Assembly (NCBI GenBank): GCA_951799445.1 | Contig: OX637295.1 | Span: 5,394,001 to 5,458,000 of the forward strand | DNA: 64,000 nt | Origin: Pseudisothecium myosuroides | Taxonomy: Eukaryota > Streptophyta > Bryopsida > Hypnales > Lembophyllaceae | Direction of reading: 5' to 3' | In this document: piece after piece, positions 1 through 64,000 of the stretch | How positions within the stretch are numbered: the stretch's first letter is position 1 | Layout: every line of letters starts with the position of its first letter | Position numbers and translations under genes: made by a program | Notes under the pieces: generated by a model | The model's database searches: none | What the model was told of the DNA's origin: nothing | Seen by the model: the letters and a program-made list of their open reading frames with translations, nothing else

Positions 1-1110
1 GAGTATGTATAACTGAAGCTCATCCTTTCTGAACCAAAAATAGTTCACCATGTGCAACACACAACATATATACAAAACTGACAACACGGATCTGTGAGGG
101 AGCAAAATTAGTGCCACCTGCAAAATTTAAAAAAAAAACTGTTACAGTACGTGAAAATTAGTACAATACACTAATCTTTCATTTAGCACTAATATAAATA
201 TAAAATACTATGACTGGTAAATTAGTATCACTGATACCGGTAGTGTAACTCAGTGTTTCCGTAGGAGAATTTACTAGTAACTGTCAGTTCACCCACAGTA
301 CATGGGCAACCCGACCCGCACTCCACGAGAGAGAATTTTCAATGAGTTTCCTGCCTCAGTCCTTCAGGTTCTGCATTTCTTCGCAGCAGGAATCCGTCCC
401 TTGTTGGTGTCTGCATTGCGTTCTGTATATATAGAAATTCCAGACTCTTTCCATGATCGCCGGCTGAGCTTGGGAAACAGGATTTGGTACGCGATCCGTT
501 ACCAGGATTCCATCTTTGTCTGCTGAATCTCTGTTTTTGCAGGGAGATTTTGCCTTCGCCAGCTTTCTGCGCTTCTCTCTAGAGCAGATCCCTTGAAACC
601 GCGGAAATATTAGACAGTAGGACTATTTCTCGGTGGAGAGAATACTAACCGCGCGCTGCTTACATTGAATAATTCTTGAAAGATTTCCATCACTGTCTGC
701 TACGTTGAAGTTGAATCTCTTTTTTTTGCAGGGAGATTTGCCTTCGCCAGCTCTCTGCGCTTCTTTCTGGAGCAGATCCCTTGAAACCGCGGAAATATCA
801 GACATAGGACTATTTCTTGGTGGAGAGAATACCAATCGCTGCTTCCATTGAATAATTCTTGAAAGATTTCTTGGAAGATCGGTTCTCTTGTTTTTCTTGT
901 AACTATCTTTGTAGTTTGCGGAGTCAGAGAGCGGAGATGAGTTTGTAGAATCGTTGGAAGTGTCTCACTTGGAGTGGAGTGGAAGCGGTTCTTCATGATT
1001 CAAGCGGAATCGGTAAAAGCGGTGAATTCGTATGATCGAAGCACAATTTATTTGAGATTGTTGTGTTTTCGCGTTCGCATTTGGTTTTAATTTGGTTGTG
1101 AGTTTCCATC
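1..1110. repeat. Upstream region of the hydrolase gene with a tandem duplication
   Basis: Gene-free 5' flank. A block of about 180 bp occurs twice in tandem, roughly 510-686 and 687-870. Both copies carry the same series of landmarks: a T-run ending in TTTGCAGGGAGATTT, CTTCGCCAGC, GAGCAGATCCCTTGAAACCGC, a GGTGGAGAGAATAC stretch, and ATTGAATAATTCTTGAAAG. The TTTGCAG/G motif resembles a splice acceptor, so the duplication could lie in a 5' UTR intron. A TATATATAG string at about 427 is a possible TATA box, but it is far from the ATG. No coding frame here is convincing. Confidence 0.6.
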
Positions 1111-3485
1111 ATGGGAAGGTGCATCGATGTTAGTCTGGTGGAGTTTAAGCTCCGTTTACTCCGGAAACACTACAAGGCCTGCGGCCTTCGCCCCGAGCTC
1201 ATCGAAATTGACAACGACACCACGATGCACTGCTGGACGCCGACGCCTCCGATCCCGGAGAACGGGGTCTGGTCAGTCCCGAACTCGAAGCCCGCGCTTC
1301 TGTTCCTCCAAGGATTCGGCCCGAACGCGGTTCTCTGCTGGGAGAATCAAGTGGCGGCGTTCGTGAAAGACTACAACGTGTACGTGCCCGATCTTCTCTT
1401 CTTCGGGGAGTCGGTCACCGAGAGCAAACAGCGGTCGGAGAGCTTCCAAGCGGAGTGCGTGGCGAAGATGCTGCAGATGCTTGGGGTGCAGAACGAGGTG
1501 GACGTGGTGGGAACGAGCTATGGCGGCATGGTGGCGTTCCGAATGGCGGAGCTTTATCCGGAGTTTGTTAGCAAGATTGTGTTCTCAAGCTCTGGCGTTT
1601 GTATGAATCCTGATAATAATGAGAAATTGTTGAAGAAGCGCGGGTTGACGGATATCTCTCAGATCTTGATACCGCAAACTGTGGCGGAGGTGAGGGCGGG
1701 GATTGCGAGTGCGGTGTATAAGCAGCCGTGGCTGCCGGATTTCATCATCAGAGACGTGATCAAGGTTGGGATCTCTTTCACTTTTCTTGAATTTTAGGGT
1801 TTCGTCGTTAACAAAGTGTGAAAGTGTGGGACCTCTGTGCATGTGATGAGAATTAAATACAACCTTGATCAAGGTTGGGATCATCATCAGAGACGTTATC
1901 AAGGTTGAGATTTCTGAATGTTGCCAAAAGGAAATGGAAGCCAACTTAATTTTTGGAGTTGTATTTAATTGGTTATGATATTCCGAAGTCACTTTGATAT
2001 GTTCCCCCAAACCGCGTCCTGGACTATGCTTATTCCAATTTTACCACCAGACTTGTTCAAGGATCACATTTTCTCTTTCCTCTTCTTGTTTTTTTGGATA
2101 CTTTTTGCTCAGGGAATTTTCCATAAGTTATGCAAAGAAGGATCCAAGCTATGATGAGAATGAGAATTAATTTTGATTTTTTGGGGTTGTTAGTTATGAA
2201 TTTTTAAAGTACCTTTACCAAAATCATGCATTAGATTGTACGTATTTTAACCTTCTTGACAATTTAAGTCTCTGCATGAAAAAGTTGTAATCAAGTTACT
2301 TTCCATGATAGAAACCTAAACGCGTGGTACGGTAGTTTTTGTTGATTTAAGGTTCCTACTTGAGTCAAATTGAGTAGGTGAATGCTCCAAGGAGCTAGGT
2401 GGAAATGGGACATCTACCTTAGAAGAGGTAGTTGACTGTTTGATCGGGTCCCCTGAAGCTTTGCATGTGCTGTGGAAATTAGGTTTTGCACGAGGAGTAT
2501 CGGGTGGAGAGACGGCAGCTGTTGGATGCACTCGTCATTGGGACGGAGCGAGCGTTTCCTATTCCCAAGTTGACGCAGACCCGAACGCTCGTGCTCTGGG
2601 GCGATCACGATGAAATTTTCGACGTTGAGTTGGCTTACAAGCTTCAAAAGTAACTATATTCCTAACTTCTCTCATAAGACTAGATATTATTTGTTTTGCC
2701 GTTCTTGTTTATCTAAATGATAATCATATTGTCGAAGATCGAGTACAGTTTTTTTTCCCTTCTCAAAAGTAGATCTGTCGAATCCTTACAGTAGATCGTT
2801 TCTGCTGTACTGTATATTCTCTGGCAAAGCTCTTTTTCTTTTTCTTTTCTTTTTTGAAACAAATGAAACAGAATTTCATTGCAAAAGAAACTCTGGCAAA
2901 GCTCTCACTTCAAAGTTTGGTTTGGTTCCGAAGAGTATGACGCAAACTCTGACATCAGTGTGCTAGAGAATTGCCTCTGGAATCCACGTTTTTTCTCTTT
3001 TCTCATTTGATAATTAATTTAAAAAGCGGATTGTGCAATTTACGAGTTTTTGTAATAATCCTCACGCAATTTAAAGTATACTTTACTGTGTAACACTGTA
3101 ACGAACTGTACATTACAGACAAATCCTCCTCACACTGACCGCGTCAGTGCAGTGATGCTGCGACAGACACCTTGATTGAATGATGCAGGTGTCATTGTAG
3201 TACAGTACTGACATAAGAATCTAGAGTTTCCGTATCTGGAATGGGTGGTGGCTTGTGAGTACTGACAATGGAATTCGGTGGTCTCTGATGATTTCTTAAC
3301 AATGGAATTGGACAAATGGATGCAGGCACTTAGGAAAAAGTTCAGAGCTCGTGATAATGAAGAATTGTGGTCATGTGCCACAGCTTGAGAATCCCAAAGA
3401 GTACAACCGCATCATCCTTGAGTTCCTGTTAAAGCCTCTTGTTCCAGTTGTAAAGAAGGCTCAAGTCACACCTGCTCGCTTGTGA
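1111..3485 (+). CDS. Alpha/beta-hydrolase fold protein, three exons
   Basis: Predicted plant serine hydrolase of the alpha/beta-hydrolase superfamily; substrate unknown. I join exons 1111-1764, 2483-2649 and 3326-3485, giving 326 residues, normal for this family. Exon 1 ends AAG/GTTGGG; exon 2 starts after TTAG and ends before GTAACT; exon 3 starts after TGCAG, and the frame is kept across both introns. Visible motifs are an oxyanion-hole-like LFLQGFG near residue 70, the nucleophile elbow GTSYGG near residue 135 (catalytic Ser), LWGDHDEIF in exon 2 (acidic residue region), and NCGHVPQLENP in exon 3 (catalytic His). There is no clear signal peptide or membrane segment, so it is probably cytosolic. 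The start is the first ATG of the frame. Family membership is sure; exact enzyme activity is not. The unspliced frame would end in intron 1 at 1797 and lack the catalytic His. Confidence 0.88.
1868..1915 (+). repeat. Duplicated exon 1/intron 1 junction inside intron 1
   Basis: The stretch around 1870-1905 (ATCATCAGAGACG.TATCAAGGTTG) repeats the end of exon 1 and its donor site at 1741-1770 with few changes. It lies about 130 bp downstream, inside intron 1, and provides a second AAG/GTTGAG donor-like site. It is probably a small tandem duplication or template-slippage product. Confidence 0.6.
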
Positions 3486-5040
3486 GATTAGGTGGGAACC
3501 CCCTTTCCATCACTTTCAGCATTTCGCTATTTCCCCAATTATGGGAATTGAAATTTTTCAAAAAATAACGCGATTTTTGATCTGAGAATGTATTTTGGGG
3601 GAATTTTCAAAATGGATTCGTACGTCTTGTGGGAAAAAAAAATGGATTCGTAAGGTGTCCATTTGTCTGAAGTGGAGTGACTATATCTACAGTCACTTTT
3701 CTTATACCTTCTCATTTATTTGGGGGGGATGAATTCAGGTTGGGATGGAAATGTGTGCTGATTGGAGTTGATAGTGTGCAGGTCGTTCCCTCTGTTTCTG
3801 GTGTTGGATTGATTCCATTTAGCAGCTCCACTGTTTGTCGAGAGTAATGGAGCGGCAAATTTTGGCCACACATCAACTTGTTCATGTACAATTTTACGAC
3901 TACCATCGACACCCAGAAGATCATCACAACTTGCAGGCGTTGTGGGGCATACAAGTTGTGGGATCTTTTGTTGGAGTGTCTTCCTCTGCAAATCTTTTTG
4001 GTTCATTGTGTTGGCAAAGCCAATATTACTGGGCTCTGTGTTTTTGGACAGACCTTGCTCTTTAGGCTAGTATGGTCACTATAGGAATCTTGGACGTGGA
4101 CAAGATTTCCCGTCCATTTTAGATTTGCTTTTCGATGTACAAATTCTACTCTTTCAATTTGTAGTATAATTGTTCATGGATTCAAATGTGTTGCAGTAAG
4201 CACTCTCTAATTGGGCATTGTTTTTTTAGAGTACCTAACTCTTGTATTAAATAATCATGTATTCATCTTAAACTCTAGTGATCCATGTGTTTGAAATTAG
4301 CAAATACTCACAAAACTGCCAAAAATCAGCACCATTGTTTGGGAATATTTTTAAGCACTTCCGGTAAATATCCTCCTTTCACAAGAATGGTTCATGTTTT
4401 TTTCAATGGTCACTTGTGTCATCCATGTAACTCATAGATTTCCTAGTTTTTTTCTTCCGGTATTATTTTCTCTCCAACCTATTTCCTTCATATTGAAATT
4501 TTCAAAAGTTTGAATCTTCTAATGTAAAAAAATTGTGAGTTTGAACCAAAAATTATAGAGTTGTATAGCATCCTTAGTAGGGATTAAATAAGTTCTTCCC
4601 TTTTTATTTTTCTAATCACAAATAATGTTTATTTTGATTTTATAAATAAAAGAATAAATGGTGGAGATTTAAGTGAGAACTTTCACATTTTTTTTTTCAA
4701 ATCTCATATAATCATCCTGTTTATATAGTGTTTGTTATGTTGATCTAAAATTAATCTAAAATTAAAAAAATAAAGAGTAGAAATTTAAGTAATTAAGTAG
4801 GCTCTTCACCATTTATTTTCGACAATTCTCAAGAGTTGTCAAAATAATGTCAAGAGTTGTTATATCGAAATATTTAAAATAAATAGTTAAGAGCAAAGAT
4901 TTAAATAAGCACTTTTATTATTATTATTTGCAATTCATCCTAATTTTGTAATATTTGTCATGTTGATTTTGAAATAAAAATAAAGGATGAAAACCTATTA
5001 TTTTTCATAATTTTTTTAAAAGAGATTAAAAGAAATTAGA
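3486..5040. other. Gene-free AT-rich DNA
   Basis: The 3' UTR of the hydrolase gene probably occupies the first few hundred bases; the polyadenylation site is not resolved. The rest is AT-rich. Around 4560-5030 a loose repeat of phrases such as 'aagtgagaactttcac' and 'ttaagtaagctcttcacc' suggests decayed repeats. I see no coding frame or RNA gene. Confidence 0.4.
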
Positions 5041-5049
5041 CTATTTTCT

Positions 5050-5490
5050 TCTTGAGGTTGCCCTTTTACATGTGCTTTATCCGCACATATCTTTTCGCCC
5101 ATCTGTAGTTGCCTTTGCTCATCTAAAGTGACCTTTTGCCCACCACCCAAAGTCAACTCAATTTGTCAACCTGCGCCTCTTGGCCACCTGTACTTGCCCT
5201 TTGAACATGTGTTGTTGCCCTTGCCAACCCGTATTCGCATTTTGAATAACTAGAAACCGCAATCACCTTTTTGATACTAGTTGCCCTTGGATACCTACAT
5301 ACGTCCTTTGGACCATCTAAAATCGCCCCTTGGGCCCCTCCAATTGCCTTGTACCCGCAATTGCTCCAACCCACGTTTGCCTTTTACCTTCAGTCCCCCC
5401 CAACTCGCATTGGCCTTGTACCTGTAGTTGCCGCCCCAATTCGTATTTGTCTTGTTTCCGCAGTTGCCCTCCCACATCCCTCCCACATCA
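5050..5490 (+). repeat. Degenerate minisatellite (TTGCCCTTTG-type)
   Basis: C/T-rich degenerate tandem repeat of about 35-50 bp with the recurring phrases 'GTAGTTGCC', 'TTGCCCTTTG' and 'CTTGTACC.GCAATTG'. The open frames over it (for example 5153-5374 minus and 5271-5534 plus) result from the repeat structure and show no protein family. Confidence 0.55.
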
Positions 5491-5559
5491 GACCTGCATG
5501 TGCCCTAGCATTAGAGAGAATTCGGACTCTCTAAAGGGTCACAAGTTCCTATAAGTTCT

Positions 5560-5800
5560 CCCACAAATTTTGTTGAGTTTCTGACTGCTAGAACTACGCC
5601 ACTGCAGCAAGGTGACATGGCCAAACGACGGCCACATCAGATTTTTTTTTTAAATTAAAAAAAAAATAAAAAAAAATATTAAATATTTATATTTATAATA
5701 GCTCGTATCGTGGTTTACAGCATAGGGAACGAGAGGGGAATAGGCCTGAAACGGCCCTTTCTTGGCCCCAAATCCCCTCTAATGAATGTGCCATGAGGAC
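5560..5800 (+). repeat. Dispersed repeat, copy 1 (related to 12940-13210)
   Basis: Shares an ordered set of blocks with 12940-13210: CTACGCCACTG versus CTACACCACTG, a long A/T-only tract, and a GC-richer tail with GGGAATAGGCCTGAAACGGCC against GAACAAGGCTAAAGCGGCC followed by 'AAATC(C/T)CC.CTAAT'. This pattern suggests two old copies of one dispersed element. The family is not recognised. Confidence 0.4.
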
Positions 5801-6059
5801 ACCACATCACCTGTATGACATCTATGGCAATGACGCTAGTTTGGGAGCCTAAAAGCGTGAGCTTGAGAGCAGTGAGCGTACGTTTTGTGAGCCCAAAGCA
5901 TTGACCAAAAAAAAACTTGAAATTTTAGAAGTCAACAAAATAATAGTAGAAAAATTCCAAAATTTTATTATTATGCCCTATGACCGTGGACCTATGACCG
6001 TGGGAACTTGTCAACACGCCCGACGCACTTGGCTTGGTCCTCTGGAGGGTGACAATTTT

Positions 6060-6925
6060 AACCGCCCTTGAGTCCGAGAAGGGATCTTTTTGTATCAAGA
6101 GGGATTTCTTGGGATGACAAAGTTGCACCAAAAAAATTTGAATTTTTTTTTTTTTTTTTTTTCCCTTTTTTTTTCTTTTTAAAGTCCCAAACCCCAAACC
6201 TGAGCAAGAATCTCTCGCTACCGAGAGGGGTTTCTCGGGGTTACAAAATTGTGGGAAAAAAAATTTGAAAGAATTTTTTTTTTTTTCTTTCAACTTTGTG
6301 ACTCCGGAAGGGGTCTCTCGATACCGAGAGGGGTTTCTCGGGGTCACAAAGTTGTGAAAAATTGAATTGAATTTTTTTTTTTTTTTTTTTTTTTGAAGTC
6401 CCAAACTTCAAACCTCGGGATTTGACTCTCGTTATCGAGAGGGGTTTCGTGGAGTCACGAAGTTGTAGAAAAAAATGAAAAAATAAAAAAACCTCTTTTT
6501 TTGTAGAGTTCCAAACCCCTAACTCTGGAAGGGGTCTCTCGATACCGAGAGGAGTTTCTCAGGGTCACAAAGTTGCGATTTTTTTTGAAAAACTAGAAAA
6601 CTAAAAACTAAATAAACAAATTGAGAGTCTCAAACTCCAAACTCCAAAAAGTCTCTCAGTAACAAGAGGGTTCTCAGGGTGATGAAGTTGAAAATAAAAA
6701 TTTAATTTTAAATAAAAATTTTAAAATAAAAAATAAATAGTTTTGAAAGTCCCAATTTCCAAATCCTTCAAGGGGCTTTTGGAGGGTGATGAAACCCCAA
6801 CACACAAAAAAAAATTGAAAAACAATAAAAACAATAAATTTGAAGTCCCAACCTCCATACCTCCCAAAGGTCTTCTTTGTGCGAAGAGGGGTCTTTGATT
6901 CTCTAGAGGTGATAGAGTCACCACT
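6060..6925 (+). repeat. Tandem array of about 110-bp units
   Basis: About eight units starting near 6060, 6180, 6290, 6394, 6505, 6625, 6743 and 6840. Each contains AGTCCCAAAC, then CTCTCG.TACCGAGAGGGGTTTCTCGGGGTCACAAAGTTG, separated by A- or T-runs. CTCTCGATACCGAGAG is itself a short palindrome. Units diverge toward the right end. Lysine-rich or phenylalanine-rich open frames over it are artefacts of the A/T runs. Confidence 0.75.
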
Positions 6926-7189
6926 AAGAATAAAAAAATAAAAAATGGATAAGGTATATAGATAAGGTGTTTAGAAAATATTTGAAGCGTCTCAACTCTA
7001 TTTCAAGCCAACTGACACATTTTTTAAAATTCACTAGCTGTAAAGGTCATCAATTCCTAAACCACGGTCATAGGTCTACACCCTGAAAATTACAAAAAAT
7101 TGTGCCAAAAATTGAAGGCTCACAAGCTCTCCGGCTCTTGGGCTCACGCTCCAAAGCTCACAAAATAGCACTCCCGCATCTATGGGGCC

Positions 7190-9732
7190 TAGGTAAAAGA
7201 GGGAGTTGATTTTTTGAAAAAGTAAAGGTGGAGTTGGCTTTATTGGACGTTGTGAGGGCTCTATTAGATTTTGTGTGACGTCTGTTTGTCGCGATGTTGC
7301 TGTATTTGGGTGGAAAACCTTGTCTATAGTCTTGTAGATCAATTTTCTTGATGTTATGTATGATTACATTTTATGAAATAAGTGTTAGTATTGCCCAAAC
7401 ATTCTAACTATATAGGGGTCAAAAATTATATAATCAATTTATTTTGTTAATAATTTAAGTGACTTGTATTGTACATGTCATCAGGTAAGGTAAAAATATA
7501 AACATTTTGACCTTATATAATGGCCATTTTTTAGCATTTTCTTATGGACAATTTTATGTATGACCTTACAAAAGCTAATTCTAATAAGGTAATTCCAAAA
7601 ATATGAACTATGATTCTAAATTGTACATCCCACATTCTTTTTAAAGCAAATTTTTTTAAGAAAAATCCCTTAATTTAAAAGAATCATCATTGGATTGACG
7701 GATATTCACAAATAATAAAACGTATTTTGAAAGTATATTAAACAATTCAAGCTCTGCAAAAGTTTTATAGCTTGCTTAAATTTGGCATTCATTGAGAGAT
7801 AAAAACACATTGCTATACCTAATTACATGCTAGGTATGGAACATTGGTTTAGGAAATTCATTGCTACTTAGGTCAATGTAAGTAATATTAAATTGAATAA
7901 TAAACTTTAGTAATTATTGATGAAAGCACCATTTTCTTTATCTACCATATAAAAGTATTTTTAAATATGTATCAAATATTTTCAAAGGACTCATAACATG
8001 TTTTCTTGGTTCTTTTAGTTTGGGCATACCACAAAGCAATTTTTACTAGAGTGGTGTACCATGTGTTGTTATTCCAACCAAAATAAAAGTAAAAATGATT
8101 ATCTAAATTCTTAATGCATGAAAACCTCAAATGTCTTCCACACCATAAGTTTACATGCCACAAAATTAAGCTTTGCAACGGTACCTAGAGCAGTGATCAG
8201 TAAAAAATACTTTAGAATATTTTATAGTAAGAAACAAAATAAAACAAAACAAACAAACAACCTAACTAAAGGAATATATTCTTATAATCAAAATTCTAGA
8301 TTTCGAATGTATACTGTTAAGATTACATAGTAATGAGGTTACAAATCAATAATAGAAGTCACAAGTCAATGCTGCATGGCTATATGGGCTTCAGCAATAA
8401 GTTGAGAGCTCAGGCTGTGACCCACTTTCTCTGGCCCACAAACAGAAGTCATGTTGCAAACAAATCAACCATTGGAGTACTGATTGTGGTCTACACAAAC
8501 AAGAAAGTTGTGTGGCCACTGGTGCTCCTCAAGAATGTATGAAAATGCTCACTTTTGAGCATTTCAAAACTACATTTTGGAAGGGGTTTGAGAACTCAAA
8601 ATTTTAGGATGATAAGAGTGCACTAAACTCTACTTAAAGCTCAATTTTTTTTGAAAAAAATGTTATTTTCAACCTTAATCCGGAGCATTTTGTCCAACAG
8701 AAAGATCATTTTAGAACGGAAGGAGTAATTTTTTTTGCTATTTTTGCTATTTCAAATGAATCTTCTTCCATATGCTTCTTAATAATTCTTTGGTAAATTC
8801 AAATTTGACCAAAATTCAAAAACTAAGTGAATAGTCAAGTTATTAGAGGGTATGGAAGGCTAGGTATTATAGACCCAGGTATATAACAAAGTCCGGGTAT
8901 TGCGGTAGACCGGGTATTAAGGTATTGGAATGTGGAGATAGGATTTGGGACTTGAAACCTAGTTTCTTTTTTTTGCATGCTTGTTTTTTTATTTTATTTC
9001 TATACACACTTCCTTTGTTGTTGTTTCAAGCTTTGTGTGCCTCATGATTATTTTCTAATCGCGCTTCATGTTACGAGCTTTGTTTAAAATGTAACTTAGT
9101 TGATCGAGGATGACATTGGAAGTGCATTTGTATTTTAGGCAAGTGTGAAAGTGAAAAACTAGAATTGCAAAATTAGTGAGTTTTGGATTTCCATTATTCA
9201 ACTAAGTGATTTTGTTTTTGTTGGTGGAAGTAATAGTAGAAAGTATTTGTGATTTGTAGTCATGTTGTGTTCAAAGGTTTGTGGTTTAGAAATTATAATA
9301 TTTGTCACTTGTGGTTTTTTACTTGTGCTGGAAATTGGTTATTGGTTCACTTTCCAATACTCTGTTCTTCGGATAATTTTTGGGGTGCTACAAATAGTTT
9401 TTATTTTGTGTGTATTAATACTCGTTGTGTAAGTGTAAAATCTTTGTTTGTTGTTGTGTATTGTATTTGTGTTTTGAATGATGGAACCCAAACCTCTATA
9501 GTTTGTGTCAATTCAAAGGCACAACAATCATGTAAAGCTGATTTAATGTGGTGCAGAAAGCAGAGGCATAATACATTGTTTTTAAGTTTATCACGTTACC
9601 TTGCTCTTGTCTAGGTAGGCTATGTTCGACTATGGCATGCATACAACAGGAAAGAATTGCCAAGAATATCAAAATACTTGTCAAGGACCTTTTCCCAACA
9701 ATGAAGTTCCTCCCATAATGCTATTTGTATCC
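7190..9732. other. Gene-free AT-rich DNA
   Basis: No coding frame with recognisable features. There is a small repeat of GGGTATT phrases at about 8870-8930. The open frame at 9249-9614 has no family resemblance and looks like chance. Confidence 0.4.
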
Positions 9733-12600
9733 TGTGAGCGTTTATTTACCCACCCTTGATAAATAATTGAGCACAACCAGGCTCTTGGTAATTCAAGTCC
9801 AATTTTATCTACGAGTGTCTAGTGTCAATCATTGTGCCTTCCAAGCAATGGATCTTTTCTACCTATCCTAAGTTTCTTAATTTCTAACTTATTTCTCACG
9901 GTTAACTTTCGTTTGTCTAGTTAGAATACATCCTTGAAAGACTCTTTCTACGTCGCTCTTCTTTCTACCTATCTTCTAAATTTATTTTAACTTTTAAACC
10001 ATCTTAGAATTCTACTTTGTTTTTAAACTACCCCTCGAAGTTACTTTAACTTCCTAATTTCTTTTTGAAAACTAAATTTTGATTTTCAAACGTAGGGGGT
10101 TCAAAGCTCCGCCGTTCAAGAGGAGGTGATAACTTGCTATCAACAGTGGGTTCAAAGCTTCATCGTGACTTTGGTTTTAACACCAAATTTAAGACTTTCT
10201 AGGTCCCCTAGGTTCAAAGCTCCGTCGTTGGTCACGTTTTCAATACAAGTTTTAGGACTAGAATACCCAAGGGGTTTAAAGCTCTATCGTTAAGGGAGAT
10301 CCCACTTGTATCAAACACCCTTATAGACAACGGTTAGGTCTCTAAAACACTCACAATGGCCTCTAATTGCTACAATATGTTAGTAGAAAGGCAAGAGGAC
10401 AAATTAGTACAACCTTACAGTTAGATCCACTCAAAAACTCACACTAGAAGCCCCCTAAAGCGGCATTGCCAAGGTACGATGGAGGGTTGTTCTAGCATTA
10501 GTACAACAAAAGAACTCAGCAAAAATTTACACTAGAAGCCCTCCAAAGCGGCATCGCCAAAGTACGGTAGGGATTATTTTAAAATTAGTACAACAACAAA
10601 ATAGAAAGTCCAAGTCCTTCAAAAGAACTCAACCAAAAGGAACTAAACAAGGTTAGTATAAGCACAAAAATAAGACACAAAACTCTCAAAAAGAAGCTAC
10701 AACAAGAATATAAGAAGACACACAATGTAAGAAGATTTCCAAAAACCTTCAAAAGTTTGAAAAATACAGACAATAGAGCAAAAATGCCCTCCAAAATACT
10801 GCTAAGGTTTTTGGATAAAGTGTCAAAATATCTACCACCACGTAAATCCAACGGACCCCAAAACAAGAACGGGGAGTTTGAGAGTGTTGGTTCCGACCCA
10901 AGACTTCTTCAAAAGGATGCAACAATGAGACTAAAACACGTGGATTTGAGACTCTTTCACTCCAAAGGGGTTTAAAACTTTGTCGTCCCAATAAGATCAG
11001 TAATAGCGGGGACTTCAGAGCTTTGGTTTCAATCCAACGTCTCTCCAAAAGGATGCACCACAACCGGACTTTGAGAGTTTTGTTCCAACCAAAACTTCCC
11101 CCAAAGACACAATCATGACCAAACTTTAAGAGTTTTGTTATAACCAAAACTTCTCCAAATGATACAAAAAAACACACCAAGAAGGAACAAAAATATGGCC
11201 CAAAGGGCTAGAGCTTAAATTAACATGGACACCGTCAAAGAGAAAGAATGTGTGAGAATATTTGTGAAAATGAGAGGAGGGGAGGCCCTTTTATGCCCTC
11301 TCAAGGCCTTGGAGTGCCCTCTAAGCACCCACCAAGCGCCCACCAAGCACCAACTAAACATTCACCAAGCACCAACCAAGCGCCAACCAAGTGCCATAAA
11401 TTATTGTTGACTTTGACTATTTCTAAACTAAAGGCTGGTCTTAACATCTAACTACTGGAGATCAACTCCAAATTAAAAAACGAATTGCGCCATTGGCTTC
11501 AGAAGGCCATTCTTAATCTAGCAATCTCTTTACCCTCCTATTCCAACACCAAAATCTCACCGTAAATTAGCGCCAACTAGGGTCAGTAAAAAGGGTAAAA
11601 ATCTACTTCTTGGAGGTTACCTTTTCTGACCAAGGGGAATAGCCAAGGTGGTTTGAAAGGTTTTAAGGAATAAAAAAAGACCCTTTGTTGGCTTCGTTCC
11701 GATTTTGTGTGCTCCCGGGACGTTGGTCAACTCCACGTAAATCTCGCCACGTTGATAATTTGGAAGAATGTTGGTGATTCGGGCACCTCCAGCTATCGGA
11801 ACACCATGAAATTTGTCGGGGGACTTTATAAGCATAAAAAAAGCTAACTTAATTTTTAGTGAGATTTTACCACCACCTGGATAATTACCATGAATTTTTC
11901 ATCATGATTTTAGGCGGTTGACCATCTGGAAAGGGTATTTCTTCAATTTAGAAAATTTTGAAACTTCTTGGGGAACCTCTCATGGAGTTTTCTAAGAGAT
12001 GTACAAGTTGACGTCTTGATCTTGCTTGTCTTGGTATGGAAGGTAAAAATACTTCTACTGGTTTACCGACAGTCAGAAAATCTTCCGCATACGGGAGAAT
12101 CTTGGCAAATGGATTTTGCTTTTGACTTCCCGACATGGCTCTGACCCTAGATCACAATTCAGCGGCCATAGATTCCTCTGTTGGCCCATCTTGAGAAAGT
12201 GACACTTGCATGATAACAATTGGGGTTTCTACTATTCGTCGATGGAATGGAAAAACTGAAACCTCTCTTGGAAATTCTATCTAAAAATCTTTTTGGACTC
12301 TCCTCGGACCAATTTAGCCAAGCTTGGGCACATGTACAGTATTTTTAGGCTATTTTGGATAAAACCCCTCAAATTTGTTAACCCCCAACTACTTCCATGG
12401 TTTTAACCTATTTACAAGTGGGTTTTAAAACTGTTCTAGGAATAAAAGGCTATTTAGGACCAAAGGGCATATTGGTATGTACCATAGCCATTCTGGTTTT
12501 ACACTCTTTTTAGGGCTTTTTGTATATAATTACAATTTAAATTGTAAAATTTAGAAAAAAAGAAAACTACGAGCCCCAAGTGACAAATTGGGAGTTCACC
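9733..12600 (-). repeat. LTR-like repeat, copy A (minus orientation)
   Basis: An inverted, shorter copy of the repeat at 17823-22096. The right end at about 12340-12600 matches 17823-18110 in reverse complement, 11617-12300 matches 18140-18830, 10090-10600 matches 19400-19850, and 9733-9870 matches 21960-22096. It starts TGTGAGC on the plus strand and ends GTTCACC. Flanks TATCC and TACCG are only a weak candidate target duplication. About 1.4 kb present in copy B is missing here. Phrases such as 'GTTCAAAGCTCCGTCGTT' recur within 10090-10300. No protein domain is visible. It is interpreted as a decayed solo LTR of a large LTR retrotransposon. Confidence 0.6.
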
Positions 12601-12939
12601 TACCGCTAACTTAATGCTATGCACATACCATTGCAATTCCGTCATCCTAAGCCACGCAGTGCTCGGAGTCATTGCTTAGTTGTTATGAAATTGCTTTTCC
12701 AGTTGCTCGTGATAGAGCAGGGATTGAACTTCAAAGTTCCCAATTACAAAGAGGGTACAAAAGGAGTCTTTCAACTGCGCATTGCTTCGAACAATAATCT
12801 CCGCAAGTAGATGTTGAATCTTTAAGTTCCTCGCCTCTTCCCATAACGCTTTGAAAATATAATTGTCTATATGTTGACATAAGATTAACCAGGAGAATAA
12901 TAAAAACAAATCTTCGTTAGGGAGGTTTTAGGGCCTCTA

Positions 12940-13210
12940 GAAGATTGTGAGTTCCCTAAAATTGGGAACTGTAAGAACTCTGTGGGAACACTACTACACC
13001 ACTGATCTAATGTGGTTGAGAGACTACCTCGTCAAAAATTAATATTTAGTTAATTTTTCAATATTTTTTCAATATATATGTATTTTTAAAAAAAATTAAT
13101 TAATTTTAAAAAAAAAAAATTATTAAAATATTCAGACTGCGTGTACAATAGATCCCAGTGAGAGGAACAAGGCTAAAGCGGCCTTCTATTACCCTCAAAT
13201 CTCCGCTAAT
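12940..13210 (+). repeat. Dispersed repeat, copy 2 (related to 5560-5800)
   Basis: Same block order as copy 1: GTGGGAAC.CTACTACACCACTG, an A/T tract at 13040-13130, and a tail GAGAGGAACAAGGCTAAAGCGGCC. The rest of 12601-13355 shows no gene. Confidence 0.35.
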
Positions 13211-13355
13211 ATCCAGTTTTCATACGTCTAAAATATGAATTTAAAAATATAGAATAATTGCTCGTGCTCCTACAGTTAGCTTTTCATGATCAAGTTAATA
13301 GCTCTGAACTACGCATGGAAGTAAAAGTGGCATTTTGCCCAATGTGTGAAATCAC

Positions 13356-14256
13356 TACACTAAAATTGGTAAATAGTGTTGGGTGATAATTAGTGTTGTT
13401 CCCTGTTTTTACCCCCCAACACTATTTTCCAACTTATGTGTAAATAGTGTTGGGGCACTTATCTCCCGCTGTCAAAATCTGCCCCTTCCCTGGCAAACTG
13501 TGTTTTCCGCCTCTTGCCGTCATACTCTGGATCTTCCCTAGGAAACTGTGTTTTCCGCCTCTTCCCATCAAACTTTGGCCCTTCCCTGGAAAGCTGTGTT
13601 TTCCACACCTCTTGCCGTCCAACTTTGGCCCTTCCCTGGAAAGCTGTGTTTTCCAAACCTCTTGCCGTCCAATTCCTTCTCTAAGAACAAAGAGGCTCCT
13701 TCCAGGGGTGGGGTGGGGTGGGGGGTGGGGGGTATATACTTCATGGTTTCCCGCCGATTCCTTTGCCGCTTGATTTCAAATTTCAAACTTCTATTGCCTA
13801 TATCTTTTTTTTGATGTATGTAATTGAACATTGGATGACACCATTGGATTTGTCTTTCTTTCCTCTATTTCCTCTGAAAAATATATATATATTTTTTTTG
13901 GTCACCACTTTTTTATTTTAGCATTTTTCAGCATTTTTTCAGCAATTCAGCATTTTCTCACAGCAATTCAGCAATTTTCAGCAATTCAGCATTTCATTTA
14001 TTTATTTCAGCAATTCATTATTTATTTCAGCATTTTAGCATCTCATTGTCTATTTCAGCATTTCATTTAGTTCCCATCTAACACTAAATGCACTCTTGTA
14101 AAAATTCTGACTCTCTCTGTCATTCATCTGATTTTACTATCGAGTTAAAATAGTGTTAGATTTGGTAAATAATGATCTAACACTAACCTTGCAAATCACA
14201 ATTAGTGTTAGGTGGGACAATTAGTGTTGCCAACACTATTTACCAATTTTAGTGTA
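13356..14256. mobile_element. 901-bp MITE with 27-bp perfect terminal inverted repeats
   Basis: The left end TACACTAAAATTGG continues to a 27-nt perfect match with the reverse complement of the right end, which closes ..CCAATTTTAGTGTA. Both ends carry TA outermost, consistent with a TA target duplication (Tc1/mariner-like), but the superfamily is not certain. Subterminal AACACTA motifs recur near both ends. The interior holds a GC-rich minisatellite and a run of TTCAGCA phrases at 13920-14060. No transposase is encoded, so it is non-autonomous. Confidence 0.75.
13466..13677 (+). repeat. Minisatellite, four units of 48-50 bp
   Basis: Four units share CCCTTCCCTGG.AA.CTGTGTTTTCC and CCTCTTGCCGTC; the CTGTGTTTTCC core recurs at 13498, 13546, 13594 and 13644. 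The array lies inside the MITE. Overlapping open frames on both strands follow from the repeat and are not genes. Confidence 0.75.
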
Positions 14257-14289
14257 CCATCCTTGGTGTGAAAACGATGGTCATAAGCG

Positions 14290-15131
14290 TGCAAGGTATT
14301 AAGTGATATCTTTGTAGCCTATCTTCGAAGATGACAATCATATCGGTACTTGTATGGTGGTTGATCATTGTAGGACTTTACTTGGCTAGATCGGCCGTAA
14401 ATTGAGTTATTTTTTTCTAGTCATTTGCATGTTGTTGCTATTCTTCTTCCAAATTCTTTTTTGTAGCCAACCATTTTTTCTTCCATAACTCTTGTTGTTG
14501 GATGTTTCTCTTGACAAGCCTCTTTTAAATATCCAATTGAGTAGAGATGTCAACTAAGCGTTCCTTTTGATTTTCTATAGTTCGGTTTGTTTTTGTAGAA
14601 TCCTCCACTTTGTCCTGAAATCATCGTTTTCTTGCTTAGCCACCTGGAGTTCTTATCGGAGTTCTTATTGGAGTACCTCAACCACGTTCTGTTCATCCAA
14701 TCGACCTCAAGGATTAAATTGTAGAATTATAGTCAGTTTTTGAAGCAAGTTCAAAGGTTGTTATATAAAAACAAAAGTCAATGTGGATGTGGCAGAAATA
14801 ACTAGGACCAATACTTTAGCGATAGTTTTTTTTAATACGGGTTGGAGCGACTGCAGTGGCAGGGATACCTGGAACAAATGCTTCAACAATAGTCTTTGTT
14901 TTTTAAGCATAGATCTGATCTACGATGATTTTGCTCCAAAATGAATGATTGTAGTAGCTATGGCATAAAAATGTGGTCATTTTCACAAGTTGGCTAGCCA
15001 TCACCTAATACGGCTTGTACAATAGCTCCTTGCTTCGAAGATTCTCCCATGAAAAGAGTTTTTCTATATTTCTCAAATTGCTTCACCAAACAAGTGTGCT
15101 CATAAAAACGTAAATAATATTTTTTGCCTCC
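14290..15131 (-). pseudogene. Decayed coding-like stretch, coiled-coil type, unknown family
   Basis: Read on the minus strand, several frames give protein-like segments rich in Gln, Glu and Lys with coiled-coil character (for example QKERLVDISTQLDI and QQQELWKKKWLATKKNLEEE) and, nearer 15100, EHTCLVKQFEKYRKTLFMGE. Many stops interrupt them, several TAG or TAA in Gln-rich context, as expected from C-to-T decay. It is next to the LTR-like copy A in the same orientation, so it may be a remnant of retroelement internal sequence. The stretch is cut at 15132 by the TTAA end of the piggyBac-type element. Family is not recognised, and a chance composition effect is possible. Confidence 0.3.
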
Positions 15132-18100
15132 TTAACCCTTTAGCGGCGGGAGTCATGCGTAGGAGTCAAGGAAGTCCCAGAAGAAACAAATCTGCCAAGT
15201 GTGTTTATTAAAAAATGAAAATGGAGACTTTGTGATTAACCGGTAGATCTTCAGGCCGATTGTTTATGCTATTCAGAACAACAGAACTTCATTGGGAAGA
15301 TGTCGCCGATTGCAAGATCATGAGGTTTGACTACTGCATGCACGCCTTTGGCTTCCATGGGCAAAACATTCTACCTGCAGGTATCGTCAATTTCGGTGCT
15401 CCTTGGGGACTCCCAAAAATTACAAAAAATCAGGTCATGAAGCACGTCATCTCAAGAAGAGCATCGTCCTTTGCACTGAATTTTGTCCGCCATAATTCCG
15501 CCTACACTGATCTTGCAATGCAAACATGTCTTTGTGTTTGCTACTTGAAGGCATCTCGGGCTCCTCTGTTGCTGAGCTGTCAAAAAAACCGCGGACTGAA
15601 AAAGTCTTGTTCACAGGCTTGCCGGGGCCATTGTTATTGTTTCACGACGCTGCCCCTTCCAAGTAAGACAATTTTGTTGATGTCGTGCATGCTGTACTGG
15701 ACGTGAGAATGTGCTATATAAAACTCTGAAATACTCAAAGAATTTTGATGAATTCTTTTCCAAAGTAAGCGGAATGTAGAGCTATGCATGAACCCGCATG
15801 CTCCCATGTGCAACTAGCAGCGCCGGGCATAGACGTAGGCCGGTTCACAAGCTCTGATGTCGATGCCAAACATGAAAAAAATGCGATGGACATTTCTAAT
15901 GCACTAAGGTGTGAGCAAACTTAGAAGTCTTATTTCATACAAAAATGGAGGACTCCACTTCGTGAGCCGAGTCGTGAGCTCAGTATATGCACTCCAAAGA
16001 AACGGACGCTGCTACCTCTAGTTATAGTACTATAAGCTAAGAGACAGTACTGAGGCCCAGCATCGATTACACAGCACCCTACCAAGAACACAACCATTGC
16101 TAACAACTAAACTCGAAATTGCTACAACTGCCTTAGCGTCTACCTACACCGTTTTCGTAAGCTACTGTCCAGTATTTATTGCACACTTTCCACATTTGTA
16201 TCACATAGAACAACGATGTCTGTGTAATTGTCATGCATGTCAATTTCCCGTTCATATATCTAAAAGCTCAGGCTGCATCAATTTCGAAATCATACGCAAA
16301 GTAAAAACAATCAGCCTTTTCAAAATGTCACAGCTTCTGCGAACCGAGAAAGGACTCCTGAGACAGCCCACTTTCTTCGAAAAAATAGCATCGGTTCAAA
16401 ACGGAATCGCTTGAGAAATTGTAAGAACAAGAGAACTCCGTTTTCCTATAACCCTGATCTTCCTCACTTTCCAATTCTCCGTGCAGGAAAGTTCAGTAGT
16501 ACAAGGTACTGAAACCGAGCAGAGCCGAGTTCCATGTTCCTGCGTGAAGGCTCGTGAACAGCTTCAATCTTGTGAGTACTGCTCCTCGCCAGCTGCAAGT
16601 ACGTATCCCAAGCTTCACATCACAATGGGGTGACCTTACTCCACCATTCCTAGTATTTCCTACTGGACAGCAATCCAAGAACAGTCAACTGATCGTCATT
16701 CCAAAGTTAAGGATGCCCAAGTAATAGACACTAAATAAATTCCCATCTTCAGAATAACATCATAAAAAGGAGTGGTACCTGGAGTTGGGTAACCTATGCT
16801 ATCTGCGCCAATTTCTCAGTCACCCTGCTACCAATGTCACACGACCTTCGTATTACATCAACCCCGAAATAGAACAATTCACTTGGAACTAGCATGTTGG
16901 AAAAGGCCTATGACGGAATTCATGCCATGAAGAGAACGGATCTTCAACAAACAACAATATCAATTCAGATCTTTCTTGCAAAACCGAAAGAAGATAATTC
17001 AAGAGACCTTACATCCATTGAGGTTCAAAGAGCTTCAAAATTAAGAGTAACCAAAACTTGTCCTCACCTTCCGAGCAGTCCTGGGTTCTACACCTCCATC
17101 CTCCTGGGCCTCCTTGAATGCAGCATTGCTCTTGGAACACGATTTCGTCAGACATCCACGTATTCACAACCTCTTCTCACAAAGAAGGTTCAAATATAAA
17201 AGTTCGCAAAGCGTCCAGTGAAAACAAGAGAAGTATTAACTGATGCATCCTGACGGACAAGCATAGCTGTGTACCTCCCATCCTAACTCCTAAGGTATGC
17301 TCCTCTAAAACAGACTCCACTCTGAACATGACTACTAACGAAGAGGTATAATTTGCTTTCTTCAATGTTAGAGCAGTGTACATTTTAGAAAGTGATTGCT
17401 TTTAGTGACCAATGCATTTCAACTTCAAAAATTTGTAACTCTATCTATGAAGTTCCAAAAAATATGAAATGACTTGGATTAGATGCCAATTCCATTTTCC
17501 TTCTTCAAGATATTGGCGGACAATTGTTTCAAGAAGTTTACCTTCCCCCAAAAGTCAATTAGCTCTTGAAGGTCGCTCTGAGAGCAGAGTACCCACCAAG
17601 TTCTTCATGCCGGAGTCATCAAGTCCAACGGTTCGAGAATTCAAGCTCATGATTAGTGCGATTAGATGGATTTTTGCAGAATGGTTTTCAGCTAGCCTTC
17701 TTGTAGCTCAGCTCAATTCTGGAATATTCCATTCTTTGCCTTCAATAATTTTGCTTCCTCTCTGTCCCGTCACAATGTCAGTACAAGGTAGTGTTCAATT
17801 GTGTCGTAGAAATCGAGAAGGATGTGAGCTCCCAATTCGTCACTTGGGACTCATAGTCTTCTTTTTTCTTAGATTGTACAAATTAAGTCATAATTATACA
17901 CAAAAAGCCCTAAAAAGAGTGTAAAACCAGAATGGACATGTTACATACCAATATGCCCTTTGGTCCTAAATAGCCTTTTCTCCTTAGAATAGTCCTAAAA
18001 TCCACTTGTAAATAGGTTGGAGCCATAGAAGTAGTGGGAACTAGAAGGTTTGAGGGTTTTTACCCAAAATAGCCTAAAATCACTATGCAAGTGACCAAGC

Positions 18101-20235
18101 TGGGCTAAATTGGTCTGAGGGAAGTCTAGGGAGATTCTTAGGTAGATTCCCCAAGAGAGGTTTCAGTTTTTCCATCCCATCGACGAATAGTAGAAATCCC
18201 AATTGTTAGCTTGTAGGTGTCACTTTCGCAAGACAGGCCAGTGGAGGAATCTATAGTCACCGGATTGTGATCTTGGGTCTAAACCATACCGGGAAGTCAA
18301 AAGCAAAATCCATTCGCCAAGATTCCCCCGTATGCGAAAGATTCCCTGACTGCCGATAAACCAACGGAGGTATCTTTTTGCCCTCCGTACCAAGACATAC
18401 AAGATCAAGATGTGACCTTGAAAATCTCTTGGGAAACCCCATGAGAGGTTCCCCAAGAAGTTTCGGAATTTTCTGGATTGAAGAAATATTCCTTCCAGAC
18501 GGTCAACCGCCTAAAACCACGATGGAAAATTCACGATAATTACCCAAGTAGCGGTAAAATCTTACTAAAAATTAGGATAGTTTTTTTTATGCTAATAACG
18601 CGCCCCGACGAGTTTCATGGTGTTTCGATAGCGGGAGACAGCCGAATCACCGACATTCCTTCGAATTATCTACTCGGCGGGATTTACGTGGAGTTGACCG
18701 GCGTCTCGGGAGCACACGAAGTCGGAACAAAGTCAACGAAGGGTCTTTTCTTACTCCCTAAGACCTCCCAGACCACCCTGGCTAGTCACCTTTGTCAAAA
18801 AAGGTAACCTCCAAAAAGTAGATTTTTACCTCTTTTACTAACTCTAGTTGGCAATAGTTTACGGTGGTATTTTGGCGTTGGAATAGGGAATAGGTAGACC
18901 TTTGGACCAAAAATGGCCTTCTGAAGCCAATGGCGCAATCAGTTTTCGATTTGGAGTTAATCTCCAATAGTTAGAGCGTTGGACCAGCGTAAAATCCAAA
19001 CTACGTGAAAATCCTAAAAGATAAAGATGAAAATCCAAGTTGATAGGGTTACCTAGGTTAAAAGAGGGGAGGGGAGGGCCTTGGAAAACCTATAAAAGAG
19101 CCCTCATTTCTCTCCAAAACCACCTCCATTTATGTTTTGGGTCCGTGGGTCCAACTTATGTTGGATTTTTTGGCTATTTTAGCCAAAGGCACTTCCACGG
19201 TGTTTTGAGCACGTGGTGCTCCGTTGTTGTTCTATTTTCAGCTTTTGATGATCTTGGGGGTCCTTCTTCCTTTGTGTCTATGAGTTTTGAGTAGTCTTGG
19301 GTATTATTTGGCTTATTTCTAGGTCAATTGGGTCGCTAACTTGTTAGTTAAAGTCCTTTGCTTGAAGTGCTAGCTTGCTTGGGAGTTCTTTGAGTTTTGT
19401 CCTAATCCTAAAGCTCCCCCCTCCGCACCTTGGCTTTGCCGGCCACCGGAGGGTCTTTAGCGTTTAAGGATTGTGTTGTCCAACCCACGTGTCCGTATTA
19501 ACCTCCGAGTGCTTCTCCCTTAGTGGGGGACCTCTTTTGCTCTCTCTAAGGACCTGTGGTGTGTGGTCCTCCCCCCGGACGGCGGAGTTGTGGGCCCCCC
19601 TAGGGTCGTGACGTTCTAACGGGCTGGATTCTTCTTTGAAGTTGGTTGTTGACGTGTGGCTTCCCCCTTAGACGGCGAAGCTTTGATTCCACTGGTACCT
19701 AAATCTTAGAGGAAGTGTTAAAAACCCGGTTAGACGACGAAGCTTCGAACTACCTCGTGTTCTCAAAGTCTTAGAGTTGGTGTTAAAACCAACTCAACGG
19801 CAAAGCTTTGACCCCCCCCGAAAGTTACGTACAAGGTTTAGTTTCCAAAACCTCTTGGAACTAATTCAAGGTTTAGCCTCCAAAATCTCCCTACGGGCTT
19901 AGATCGAGTCACTTGTGATCCAGTTTAACTTTGCCTTGTGGGGAGCCCGGCTAGCACGCCTGGGCCTTTCCTAAAATCCCAGCCAGCCAAGGCCCCAGCT
20001 AGCCAAGGCCCCAACCAGCCAAGCCCCAGCCAGCCAGGCCACCGCAGCGCCGGATATCGCAGCAACCGGGTACCGCAGCGCCGGACCACCGCAGCAGCCA
20101 GGCCGTGGCCAAAATTTTGGTCTTCTCGTTCTTTCTTTCTTATGTCCGTTTTTTTGGGAAATCTAGGCTCTAGGGAAGGAAGGAAAAAAAAACACAAGTG
20201 ACAAAGAAAGAGGGGAGTCAAGACCAGAATCTGAA

Positions 20236-20330
20236 TAGTAGAAGTAGAAATTAGCATAGAAGAAGTAGAAATTAGCATAGTAGAAGTAGAAATTAGCCTA
20301 GTAGAAGTAGAAATTAGCAAAGTAGAAGGA
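20236..20330 (+). repeat. Short tandem repeat of 21-22 bp
   Basis: Four to five units of AGTAGAAGTAGAAATTAGC followed by AT, CT or AA. It lies in the part of LTR-like copy B that copy A lacks. Confidence 0.85.
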
Positions 20331-21113
20331 TGGAAGCAAAATAGTAGAGGTAAGGGTTGGGCAAACGGACGTGTAAGCTAAGATCTTGTAGGGTTAGGGA
20401 AGAACTCGTGTTAAAGCATCAAGTAACTTGCAAACTTACACAATCACTCCACGCACAACTCACCCAAGCTCTCCACACACCATAACCAAAAACCTTGAGC
20501 ATTACAAACAAGGAGGAAGATGAAATAGGAGAGAAGCATGCTAGTGGATGGATTAGGGGAAATCTCAACTAACAAATTTGGGCCATTGGGAGAGTAAGCG
20601 TAAGAGTAAAAAAGAGCGTGCCCTTGAGCGTAAGAGAAAAGTCAACCGCATAAGCACTTGGGAAGGCTAAGGTGTAAGAGGTGTAAGAACGAAGTCAACG
20701 CGTAAGAACTTTGGAAGACAACTTGGTTGGTGTAAGAAGGGGTGGAAAGAAGGAGAAGAAAGAAATCCCACCGCATCTACCACTTCGTTCTCAAATCTTC
20801 CCCGATTCAAGAATCACTCAAGGAGCCAAGAATCCAAGAGGAAGGGACATGGCCGAGGGAAGGAACCTCGACCGTTTGATCCAAGACCTCCAATACGAGG
20901 TGGGCCCCTAAAACCCCCACTCTTCCGTGTTTAACTTTGTTTTATCAAGATAATTAGAAGGAGGCCGAGAGCTAGAGTAGGGAAGAACCAAATTCAGGAT
21001 TAAACTAAGCTTAGAACATTGTATTAGAAGTTCCCGGGATTCCAAAAAGTCATCATTCATCCAAATCCGAGCTAAAACAAAGGAGTTATGGGCGGATGAA
21101 GTTAGGGAGTCAT

Positions 21114-21739
21114 GTTGGATGAAACTTAGCAAAATTCATCCAAGAGGAACAAGGAATAGTATTTGAAAAGATAAAGTGATTAGAAACCCAACCGTGAAAT
21201 TAGAAGTTAGTTTTGGAATTAGAGCTAGCCGTAATTAGCGGATGAAGTTTGAAGGACCGATTAGCGGTCAAACTTCATCCATAGATAACTTTTGATAGGA
21301 AAACCCAAATCTAATGTGATTAGTCAAAATAGGAAGCTACAATCAAGATCTCCTCGGAACAAGTCTTAAGTTCTACGATTAGTACATTGGTAACCACACT
21401 TAAGATCCTTAAGTAAGATTAGAAGGCGGATTAGGGGCTTTTAAGATTAAGGTTAGGTTAAGTATAGATTTAGAACATCTTAGAACAAGTTTAGGGTAAC
21501 CCAAAACTAAACCCAGCTTAAGGAAATACCTAAACCCCAAGCAGTTAAGAAGGGATGAAGTCCGGAACAAGTAATGGATGAACTCTAGAGGATTTCATTC
21601 ATCTGAGCCAAAACTTGGTGATTAGGTTAAACTTAGGGGATCAGGCTCATAGCTCAAATCCCAAGTCAAATCAAAATCCGTAATCCATAGAAAAGCATGG
21701 ATGAAGTTTGAGGAACCGAGTAGCGGTCAAACTTCATCC
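21114..21739. repeat. Series of GGATGAA..TTCATCC hairpins
   Basis: Two copies have a perfect 13-bp stem (GGATGAAGTTTGA with TCAAACTTCATCC) around a 15-nt loop ending TAGCGG: 21240-21280 and 21699-21739. A shorter version (GGATGAA, TTCATCC) lies at about 21114-21141, and a degenerate one near 21573-21605. They sit in LTR-like copy B. Confidence 0.7.
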
Positions 21740-23602
21740 GTCCCTAACTTTCTCTAGGAGAGTCCAAATCAAACAAGCTTTATACTTTTAGAAATGGCAT
21801 AAGGTACTCTTTCATTTAGAATAGATAAGTTTAGACTAGAATTCACTCCTCTCCCAAACCACTAAGCCTTCGTAGGCTTTGATCCAGACTTAGTAGTCAT
21901 AGCAATTCCAATTAGGGTTTTGTTTTGTTTTCTTTATTATCCAAATTAACGAGTCTTAGGAGCATAGAAAAGATCCATTGCTTGGAAGGCACAATGGATT
22001 GGCGCTAGACACCCATAGATCGAGTCAGAACGGTTAATTACCGAGAGCCTAGTTGTGCTCGCTTCTTTATCAAGGGTGGGTAAACAAGCGCTCACAAAGG
22101 GCAGTTACGTTAATATGAGCTTAACTCAAATGCAAAGTTTTTACGTAACACAAAGGCATGGAACCTTCGTCAAATTTGAAAACATGAATGTACTGACGAA
22201 AATCATGTGTGCTTCAATTGACAATGATACCGAGCAATATAACATACGGAAGTTCATTTCCAAAATGTCAACCACATCAGAACTCGGTCTCAAAATTCTC
22301 TCGAAATTCACTCCAACGCAACCACCAGATTTCTTGAACACCAATTCGTCATCTCACCTCACTTCTCAGCAATTGGTGCATCAAGTTTCATGCACTTCGA
22401 GTCTCCAGTACATATATACATTTGCAACCACCTTTGCTAGACATTGATGAGAATATATACATCTGCAAACACAATCACCTGTTTGATCTAGAAGACCAAT
22501 TCCATGCGTCCTAGTTGAAATTGCAAGGACGTTCGCTGGCCATGATCGCTTGAAGGAGAAGTCCGCTGCATGACGACACTTCACTGTGGAAGGAGTCCGT
22601 CATATTCGGGGAGCAACTAGATCATCAATTTGTTGATGAGACCACCTGAGAGTTAGAAGATATATACAATGGCAGTGGCAACAAAACTGAACCTCCAAAG
22701 TAGACCTATGAACAGAGGCAACAGTCAAATTCAACAAATGGTTACTTATTTGAAAGAACATGTCCATTTCAGGTTCTGTGAGCGCCACAACTTACCAAAA
22801 AAATTGAGGAAACATACTAAAACGCACTCCGGTCACCCATCCCAGTTGTGGTCCGCATCGTGATGCTCAACTCCAGAGTTTCCAATGGGTTCAGGTGCAG
22901 ACGACTCCATCTCATCAGACGACAACATCTCTCAGTCGCGGAGGTACTTATGGGGTAGCCCAGCGGCTGTGATCCTTCTCAACGGACGGAGGGGGCTACG
23001 CCTCTTTACCTGCAAACCCACGATTCAGGGCCCGCGGCAGCCTCCATTTCCTGTCCACTTTTTTTTTTTTTTTTTGGGGGGGGGGGTATATACGTCGGTG
23101 AAGCCATTTGTTCTAGTTCCGACAATGCATATGGGGTAAACCATATCGACTAAACGAGATACACACATGTGCTATGCACAATATATTTTGCTTGAGATAC
23201 ACACGTACACGTTCCCTTGAGCTAATACAGATCATCATATTCACAAGAAAAGGTGACACATCCGTGCTCATACATTTTTTGGGACATGAAGCGCACAAAC
23301 GATGGATCCTCTTCTTCATAACTACATCCAAAACTGCTCCTAAACTACTTTCTATCTGCCGAAAAAAATGAAAAATAACTGACACAGACATTCTTTGGGA
23401 CGCTCTCTACCACACGACTCTCGAGGACACCAGACAAAACGATATCTGCAAAAACAGTCTAATTATATGACAATCTACAGTATTGATCGACGCATGTTGG
23501 TAGGTATGTGCTCGTTACATGCCGCCTCTTCAAACAACCTCTGTACACGAATGCCCACTTACTCCAAACGGATTTTGACAATTGTAACATGTGCTCTACC
23601 GT

Positions 23603-26600
23603 TCATCTGCGCACCACGTAGTGGCTTCTTTGGTAACAGTCGCCTTGGTGAAGAAACATGCCCCCGCATTGTGGACAAAGTGTATTCGTGCGCCTTGAAC
23701 TTCTGCAAAATTGGCACTTCCTATGCTGCGTACTCTTGACAAGACCATGAACTCCGGGAACTGCTAATTTGAACTGGGACACGGCGCCCCGTTGCATACT
23801 CCAAGGCCTACTGAGTTTGTCGGCCAACTGTAACTGAAAATGCAGATGCGACTGCGGATCCTTCCCGAGCACCTCCGTAGCCACATTATTCAGAATGTAA
23901 GAATTTACAACTGACGCATCCAACAGGAAAAAAAAGATTTTGTGCCACCACTTATGGCTTCTTGTTTGACAAGAGTAACTCCCTCGCAAGTGGTCGGCTA
24001 CATCGACGCCATGCATGAAATTGGAATACGCTTTATGGACAGGAGAGGTATCTAAGTCCGTAGCCACACCGTTTATGCGCCTCGGCACAGTGGGCCACAC
24101 CTCTTCAGCACCGGGAATGGGTGGATAAAACGTGGACAACATGAGAACGGCTTTCTGGTCCACAAAAGCAACGCAAGCAATGTCCTGACCATCGTGTATT
24201 CTCCAAAACAATGACCCTTGCGGCTCCTTGGACAAACTCTTCGTATCCAGCAGTGCTTTGGGCAAGCCTAAGCGGTTCCTTCTAATTGTACCGACGCCAT
24301 ACGTTCCAAGCTCTCGAAGTGCCACGAGAAGTTGAACCGAAGTGAAGTAGTTGTCGATACATACTACGTGAGACAAGCCATACAGACCGTGCATAAGTTG
24401 CATCACCACTTCATTTCCTGTTTTTGCGTCACCTCGGCTTCCTCCAGCCACCCTTTCTCTGAAGACGGAGCCCGTATATATTTGAAAATCATAGACGTAC
24501 TTGTCCCGCGCATCGGCCAAACACCAAACCTTCACTCCCCACCGTGTTGGTTTCCGAGGAAGATACTGCCTAACAAGGTAATATTTTTCCTTGTACGCGA
24601 TCATTGATTCGTCTACAGTAACCTCCGCATTCAAGTTCCAGTTCAATTTGAACTTCTCTTGTAACTCGGTGACCAACCACCTCATCTTCTGCAGCTTGTC
24701 GAATTCGTCGTCTTCTCCCGGAATAGGTGGCAAGCTGTCGTCTGCAACGTGGAGGCATCTTGTAATATCCTCATATCGATGGCTTGTCATGATGCTTGCA
24801 ATACTCGGGCAATAAAGAAATTCGTTTGCCCAGCACCAGTAACTACGATGATTTCGAAGACGCTTGATGCCCATCAGCATATTCACCGCCATGAAGGCCT
24901 TCAATTTGGGTGTATCAAGGCGCCAACAGTTGGAGCCACCGAGAGGGAAGTGAGTACGTGGATGAAGTTCACTTGCGTACCGATTCATGTGAGTGCATAT
25001 TCTCCGCAGAGTCCTCTCGCTTCAAAAGCGTCCAAATAATGCACTCTTAAAGGGCATCCGCAGCATGGGGAATGTGGGACTGAGAGTAGAACCACTGAAA
25101 ACAGGACGTGGCTGAGGAAACGACGCGGCTTGCATTGTCCAAGTGTGCTTAGCATATGTGGCCAGGAAAGCCAGACGCGCTGCTGCTGCTGACAAACGAC
25201 GCGGCTGTCCATCGCCCCTCCCTGCCATTGCTGGATTATTGACATTCGAGTCCTCGGTTTGACGTGGACCAGAGTAACTGGTAGTTGGAACTGCTGTTGC
25301 TGTACCACTACTGCCAGCACCCTGTTGGCCACGATTGACGCGCTAGTTTCTTGCAGAATCCGGATGCAACGGTTTCGGTGGGCTAACTCCACGATTTGAC
25401 CCCGCTGGCATTGGCAGCCCGTCCTGCAGCGCTGCATGAGCATGATTGTCGATAGGTGGAGCTTGGCAGGGAGCGCCAATGCAACCTGAAGGCGCCAATG
25501 TCATAGGCATTTTAAAATCTTGCGAATTAGCTGGCGCTCCTACGGCTATCAGACTGCGCAGCAAGCCCAGCTCAGCTGCCGGATTCCTGTGGACAACAGA
25601 TTGTTCTGCTGTTGTATTGGTTCCTCTTCCGACCTCCATGGCTGCCTGTGTACCACTTCGAGGAGCTGTTGGTGCAGTCAGCGTTTTAGGCAACTAGTGG
25701 ATGGGTACAACGGGCACTTCTTGTTTGAACGCTGGCATCGCTGAAGACTGTCGTGGAGCAGCCAAAGTCGATCCACATCGTGGAACTGTATCCACCGTTT
25801 CTTCAGCTCGAACACAAACAAGGGCATGGCGACTTAGATCCGTTGATGCGACCTCTCTTGTGGTTGTTGTCATAGTTCCTTCATCGTACCGAACGGTGCT
25901 GTTGTGGACGCAGTTCTCAAAGTTGTAGTATGACATCCACGACTCATCGTCTTCATGTGGCGCACTGTTGTCCGTAGCAATCGATGGTAGCGCCAACGTG
26001 TTCTCGAACTCACCAACAGAGTTTTGTGTGTTGTTGTCAAAGTCTTGGGAGGAGTCACGACCACCCGACAGAATGAGGTGAGAGTCTTCCCCTTGCGCTA
26101 CTAAATTGTCTCCAGAGTTGTACTGGTTCAGTAGTAGAATGCGCTCAACGTAGCCGCATGGCAAGTGAACTTCTCTTCCGTCGTCCAAACGCACTACGTA
26201 CATGAGTTCTTGTCTCTGACTTGGTATGTAGAAGTAGATCGCTAGGCCGAGCACCCACTGTTGTTGTCCTTCCGTGCCGTCACGGTCTGCTGGTGTCGTT
26301 ACAACTTCTACGGGCAAATGAACTAGTATTGGGTTCAAAGCAGATGGGTAGAAGTCATCCGCGTCGGCCGGTACAATAGTCCAACGCGATCCACGCCAGG
26401 GCAAGACGTTGGTGCCGTTCGACATTGCATTTGAATGAGGCTCCTCGCAAAGGAGTCCCTTCCCTTTTGCAGATGTGCTCACTGGAGCTTGCATGCACTG
26501 AGGAGGTGAGTGCACTTCCAGCATTTGCCTTTTACGTCGTCTTTCCTCCTCGTCTGCATGGACGGCAACGTCATTTTTTCTTTTGAAACATGCATCACTG

Positions 26601-26710
26601 ATGTCCTCTAAGCCTGGTGCACTGTTGTTTCCTTCTACAGATCGACTATATTGCTGAGTTCGATGCGGAGACTGCGCATGTTCTGGAAGACGGCTGCCCT
26701 TGCGAGTCAT
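23603..26710 (-). pseudogene. piggyBac-type transposase with three in-frame stops
   Basis: DNA transposase of the piggyBac family (DDE_Tnp_1_7) for cut-and-paste movement at TTAA. One frame runs from the ATG at 26710 to the stop at 23603 (1036 codons), broken only by TAG at 25694-25696, TAG at 25343-25345 and TGA at 25022-25024; there is no frameshift. The last segment (24988-23603, 461 residues) is uninterrupted. It starts near the conserved NRYA and holds the catalytic acids in VDESM (Asp126 of this segment), IDNYFTS (Asp212) and HGVDVADH (Asp329 and 332). A C-terminal cysteine-rich finger (CQFC..CPQC) follows. The upstream part is a long, low-complexity, Gln/Ser/Thr-rich N-terminus. Its segment around WVLGLAIYFYIPSQRQELMY could be a small beta-barrel, which is uncertain. 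Unless stops are read through or spliced out, it is inactive as a full protein. Confidence 0.85.
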
Positions 26711-28573
26711 GGCGCTCAGTTGCTGTTGCAGGAGAACGGGAGCGACTTGACGAGCAGGCGGAAGGGAAATCCAAGTTCACGCTCTGGAGACGTAGTGGCG
26801 GCACACGCACTTAGGAGGTGGAACGTCCGGCCACAACAAAACACGGAGGGCGTGGTTGACGTCTTCACTGAAACCTTCAGGATGTCCTTCAGATATTCAT
26901 TCCCTCCAATCCAAAATGCAAGCACAGTGATGTCTGAACAGGTACCGCAATCCGCGAGGCAAGTCTTTCTTCTTCACCCCTCTTTTGACAGCAGTACGTA
27001 GGAGATGTCGCTTGTCCAGAAGTCCCACGATTTGTCGAGTTTGTGATGGACTGGTACATATGGAAGACGCCCACTGGCGAACAGTGTCGCGAACGAAGGG
27101 CAATTGCAACTGCTGTTGTTCACACATCGATCGTGAAATGCCCATGAAAATAAAAAGTCATTTCTGTTAGTGTATGTACAGCGTCTGCCTATGAACACTC
27201 TGTGACTACGAATTTTTAAAAAACGATGGAACTACGACATATTCAGAGCAGTTATCGTAGCTACGTCGTGAGAAGCTGTGCAGGTCGATTTTGTTGAGAG
27301 TATTGACTAATAAGAATGGAGTTCGCAGATGATGTTGCTATAGCTAAAAAGTCATGACAATTCTATATGTGTCAATGTCAGTGATGCACTATTGCTATAT
27401 GATCGCAGTTAATCAAGTAGTAAATAGTGAACAATGAGAAAGAGCATCAAAGTGGTTCACAAGCAGAGGCTATTCAAACTATCATGCTCACTTGTCGTGC
27501 TACTTCTATTTTACAGAAACTGATGGCCACAGATATGTACTGGTATGACTAATTCTTGCAGGAACAGACTCACAGGACGAAGTTGGAATGCACAGGGAAG
27601 AAGGAAGTGGAGAAATTGGTAAGTTAGTGAGAAGCAGTGGTTGGTAAGAAGTGAAATCGTCACAGGCACAAGCTAAGAAAATGTTACGTAAGTTTGTGAG
27701 CAGGAGGTTCGAAGTGGTGTAAGTTGTTACATTTTATGCACAAGGAAAGAGTAATGTGCAAGGAGTCTTACTTGGAGATCAGGAATGCATGAGACGTTGA
27801 TTTCCCTGTTTTCTCATAAAAAAACTATTGTGCACGAAGAGTGGCATGCAAGGAGAACAGAAAGTACTGTTGCATATACGTTCTCATTGTTAGAGAGTTT
27901 GTAAATGCTTGGAAGACTAGTAGGATTCAACATCATTCATTGCGTAGAGCGGCTGGACAGTGCAAAGTTCTTAGTCCTCTACTTCGTAGGCGTAGGTTTT
28001 TTTCAATGTCTGCAATCCGTCTAGGACCTTCTTTAGATAGCAGTACAAAAAAATTTACATTTTTTAGGTGCTTGCATTGAAGGAGCACAAAGATTTATAT
28101 TTCTTTGGTGTCTACATTGAATCATGAGCCACCTTGCTAGTATTTTCAGAATTGTAAAACGATATGTAGTTATGGAGGTGTGACAAGTGTTACAAGGCTC
28201 AACAAAACACCGGCGATAAGAGTTCAAGGAATGCACAAGCACAATTTTATATAATTTCAGTGCAAGGCGTTGAATAAAATACTCGTGCGCAATAAATGTT
28301 GCTGACATTGGCAAGCTGTACAGTGAAGGTGAACTCGGGAAGGGGATAAAAAAAAAATAACCACTGAATTTTCATTCATCTCAGTTGCGGGCACAGTACG
28401 AATTTTGCGTTTCCAAAGACCTCCGTGCCTTGTGATTTATAGAAAAACATTGGCGGTGCTCTTAGCATTCTACATATACTGTTCACTACTCAACAGCACA
28501 GTCTTAGCATAGAAAAAAAATTGGATGAAAATCTGTCGTTATTAAAAAATTACAGAAGTTCTTGTCTGTGCGT

Positions 28574-28610
28574 CGTCCAGAAAATGGACGGCGGTGCGTT
28601 TAGGGGTTAA
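28574..28610 (-). repeat. Right end of the piggyBac-type element with hairpin
   Basis: CGTCCA (28574-28579) pairs with TGGACG (28585-28590) around GAAAA. Then come 16 bases including GTTTAGGGG and the terminal TTAA (28607-28610). The same arrangement of a hairpin next to TTAGGGG-TTAA occurs at ends of the type A MITEs in the hAT element. Confidence 0.65.
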
Positions 28611-30055
28611 AACATACACTGGCACATTTTGTACGCTTGACTTTTTTCACTTTGCGTTTCAGACATTTTTTAAAAGTCGCAATCCAATCCACTTTTTTTT
28701 TAAAGGAATTTTCACAAAAATCTAGAAAATTTAGCACTACGGTTCGGACCTTCACATAGAAATTAGAGAGGAGTTGCTTTAAGACTTGTTTTGGCTTTTT
28801 CAAGCGAATGAGGTGATGTAGGTGCCGAAACCGGCTCCAAGAGATTGGAAGTATATATTTTTCTAAAAACATATAGATTATGACGCAAAGTAGGAAGCTT
28901 GAGATTTTATAAAAGTTTAATATAATATAAAGCGATAAACTTTGTTCAAAAAAACAAATTGTCATTTAGTCAAAACAAACTTCATTGCATAAAGTAGTTT
29001 AAAGATTAATCAAATAAATCTTTTTTTATACCAATTTTCTTCAGTAAATACTCCCCTTGACCTAAAAATCAGATCTCTTTTCAATAATAGTCTTTACTAA
29101 AAAAAAATTCATCTTGAAAATGTGGTGTTTAATTGCTCCATTTAGATAAACGTTCAACAATTTCTTCAATTGATGAAATAGTGAAGTTTTTTGGGAAAGA
29201 GTTGATCCTAATAGGTTTCCTTTCTTTAAAACTCTGGTACAATGATGGAAACTATTTGCCCTAAAACAAAAAACATCTGTATGCCTTGGTGTAAAAGCCA
29301 TATTCAATTGCGGCAATGTAAACATAGATACTCTTCATCATCTTTTACACGATTTGTAGAAAAAAATAAAAATTACAAAAATTGATAAAAACAACTATAT
29401 AATATCATAAAATGGAATTTAAAAAACAAACAACTAACCTTCTTCTAATTATAAAATAAATCCGAGATCATAATCATCTTGATCAAGATAAAGTCGATAA
29501 TTATAATCCCTTATTATAACAAATGACGTGAAGGCTGATTTCTCAATTGATGCTTTACCAGTACCAAACTTTCCACATTTACAATATATTTCAAATATTC
29601 AAAAACTCAAGGATAACATAACTCATAATTCTAAACTATCCACTACAAAAGTAGCTAACTTCTCTGCAATTTTATACACATCAATAATATTATGTTTGTA
29701 CATGCAAAATTGATATATAATAATGTTGAGAACTTTAAAAATATTTTTTAACAAATCTAATATGACATTAGAAACATTGAACAATCAATAATGAATCAAT
29801 ATGACATTATAAAATGTGATTTAAAAATATATTAAATCATTTATCATTCAGTGTCACTTATTGTTTAACGCATGCTATATAGCATATGCATTTATATTCA
29901 AACTTTCAATTTTCCTTAACCTATTGACATGATCATTATTCACTTCCAAATATAATGGAACTTTTGTGAGCAAAGTCAAATCACTTTTAAAGAATATATT
30001 ATTTTCCAAACTCTCAATAAAAAAATTTGATGGGGAATCTTCACGGATAATAAAA
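28611..30055. other. Gene-free AT-rich DNA
   Basis: Only short chance frames (for example 28600-28965 minus, 29062-29325 minus). No repeats or motifs that I can support. Confidence 0.4.
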
Positions 30056-30507
30056 GGGTGAATGCATGGTTGAGTGGCTCATTTTTGGCAAAAGTCCAAG
30101 TCCAAAAAGTCCTTTCTTATGAGTAAAATGTTTGGGAGTGAAATGCTTGGGAGTGAATTCTACAAGAAACAAATTCTAGACAAATTCAAAAATTACTTAG
30201 CTTTTTGAGTGCCCCTAGACCTTGAAAATCATTATACTTTAGAAAAAATTATTTTTGAAAAAAAAAATATTGGCTATAAGAAAAGGACTTCATAAAATTT
30301 AGTGTTTGAACAGTCATTAAAAAGTCCTTTACCAACATTCAATACATATCTATACAACAAGATTATAATTTCTTAAAAATTTATTCAAACATCCACTAGA
30401 ATCATAGTCCTTCATATGAATTTAAGTACCTAAACCATCTTTAAAAAGTCCTTGAAAAATGTGCTGACAGCAAATTTGTCACACCCATCTTTTTTTAAAA
30501 GTCCCCT

Positions 30508-32300
30508 CACTACTAGAAGAATTCAGTCCAAATGAAGACAAAATCAACTAGAATGTGTTGGTTTCTCCTGTTGGTTAGGAACTCTTGGTTCGGACCGGCT
30601 ATCAACACATTTCTGTTGATTTTGTCTTGGTCAAATCTGAAATTTAAAAAAAAAAAAAGAAACTAACTTTTTTTGGATTGCTCCTATCTGCCATGTGGAT
30701 TGCCCCTACCCGCCACGTGGACTACTCTCTATTCGCCACGTGGACTGCCCCTACCTGCCCATGGCATGGTTCAAACCCAAGACTTCATGCTTGGAGCCCA
30801 TAGACTCTAGCCATTGCACCAAGGATGGAGTCATCTGATGTAAGTAGGAAAGTGAGTTTTATTTATTGGTTTTCTAGTCATTTTTCACAAAATCAGCAGA
30901 CTTTGAAGGCCCGTATCTCCTTCATTTTAGATCCGTTTTCCATGAAACTTGTTGGAAATGGTTCATATTGAAGTCTACTTTTAGTGATAAAATTTTCAAT
31001 TTTTCCTAAATTTTTTTGAAATTCTGACAAGCATTTTTCTAAAATTAGTTTTACTTTATTCTTTTCATTTTCATTTTGCAAATTCAGCAGACTTTGGAGG
31101 CTCATATTTCCTTCATAGAGAGTCCGTTTTCCATAAAACTTGTTGGAAATGATTGATATTGAAGTCTAATTTCAGTGGTAAAATTTTCAATTTGATATAA
31201 CTTGTTCTGAAAACATGACAAGCATTTTTATAAAGGTAGTTCAGCCAAATTTTAGAATTAAATAGTTGAATTGTTGAATAGTTCAAGTTTAGGATTTTGA
31301 ATAGTATAGAACTTACATTTGGTATAGTTTAACACTCAAAACTCAAATTCTAATCCCTAATTTACTATTGTCATCTTGAGGGACTAAATGAATTTCAAGC
31401 ATGTTCCTATCACCTCAATTTTTAATGAAATTTTGTTGTAAAATAGAATATATTATTATCTTTCTATGAGTTTAATTTTTATTTCAATTATTATGGTTCA
31501 AAATATATGTGAAGCTTTGATTCATTCTATTTAGATTTGTGATGAAGAAGTTGTGAAGAATCTTAATTTCCGGGCAATGTAAGCATCTTCGTGACATCTT
31601 TTGAACCAACAAAGTATAATTTTTATATTAAATTCTAAAATATATGTTAGAAATTCAATTCAATTATAAGTTTGAATTCTAATCAAATTACATCCTAAAG
31701 AAAATTGAATGAAAATTGCATTAGAATTTGAATTGATCAAAGTTGAACCGAAGTCAAAATTTTCATCAAGTTATTTGAATCACAATTTGATTTACAATTG
31801 AAATTGATTAAAATTTTGATTAAATTTTAAGTTTGAATTGTTATTAAAGAATATCATTAGAATTTAAGATAAATTCAAAATCAAATTTGATTCATTAAAA
31901 ATTTGATTAAAATTTAATTTTATATTCAAATTTTGTATAAGATTCCAAATGATTTTGAAAGATTCTAAAAGATTTTTAAAATTTTCAAAAGATTTCAATA
32001 GAATTTTAAAAGATTTTCAAAAGTGTCTAATAGATTTCAATAGATTTTCAAAAGATTCTAATAAATTCTAATATTTTTTCAAAAGATTCTAGTAGATTCG
32101 TAAGAGATTCAAAAAGATTCCAAAAAGATTCCAAAAGATTCCTTGAAATTTAACAGAATCGTGTTGGTTTACATTGAACCAACAAAAAACATGTTGATGC
32201 GGTCCAAAAAAACACATTTGATGAGGAATAATCATTTTTATGTTCATTCCAACAGAAATGTGTTGATTTTGTCTTGGTTTTGACTGCCTCTCTAGTAGTG
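30508..32300. mobile_element. Non-autonomous CACTA element, 1793 bp
   Basis: The termini CACTACTAGA and TCTAGTAGTG are inverted repeats of CACTA (En/Spm) type. The 3-bp target duplication CCT lies at 30505-30507 and 32301-32303. A subterminal motif, CAACACATTTCTGTTGATTTTG or parts of it, occurs at both ends and in inverted form at 30598-30635. Inside are three GCCACGTGGA-type units at 30680-30760, a tandem duplication at 30885-31255, and an AAAGATT-rich tract at 31920-32150. No transposase frame remains. Confidence 0.85.
30885..31255 (+). repeat. Tandem duplication, about 186-bp unit
   Basis: Two copies of a block reading TCAGCAGACTTTG..GG, CGTTTTCCAT.AAACTTGTTGGAAATG, ATATTGAAGTCTA and AAAATTTTCAATTT, at about 30892-31020 and 31084-31195. 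They lie inside the CACTA element. Confidence 0.7.
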
Positions 32301-33054
32301 CCTAAACTTTCATGAAATGCTTTAATAAATAATGAACAATATAGATGTATTTAAAATGGTGCTCTAGTCTCCCAAATGAATTTTTTTTTTAATGTTTAAT
32401 TTTTTCAATGTACCTTTTAGGCATTTGAAAATTGGTTGTATGCAGTTTTTGACATTGTGACATAATTTTGAGTCCGTTAACCATGCATTTACCCAAAAGA
32501 GCGTACCAACTGTGAGCACTAGGTTTCATCATTCGTACTCATTTATATTTTAGGGTTTAGGCATCTTAAAGAAAAATTCAAAGGTAAAATTAGGTGTTTT
32601 TAGGTACTTTAGTGTTAGAGAGTTGGTAGTTTTAAGGGTTAATAATGACTCTTGAATCAAATATATGTAAATTTTGTAAAAAATGTGACTTAGAAATAGG
32701 TTAAGGGGATGAAAGATCTTGGCTAAAAACTTTACGGGAGAAAAACAAGTCAAAGTCTAAAAAGTTCTCTTACATGTATGAATTGTTAGAGATGTAAGAA
32801 GTGTGCAAAGAATTAGAGGTAGTTGAACCTTATGTAAAAGGTGTAAAAGTGGATAGAAGCAAAAAAGTAGAGAAATAAAATGGTTAAAGTCAAAAGCTTT
32901 ATAGGTGTAAGGTGTAACAAGTAGATGGACTTTATATAAAATATAAGACATGTGGGAAAATGTCAGACACGTATGAAATATGTAGGTTATAAAAAGCAAG
33001 AAGGTAAAAATTAATATCAAAGTCCAAAAAGTAAGAGTTGAAATCAAAGGTGAA

Positions 33055-33062
33055 GAAGATAC
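33055..33062. other. Left target-site duplication of the giant hAT element
   Basis: GAAGATAC immediately precedes the terminal CTGGGTTGTCA. The identical octamer follows the right end at 60748-60755. Eight bases is the target length of the hAT superfamily. Confidence 0.93.
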
Positions 33063-33420
33063 CTGGGTTGTCAAAACTGAACGTCCGGGACCAAATCACG
33101 TCCAAAATCCGGACGTTTGGACGGTCGGACGTCGGGACGCAGCGTCCGATCGGACGGGGTGGGTAAAACTGCCGTAAAAAAAAATTACCTCAGGTAATTC
33201 GGACGCCGCGGTCGGCGGTCGGCGGTCGTCTTGACGACCGCATCGGTCGGCTTTCCGCTGTCGGTCTGACGACCGCGTCGGTCAGCGGACGCCGGTCGGT
33301 CGGCTTTCCGCTGTCGGTGAGCTGACCGCGTCGGTCGGCTGCCAGTGTCGGTATTCGGGGTCGGCGTTGAGTCGGTCGGGGCGGTCGGCCGGAGGGGTTC
33401 AGGATTTCAGGCTGTCACTT
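33063..33420 (+). promoter_or_regulatory. Left subterminal region, GGACG and GGTCGG repeats
   Basis: After the terminal repeat come clustered GGACG motifs (33083-33165, including GGACGCAGCGTCC). A GGTCGG-rich block follows at 33205-33410, with CGGTCGGCTTTCCGCTGTCGG twice. It is related to the array upstream of the transposase gene (38690-38850). Likely transposase-binding sites, by analogy with other hAT elements. Confidence 0.7.
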
Positions 33421-33442
33421 TAACAGGGACGGAAAAATTTTT

Positions 33443-33670
33443 AGAACATACATGGTACATCAGCTATTGGCCTATTGCAATTGCAGCCACTTGCGGAGTT
33501 ATTTCATTATTGATGTTCAAGAGGTCATGGGTTCGAAACTTACTTTGTACCTTGTTCTTCATTTTCAATATCCAGCGCTTATAAATAGTTACAGATTTCT
33601 ATTCTACTTCAAGTTGAAATGGGGTACTATAGAGGTATAAGCGCTTTTAGTCAGGCCTCATTGTTTTTTG
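33443..33670 (+). repeat. tRNA-like (SINE-like) repeat, copy 1
   Basis: About 228 bp matching 38904-39130. It contains a pol III B-box-like GGGTTCGAAACT near 33529. It shares ATTGCAATTG.., GGCGCTTATAAATAGTT-type and TTCAAGTTGAAATGGGGTA phrases with copy 2. A clear A-box is not seen, so the SINE assignment is tentative. Homology continues to about 33815. Confidence 0.5.
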
Positions 33671-33817
33671 ACTCATTTTTTCATCTTAATTCAAATATGC
33701 CGAAGTCTTTTTGGGAACTTTTAGGAATTTTGATCTACATCGAATAGAAATCCAACATTTTCGTAGGTCACATTCATTCTTTTTGAATTTTAGCTGTATA
33801 AATTTAATTTACACATA

Positions 33818-34753
33818 TTAACCCCTAAAGTTTCAAGGCCATTTTTTGGCCAAAAAGCACTCAAAACTGCCATTTTTAGGTTTAAGGGTAAAAAAAATTG
33901 AAAATTATTTTTTTTATCACATAACCATAGGATCTTATACTTTACTAGTATGGCAATGCGTGGAAAATATTTCAAAATTTTTGACCACACTAATTGCAAG
34001 ATATCTGCGTTTAAAGTGAAAAAAACAAGTTTTTCAGCACATTGTGGGACGAGATTTTTTGACTTTGAACATTTTTAACTTGAAATTTCTGCACTACAGA
34101 GTTTTGAGCTTGAAATCTATATATTTTATAATTGAGTTGAGAGTCTAGCAAAAAAAATCAAATCAAAAAAACTTAATTTTCATTACTAAAAAAATTGTTA
34201 AGTAGAAATAGGTACGAGATAGAAGGAAAATCTAAAATATTAATATCTTTTACATAGAATTGAAATGAACTAATCCCAACGGTGAGATTGTTCTAGCAAA
34301 AACACTAAATCACGCGGAATTTTTTTTTTTTTTAAATTATAAACATTGCATTCAAAAATGAATCCTACAAGTGTTTTTTTCAGAAAGATCAGAAGATGCT
34401 CTAAGTGCCCGAAAAAATAGATTGTCCATAACTTTCTCATAACAAATCCAAATGGAATGAATCAAAGCTTTAGGGATAGAAAAAAATATAATCTATGGGA
34501 AAAAAATTTAAAATAAAATAAAATGAAATTTGCAACATTTTTTTTGCTGCCCCCTCTCCCTTGTTTTGAGCTTATTTGGGCGTAACTTTTGTTCCCGGGC
34601 ACCAATTGAAAAAAAAATTATATTCCCATGAAGCTTATCAGTTTTCCTATCTTCAAAAAAAGTTTCAAAAAATGAGGACAAAAATTTAGCCTGTAGGTAC
34701 CTGCCCAAAATCCCAAATGTCCGCCAAACGGACAATGGTCCTTTAGGGGTTAA
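33818..34753. mobile_element. Type A TTAA MITE, intact copy (936 bp)
   Basis: Begins TTAACCCCTAAAG and ends CTTTAGGGGTTAA: terminal inverted repeats flanked by TTAA, the piggyBac target. A hairpin, TGTCCG/CGGACA, lies at 34718-34734, 15 bases from the right TTAA. No coding capacity. It shares the TTAACCCCTAAA terminus with the right end of the piggyBac-type element at 28610. Confidence 0.78.
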
Positions 34754-35018
34754 ACTAGGACAACTATGAAGGTGAAACTCTTCACTACATACAATTCTTG
34801 CAATATATTATGCTTCATTGAAGAAAGAAAACATACAATCAAACTTTATTGAATTATAATCCAATAGTTTGAATATCAAACCATCTTAGTGGTGTTTTGT
34901 ACATCACTAAGCAAAGTAGACAACTAGTACCACAATATAATGTTCTACCAACCAATTACCATTACGTGCTCTATGTATGAGCATCAAAACATCTAAGCGA
35001 TTCAAGGCCTTTCAATCT

Positions 35019-38000
35019 CTAAGGCTTATAATCACTATCCCCTTTTACCTCAGCCCCACTACAATCTCCTCTACTTCTCCATTCCACATCTTCATCGGAT
35101 GTCACTTCCATGTCGTCAGATGAAGAATACAAAGTTCTCACTCCTTCGTGCTGTACTTGCCTTGATGTAGATAATCTCCTTGGTTGGTCCTTGCTCTTTT
35201 CCCTTTTTACTCTTAATATGGCGTTCCTCCTATCTTTATGAAGGGAAGGAATTGTTTTCATTTTCCCCTTCGAAGAAGGAAGACATGCATCAAGGGGAGT
35301 TCTACCTACACCTTGTCTCTTGGTTGGGCTCGCTGCAAAAGGCTCCATTTTCCTTTTCCTTTTGGATTTTATAGAGTGTTGGGCATCCAATTTCACTGCT
35401 CCAGCTCCTCCTTGAATAGTTACCTTCATTGCATTCAAAGACAACGTTGTAGGAGCTGACGATTTTGTCGAGCGCCGTGGTGGTGCATGACCAGATTCCC
35501 GAATAAACATTTCTTCCAATGTCTCGTTCATCTCACCATCGGTCGATGGTAAATTGATTGGAGATGAATTGATACGAGGTTGCATTTTTTTGGAAATTCG
35601 GACAAGTCGTCTTCCTACACCTGAACTTCCTGAGCCATCCAATGCTACACTAGGAGTTTCGCGTGCTACAGGAAGAACACCGCTATATCGTGCTCCTCTG
35701 CATTCTTCAATGACTTGTTTCTTATCTTCATCATGGTCCAAAGAAATTGGGCTCTCAGACCCATGTATCAAACCTCCATCAACATTTCTTTGGACTTCGC
35801 TTGGCTTGTCATTTTCATGACTTCGTTCCCCACTCTTCTCATTTGCCAATACCACAATGGATTGAACACTTGCATTGCCCACATTCATTCGAACATTCAA
35901 CTGACATCCTCCTTTGTCAATGTGCTCTTCATTCTCTTGCACTTCTACCATTGTCATGGATGTACACTTCAAACTTTGAAGAACTTCATCCGCTTTTGGA
36001 GTGTCATCATTGACATTCCTTGTCCCATTCGCCTCCGGATCTTCTACGTAAGCCGCTTCCCCTTGCGATACGATATTTTGGCTATTCAAAAATCCGGTCC
36101 CATCGCAAAATCTAGCTAGGGGAATATTATCTTCATTGTCCATATTGATGTCCTCGTCCGATTCATCGAACTCATAAGCGTCTCGATGATTGACCCCAAA
36201 GTCTTCATTACTGCGATTAGGGCTCTGAAGCGGTCCATTGTCATAGTCCTGCATGTCGTCGTTTATGGCATTTTCCTCACTGAATTGTGGCCCATAATCC
36301 TCGTCAACTTCCTCGTCTTCCGAGATAAACCCCTCTGAATCTTCTGACTCCACGTTCTCATGGTACCACTTCTTCTCATCATTTTCTTTTGATGCCGTTA
36401 AAACTTTCAAATTGTTGTACACATACACCAAATCTGCTGCTCTTTGTGGCTTCAACTTGTTCCGAGATTTGTTGTGGACAAATGAATAGTTACTCCAATT
36501 TCGTTCGCATGAAGATGATGATACTGGTTGGGCCAATATCCTCTTTGCAATTGGAGCAATGAGCTTCCCACATGCACCTTCAAAATCCTACCAAGCATGT
36601 GCCGACAACATCTGTTCGCCCGGGTCTAACATGTTATGGAACGGAGGGGTTCTATGTCGAAAGGCTACAAATTCCCTCACGACCATTGCGTAATCTTCGG
36701 GTTTACAAATTTTCATTATAACTCGCTTGCATGCCTCCGTTGCATTTGTGTCGTCAGCTAGTTCTTTATCGTGCAGCAAGTACGGGTTCAGAAGAGCTCC
36801 TGCATAGTGTAGATCTGTCTCCCCCATTTTTTGTCGGTTCACAAATGAGGCCTGCAGTCGTTCTGCTCGATTTGCGGGCAAAGAAAATGGCTCTTTCTCC
36901 AAGTCCATCACATGTTTCTCTAAACCCTTCATAATATGCAATACCTTTCCCATGCATGGTGTCTTCGCATCCAAGTCGCGTAGAGCAAATACAACTGGAC
37001 CCACTACATCTCGGATATTGACACAACGATTCCAGAAATGCGAATCAAGAACAAATTTCTTGACATCTCGAGACTCAGACCGGGGTTGTGTTTTCCGATT
37101 GTCCTTTAGCTTCCGCACATACTCCACCCACTGCGGATCCACCACACTTTGTTGTAATGCTACTTTGACCTTCAACAAACGGTGAATCATAATAAAATTC
37201 GAGGCAAACCTCGTTTTGGCCGGCAACAACAAGCTATATTTCGTCTCGTGCTTTCGAAATATAGCAAGCGGCATCTGCCTACTCTTGAAGAATTTCACAA
37301 TGGCATGGGCTTTCTTTAGATACTCATCAATCCATTTTTCCTTCCCCCAATCTTTCAACAACAAATTCAAGGCATGCACCACGCATCCTTGAGAATAAAT
37401 GTGTGGATACTTACTGGATACCAAATTCCATGCCGCTTGATTTACCGGAGCATTATCAGCGCTGATTTGTACCACATTGGTGGGACCCACGTGCTCTATA
37501 AACTTTTCCAAGACAGATGCCATATACTCTGCGTTTTTTTCCATCCCGCTTGTATCTACCGATCCAACAAATTCCTCTTCGGCAGAAGATACGAGCATGG
37601 CATTTATCAATGGGCGGTTTGTAACCGAGCTCCATCCATCAATAGACAATGTTGCTCCAAACTTCCTTATGCTATCTTCGGTTCTCCTCAGGAGCTTTGC
37701 CTGAAGGTCCGTCTTTGTTTCGTCAAGCAATTTGCATCGTAGATCATGATATGATGGTGGTGTGTACGGCCTATTCCACTCTACCGTGAGTTTTACTGCT
37801 TCTTTAAAGGCTGGATTTCGGGCTACAGCAAATGGTATATTTGCCGCATAAAAAAAATTGGCCCACACTGCATTCAATTTGCGTTTGTGTGCTTCTTCAA
37901 ATCCATCTATTAGCCTGCTCTGTTTGTACGGCCTACTGCTGGATGCCCTGGGAGTTCCACGTTCACCAGATGTTTCAGTAATTCGATTCCTTTCCGAACC

Positions 38001-38348
38001 CACACGAAGAATTTCTTGCGGTACTGTGCATGAATCTTCCTGTGTAGAATGTGATCTGTCCCTGCCATTGGAGAGGTCACTCCCGTCCGTGGGCATGTTG
38101 TTTCTATCCACATTGTCCACACCCGATCTCCGTGGGAATTTCCCTTCACAACGACGAAATAGACCTCGAATCTCTGATGTCAATTTCGGACAAAGGCAAA
38201 CTCCGGTATCACGAGCACCAGATGCGCCTTCATATCCTAGATGGCTCAACATTCGCGCGGGCTTTTTAGCAAACAACAAGTTGCAAGCCTTGCACTGCAC
38301 TTTACTCGGTGGCACGAGGCCATACCAAGGAGAGAAGTCCTTGCTCAT
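35019..38348 (-). pseudogene. hAT transposase (BED, DUF659, dimerisation domain) with one in-frame TAG
   Basis: Cut-and-paste transposase expected to act on the surrounding element in the nucleus. The start chosen is ATG 38348 (MSKDFSPWYG); the open frame reaches upstream but has no earlier ATG. Order: BED-type zinc finger (residues about 15-55, CKAC..HLGY..CLC), a Ser/Arg-rich linker, and a DUF659/RNase H-like core with SIDGWSS and SADNAPVNQAA carrying catalytic Asp, then CVVHALNLLLKD. The hAT C-terminal dimerisation motif SSSSCERNWSNYSFVHNKSRNKL follows the stop. The TAG at 36588-36590 falls on the second Trp of the conserved WW before that motif, and the frame continues unbroken to TAG 35019. 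About 450 residues of acidic then basic (KSKRKRK) tail follow the dimerisation domain, unusual for hAT proteins. Total is 1110 codons, intronless. Inactive unless read through or complemented. Confidence 0.9.
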
Positions 38349-38589
38349 AGTGACAAGTTTGAATTCCTTATAATTGAACCAATTCAAAATCACAAAGTGC
38401 ACACACAATGTCAGAATCTCAACAGTGTCCAAAATCAGTTTAGCATGATGTGTACAAAGCCTTGAAAATCAAGGCCCCCCCGTCCACTGAACTATGCATT
38501 ACCAAGCAAGGGACACAAAAAATTGCAGCTCCTAGCCCTCGGAAATCTTAGCGTTCAGTTTCTCAGGAGTGCTTCTAAAAACTTTCTTC

Positions 38590-38860
38590 CTTGCACTTAT
38601 ACTCCTAAACTGCTGCCGACCGTTGGAGAGGAAATCTGCTCGCTTTCAACAATCAGTCAGTTTCTGCCGTCCGATTTCCGATCAAGGCGGTCGGCGAAGT
38701 CGGGGCGGTCGGCCGTTCGGAGCGGTCGGCCGGAACCGCCGGTCGGGATAGTCGGGGCGGTCGGCCATTAGGGGCGGTCGGGGAAGTCGGGGCGGTCGGC
38801 CAATCGCGGCGGTCGGGGAAGTCAGGGCGGTCGGCGAAGCTGGGCAATTGCCAGGAGGAA
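38590..38860 (-). promoter_or_regulatory. Promoter of the hAT transposase gene
   Basis: On the minus strand a TATA box, GTATAAGTG, lies at 38594-38603, about 246 bp before the ATG. Upstream (38690-38850) is an array of GGGGCGGTCGG and CGGTCGG(C/G) units. The same order (array, TATA, ATG) occurs at the other three genes of the element. Confidence 0.6.
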
Positions 38861-38903
38861 TTCGGCGTCCACCCATCACTTTAATATGAAGGATAACGGA
38901 TCC

Positions 38904-39130
38904 AGAACATAGAGGATTTAGTAGACGATTGACCCGCCATTGCAATTGGGGGCACTTAAAGGTTTGTTTCATTATTGCTCATGACGAGGTCACGAGTTCG
39001 AATCCTACTCTATCCGGCGCTTATAAATAGTTGTTCTAAACTTCTATTCCACTTCAAGTTGAAATGGGGTACTATAGAGGTTTAGAGCTATTTATGAGTG
39101 CTTTTAACTAGGCCTCAATGTTTTTTTTTA
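38904..39130 (+). repeat. tRNA-like (SINE-like) repeat, copy 2
   Basis: Matches copy 1. It includes GAGGTCACGAGTTCGAATCC, very close to a tRNA T-arm and pol III B box. The homologous block extends from about 38860 to 39248 and is preceded in both places by the GGTCGG array, so the whole array-plus-repeat unit was duplicated. Confidence 0.55.
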
Positions 39131-39248
39131 TCATATTTTCAATTTAATCCACAAATGCCAAAGTCTTTTTCAGATCTTTTAAAAATTTTGCTCTACATTG
39201 AACAGAAACTCAATATTTTTTTGAAGTGAACTTCATTTTCTTTGAACT

Positions 39249-40219
39249 TTAACCTTTAAAGGTTTTTTACTATGTTTTCACCATAATTGTTTGAAAAATG
39301 CCATCTCCAGTACAAGTAGCAAATTCTGGTAAAAAAAATTCCACCATACATATAACCGGAGTATCTCATAGTAAATTATTCAAACAAATTCTGGAAAGAC
39401 TTTTTCAAATTTTCACCATGTACATTGCAAGATAATTAGCTTCTGAATCGACAAACACGCTTTATTGGGCCCTGCGAAAATCAAGGCACCTACACTTCAC
39501 AAAGTCACATTATATAATAAAATGACAAAACCGATTGTAAATCTTTCGGTTCTTTTTCCTAAAGAAGTTGGCCACGTGCTTGAAATTTTTTAAGTTCATT
39601 TGAAATTGTACAATTGTTAGAAAAAAAATAGTAGGTAGAAAGAAGTGGAGAATGAATCAAATCATTAAATTGTTACGAATTTTATTATAGAATTGGAAAG
39701 TGCCAATTCAAACGGTTGTAGTGTTAAAATAAATAATTTGCATCCAATGTTTTCTTTTCTTCCAACAATATTGAAATTTAAATTAAATAAATGACTTCAA
39801 AGCTTTTTTTACAGTAGGGATTCTATAACTACCTTCAAACTAAGAATCCTTATAAATTTTGATTCACTCATTTGAAATAAATGATTGAAGCTTCCCGCGT
39901 ATATATAAATCTATAGAGCCAATTTCAAATTTTTGATTTAATAAAAAGGGATTTTAGAAGAACCTTTTTTTACTTTCCGGGTTGTCCAAACATCAAAGAA
40001 AACTACATAGTACATATCATGCAATAACTTTTTCACTTTGTTACCAAATGTTATGAAAATTGTTGGGCCTTACCGCCTTACAAATATTCCTTGAGTCCTT
40101 GGATACATCATACATCTAGTGTGAAAATTTCAAAGGAAAAAAAATAAAATTTCATTAACAGTGAGTTGCCCAAAATCACTATGTTTCCAGAAAACCATGT
40201 CTTGTACTTCAGGGATTCA
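39249..40219. mobile_element. Type B TTAA MITE (copy 1)
   Basis: The left end TTAACCTTTAAAGG is clear; the right end CTTCAGGGATTCA is degenerate, with TTAA mutated to TTCA. It shares with the other type B copies the phrases TTTTCACC, CACTTCACAAAGTCACAT, TTGGCCACGTGCTT, AATTGTACAA, CTTCCCGCGTATATA and ATGCAATAACTTTTT. Non-coding. Confidence 0.7.
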
Positions 40220-41738
40220 CTATATAAATTCAATTTCTGCATACGAACCCTTAAACATCAAGATTATTCTCTACAATTTTAAATGCGAGGAAAATTTCTA
40301 CAAAGCACTACTTCAAAGAATATTCCGGCTTTAATATACACATTCAAGTTCTGCATTCTGAATTATACATTCCGCCTAATACATTTAAAGTCAACAATGC
40401 TGTCTCTAATATTTTTCTATACCGATAGCAAGGAAAAATTTGAAATTTCTTCTACATTCAACTACAAGCAAAATACCATCATTTCTTTATTAAAAATTTG
40501 TTGGACTGCATTTGAATGGACATTCTTCTGGCATGATGAATTCCTAATATTCTTGTGTTCTTCATATCTATGACCTCATTTTTGCAAGTCCAACTTCAAA
40601 CTACATTCAAGGATTCAAGGCTGTCTTGGCTTGGACAGCCACTTGCCCACTTGACCACTTCGTATACTTGTACATTTGTAATTCTAGCGAAATTAGATAA
40701 ATATGTATTCTAATAACACCAACTCTAACGAACACATATGGAAACAAAGTGATAACAAAAGTATTTCCACAAATGAAGTTCACTATCATCGAAGCAAAAT
40801 GAAAAAAGACTAAAAGTTTGAATCTATTATCATTCAAGACCTGAACGTTGAAGACCTTATGGATTAAAGGACCTACTGCGAACAAAATTCATGACAATAA
40901 AAATTTTCTATTCAAAGATTATATAATCATGATTCATGAAGGTGTTTTAAGTGCAAAAATGACTTCAAAAGTTGAAGTCTTCCGAGCCTCTTTTCCCTTT
41001 CCAAATCTATGAAGTTAGTAAGCAAAAACATTAAGGTTTAGGGGTTTATCACATGCACAATCTCAATCAGTTCACGGCTTCTTAAATTGTACTCTACATT
41101 TCTCTAAATGAATTTTTAATGTGCTTTTGCTTCCAACGTCTACTGTTTTGAGCGCTCATTTTGAAGAACATTGAATAATAAGGAAAATCAAGATTGAAAC
41201 TGGTACCCTTGTACAAAATCATTTATAGCAAAATCATAGTCGATCATTCCAAAATGGGTTTTTTGGCCATAAAATTAGACTTCATACGGTATTTCTTTGG
41301 CATGTTCATTGTTAATTAGAGCGACTTTGTTATTTTTTTTTTAAATTCAAAGTTTTGTCCCCACCCAAATTTGAAGCCAAGGGCATTTACGGTTCTATGA
41401 ATTAGAGTCGCAAAAAATGAATGAACTTCTCTGTTCCATATGCAAGGAATAATAGACATTGACAAATCATAAACACAACATTATCTTGCAATGTAATCAC
41501 GCAAAACATATATTTTACAAAATTGTTTGAAGGTGCATTCAAAAGTACCATAAAGTCATAGCAAAATCAAAACATATTTGTATTGCATATATATTTGCAT
41601 TTTATAAGCAGCTCATAACATACCAAGAGTACTATGAAATATTGAACGTCAATCCTCAATTCCTCATGACATCCAAACGACACTCTCTAGTCCATATACT
41701 TCTACTTTAAAAAAACCAAAGTCCAACTACATCATTCT
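40220..41738. other. Gene-free AT-rich spacer
   Basis: Between a MITE and the 3' end of the RING gene. No supported coding frame; frames at 40283-40573 plus and 40607-40885 minus match nothing known to me. Confidence 0.4.
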
Positions 41739-44700
41739 TCAGCACCTGCCACTACCTTCTCCCGAAACAGGAGATGTCCCTTCTCCAGCCAAGAGTCTTC
41801 TAGCAGCTTGTCGAGTTTGGCGTTGTTGACTTACTCGAACAATGCGCCCTCCGGATTTCACTTCTTCGTCAACCTTGGAAAACAACCGCTTTGATTCCGG
41901 AGAGTGGTCATCCTCATCTTCAACCCTACGTTTCCTCTTCCTCGCGGGAGTCAAATCTACTTCGCCGGCGCTCAGAGCTCTCAAAGCAACATCCACTCGA
42001 TCTACCATCGCGTTCACTACCACATCATCGTCTTCGGATTGCAAATTGTTCGGTCGATCTCCTTGCAACAAGAATGCCCTCCATTGAATTATAATGTCGG
42101 ACATCCTCCTGTCGAATGCCCCTGCCACATCTACTAATGCATGCTCTGTACTTGTTGCTGCATCTACTTGGACAAGAGCGCGAACTTTTGCAGCCTCTTC
42201 CAACTTGGACAAGAAGAAGGCCCTGCCAATCAAAGTGTGGTTATACGCGCCGTACTGCTCCTTAAACTCTTTCGGACCCTCCACCTCCACCCAATTGCCA
42301 TCTGGCCCTTTTTTCACCTCCTTTTCAGGAAATCGGAAGAATTTCTGGTGCTGCAAGCTCCAATGCCCCCCCATGTTGCGACAAAATAATTCACGACCCT
42401 CTTCATTTTCAATAACTCGTGCTCGCAACTCCACCTCTCTGTTCATAGTCATCCACATGAGATCATCTACCGGTTCTTGGGACTCCTCGTAAAGTCCATG
42501 CTTTCGCTCATTTGCATCCCATGTCAGAGGTTTTCCCCAATGCAAGTAATTCGAAAACTTGTATGGTCCTTGGTCCAATGGAAGGTTCCAACGATTGTAT
42601 TCGTGGCCAGGGGGCATCACTTCCAAAATCCCAAGCATTTCATAGAACCTAGGACTCAAAGGAGAGCGACACTCCGCACAAACTGAACGAATGAGCGATG
42701 CTCTAACCATGCATGTTACATGGAAAGTGTGACGACATTGGCCCATAGTTAGAGCTCCTTCAGGACCAAAGGGGCCTTGACAAACACTACAATGACCCTC
42801 CAAGATGCCCGGAGCCGGATCACAAGCGTGCACTACAACCTTCTCATGCTTCTTGATGTGTGCTGAAAGTGTATTGTAAGGCACCCATCCTTCCTCTGCT
42901 TCGAAGGTCCAATTCACATTCTTAATTGGTGATTCCTTCTTCGTGTGATTCAAGCGCTCAAACATGACATCCATGTCTCCCCAACATGTAATTTCGGTAT
43001 ACCCCCTAATTCCTTGATGGAACGCATTTTGGAACCTCTTTAAAGAGGTCTCAATGGCAGTACAATCTTCAGCCGACTTCATTGCCAATTTTTGAAGCCC
43101 TTGCATTGCTCGGGATACCACGGAGGGCCTGTCTTGGAGAATCTGCATCCATGCCAACCACCGATACTCCAATCCGTACCCGGGCATATAGTGACGCAAG
43201 TCCATTGTCTGTTTCATTTGTTCCAAGTCCGACTGAAGAAGGGCTTTTTCTCGAATTGTTTCATTCAATTTTTGTTTCAGCTCTTCAAACTCCTGACCTT
43301 CAGTTTGCATGGAAGCATCCATCAGTGTCGGGGTAGGGTTATTGGTGGAGGGTCGTACCTGCACTTCCCATCTATGGGTTTCCTCCTCGTCATCCAAATG
43401 CACAACTTCGGTCTCCTGCACTGCTTGAACTTTATCGAAAGGAAGAGAGAGTTTATCCTCACTTTCTTGACTTGGCTCCACAGACGGGGGTTTCACATTG
43501 TCTGTGATGGGTACCCCTTCATGCATGCGATTGAATTTAATGAGTTCAGTTTCTAATCTTTCATTCTCATCCACACGGACAAGCATTAATGAATTCCTGC
43601 GCTTTTCTGCCTTCACAAGCTTTTTCTCCATCTGCACTTGTCGGGCCAAGTCCTTGCACTTTGCCTTCAACTTCATGTTTTCTGACTCCAAGAGAAGCAC
43701 CTCGCTTGCTTTGCCTACATTGTCGTCGAGAAGTGGTACCATGGACTTTGTGAAATCCAAGAAAGACAAGGCACCAGTCATCAATTCTGGAGAGACTCTA
43801 GAAAATTCTTGCGCCATCTCGATAATCCTTGGCGTAATTTGAGCTACAAGTCGAGCTAAAGAAGTTAGCAAGAAAGCAGTTTCCACAACCGATGGCTTGA
43901 TAGCTCCCCATAAATGCACTCCAGAGCTGCTGGCCTCGTGGTTGGGGTCATTTTTCTGAAGCTCTTCTTGATGCTTCTTCCACCGATTGTCGCAGTCTAG
44001 CAGGAATTCCACTTCCTTGGTAGTTTGCATTAGACCAAGGTTCTCCACTGGGTCATCACCTGGTGGTGACAAATGTGGATGCTCGCTTTCAGGCTCTATC
44101 CCATCAATAAAAAGGTTCATGGCATCGTCCTGGGGTTCTTTTCCGTGTCTTCGTGTCGGTTGTACTTCCATTTCTGGACTTAGGATTGGACTTGACGGTA
44201 AAGACGAAGGCGGAAGAGGTGTGTACATCAAGGGCTGTAGAGCATTGCTCTCTAGAAGACTATCAATTCTAGCATTGGCCCTTGCAACTTCTTTGTCGCC
44301 AACCTCCTTTCGTGGCAAAATAGGTGCCCCATTTCCTATCGCGGGGCCGCGTTTGTTTGGAGCAGTCTCTCGACCTAACACAGTACTCAAAATCGGTTTG
44401 GAAGTCAAACACATTTGAGGAGTCAGAAACACCAGTCTCTTTGCGCCTCCCGAAGCGGTATTGCTCACTTTCACTGGGGGAGTTGGTAAGACTTCTTCTA
44501 TTGTACCTCCCGCGAGGGCATTGCCAACTTCCGCAAGGGCATGCAATGAACCCAATTGCGCTGCATTACTTGTCCCCTCCCCAACCTCCGTTGTATGCGT
44601 TGTAGTAATTTGTAATGCTTCTTTGGGTTTTGCCTGAGGCTTGGGGGGACAATGGGGAATATCTTTCTGGTTTCTTCCAATCAGAAGTGGACACTGTGCT

Positions 44701-45134
44701 ATTGTCGGAAACGTACTCCAATCCACTTTGCGGCCCAGTATGAGTTCCGCATAAACCATAGATGCCAAGGTATAATTGATGTACCCCTTACTCATTCCCT
44801 TGTCTCCAAAAAGCGCCCGCCAGACCTCCTTCGATCGACAAACAAATTGCGAGTTTTGGCAACTCCCTGGTTTGCAACCGAAAGCCCGTGTGTGGACCGG
44901 GTGAAAATCTCGAGGCCACAACTTGCCAATGTGGTACATTTTAACATACTGCTTGCAGATTTTGGAGGTCCAATACTCTGCTCCCTCTTCCTCCCATCCG
45001 CTTTCGGCTTTGATGTCAGGATTATCTAAAATCTCATAATGAAGCTCATGTTTGGCTCCCTTCTGTTTAATCCTTTTCGTGTTATCACCACCTGAAGTCA
45101 TCCCATCGGTAGTCGCATCACCTTCACCAGTCAT
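41739..45134 (-). CDS. RING-H2 coiled-coil protein, transposon cargo
   Basis: Single-exon gene of 1131 residues; start is ATG 45134 (MTGEGDATTDG), since the longer frame begins at a non-ATG codon. Residues about 45-150 form a domain also found in the 51128 protein: GWEEE..WTS.ICKQYVKMYHIGKLW..VDWSTFP, with conserved Cys and His. Residues about 150-470 are low-complexity. Coiled coils are likely at about 473-530 and 611-648. A RING finger of C3H2C3 type lies at about 775-822 (CSVC, GQCRHTFHVTC, CAEC), so it may be an E3 ubiquitin ligase, though a structural role is possible. A basic nuclear-localisation-like ARKRKRR lies near the C-terminus. No transposase motifs. It reads toward the left end of the element, like the transposase. 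The full-length protein is not a family I recognise. Confidence 0.88.
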   Translation of the reverse strand: MTGEGDATTDGMTSGGDNTKRIKQKGAKHELHYEILDNPDIKAESGWEEEGAEYWTSKICKQYVKMYHIGKLWPRDFHPVHTRAFGCKPGSCQNSQFVCRSKEVWRALFGDKGMSKGYINYTLASMVYAELILGRKVDWSTFPTIAQCPLLIGRNQKDIPHCPPKPQAKPKEALQITTTHTTEVGEGTSNAAQLGSLHALAEVGNALAGGTIEEVLPTPPVKVSNTASGGAKRLVFLTPQMCLTSKPILSTVLGRETAPNKRGPAIGNGAPILPRKEVGDKEVARANARIDSLLESNALQPLMYTPLPPSSLPSSPILSPEMEVQPTRRHGKEPQDDAMNLFIDGIEPESEHPHLSPPGDDPVENLGLMQTTKEVEFLLDCDNRWKKHQEELQKNDPNHEASSSGVHLWGAIKPSVVETAFLLTSLARLVAQITPRIIEMAQEFSRVSPELMTGALSFLDFTKSMVPLLDDNVGKASEVLLLESENMKLKAKCKDLARQVQMEKKLVKAEKRRNSLMLVRVDENERLETELIKFNRMHEGVPITDNVKPPSVEPSQESEDKLSLPFDKVQAVQETEVVHLDDEEETHRWEVQVRPSTNNPTPTLMDASMQTEGQEFEELKQKLNETIREKALLQSDLEQMKQTMDLRHYMPGYGLEYRWLAWMQILQDRPSVVSRAMQGLQKLAMKSAEDCTAIETSLKRFQNAFHQGIRGYTEITCWGDMDVMFERLNHTKKESPIKNVNWTFEAEEGWVPYNTLSAHIKKHEKVVVHACDPAPGILEGHCSVCQGPFGPEGALTMGQCRHTFHVTCMVRASLIRSVCAECRSPLSPRFYEMLGILEVMPPGHEYNRWNLPLDQGPYKFSNYLHWGKPLTWDANERKHGLYEESQEPVDDLMWMTMNREVELRARVIENEEGRELFCRNMGGHWSLQHQKFFRFPEKEVKKGPDGNWVEVEGPKEFKEQYGAYNHTLIGRAFFLSKLEEAAKVRALVQVDAATSTEHALVDVAGAFDRRMSDIIIQWRAFLLQGDRPNNLQSEDDDVVVNAMVDRVDVALRALSAGEVDLTPARKRKRRVEDEDDHSPESKRLFSKVDEEVKSGGRIVRVSQQRQTRQAARRLLAGEGTSPVSGEGSGRC

Positions 45135-45329
45135 GATTGGCAATTTGAAATTGCCTTCACCTCCAATTCAAGAAATACTCCGCAAGTGACGTCCAATGTA
45201 TATGCACAAGTAAAAATGTCAAAAAGTTCCCGTATCAAAAGCTCAATGACTTCAACTCTCCACCATGTAGGAGCAACTGGCGCATAAAGCAACAGAGATC
45301 AGCCGACTTGGCGCCGAAGGGGAGTTGAA

Positions 45330-45770
45330 GTGAGGAGGTCCGAGGAGGCCGTCCGCTCTTATAGCCGACCGACCCCAGACCTAAGCCGCGTCCGCCGCCG
45401 GACCAGCCCCGAACCTCGCGGACCTGCCCCGGATCGACGCGTTCCGCCTCCGCGGCGATCGCCGAAGCCGCAGTCCGCCCCGAACCTCTGCCGACCGCTC
45501 ACCGACCGACCTCAGCGACCGCTCCAAACTGACCGCCCGCCCGAACCAACATACGAAGCCATCCGAACCAAACACGGCCGTTTTAGGGTAGGCCGACCGC
45601 TTTGGACGGCCGTTTTAGGCTAGGCTGACCGCTTCGGACGGCCGTTTCAGGGGCGACCGACCGCTTCGGACGGCCGTTTCAGGGTACGCCGACCGATTCG
45701 GACGGCCGTTTTAAGTTACGCCGACCGATTCGGACGGCCGACCTGGACGACCGCCAGGGTTGACGAAAAT
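45330..45770 (-). promoter_or_regulatory. Promoter and array of the RING gene
   Basis: On the minus strand CTATAAGAG lies at 45356-45364, 222 bp before the ATG. An initiator-like CTCACTTC (plant YTCANTYY consensus) follows about 30 bp downstream at 45327-45334. Upstream to about 45770 is an array of CGACCG and GGACGGCCGTTT units; GACGGCCGTTT(T/C)AG.G.A.GCCGACCG recurs about five times at 45570-45740 with a spacing near 40 bp. Confidence 0.65.
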
Positions 45771-45962
45771 TGTTCACCGCTGCAGAAGACCGACTGTCTG
45801 GAACCTCGGATTCCGCATTCTGCACTAAAACGGTTTGATTCGCTTTTACATTGGATGCATCCTTCTAGAAGCATCCAATGTAGAAGTCATGTAGAAGTAA
45901 TAATGTGTATTGTGATTGAATTTCTTTTTTCATGTTTTAAGGCTCTTGTCTAAGTAGTATTT

Positions 45963-46004
45963 CCTAAACCCTATACCCTAAACCCTAAACCCTAAACCCT
46001 AATC
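45963..46004 (+). repeat. Interstitial telomeric repeat (CCCTAAA)
   Basis: Five to six CCCTAAA units with one variant (CCCTATA). This is the Arabidopsis-type plant telomere sequence. It lies inside the hAT element, between the RING promoter array and a decayed MITE. Confidence 0.9.
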
Positions 46005-46179
46005 AGAAATCGTATGCTACAAATCCTAAATTCAAAACACTGCAATGTGATATAATCAAATGATTCTTCAGTTTTTATTTTGGATCCAATGGAAGGACCA
46101 ATTGTATTAATCCCTAGAGGAGGAAGGTGATATTCCTATCAAAAAACAACTAAAAATTTTCAGTGCTATTTCAAAGAGT

Positions 46180-46920
46180 AAAGAACCATCAAACCTTTCT
46201 TTTTGGGAATATCAAACTATAAGATCTTATTCTTAACTAGTATATGGATACGTAAAAGAAAGCTTCAAAAACTAAACTGTGTATAGTATAAAATATATGA
46301 ATTTAGAAGGAAGAAAATTAGTTTAGTGGCACCTTGCTTGACTATAGTTTTTGGCTTTGAATCTTTGTAGCTCAAGTTTTTAACACTAATGATTTTGATT
46401 ATCCACTTATCTACGTAAAGTAGTTGAATTCATAATGTACCCAAAAAATTTAGGAAAAAAAACACTTGATTTTCACTCATTATAAAATTGTCAAGTAGAA
46501 TTGGATGGAAGATGGAAGAAAAAACGAAACTAGTAATAACTTTTAGATGGAATTGGATCATAATAATCTCAACAGTGAGATTCTTGTAGCTAGGAAATCT
46601 AAGAGACTAAGATTGTCCAACAATTTCCTTGGTAAAATTCTAAAAATAACATCCAATAGTGAATCATTCAAATTTTTTTTTCCTTGAGATTCTTAAATTG
46701 TCCGAAAAAATCAGATTCTGAAGAACTTTTTCATTATTAATCCAAAATTTCAAATTGAAGGGAACAAAGCTTCACATGTAGACAAAAATGTAATCTTTGA
46801 GAAAAACATTCGAAGAAAAAATTACTTTGAATTTCTCTTATTTTTTATTTTTTACTTCTCTCATTGCACTTCGATTAGGATTCAAACTATCAATTATATT
46901 CAATTTTTGGGGCAATTTCA
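46180..46920. mobile_element. Decayed type A MITE copy
   Basis: Shares with 33818-34753 the ordered phrases AGGATCTTAT..ACTAGTAT, TTTTCA.TCATTATAAAATTGTCAAGTAGAA, GGAATTGGATCATAATAATC..GTGAGATT and CAAATTGAAGGGAACAAAGCTT. Ends are not resolvable. Confidence 0.45.
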
Positions 46921-46924
46921 CAAG

Positions 46925-49810
46925 TGCACTTGACGTGTACTTCTTGTAGTCTTTAGATATAGGGTGAAAGGTTTATCTCTCAACTAAAAGGGCACCATTA
47001 CTTTTCTCATTTCATTTGAATCAGAAACTCCCCCAAAATTGGCAACCAAAAATATATTTTACAAATGAAGAGCAAACAACTTTGCTTAATAAACCTCAAG
47101 CACACATAAAACACACATTGGAAAACCATATCTGAAAAAATTGAATCAGCAGTTCTTTGTTTTCAAATGAAACAAAAACACTAAAGACACGTAGATAGAC
47201 CTGAAGCACACCTCAATCACAACTGAACCTCAATTTTACTATTTTAGAAATTCATGATCTCCTTTATTCAAAAAAATAGTTTATTAAGAGTTCATATTGA
47301 ATGCATTTCAAATTAGGAGAGAATTTTTCAAATGAACTTAAAGTTTACATGCATGGCACCTTATTTTCCACCCCTTCAATCATAAATTCAAATAACTATA
47401 CTTTTTGTTCTTCATAAATTCAAGAAATTTTAAGAATGTGCTTGAAAGTTGCTTGAAGAATTGAAATAAACCTTAAGCATGGTAGGAGCACACTTTAAGC
47501 ACTGTATTACTACATCTGAATTTCTAAACCAGAAGAAATTCAAATTTTTATTCTTTTAATATGAAGAAATCTAAGTAGTAGGAATTTTCTTGAGGTGAAC
47601 TGATGGTGGACCTCAAACGCAACTCAAGCAATTTCATTTATACTGTAAATTTTGAAATTTTGAAAAGAAGATTCTATTATCTTCAAATTTATTTAATTTG
47701 AAATGAATGGAAATAGTGAAAATGTATACTAGATGTGCTTGAGGTGTACTTCAAGCATAATTTAAGCATTTGGTATTTTGATGAGTTGATATTGAATTAT
47801 TCAATAAGAGATTTAAATTGAAATCATTTTTAGGATCCACACTACTTTGAACAGTAAAAACGTGCTTCAACCTTTAGGTGAGCTTGAAGTACACATGAAA
47901 TACACCTTACGCTATTTTTATTTATTTTTTGAAATTCGATCTTTTTATTGTAAAAGATTTCAATTTAAAGTTGTCTTTATAATCCAACATAATTTGACCC
48001 CTTAGTTTTTTGGACTAAGTTTTCACCAAAACTGCTCCAAAACTGCCATTTCTGGTACAAGTAATAAATTTTGAAATAAAAATATTTTTGGACACATATA
48101 ACGTTGGATCTTGTAGTAAATTAATTTGAGAAGATGTGGAAAAAATATCAGAATTTTCCACGATGTCGATTGCAAGATAATAGGATTAATAGCGTTTGAA
48201 CTTTGGAATGACAAAAATGCTTTTTTGGTCCCTGCCCTAAACCAGGCACCTGCATTTCACAAGGTCACATTTATATGAAAAGATGTCCAAAATGGTAGTT
48301 ACTCTTTGGATTCTTTTCCTTAGACAAGTTGGCCACATGCTTCAAAATTTTTAGATCATTTGGAATTGTACAATGTACAGGAAAAAAATTGTAAGTTGAA
48401 AGAAGTAGAGAATGATTCAAATGTTCACTAAATTGTTACAAATTTAATTATCAAATTGAAAAATGCCAATCCAAAGCGGTTGTAATATTAAAGTAAATAA
48501 TGTACACCCAATGTTTTAATTTTATTTTCGAAGTTATTCAAAATTGAGTTAAATAAATGACTTCAAAGTTTTCTTTAGACTAATGATTCCATAAGTACCC
48601 TTAAAGTAAGAATCCTCATAATTTTTTCTTCATTTATTGGAATTGAATGATTCAAAGCTTCCCGCGTACATATACATCTGAAGAACCAATTTCTAATTTC
48701 TATTTTTTTTAAAAGTGATTTTTAAAGAAGTTTATTGGCTGCCCGAGCTGCCCAAAGATCAAACAGAACTACCTATCATGCAGTAACTTTTTAACCTTGT
48801 TGTCAAACGCTATAAAAATCGTTGGGCCTTAAAGATACTCCTTCGACACATCTTGTGTTAAAATTTTAAAGAAAAAAAATAAAAATTGCGTTTGTACGGA
48901 GCTGTCCAAAATCGCTATGTTGCCAACAAATGGTGTTTGTTGCTTTAGTGGTTAAACGATACAAATGTGCTTGAGGTGTGTTTCACATCTATCTGAAGCA
49001 CACGCCATTATTTTTTTTTTCCCTAGTACATTTGATTTTTTTTTTGACTTCTTTATAATGCACTAAAAATGAAGGAAGTATTTTGCCCGTTCGACCTTAG
49101 GTCTATAAGTCTATTTAAGCACACTTCAAACTTTTCATGATTTCGATTGGCATTTATATGAAAAGAATTGAATTCAACAAAATATATAAATTATTCGAGG
49201 TATCTTGACAAGATGGAATTTGCTTGAAATATGCTTCAACTAGAACTCAGGCATACTTCAATCACTTTTACTTATGCTTTTCATTTTGGAAATTAGCATT
49301 TCATTTTAAAATTCATCATCATTTCAAAGCAATGCAAATAGAAGAGATGATTTGTAGATGTGCGTGACGTCTATTGTTAGCGCACTTTGAGAACCTTATG
49401 ATTTCATTTAGTACACTTAGTAGAAGGTTTCAATTTGAAATTATTTTTATGATCCAACCGACCAACCATAAGATAATAGTGGAAATATACTTCAATTTTG
49501 CTTCAAGGTTACTTCATGCAAAAGCAAAGTATTTTTAATCCAAGTTAAATTTTTCATAGCTTCTTATTTCAAGGCAATTTCATTAGACGAAGTCACGAAG
49601 TGCGCTTCAAGTGTGCTTTATGTGTTCTTGACGTGAACCTCAAGCATACCTTAAACCCACCCAAACATTTTTAGTCCAATTTTGAAATTTCAAAGAACGT
49701 TTTTATTTTTGAGGTGATTATTTTTTAAAAGCAATAATAATTGTATAAGTGTGCTTGAGGTGTGCTTCATGTTTACTTGAGGCACATCTGAAGCACACAA
49801 TCATTTGATA
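46925..49810. repeat. Degenerate tandem repeat with GTGCTTGAGGTGTGCTTC core
   Basis: At least a dozen core matches (for example 47735, 48966, 49580 and 49755, plus inverted forms such as CCTCAAGCACAC at 47094), spaced about 130-145 bp. Many units also hold CAATTTGAAATTATTTTTATGATCCAAC. A type B MITE (47994-48955) interrupts the array. No protein-coding potential is visible. Confidence 0.6.
47994..48955. mobile_element. Type B TTAA MITE (copy 2)
   Basis: The left end TTGACCCCTTAG has TTAA mutated to TTGA; the right end is CTTTAGTGGTTAA. A hairpin CAACAAA/TTTGTTG at 48924-48942 ends nine bases before the right TTAA. It is inserted in the GTGCTTGAGG repeat array. Confidence 0.7.
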
Positions 49811-49931
49811 TCAAATGAGGAACTTAAAGAACTCGTTTGAACTTTGAGTTAGTGACTTATTTCTGGTCCACGTGAACTTCATGAGTCCATATGTGGTGCA
49901 TTTTCGCTTCAGGTTTATTCTCCGGACCAAT

Positions 49932-50845
49932 GTGCCAAGCCACCGACCGATTTCCCGACCTCTGTCTAGACCGCTCGGACGACCGCTCTAAAAGCCGCTC
50001 TAAAAGCCGACCGAAATCGTGACCGACCGAAAATCCCACTGATCGACCGAGAAGCCGACCGAAAATCCCACTGATCGACCGAGAAGCCGACCGAAAAGCT
50101 GACCAACCGAAATGCCGACCGAAAACCGGAGACCGAAAACCTGACCGACCGAAAACCCGACCGAAAACCCGACCGACCGAAATCCCGACCGAAAACCTGA
50201 CCGACCGAAAACCCGACCGAGAACCCGACCGATAATCGGGCCGACCGAAAACCGGGCCGACCGAAAACTTGACCGAAATCTCGGCCGAAAACCTGACCGA
50301 CCGAAAACCCGACCGAGAACCCGACCGATAACCCGACCGAAAACCTGACCGACCGAAAACCCAACCGAAAACCCGACCGACCGAAATCCCGACCGAAAAC
50401 CTGACCGACCGAAAACCAGACCGAGAACCCGACCGATAACCGGGCCGACCGAAAACCCGACCGATATCCTGGCCGAAAACGTGACCGACCGAAAACCCGA
50501 CCGAAAACGCGACCGATAACCGGACCGACCGAAAACCCGACCGAAATCCCGGCCGAGAACCCGACCGACCGAAAACCCGACCGAAAACCCGACCGATAAC
50601 CGGACCGACCGAAAACCCGACCGAATAACTGACCGAAAAACTGACCGACCGAAAACCCGACCGAACGATCGGACGACCGACTCCGTCCACGCCGTCCGCC
50701 TTTTCCGTCCGCTCCTTCGTCGGTGGCCGTGCGATCAGCAGACCGACAGATGAGAACCGCAGGATCTTGGGGTCGGTCGGCCTGCCGTCCGATTCGGACG
50801 TACGCGACCGCCTCGGCTGCTCCGCCGACCGAACGCATAAATAGC
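49932..50845 (+). promoter_or_regulatory. Promoter array of the Gly/Tyr-rich protein gene
   Basis: About 690 bp (49970-50660) of CGACCGAAAACC and CGACCGA units. A mixed GC-rich segment follows, then a TATA-like CATAAATAG at 50836-50844, 284 bp before the ATG, with CTCATTTC (initiator-like) at 50856. The array is the reverse complement of the right subterminal array at 60110-60640. Open frames rich in GFRSVGF across the array exist in several frames and are not genes. Confidence 0.65.
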
Positions 50846-51127
50846 GGGGCGGAACCTCATTTCTTCACAGTTCCTTCCCGACCGGAGTGGGCAGATCCAG
50901 CGCCTTTGGGTATCTGCGCGCCCCTTCCGGCTTGGTGTGTGAGGGACTGGGCTGGGACACTGAAGTGCTTTCAGTAGTTCAGTGCTAGTTATGTGTTGCG
51001 GTTGAGTGACTATTGTACCGTTTCAATTAATAATTCACTCACTAAAATTCTCGAGTATTTGGACCACGCGTTGCACAATCGAAATTGAAATTTACGATTT
51101 GTTGTTTTCAATTTTCAAAAGATCATC

Positions 51128-52234
51128 ATGTCACACGGAACACCAAGGGGCAAAGGCAAGAAGGCCAAAAGGAGAATATCGCAGGACATAAATTGGGATG
51201 ATTGGGCTAACTCATTTTGTGTAGCTGAGCCTGGATGGGATGATGAGGAGGAGAAATTGTGGACCTCCACAATGTGCAAAAAGTACGTGAAAATGACACA
51301 CGTCTCCAAACTTTGGTCACGTGAACGCACGCTTTATCAACATCCCTGTTGGGAAGGTCAAATCAGCACATGTAAGAGCGAGCACTTTGTGCAACGGTAC
51401 AAGGAAATCCAAAAAGCAGCAGGTTTACCAAACAACAAACCAAATATAATGTTGTATGGTGTCATGGCCATGATTTGGGCAGAGATTGTACTCCACAAAG
51501 AAGTGGATTGGCGCACTATTCCGGGAAAAGATGTGCACAAATTGAATCGCAGCGCCCACGTGATTGATTCGAACTGGGAAGGTCCGAGTGATTGTATGTA
51601 TGAGTGGTCTAATCGAGGATTTGGCCATCTTCCCACAGTTGTGTTGCCAGATGCAGAGGATGAACTCGATGATGAAGATGATGATGCTCTTGCACCCGTA
51701 ACATTTGGAGGAAGACACGAACGCCAAGAAGAACGAGACAACATACAATACGAACAAGAAATGCATGAGGCAATGCGAAGGAGCCTAGAAGATCATGGTT
51801 GACAGCCTGGGCACGATAGGTCATACGGACATGACCGTGGTGCATATGGCCCACCACAAGGCGGAAGTCATTCTCAATATGCTAATGATCCCCGAGGTGA
51901 ATCTCAAGGCAGAGAAAGAACCCATGGAACCGTACAGTATGGTGGTTCCAACGAAGGAGGCTCACAATACTACGGTGGAACCACTGGAGGTGGGTCATAT
52001 GAACATCACGGGAGCTCCTATTATAGTCGTCCAAACGAAGATCGCTCTGACCACAACGTTTCAGCTCTTCCACCAACTTTTGGAGGTCCTGGCTACGGCA
52101 ATTATGGACAAACAGGTGCATCAAGTGGACGTGGAGACATCTATGGTGGAGGTCCATATCTTGGGATTTATGGGTCTGCTTCTATTGGGCCAAGTCAGAG
52201 AGATGACACCGATTCAGATTCCGAGGAGGAATAG
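51128..52234 (+). pseudogene. Paralogous-domain protein with Gly/Tyr/Ser-rich tail; one in-frame TGA
   Basis: Transposon cargo of unknown function. The first segment (51128-51802, 224 residues) has a basic N-terminus, then a domain at residues 37-135 that aligns with the RING protein: GWDDEE..LWTSTMCKKYVKMTHVSKLW and VDWRTIP. Cys50, His58, His72, Cys74 and Cys82 suggest possible metal binding. After TGA (51800-51802) the same frame continues to TAG at 52232-52234. It encodes about 143 residues dominated by Gly, Tyr, Ser, Gln and Arg, ending in DSDSEEE, which resembles low-complexity, prion-like or RNA-binding protein tails. The continuing composition argues that the TGA is a recent change in a 367-residue gene. 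Alternatively, the short form is the product. The ATG is the first in frame and lies 284 bp from the TATA box. Confidence 0.8.
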
Positions 52235-52741
52235 TGTGTATTGTTGTAACGACTTTCTTTTAGAATACGATCATGTATATTGTTAAATGTACATGCAATG
52301 TTTTTTCATGCCAAGCGTAGTACAATGATCTTGTTGAATTGTAGTACTGTATTTCGCACTATAGATAGAATGGCCTTTTTTGAGAATATGTGAGACATTG
52401 GTAGGTATTTGAGATTACTATTATTGAATACCATTTTCTGTGTAACCAGTTTTTTTTATTAATATAAATATTGTACCGGATCGCTTTCTCCCATCATCTC
52501 ATGTTCAAGTCAATATAGACTCTCCAATGAAAAGCATAGTCCAAATATACAACAAAAACATTGAATTGCTTTTAAACCTTGAAATCCTAAGTCTATCATT
52601 TTTTCAAAAAGCTATAGAAAATTAGAAATTGTCACCTTGGCTGCATTTGTCTTCAGTTACTTGAGTGTTGTATGTGAATGTACAAAGTCGGATTGCATGA
52701 AAGGAAGGTGTAAACATTTGAAGTTGGAGAAATTGGGTGTT

Positions 52742-53682
52742 TTCAACCCTTGAAGTTCGAAGGTCATTTTTTGGTTTACAAACACCCGAAGCTGCCATTT
52801 TTACTGCATTCACCCATGAACCCTTTTCTTTTCTTTTTTTTTCCAATCTAAGCGTACGATCTTGTACTTCACTTATTGTAGATGATGTTGTCAAAATTTC
52901 ATGAAGTTTCACTGTATAGGTTGAGGTTATTAGCATTCGAAGTCGAAAAAGATTTTTTTTTTGAATACTGGCTTTCAGTTTTTGGTGAATTTGATCGCTA
53001 GTTGTGGAATATTTTTGAAATACAAACATTGAATTTAAGGTTTTATGTGTTGGAGACGTAAGTTGAAAGTCTATATTTTTCTTAAAAAAGGAACACTTTA
53101 TTTTCGTTATTTTAAGAATTATTAAATAGAACTATAGAAGTACGTCGAAGACAAGAAAGAAAAAAAATTGTTAGTAGATCTTACATAGGGTTGAAGTATA
53201 ATGATCCCATTGGTGAGATTATTTAAGCTAGAAAACACAACATTTTGCAAAAAAAAAATTGAAAAATTGTGGGAATTGCATTGATAAAAGAGTTCTACAC
53301 TTCTACAAGTCATTTTCCTAAGAAGATGCTCAAATTCCCTGAAAAGCAAAGTTCTCCATAACTTTTCCATTATTAATCCAAACAGAATGAATGGAAGGTT
53401 CGCATATAGAGAGAATTATAAAATTTTTGAAGAAAAAGAAAAAAAATCATTTTGTCTATTTGCCAAATAATTTGTGCTTCCCGTCAAGTTCAATTTCAGA
53501 GTTTTTTTGGTGTAACTTCTACTCCCAGGCACCAATTGAAATAAAAACATATTATGACAAAGCTAATCAACTTTCCTATGAAATAGGAAAGTTTCAGAAC
53601 GTTTTATTACAAATTGAGGTTAGAGGTAACCGCTCAAAATTCCCTTTGTCTTGGAACGGGACAATGGAAGTTCTGGGGTTCA
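52742..53682. mobile_element. Type A TTAA MITE (copy 2)
   Basis: The left end TTCAACCCTTGAAG and right end TTCTGGGGTTCAA are degenerate terminal repeats (TTAA mutated to TTCA on both sides). A hairpin TTGTC/GACAA lies at 53646-53664. It shares the order of phrases of the intact copy at 33818-34753. The frame at 53391-53789 lies partly in it and is not supported. Confidence 0.65.
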
Positions 53683-53832
53683 ACATTGGATGTGCATTTT
53701 GGGCTCCATCAAGTGGACTATCATTAGGAGAAATATTTTGCACCATGGATCTTTACTGTACAATTTCTTATCCCCAGGAATGCAGTTGAAAACTTAAAAA
53801 ACTCTTCTAAGGAAGATAGAGCTCGACTTACA

Positions 53833-55618
53833 TTCCTAAACCCGCAAGGCCGAAGGCCTTATTTTTGGCAACAAATCTTACAATTGTGAATTGCCATTTC
53901 TATAGGAAAAAAGAGAACAATTAGAAAATTAATTTTTGGGCACATGTAGCCATAGGATCTTATACCCAACTAGTATAAGAATTTGTGGAGCATTAGACAT
54001 AATTTTAGACCACACATATTGCAAGATATTTGTGTTTAGCCTTTAAAGATTTTTGACTAAGTTTGTACCAAAACTACTGTAGCACTATTGGATTCAGTAT
54101 AAGTACCAAATTTTATAAACTTTTTAATGTTGGACACATATAACCGTAGGATCTCGTAGTAAACTGGTTAGAAAAGATGCGGGAAAACTTGTAGAATTTT
54201 TCACCATCTAGATTGTAAGATAATAGTGTTTCAATCCGCAAAAGTGCTTCTTTGGTCCCTCCGGAAAACGGGGCAGCTGCACTTCACAAGGTCACATTCA
54301 TTTTAAAAAATGACGAAAATTGGGGTAACTCTTTGGATTCATTCTTGAAGGCAAGTTCGGTCCATGCTTGACAATTTTCAGATCATTTACAATTGTACAA
54401 CACATAGGAAAAAAATACAAAATAGAAAAAAATAGAGGATGATTGAAAACACTAAATTGTTAGGAATTTGATGAAGGAATTGAAAAATGCCAGTCCCAAT
54501 GGTTGTGATGTTGAAATAAAGAATCTTGAAACCCAATATATATTTTTTTTCCCAGAAATACTGAAATTTGAATTAAACAAATGACTTTGATTTTTTTTTG
54601 GGAGTAAGGATTGAAAAAATACCGTCAAACTAAAGATCCGCTTGAGTTTTGGCTTGGTGATCGGAATGGATTAATGGAATGATTCAAAGCTTCTTTTGTT
54701 TATACAAATCTGAAGAACCAATTTTAAATTTTAATTTTTGAAGCAAGTGATTTTTGAAGACGTTTTCTTGCTGCCTGAGCTGCCTAGAGATAAAAAAAAA
54801 ATACTTATCATGCAAAACCTTTCTGACCTTGTGGTTAGATGTTATGAAATTATTGGGCCTAATCCGCCTGAAAGCTACTCGGAGAGCACATCGTGTGTGA
54901 AAATTTGAAATAATGAAAATAAAAATTCTATGCATAATAAACTATCCAAAATTGATATCTTGCCCAAAAATAGTATTTGGGCCTATAGGCGTTAAAGTGG
55001 AGAAAAGAAGTTCTTAAAGACATTATGGAAAGCAGTGTTTTGATTTTGAAGATTTCGCACTTGAAATTTTTGCAATAGTGAGTTGTGAGCTTTGAATCTG
55101 GAAGTTGGAGAATTGTGTTGGTAGTTTAGCCGAGAGGAAATTAAAAAAAAATTTAATTGTCAAAATTTTTTATTATTCATATATGGAAGTGCCAAAGTGG
55201 ATACAATGAATCATTAAATTTTAATATCTTTTGCATTAAATAAGACTAGGGTAATTCAATGGTAAGATTATTGTAGCCCAAAAAAATGAACCACACAGAC
55301 CTGTTTCTGTGAAAAAAAAAATTGAAGAAATTGCATTCATCAATGAAATTCTACAAGTTCGTTTTCTCAAGTGCCTTGAAAATAAGATTGTGTAAAACTA
55401 TTTGTAACCAATTGAAATGGAATGAATGAAAGATTTCTAGGTAGACAACAGTAGCACGAATGGGAAAAAAATCCACTCAAAAAAACTTTCTTTTGGGCTG
55501 CCCTCAGCCCTCCTCTTCCCTATTTTCAGCTTATTTCAGCAGAACTTTGGATTTCCGGAATGTAGGCACGGTTGCGAAAAAAATTCTATTTCCATCTTTC
55601 TACGAACTTAAGAAAACC
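53833..55618. mobile_element. Type A TTAA MITE (copy 3), interrupted by type B
   Basis: The left part (53833-54035) and right part (54996-55618) match consecutive portions of the intact type A copy, for example CCATAGGATCTTATAC, CACA.ATTGCAAGATAT and GGCTGCCC.C. The right end is lost where the kinase promoter array begins. Confidence 0.65.
54036..54995. mobile_element. Type B TTAA MITE (copy 3), nested in type A
   Basis: Left TTAGCCTTTAAAG, right CCTATAGGCGTTAA, with a hairpin GCCCAAA/TTTGGGC at 54962-54982. The interrupted sequence GATATTTGTGTTTA//TTAAAGTGG corresponds to GATATCTGCGTTTAAAGTG at 34000-34018 in the intact type A copy, so the empty site and the TTAA target are both visible. 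Confidence 0.8.
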
Positions 55619-55812
55619 AGCGACTCCCCGCCGACCGCCCAGTCTGCCGACCGCGAGCCGAACCCTAATCTGTCACCGCCGTCGGCGGATGGAGTGGTCG
55701 GGCCGTCCGATGCGGCGGGGCACTCGATGGAGCGGTCGGGCCGTCCGATTCGGCGGTCGGGGCGACCGCAAACTATAAGAGGGGCGGACGGCCAGACCGC
55801 TCCCTCACTTTT
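55619..55812 (+). promoter_or_regulatory. Promoter of the kinase-like gene
   Basis: GC-rich block with CCGACCGCC, GGTCGGGCCGTCCGAT (twice) and GGCGGTCGGGGCGACC. Then CTATAAGAG at 55773-55781, 252 bp before the ATG, and initiator-like CTCACTTT at 55804-55811, about 30 bp downstream. It is shorter than the other arrays. Confidence 0.65.
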
Positions 55813-56031
55813 GCTATCCCCCTTGCCTTGTGCAAGCGTGGAGCGGAGAGCTTGGTGGTTTGTCCTCCATTGGCTCCTCTCCTTGGGAAAGCAAGAGTCC
55901 GGTTTTGGGGGCCACTTATTGCCAATTTTTTTGACAACTTGATTGCAGATTACGTGTACTCCAGAGTGAAGTGAAATCGCGACTGGTAATTTTCATTACC
56001 GATTGTAATTAAATACCGGTAGTTCATTAAG

Positions 56032-57516
56032 ATGCCAAGGGCAAAGAAGGCTGCAAAGAGGCGAGACGGGGTGCAATCAGGGCAACCAAGTATCAAAGAG
56101 TTGAAGGAAATTCCCTCTGATGCATGCAAGAACTTTCTCATTGAATTCACCTTGAAATTCTTTGAGTCTGAAACCACTCTTTCCTTGGACAATAAATACA
56201 TCAGATACCAAGAGGAGTGCCCAAAGAAATTCATGGATGATATGTCACAGAAGATGATGGAAGCCCTTCACGTTCCTGAATGGCATCATGAAATGGAGAA
56301 GAAGGGCTTTGTGAAATTCCTTCACAACAGGGCGTATGATGCGTTGTGGAATTCCAAAGTGGTTCTCGCAAAATATGTGAAGCAACACCGCGCCGATGAT
56401 GAAGCCTTTCAAGAAGTTATCCTCAGAGCTGATTTATTCACGAAGCGGTGCAAGCCATTTGCTAACACGCGCAATAGAAGGAAATCAATGACATGGTGGA
56501 ATAGCGATGATGGAAAGGATGAATTGTACCATGGCAGGAGACATCTCATTGCACTTCCAGATACGGCACAAGTGATTGCCCAAGATGATAAAATTATAAA
56601 GGGTGGATATGCTACTATTCAGAGGGTCCGAATTGAAGGATGTGCTCCTATAGTACCGTTTTGGGAGTTTGCAGCAAAGAGATCTCACCAACACAATAAA
56701 AGGCCTGAGTTAGCGAAGTTGGAACACCTGAACGAATCAATGGCAGTGAGGATTGCGCACCCTGGAGTAATACGTTTTTTTGCAGTGCATGCAACAAGGA
56801 ATGAAGGGTACTCCTATTGGTGGAATGGTGGGACACTGCGAAATATGCTGAACATGGATAATGATTATCCAGACAACATACAGGTTCGGTTGATGTATGA
56901 CAATCCATCGGAAGCAGAGGTGATTAACGCTTTCCGCCTCGCTCGATTCAGGAAGAAGCGAACGGAACTTACATGGGCGTTCGTGCACATTATGAATGCA
57001 GTGCATGTTGCTGGACATCTCCACAATGATATTTCTCCAGACAACATCATGTTTCACTTTCCCGACGATGAGTCACGTGTGTATGTTGGAATTTGTGATT
57101 GGGGCTTAACTAGCTTAGCTAGTGAACGTCCTAAATCCTTGTACACATTCACATCTGCCATTCAGAGGGATCAAACTTTGACACAGAGGTGGTGGTTGGA
57201 TCCCAGTAGCGCCTACTTGCACAAAATTGATGCGAATGAGGACGTCATTCCAAGGTTATCATGTGAAACGAAAGCATATGCGGTTGCTAAAATAGCTCAG
57301 AGGATGAACAGGCAGTGCATGTCCGAGGCTTACACTGCATTGCAGAAGGAAACTCCACAATGCAGCAGATTCGAACACCACACATTGGGACTGGCGTTTC
57401 ACGAGTACTTACAACGGGTCATCAGAAAAGAAAGCACTTTGGCTCACGTCGTGAATCGATTCTGCACTACTTTCAAGTTTCCTATGCTCGATGAATATTT
57501 CCGGCAATCATACTAA
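56032..57516 (+). CDS. Protein-kinase-like protein, transposon cargo
   Basis: Intact single-exon gene of 494 residues. An N-terminal region (1-180) of unknown type begins with a basic stretch (PRAKKAAKRR). A protein-kinase-like domain follows: a degenerate glycine loop IIKGGYATI (about 188-196), an ATP-anchoring Lys in FAAKRS (Lys216), AHPGVIRFFAVH, the catalytic loop HNDISPDN (Asp333, Asn338) and DWG (Asp356) in place of DFG. Lys, both Asp and Asn are present, so catalysis is possible; the weak glycine loop and DWG make it atypical. Possible roles, by inference, are signalling to host pathways or phosphorylation of element proteins. It reads toward the right end, in the same direction as the 51128 gene. 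Close relatives are unknown to me. Confidence 0.85.
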   Translation: MPRAKKAAKRRDGVQSGQPSIKELKEIPSDACKNFLIEFTLKFFESETTLSLDNKYIRYQEECPKKFMDDMSQKMMEALHVPEWHHEMEKKGFVKFLHNRAYDALWNSKVVLAKYVKQHRADDEAFQEVILRADLFTKRCKPFANTRNRRKSMTWWNSDDGKDELYHGRRHLIALPDTAQVIAQDDKIIKGGYATIQRVRIEGCAPIVPFWEFAAKRSHQHNKRPELAKLEHLNESMAVRIAHPGVIRFFAVHATRNEGYSYWWNGGTLRNMLNMDNDYPDNIQVRLMYDNPSEAEVINAFRLARFRKKRTELTWAFVHIMNAVHVAGHLHNDISPDNIMFHFPDDESRVYVGICDWGLTSLASERPKSLYTFTSAIQRDQTLTQRWWLDPSSAYLHKIDANEDVIPRLSCETKAYAVAKIAQRMNRQCMSEAYTALQKETPQCSRFEHHTLGLAFHEYLQRVIRKESTLAHVVNRFCTTFKFPMLDEYFRQSY

Positions 57517-58140
57517 ATATCAGTAGGTTACCAACTTACCGTAATCTATAGAGGTACATAAGTAGGGGACTAGGGGATGAATTTAGATATGAGGATTTAT
57601 CGTGTGTAGAGGACGTAGTATGTGTGCACATATAATCTATACCAATGTATGTGGAATTGGATATACAATTTGATTTTCTGTGTGTTTTTCAAATTGTAAT
57701 GAATACAAATGTTTACTATACAAATTGTATGCTTTGTGTGGATGAGAAGTGCAGTACTCCTTGTTAATGGATATTGGATTGTTGCGGTTGCATGACAAAT
57801 AGAATGATATATGACATTTGGATATTTTGAACTTAGGCGTCAAGGGACACATGTGTAGGGTGAAAGGAATATTAGAAAAATTTCAAGATCCGAAAGGCCA
57901 GAAAGTGAAGTCTAAATTAGGAAGGAAATTTTAATTCATATCATTCAAAAGATTCATAAGGATTGAAGGTTTTTACCATTTCATGGATACAAATCCCCTA
58001 CCCACAAAAAAATAGGGTGTGAAAAGAGAGGTAGAAAACGAAAGCAATGATAGTACATAATTGAAGATGAGAAGGTGTCAATGTAAAAAAAAAAATTTAC
58101 GCTGCGAAAAGTTTGTTTTTGAAAAATTGAGGGTGTGAGC
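57517..58140. other. 3' flank of the kinase-like gene
   Basis: AT-rich. TATA-rich strings at about 57630 and 57800 may include the 3' UTR and polyadenylation region. Nothing else supported. Confidence 0.4.
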
Positions 58141-59095
58141 TTAACCCCTAAAGGTTGTTGAGTATATATTCACCCAAAACGTTCCGAAACTGCCATTTCC
58201 AAAAAATAACCCAAATTTTAGAAAGAAAATATTTTAGGACACATGTAATCATAGGATCTTGTAGTGAATTGGTTTAAGAAGATGTAGAAAAATTTTCAGA
58301 ATTGTCCACCATGTATATTGCAGGGTAACAACATTTGAATCGACAGAAATGTTTTTTAGGTCCGGGCCAAAACCGGACAGCTGCATTTCACAAGGTCTCA
58401 TTTGTATCGGAAAGTATCAATAATGGTGGTTTCATTTGGATTCATTTTCAAGGTGAAGCTGGCTCTGTGCTTGAAAATTTCCAAAACATTAGGAATTGTA
58501 CAACATATAGAAAAAAAATAGCAAACAGAAAGAAGTAGTGAATGATTCAAACCACTAAATTGTTAAGAATTTAATTATATAATTGGAAAATGCCAATCCC
58601 AATGGTTATAATGTTGTAGTAATGTATCTACATTCTTTTTTTTCTTTTTTTCAAAAGATATTGAAAATTAAATTGAATAAAGGATTTTAAAGTTTATTTC
58701 TGAGCAAGGAATCCAGAATTGCCCGCAAACTAGATCACCGCGTACTTCTGATCTCATAAATGAAAAAAAAAAAAATTCAAACCTAAACTTGCATATATAG
58801 ATCTAGAGAACTAGTTTGAAGTTTTATGCTTTTTTTAAAGCAATTTTTAAGAATTTTTGAGCTGCCCAACAAGTATTAAAAATCACATATCAATATATCA
58901 TACAATAACTTTTTAATCTCTAGGTTAGAAGTTATGAAGAAAAGTTGGACCTTAAAGCTACTCCTCCTGAAAATGCCTTGTGAAAATTTGAACTAAAAAA
59001 AATAAAAACTCTGCTTGTAGTAAGTTGCCCAAAAATGCTATGTTCTCCAAAGACCAAAATGCATGTTCAATGCCTTGTGGATTAAATTGAGACTT
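58141..59095. mobile_element. Type B TTAA MITE (copy 4)
   Basis: Left TTAACCCCTAAAGG, right CCTTGTGGATTAA. It shares with other type B copies the phrases GAAACTGCCATTTCC, ACATGTAATCATAGGATCTTGTAGT, TGCATTTCACAAGGTC and CAATAACTTTTTAA. Confidence 0.72.
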
Positions 59096-59729
59096 TGATA
59101 GAAGTCGTAGTATCTTACCCAAAATAAGATGGTGTGAAAATAACTTTAAAAAAATGTACAACAACCATATTGAGACAATGTTATTTTCCCCCCTCCTTGA
59201 AAGTAATGTGTAAAAAGAGGAACTTCTTTTTACACCGATTGAAGTGTCTTTCCACAAAAGTAGGGTGTGATAATAAACCAAAAATGCCACACCTATTAAA
59301 ATTTCTTATTTTTGATTGTTCCAAATTGATGATCTTCTCTTCTGGTAATCCAAACTTCTCTATTGTTCTTGTTTGGTTACTTCAACGCAATGGTAGTCGC
59401 ATTTTCATAGCAAGCAGTTGCATGACATCGTGGGATGACCTTTGTTCCTAATAACTGTTATTTCTTTCAATGAAAATCAGCACTCTTCAAAATATCCTTA
59501 ATTCATTTCAATCATTTACATCACACCAAGCAATTCTTACCATAGCCAAAACTTCTCAAGGACCCTTACGCAAAATTCTATTTCCACTCAAACACCCGCG
59601 TACGTTCATTGTTGAGTTCTAGTGACCTAGTCCCATTACTCCTATAACATTCAGTAGCTTGTAAACCAAAAAAAAAAGGAAAAAAAAAAATTCTGTACAA
59701 TTTGTATGACAAGATTATTTGGCTTTGTC

Positions 59730-59960
59730 ACTTTGTGCCTTCTAAGCTTATAAGTTTTTAACTATTGATATTCATTTCTTAAATTTTTTCTCTTAAATAT
59801 TTGAGTGAAAAATTTAGGAAACAAATTTAGGAAAATATAACTAAATTTTCATTCATTATAAAATTGGTAAGTGGAACTAGGTTTCAGAATCCCGGAAAAA
59901 AAAAATCATTAATACATTTATTATGAAAGTGGAACTTGGAACACAACTCCCTTTGGTTCG
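59730..59960. mobile_element. Type A MITE fragment
   Basis: ATTTTCATTCATTATAAAATTGGTAAGTGGAACTAGG and nearby phrases match part of the type A copies. The rest of 59096-60100 shows no gene. Confidence 0.35.
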
Positions 59961-60104
59961 GTGTATTGTATCCTTTTTATCAATGGAAATTGTTCATGTG
60001 TTTTAAAAAAAAAAAAAAAACAGAACACAACAATCCCAAAGCTCACATTATTTTAACAACCGATTTGAAGCATGTTTATTAATTTCTTCGGAGAACTTGT
60101 AAAA

Positions 60105-60747
60105 ACGGGTCGGGATTGGGGTCAGGTCAGGTTTTCAGTCGGACTTTCGGACGGGTTATCGGTCGGGTTGACGGTCGGGTTTTCAGTCGGACTTTCGGAC
60201 GGGTTATCGGTCGGGTTGACGGTCGGGTTTTCGGTCGTGATTTCGGATGGTCAGGTTTTCGGTCGGGGTTTCGGTCGGTCGGTCCGGTTTTCGGTCCGGT
60301 TTTCAGTCGAGAATTCGGTCGGTCTGGTTTTCGGTCAGGTTTTCGGTCGAGAATTTGGTCGGTCTGGTTTTCGGTCGTCGGTCGCATTTTCGGTCGGTCC
60401 GGTTTTTGGACGGGTTTTCGGTCGGGTTTTCGGACGGTCCGGTTCTCGGGCGGTCGGGTTTTTGGTCGCTCGGGTTTTCGGTCGGTCCGGTTATCGGTCG
60501 GGTTTTCGGTCGGTTTTTCGGTCGGTTTGTCGGTCGGGTTCTCTCGGTCGTTTTTTCGGTCGGTTTCTCTCGGTCGGGTTTTCGGTCGGGTTTACGGTCG
60601 GGTTTTCGGTCGGGTTTTCGGTCGCGGAATTTACCATGTAGGTAAAAAACATAAAAAGTGAATGTCACAGGACGTTGGGGGGGCAGCGTCCCCGGACTTT
60701 GGACGTCCGTCCGAACGTCCGAACGTCCGAACGTCCTGACAACCCAG
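60105..60747 (-). promoter_or_regulatory. Right subterminal region, GGTCGGGTTTTCGGTCG array and GGACGT motifs
   Basis: About 530 bp (60110-60640) of GGTCGGGTTTTC units, the reverse complement of the array upstream of the 51128 gene. Then 60664-60735 with GGACGTTGG, CAGCGTCC, GGACGTCCGTCC and CGAACGTC three times, then the terminal repeat. It mirrors the GGACG motifs next to the left end. Open frames (such as 60072-60641) follow from the repeat. Confidence 0.7.
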
Positions 60748-60755
60748 GAAGATAC
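60748..60755. other. Right target-site duplication of the giant hAT element
   Basis: GAAGATAC directly after TGACAACCCAG; identical to 33055-33062. Confidence 0.93.
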
Positions 60756-63284
60756 AAAGAAAAGAAGAAAAGATTGCGAAAAAAAAAGATGAAAACTTAC
60801 AAGTTATAAAGAAGAGACGCGAGGAGCAACAAAACACACTATTATTTTACAACACATTTTTTTATTTATATTTAAGACTTATCTTCTCATTGCCTTCTCA
60901 TTCTTATTCTTATCAAAGTTGTATGAGATAGTAATAGAGAAAAAATATATTCATTCTCTATCTATGAATTTTTTTCTTCTTTAGTGTTTAGAGTAACTCT
61001 CTTTAGAATTTGAAACTGAAGAAGTGATTTTTTTATATTGTTAGCTTCCCAAAAAATCAAAATTCGCTCGATTTTGAGCTTGTTTGTAGAAGTTGTGTAT
61101 ACTTGAATGAAAGTGAGGCAACTACCTTCATGCATCAAAACTGCAAACTTTGAGCTTACATAACTTCTTGAGTAAAACTAATCTATAATTGAAATTTTTT
61201 CAAGCATTTGTATCATTTTGTTGTAATTTTAGCAAGCTAAAATTCGTTTAATTTGGAGTTCATATGTAGAGGTTATGATTGTTTAATTAAGTAGAACTCT
61301 GAATCACTACCGCAAGGATAGTTTGTAGAATCCTTGTTTTTGAGCCTTGGATTTGTGGGCATATTTTCTTGATAGTAGTAGCTATTAATATAAAATTTCT
61401 TGAAGATTATAGTGCTTATCCTTGAGTTAAAAAAGTTAAAAAACTTCTCATTTTGAACTCGGACAAAGTTGTAGCGGGTCATTTAAAAGGCAGAAGGTCC
61501 GTTATCCTTGTTTGCGCCTATAGTATTTGGTCTTGTTCTTTTCTACTTTCTTATTTCTTTGAATGAAAATTTTTTCTTGGCTTTTTTCATTTAAAATCAT
61601 TAAAAAAAAATTCTTATTTAGCAATTAGATGAATAACTTGGTTTGACTTAGAAGGCAATAAATACAAAAAAAAAAAAAACATTCATGAACATTTCTCTTC
61701 ACTTTCATGCGTCTATCTTGACAACGTACACAAAGAACCTCTTGTAGGAATTGTATATTTGCCTAATTTCATTGCTCTAAGTAAGAAGGAGAGATTTTGG
61801 GTTGACACTAAGCTCTTGTAATTGAACAATTGCTTATTCAATCCAACATTGGTAGATTTTAAATCTATTGTTCACAATTTATGCTTAAAATTTTTTATAA
61901 TTAAGAAAACATTATCAAAGTCTTCTTCACCACTTTCTATGATAGCTTGTATCATCTTCACATACTGTTCCATATGTTGAAGTAATGTCTTTAATTTAGT
62001 TTCAAATATCATCTTATATTCTTTATAATAATTTTTTTTCCAAGTATTCAATACATTTCACGTTTGTTGAATAATGGTAATAAATTTAAAATTGTATAGT
62101 TGTTCATATGCAAATTGAACATATATTAACATCAAAGACTTTTCATATTAATTGAAACTTGAATATGACAAAAACTAGTCAGCTACAATGGTCTAATATA
62201 TTTTTAGTAACACCATCTCTATCTTCAATTTAAATATAAAATAATTTTCAAATACTTCCAACTATCATTAGAAACAATTGATTTTTATTTGTACCATCTT
62301 CATTCCTTTCTTTTTTCTCCATCCTATTACAAAAAATCAATCCAATAAGTCAATACATGAAATTATTTATATTAAACAATAACTTAATTCATCTATTTAA
62401 CATTACTTAATTTGGAACTAAGATCTTGAATGTTTATGCAGATCTCAATTATAATACAAAAATGTGAATTAGCCTCCCATCAATTGCAAAAACACAATAC
62501 ATCATAGAAAGAAAAATTTCTTTGAGGCAATTAATGAACCAAAGCTATTATACCAATATAACACTATGTGGGTGAAATTTCACTTTAATCAAGGCTATTA
62601 CATATTTCAGTAGTCTAATTAAAATGTTCATCAACGTAAAAACATCATTTCAACTTTAAATGTTAATTGAACAATTTAAAATTAGAACCCACCTTCTGTA
62701 ATATAACCCTCAAAGTTTAATTCTTAAGTCAAAATTGCAAACTTCTAGGAGCCAACAATCTCGTTTAAATCTTACTATTAAGACAGGCAAAAATGACAAT
62801 TAAAAGTACTCAGCAAAAACGTCAAAAATTGTTTTTACCTCTTAATCAATCACATCAATGTAGATCCAAACAACGACAGTGGCAAAGGTAGAAAAATAAA
62901 CTCTAAACTTCAATACAATTTCTGTACTACACAAATATTCTCAAAAATCTTGTAAAGATGTATAATAAGGATCAGAAACAAATCTTTTGTACAATGTTCA
63001 TTTACCTAGAACAAATTCCAAAAAAATGAAAAACATCAAGAATTGCTAATTTTATATGATCAATAACCAACATAGTATCAAAACCTCAAAAAAGATAAGG
63101 ACCAAGGAAAAAACAAAGATTATAATGGAGAATTCGGAAAATTGGAATGCCATATTGTTTGGAGCAAAAACTATTTGATCTTTCACCAAATTTTGTTATA
63201 CTACAATCATGTAAAACACTTTGAGCGTTATACTCCAATACGAGCAACTAACAGCATGAACGTTCAAAGAGTTCAAGTGGCAAG
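60756..63284. other. Gene-free AT-rich DNA
   Basis: Right flank of the hAT element. No supported coding frame, RNA gene or repeat family. Confidence 0.4.
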
Positions 63285-63560
63285 AAGGCAATTGACTTCC
63301 ATGTTTTTCCTTGATTAGGTTATTTTACGTATATTATTGATTTGAAATGATAAGAAGGCAATGGGCCTCCATGTTTCCTTTATCTCCAATCCTCCATTAA
63401 TTTAAGTGATAAGAAGGCAATGGGCCTTCATATTTCCTTTACCTCCAACCCTCCATTAATTTAAGTGATAAGAAGATAATAGGCCTCCATGTTTCCTTTA
63501 CCTCCAATCCTCCATTAATTTAAGTGATAAAAAGGCAATGAGCCTCAATTTTTCCTTGGA
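63285..63560 (+). repeat. Tandem repeat, 59-bp unit
   Basis: Four full units starting at 63349, 63408, 63467 and 63526 (the last truncated), preceded by a diverged unit near 63290. Unit landmarks: GATAAGAAGGCAATGGGCCT, CCATGTTTCCTTTA, CTCCAATCCTCCATTAATTT. Confidence 0.9.
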
Positions 63561-64000
63561 CAATTTATAATTTTTTTATATTTATTAAAATTATAAAAAT
63601 TTAAATGTCTATATTTAATTATTATTTTTTAATTATGAAAAATTATGAAAACAAACTAAAACAAAAAGCCTTTTCTATGGCTTATAAAAAAACCAAATGG
63701 TTAATAGAATTTGAAGATGTAAAAATAAAATTATAAATATTTTAACTGAATTTTATCTATGTATTTTTATATATCTTTTGAATTGTACCTTAAGTTTATT
63801 TTTTCATTCTTCTTTTTCTTTCATTTATTTTTCTTTCATATATTATTTATTATTAATCTTGTATTAATGATCAAATTAATGAAATTCAGATACATTTGAT
63901 AATTATAGAAAAGAATATCATGAAAACCTTCATAGATTGTTTTTGGATAATGGTTTTCTTGAAATTGTTTGCATACTTTTTATGGGATAGTTGTGATAAA
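63561..64000. other. AT-rich DNA to window end
   Basis: Very AT-rich; nothing supported. Confidence 0.4.

Follow-up and report, generated by a model that had tools for sequence, protein, structure and literature searches.

A 27.7-kb segment of the window, i.e., the 64,000-nucleotide stretch of DNA analysed here, raises the question of whether a single hAT transposon can carry four genes and, if so, whether these are passengers or genes of the element itself. hAT elements usually measure a few kb and contain one gene. As had been claimed in the original prediction, a terminal inverted repeat (TIR) and a perfect 8-bp target-site duplication (TSD) are present at both ends of the segment. The element runs from 33063 to 60747, with exact 11-bp TIRs (CTGGGTTGTCA) at 33063–33073 on the plus strand (from the sequence, motif counts and genome comparison) and at 60737–60747 on the minus strand (from the sequence and motif counts), and the duplication GAAGATAC could be read directly from the sequence at 33055–33062 and 60748–60755. 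Allowing up to one mismatch, the 11-mer occurred in the window only at these two ends, a count that is not significant by itself (mean of 1.04 in shuffled sequences, with two or more in 26 of 100 shuffles). Genome-wide, the exact 11-mer occurred 178 times, compared with 62 for a reversed control, and the 100 of these 178 matches that were listed included at least nine facing pairs 27.0–27.9 kb apart. TSDs were read for the window and, among the same 100 matches, for pairs that face each other and have two exact TIRs, leaving aside pairs at C2:36104087 and C5:1571116 and one-ended copies. Ten of the 12 pairs in the window subfamily (subfamily 1, window included) had TSDs matching at 8/8 positions, one at 6/8 and one at 1/8, and the perfect duplications differed from element to element; when the left flank of one element was compared with the right flank of another as a control (90 comparisons), agreement never exceeded 5/8. 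It is therefore the genome-wide excess of the 11-mer, the facing pairs and the TSDs, rather than the count in the window, that place the TIR pair above chance. Both the 8-bp TSD and the short TIRs are features of hAT elements. Two shorter derivatives were also seen, one with an 8/8 TSD and one without such a full match.

Four other full-length copies (D, E, I and G) aligned with the window copy end to end, with 0.78–0.87% substitutions, and each had its own perfect TSD; pairwise substitutions among all five ranged from 0.63 to 0.88%. These alignments bear on the explanation that the locus is an artefact of assembly or annotation, in which the ends of separate short elements face each other by chance. 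Such an impression could arise from the GC-rich repeats at the ends, and the 11-mer pair in the window carries no significance of its own, but copies aligning over the entire length rule out two unrelated short elements placed face to face and make an artefact extremely unlikely. The genome contains dozens of further copies that have these ends and these four genes, as the original prediction required, and 42 scored copies of the window-subfamily kinase were 86–100% identical. The window region is almost certainly one copy of a multi-copy, recently multiplied lineage of giant four-gene hAT elements. Judged from near-identical copies with distinct TSDs, which are indirect signs of mobility, the four-gene hAT appears to be a mobile unit.

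The transposase gene (35019–38348, minus strand; from open reading frames, Pfam matches and copy alignment) encodes 1109 residues in intact copies. An own hAT transposase had been predicted and is indeed present, but the two reading frames seen in the window are not a two-gene transposase: they are one 1109-residue gene split by a stop at codon 587 (36588–36590). In an intact copy, DUF659 (3.3e-35) and Dimer_Tnp_hAT (1.3e-9) both scored over the cut-off and were followed by a tail of about 460 residues without a Pfam match, and the protein combines the dimerisation domain with the RNase H-like core of hAT transposases. The core motifs S[IT]DGW, [AS]DN[AV]PVN and CERNWS, which we take to be the catalytic motifs, were visible in all three subfamilies of the element described below. 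Among 53 relatives found, 44 were of at least 900 residues, and their length suggests that these long relatives, scored over residues 1–700, carry the same tail. Hosts were named for four relatives (two from Rhododendron, one from Ranunculus and one from the moss Physcomitrium), and these proteins were only 630–732 residues long, in contrast to the 1109 residues here.

The second gene on this strand (41739–45134; from the open reading frame, Pfam and alignment) encodes a RING-H2 protein of 1131 residues from the ATG, or 1134 from a TTG at 45143. The C3H2C3 zinc ligands of a RING-H2 domain (C785, C788, C803, H805, H808, C811, C822 and C825) were invariant in 13 aligned sequences including that of the window, and H808 is replaced by tyrosine in genome copy s3a. 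Pfam scores of the window protein fell below the cut-off (zf-RING_11, 26.4 versus 27), PF13639 was precomputed in 9 of 12 relatives, and the structure prediction (pLDDT of 47) was unreadable. Its N-terminal domain is shared with the small paralogous-domain protein, encoded at 51128–52234 on the plus strand (from the open reading frame and copy comparison), which has 368 residues in four other copies and a stop at codon 225 (51800–51802) in the window. The overlapping reading frames in the window might have indicated an intron in this gene, which the 368-residue frame elsewhere rules out. Each of the four genes is a single uninterrupted reading frame in at least one copy, so that the description of them as intronless holds; that of full-length reading frames applies to other copies, but not to the transposase and small genes of the window with their in-frame stops. 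Because of these stops, any movement of the window copy would have to be in trans.

The fourth gene (56032–57516, plus strand; from the open reading frame, alignment and structure comparison) is open and encodes a protein kinase-like protein of 494 residues. K216, E235, D333, N338 and D356 were invariant in 26 sequences, i.e., the window protein and 25 of 47 relatives, mostly full-length (the nearly full-length P0015 was left out), and D356 is asparagine in genome copy s3a. All 50 matches listed by Foldseek were kinases (best E value 1.2e-6; TM-score up to 0.58 on the target, at an rmsd of 9–15 Å), and the bilobal fold is thus found together with the K/E/D/N/D residues expected of a kinase. 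The Pkinase score of the window protein was 23.2, under the cut-off of 31.7, and a relative from Ceratodon passed PK_Tyr_Ser-Thr (23.2 versus 23.1). The only named organisms among the 47 relatives were one moss and one "Bacilli" bin. The protein from this metagenome-assembled genome (P0004), 62% like the window kinase, most likely represents plant contamination. Searches of viral contigs and prokaryote genomes, with two short peptide patterns each, confirmed no relative, and a viral or prokaryotic origin of the kinase was rejected on this ground.

Whether the four genes travel together, a check proposed with the original prediction, was answered by their linkage. The gene order was fixed, with the transposase and RING-H2 genes on one strand and the small and kinase genes on the other. 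In subfamily 1 (42 kinase, 40 RING, 40 transposase and 43 small-gene matches) the small gene adjoined all 42 kinases, the transposase was divergent from 40 of 42, and RING and transposase lay in order beside 38 of 42, or 40 of 42 when RING fragments were counted. No scored RING or transposase match, and only one small gene, stood apart from a kinase. Distance limits of 60, 45 and 25 kb were our own choice, and the counts exclude two subfamily-2 RING matches, short end fragments of small genes already counted, and small-gene matches at about 31–35% identity, which represent RING N-terminal domains. The absence of stand-alone host copies applies to the candidates scored (kinase 87/322, transposase 72/364, RING 41/668, small gene 150/471). 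Among the matches listed, a scored transposase lay within 60 kb of 3 of 17 subfamily-2 and 10 of 28 subfamily-3 kinases; these counts are lower bounds, because only part of the candidates were scored.

Two older subfamilies, 2 and 3, contributed three complete elements (one and two, respectively) of 18–23 kb with the same four genes in the same order, at 33–74% protein identity to the window subfamily. TSDs matched at 7/8 positions in the subfamily-2 element and at 8/8 in both subfamily-3 elements. Short TIRs of the form C[TAC]G[GA]GTTG were found across the lineage: the 11-bp repeat in subfamily 1, CCGGGTTG/CAGGGTTG in subfamily 2 and CAGRGTTG in subfamily 3. A second subfamily-2 locus (s2b; 30 kb examined) had the small and kinase genes only. 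Values of dN/dS were obtained by the Nei-Gojobori method on tblastn-matched codons, skipping stop codons. Between the window subfamily and subfamilies 2 and 3 they were 0.12–0.42, with dS to subfamily 3 saturated (1.8–2.95, one undefined); for copy E against the subfamily-2 element they were 0.29 for the transposase, 0.30 for RING, 0.37 for the small protein and 0.21 for the kinase. Because they are conserved in three subfamilies with low dN/dS, the four genes look like conserved core genes of the element rather than passengers. The original term "cargo" was correct as to the gene set, but is too weak for genes conserved in two further subfamilies. Within subfamilies dN/dS was raised, to 0.85 (transposase), 0.98 (small), 0.41 (RING) and 0.36 (kinase) when non-independent pairs were pooled in subfamily 1, and to 0.65 (transposase), 0.75 (RING), 0.60 (small) and 0.26 (kinase) in subfamily 3, from which we infer that many copies are probably decaying. 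Stops were present in 20 of 40 transposase, 24 of 40 RING and 11 of 42 kinase matches of subfamily 1.

The four genes had also been predicted to possess their own promoters; the sequence offers GC-rich motif arrays upstream of them, which are candidates for such a role. By motif counts, arrays of CGGTCGG lie upstream of the transposase gene (38686–38835), of the RING gene (45135–45740, with a 32-bp tandem array), of the small gene (49983–50668, the largest CGGTCGG/CCGACCG tandem array) and of the kinase gene (55688–55768). They recur in the left subterminal region (33074–33352, with four GGACGT in the first 150 bp) and in the right one (60125–60736, with tandem CGTCCGAA and six GGACGT in the last 150 bp). 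The window element contains 94 CGGTCGG motifs, of which 64 fall in the 1.3-kb upstream zones of the four genes and 30 in the terminal 700 bp, these zones having been set after viewing five motifs and their clusters; the rest of the element has none, and the 36.3 kb of flank has one. Motifs were assigned to these zones in four elements (the window copy, s2a, s3a and s3b), the gene limits of the last three being set by hand. In subfamily 3, the arrays consist of CCGTCCG in place of CGGTCGG. Copy alignment also revealed four AT-rich repeats of about 930 bp (39250–40190, 48000–48950, 54035–55000 and 58141–59050).

These features suggest a model in which the hAT transposase, with its unusually long C-terminal tail, would cut and paste the entire 18–28 kb unit, and the remaining three proteins would form an element-encoded control system. 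The N-terminal domain shared by the small and RING proteins would recognise the GC-rich arrays found at the two ends and ahead of each gene, coordinating expression with end recognition; the targets of the RING ligase and kinase might then be either bound host silencing factors or the tail of the transposase. That the locus belongs to a giant multi-gene hAT lineage with its own regulators, taken as a whole, is likely. The specific role of the accessory proteins in array-binding control or anti-silencing, which is read from their anatomy, is put forward tentatively.

Gene capture would explain the gene set differently: an ordinary hAT gained three host genes once, and these remained passengers without a role in the element. 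Transposons of several classes do capture genes or gene fragments, according to PMC6431247, and both the kinase fold and the RING-H2 domain are frequent in host proteins. However, genes without a role should decay or disappear, whereas all four genes were kept in three subfamilies that differ to the point of 33–59% identity, with dN/dS between them far below 1; no scored RING or transposase match of subfamily 1, and a single small gene, stood apart from a kinase; and the genes bear element-specific motif arrays. We therefore regard capture as unlikely, and simple capture of host-gene fragments, from which the locus had already been distinguished in the original prediction, is rejected, the genes being complete and conserved in other copies.

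It is quite possible, perhaps only a little short of an even chance, that the three accessory proteins (kinase, RING and small) work in transposition proper and not in anti-silencing, by affecting the stability of the transposase, timing in the cell cycle or the choice of repair. The tail of about 460 residues past the dimerisation domain could be a target for phosphorylation or ubiquitylation, and the arrays at the ends resemble subterminal binding sites for the transposase, such as those of Ac/Ds. However, arrays also lie upstream of all four genes, and this points to control of expression as well. A cassette for horizontal transfer or meiotic drive, with kinase and RING acting as a poison/antidote or drive system, would fit two features: several conserved accessory genes lie on one giant mobile unit, which is reminiscent of Starships, and the copies of the element are young and numerous. 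Against this, no toxin-like gene was recognised in the element, the named kinase relatives come from one moss and the "Bacilli" bin alone, and none was confirmed by the two peptide patterns each in viral contigs or prokaryote genomes; this explanation is very improbable.

Returning to the hAT lineage with its own regulators, the element shares with DUF659-type hATs, presumably the plant Ac/Tip100-like group, the 8-bp TSD, short TIRs, DUF659 and C-terminal dimerisation domain, but differs in its 18–28 kb and in having four genes rather than one. By anatomy, the best reading is that the nearest system is VANDAL/VANC. VANDAL elements of Arabidopsis (MULEs) carry VANA, VANB and VANC, and PMC5735166 describes their motif arrays as dense, subfamily-specific, non-coding and often tandem, changing between related copies. 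Both are plant DNA transposons with a transposase, accessory genes and motif arrays, and the moss arrays are likewise dense, non-coding and element-specific (94 motifs versus 1 in the flank, with a shift in subfamily 3). However, the transposase here is of the unrelated hAT superfamily rather than Mutator-type, one motif is common to the arrays at the two ends and those ahead of all four genes, and the RING, small and kinase proteins had no Pfam match to the VANC domains (DUF1985/DUF287). ToxhAT of fungal wheat pathogens (14.3 kb; PMC6737239) is also large and bounded by TIRs, and it combines a hAT-like transposase with several further genes. According to that paper, it has 74-bp TIRs, no TSD anywhere, a composite origin from at least two transposons and mostly fragments elsewhere, whereas the moss element has a conserved gene set and many full copies with 8-bp TSDs. 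In Chondrus crispus, enlarged En/Spm families (16–20 kb, 4–5 ORFs), mentioned in PMC6431247, are likewise multi-ORF cut-and-paste transposons of a photosynthetic eukaryote; they belong to the CACTA superfamily rather than hAT, and the likeness is one of size and ORF number. We found no description of an element like the present one in the open-access literature. Fungal Starships and Mavericks/Polintons are giant multi-gene DNA elements too, the former using a tyrosine recombinase and the latter an integrase along with viral genes; no tyrosine recombinase, integrase or viral domain was among the Pfam matches of the element ORFs tested.

The fall in efficiency with length is thought to hold cut-and-paste transposons to a small size (PMC6431247), yet here a hAT lineage of 18–28 kb has multiplied recently and, across deeply diverged subfamilies, has retained the same four genes. 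Whether a plant DNA transposon brings its own kinase and ubiquitin ligase to bear on silencing or on its transposase thereby becomes testable, and the lineage offers a natural large-capacity hAT. Mosses may thus harbour an ancient giant hAT lineage with a complete self-regulatory system acting via shared arrays, an independently evolved hAT counterpart of VANC anti-silencing; we consider this possible but on balance doubtful, as we do its component set of two proteins with a putative array-binding domain (one an E3 ligase) and a dedicated kinase. If true, a VANC-like hAT system would operate at a size where cut-and-paste transposition is thought inefficient. One example in Ceratodon suggests that such genes are entered in moss genome annotations as hypothetical genes of the host. 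In other genomes, relatives of the RING protein and transposase occurred on contigs of identical size (17,649 and 7,321), as did relatives of the kinase and transposase (27,639), and these identical sizes suggest that the genes are linked there as well.

The window element (33063-60747) is a four-gene hAT unit, bounded by terminal inverted repeats (TIRs) and an 8-bp target-site duplication (TSD), which is young, present in many copies, and accompanied by older relatives of equal build. Both the TIR and the perfect TSD of the original prediction proved exact in the sequence: the left TIR, CTGGGTTGTCA, lies at 33063-33073, its reverse complement at 60737-60747, and an identical GAAGATAC on both flanks. 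Allowing up to one mismatch, no further copy of the 11-mer occurs in the window; shuffled windows contained a mean of 1.04, with two or more in 26 of 100, so that the pair in the window alone proves little. Genome-wide (387.9 Mb in 222 contigs), the exact 11-mer gave 178 matches, compared with 62 for a reversed-sequence control, and there were at least nine facing pairs 27.0-27.9 kb apart among the first 100 matches listed. For 12 facing pairs, one of them the window element, both ends were inspected. The TSD was perfect in ten, every one different, with 6/8 and 1/8 positions matching in the other two, whereas left and right flanks taken from different elements matched at no more than 5/8 (90 comparisons). 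One of the perfect pairs had ends 54.6 kb apart, a spacing presumably due to later insertions. All testable defining features of a hAT element, i.e., TSD, TIR and transposase domains, were found.

There are further copies with the same ends, and the alignments of four of them (D, E, I and G) with the window copy span its entire length. Substitutions among these five amount to only 0.63%-0.88%, about three-quarters of them transitions, which points to a recent expansion of this family (subfamily 1). The ends also appear to mobilize shorter derivatives, because a 7.9-kb TIR-to-TIR unit at C2:44824459-44832399, with none of the scored gene matches inside, has a perfect TSD (ACACAAAG). A 16.7-kb TIR-to-TIR unit near it (C2:44791225-44807946) keeps the small gene and has a TSD that does not match; both are likely deletion derivatives.

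In subfamily 1 the four genes almost always travel together. Among 87 scored kinase matches, 42 were 86%-100% identical to the window kinase (subfamily 1). The small gene lay within 25 kb of all 42; 38 had RING and transposase genes within 45 kb in the order of the window element, and 40 had a divergent transposase within 60 kb. None of the scored subfamily-1 RING (n = 40) or transposase (n = 40) matches was left unassigned to a kinase, and the one extra small gene is that of the 16.7-kb unit. At two kinases without a scored RING match (C5:1607646 and C4:16114442), the small-gene search placed a RING N-terminal domain within the element (C5:1596560 and C4:16103334). Hence 40 of the 42 have all four genes, at least in part; the remaining two (C4:28455701 and C2:36129110) have no scored transposase beside them. 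Of the 45 kinases in subfamilies 2 and 3, 39 have the small gene beside them. With the best 72 of 364 transposase candidates scored, at least 3 of 17 subfamily-2 kinases and at least 10 of 28 in subfamily 3 have a scored transposase at a distance of up to 60 kb.

The predicted ORFs are real and, in intact copies, each gene is a single exon. A single ORF of 1109 aa encodes the transposase in D and E, and the small protein has 368 aa in D, E, I and G; the RING protein has 1131 aa in the window copy and in G, and the kinase has 494 aa in the window copy, D, E and I. The claim of intronless genes therefore stands, but that of full-length genes stands for the family and not for the window copy, which has in-frame stops at transposase codon 587 and small-gene codon 225 and is, judged from these stops, non-autonomous. 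Stops occur in 20/40 transposase, 24/40 RING and 11/42 kinase matches of subfamily 1.

The encoded proteins are of the kinds expected. In the transposase, split in the window over adjoining ORFs, DUF659 and the hAT dimerization region score above the Pfam cut-off, followed by about 460 residues without a match. This tail was compared within this genome, and relatives outside it were judged by size: 44 of 53 have at least 900 aa, and the four with named hosts, including Physcomitrium, 630-732 aa. Pfam matches of the window RING and kinase fall below the cut-off. All eight C3H2C3 ligands of the RING-H2 protein are invariant in 13 sequences, as are kinase residues K216, E235, HND(333) with N338, and D356 in 26 (the window and 25 of 47 relatives); in s3a, a decayed subfamily-3 copy on C2, one ligand is lost and residue 356 is N. 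The 50 Foldseek matches shown for the kinase model (pLDDT 76.9) were all protein kinases. The best E-value was 1.2e-6; TM-scores were modest, reaching 0.58 on the target, at an rmsd of 9-15 Å. The family is divergent, because the nearest solved structures by sequence, MAP kinases, match at just 8e-4. The small protein is about one-third identical to the RING N-terminal domain over about 120 residues (E about 1e-15 to 2e-18), bearing out the proposed paralogous domain, for which we found no Pfam family.

Among named kinase relatives, the closest found (48%) was a kinase-like protein from the moss Ceratodon purpureus. P0004, with 62% identity to the kinase, is filed under a Bacilli metagenome-assembled genome and is probably plant contamination of that bin; searches with two short peptide patterns each confirmed no kinase relatives in viral contigs or prokaryote genomes. 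Named-host transposase relatives are weaker (27%-36%; Rhododendron, Ranunculus and the moss Physcomitrium patens), and metagenome-derived protein sets contain RING and kinase relatives. A moss is the most likely host of the element. Taking matching sizes as the same contigs, RING P0048 and transposase P0062 share a contig of 17,649, RING P0057 and transposase P0078 one of 7,321, and kinase P0031 and transposase P0065 one of 27,639, which suggests linkage in other species, down to 33%-47% identity.

Within this genome, a 21,594-bp subfamily-2 element on C11 (TSD 7/8) and two subfamily-3 elements on C2 (18,142 and 22,860 bp; TSD 8/8 in both) contain the four genes in the order and orientation of the window element. 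Protein identity to the window is 53%-74% (transposase), 58%-59% (RING), 67% (small) and 68% (kinase) for the C11 element, and 33%-59% for the subfamily-3 elements. At C8:1636000-1665999, a subfamily-2 locus, only the small and kinase genes are found in the 30 kb covered, adjoining a tandem array (L041-L042; C8:1636000-1655700) of nearly 20 kb, built of repeats about 170 bp long. Its unit matches a stretch within the C11 element, so the array looks like a satellite that arose from it. C11 (16.9 Mb, the smallest of six contigs whose size was seen) is enriched in older copies, often with stops, holding 10 of 13 transposase matches of 60%-89% identity and 12 of 45 subfamily-2/3 kinases; it is possibly a sex chromosome or one with little recombination.

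When copy E was compared with the C11 element, dN/dS was 0.29 (transposase), 0.30 (RING), 0.37 (small) and 0.21 (kinase); between E and the C8 locus it was 0.42 (small) and 0.26 (kinase), and to subfamily 3 0.12-0.23 where defined, with dS saturated. Pooled values within subfamily 1, from few and non-independent changes, were 0.85, 0.41, 0.98 and 0.36 for transposase, RING, small and kinase genes, and those between the two subfamily-3 elements 0.65, 0.75, 0.60 and 0.26. Being low between subfamilies and higher within, these ratios argue for transposase-like constraint on all four genes over the old divergence and for decay of recent copies. That the accessory genes are passengers without a role we consider very improbable.

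The window element contains 94 copies of CGGTCGG (1.1 expected from a first-order Markov model, maximum of 50 runs 5), 64 within 1.3 kb upstream of the four genes and 30 in the terminal 700 bp, with none in coding sequence or other zones; these zones were chosen after inspecting five motifs. The 36.3 kb flanking it in the window contain one. In the C11 element there are 37, of which 29 lie upstream and 8 are terminal. The subfamily-3 elements have one or two, but 34 and 28 copies of CCGTCCG, one per element in coding sequence and the others upstream or terminal. GGACGT is concentrated in the terminal 150 bp (window 10/16, D 8/13, E 10/16, s3b on C2 10/16). Arrays common to the ends and every gene, with a motif that switches between subfamilies, resemble the VANC-bound arrays of VANDAL elements, as the available text describes them (PMC5735166). 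The encoded transposase would move the four-gene unit, and the three accessory proteins might exert control by binding the arrays, a model of control that we consider less likely than not. Direct action of these proteins in transposition is compatible with such control, and has somewhat less than an even chance of being correct.

The assignment as a hAT variant is well supported, and function is directly testable. ToxhAT, the nearest large hAT unit we found described, is a 14.3-kb composite, elsewhere mostly fragments, and, in the available text, lacks the TSDs that the window element has (PMC6737239). A review of giant eukaryotic transposons, whose main text as available does not contain "hAT", cites red algal En/Spm elements of 16-20 kb (PMC6431247). 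Targeted searches of open-licence papers turned up no comparable hAT from mosses or other plants; an earlier entry, in Repbase or in a subscription paper, is possible.

Beyond the element, window 23603-26710 (-) holds an ORF with a piggyBac-type DDE_Tnp_1_7 domain (1.2e-66) and adjoining ORFs. Inside the element, each long gap between or beside the genes contains one of four AT-rich repeats (39250-40190, 48000-48950, 54035-55000 and 58141-59050), which are roughly 930 bp long and 68%-73% alike, with matches in both orientations at the subfamily-3 locus; they may be a spacer repeat, an old insertion or a regulatory unit.
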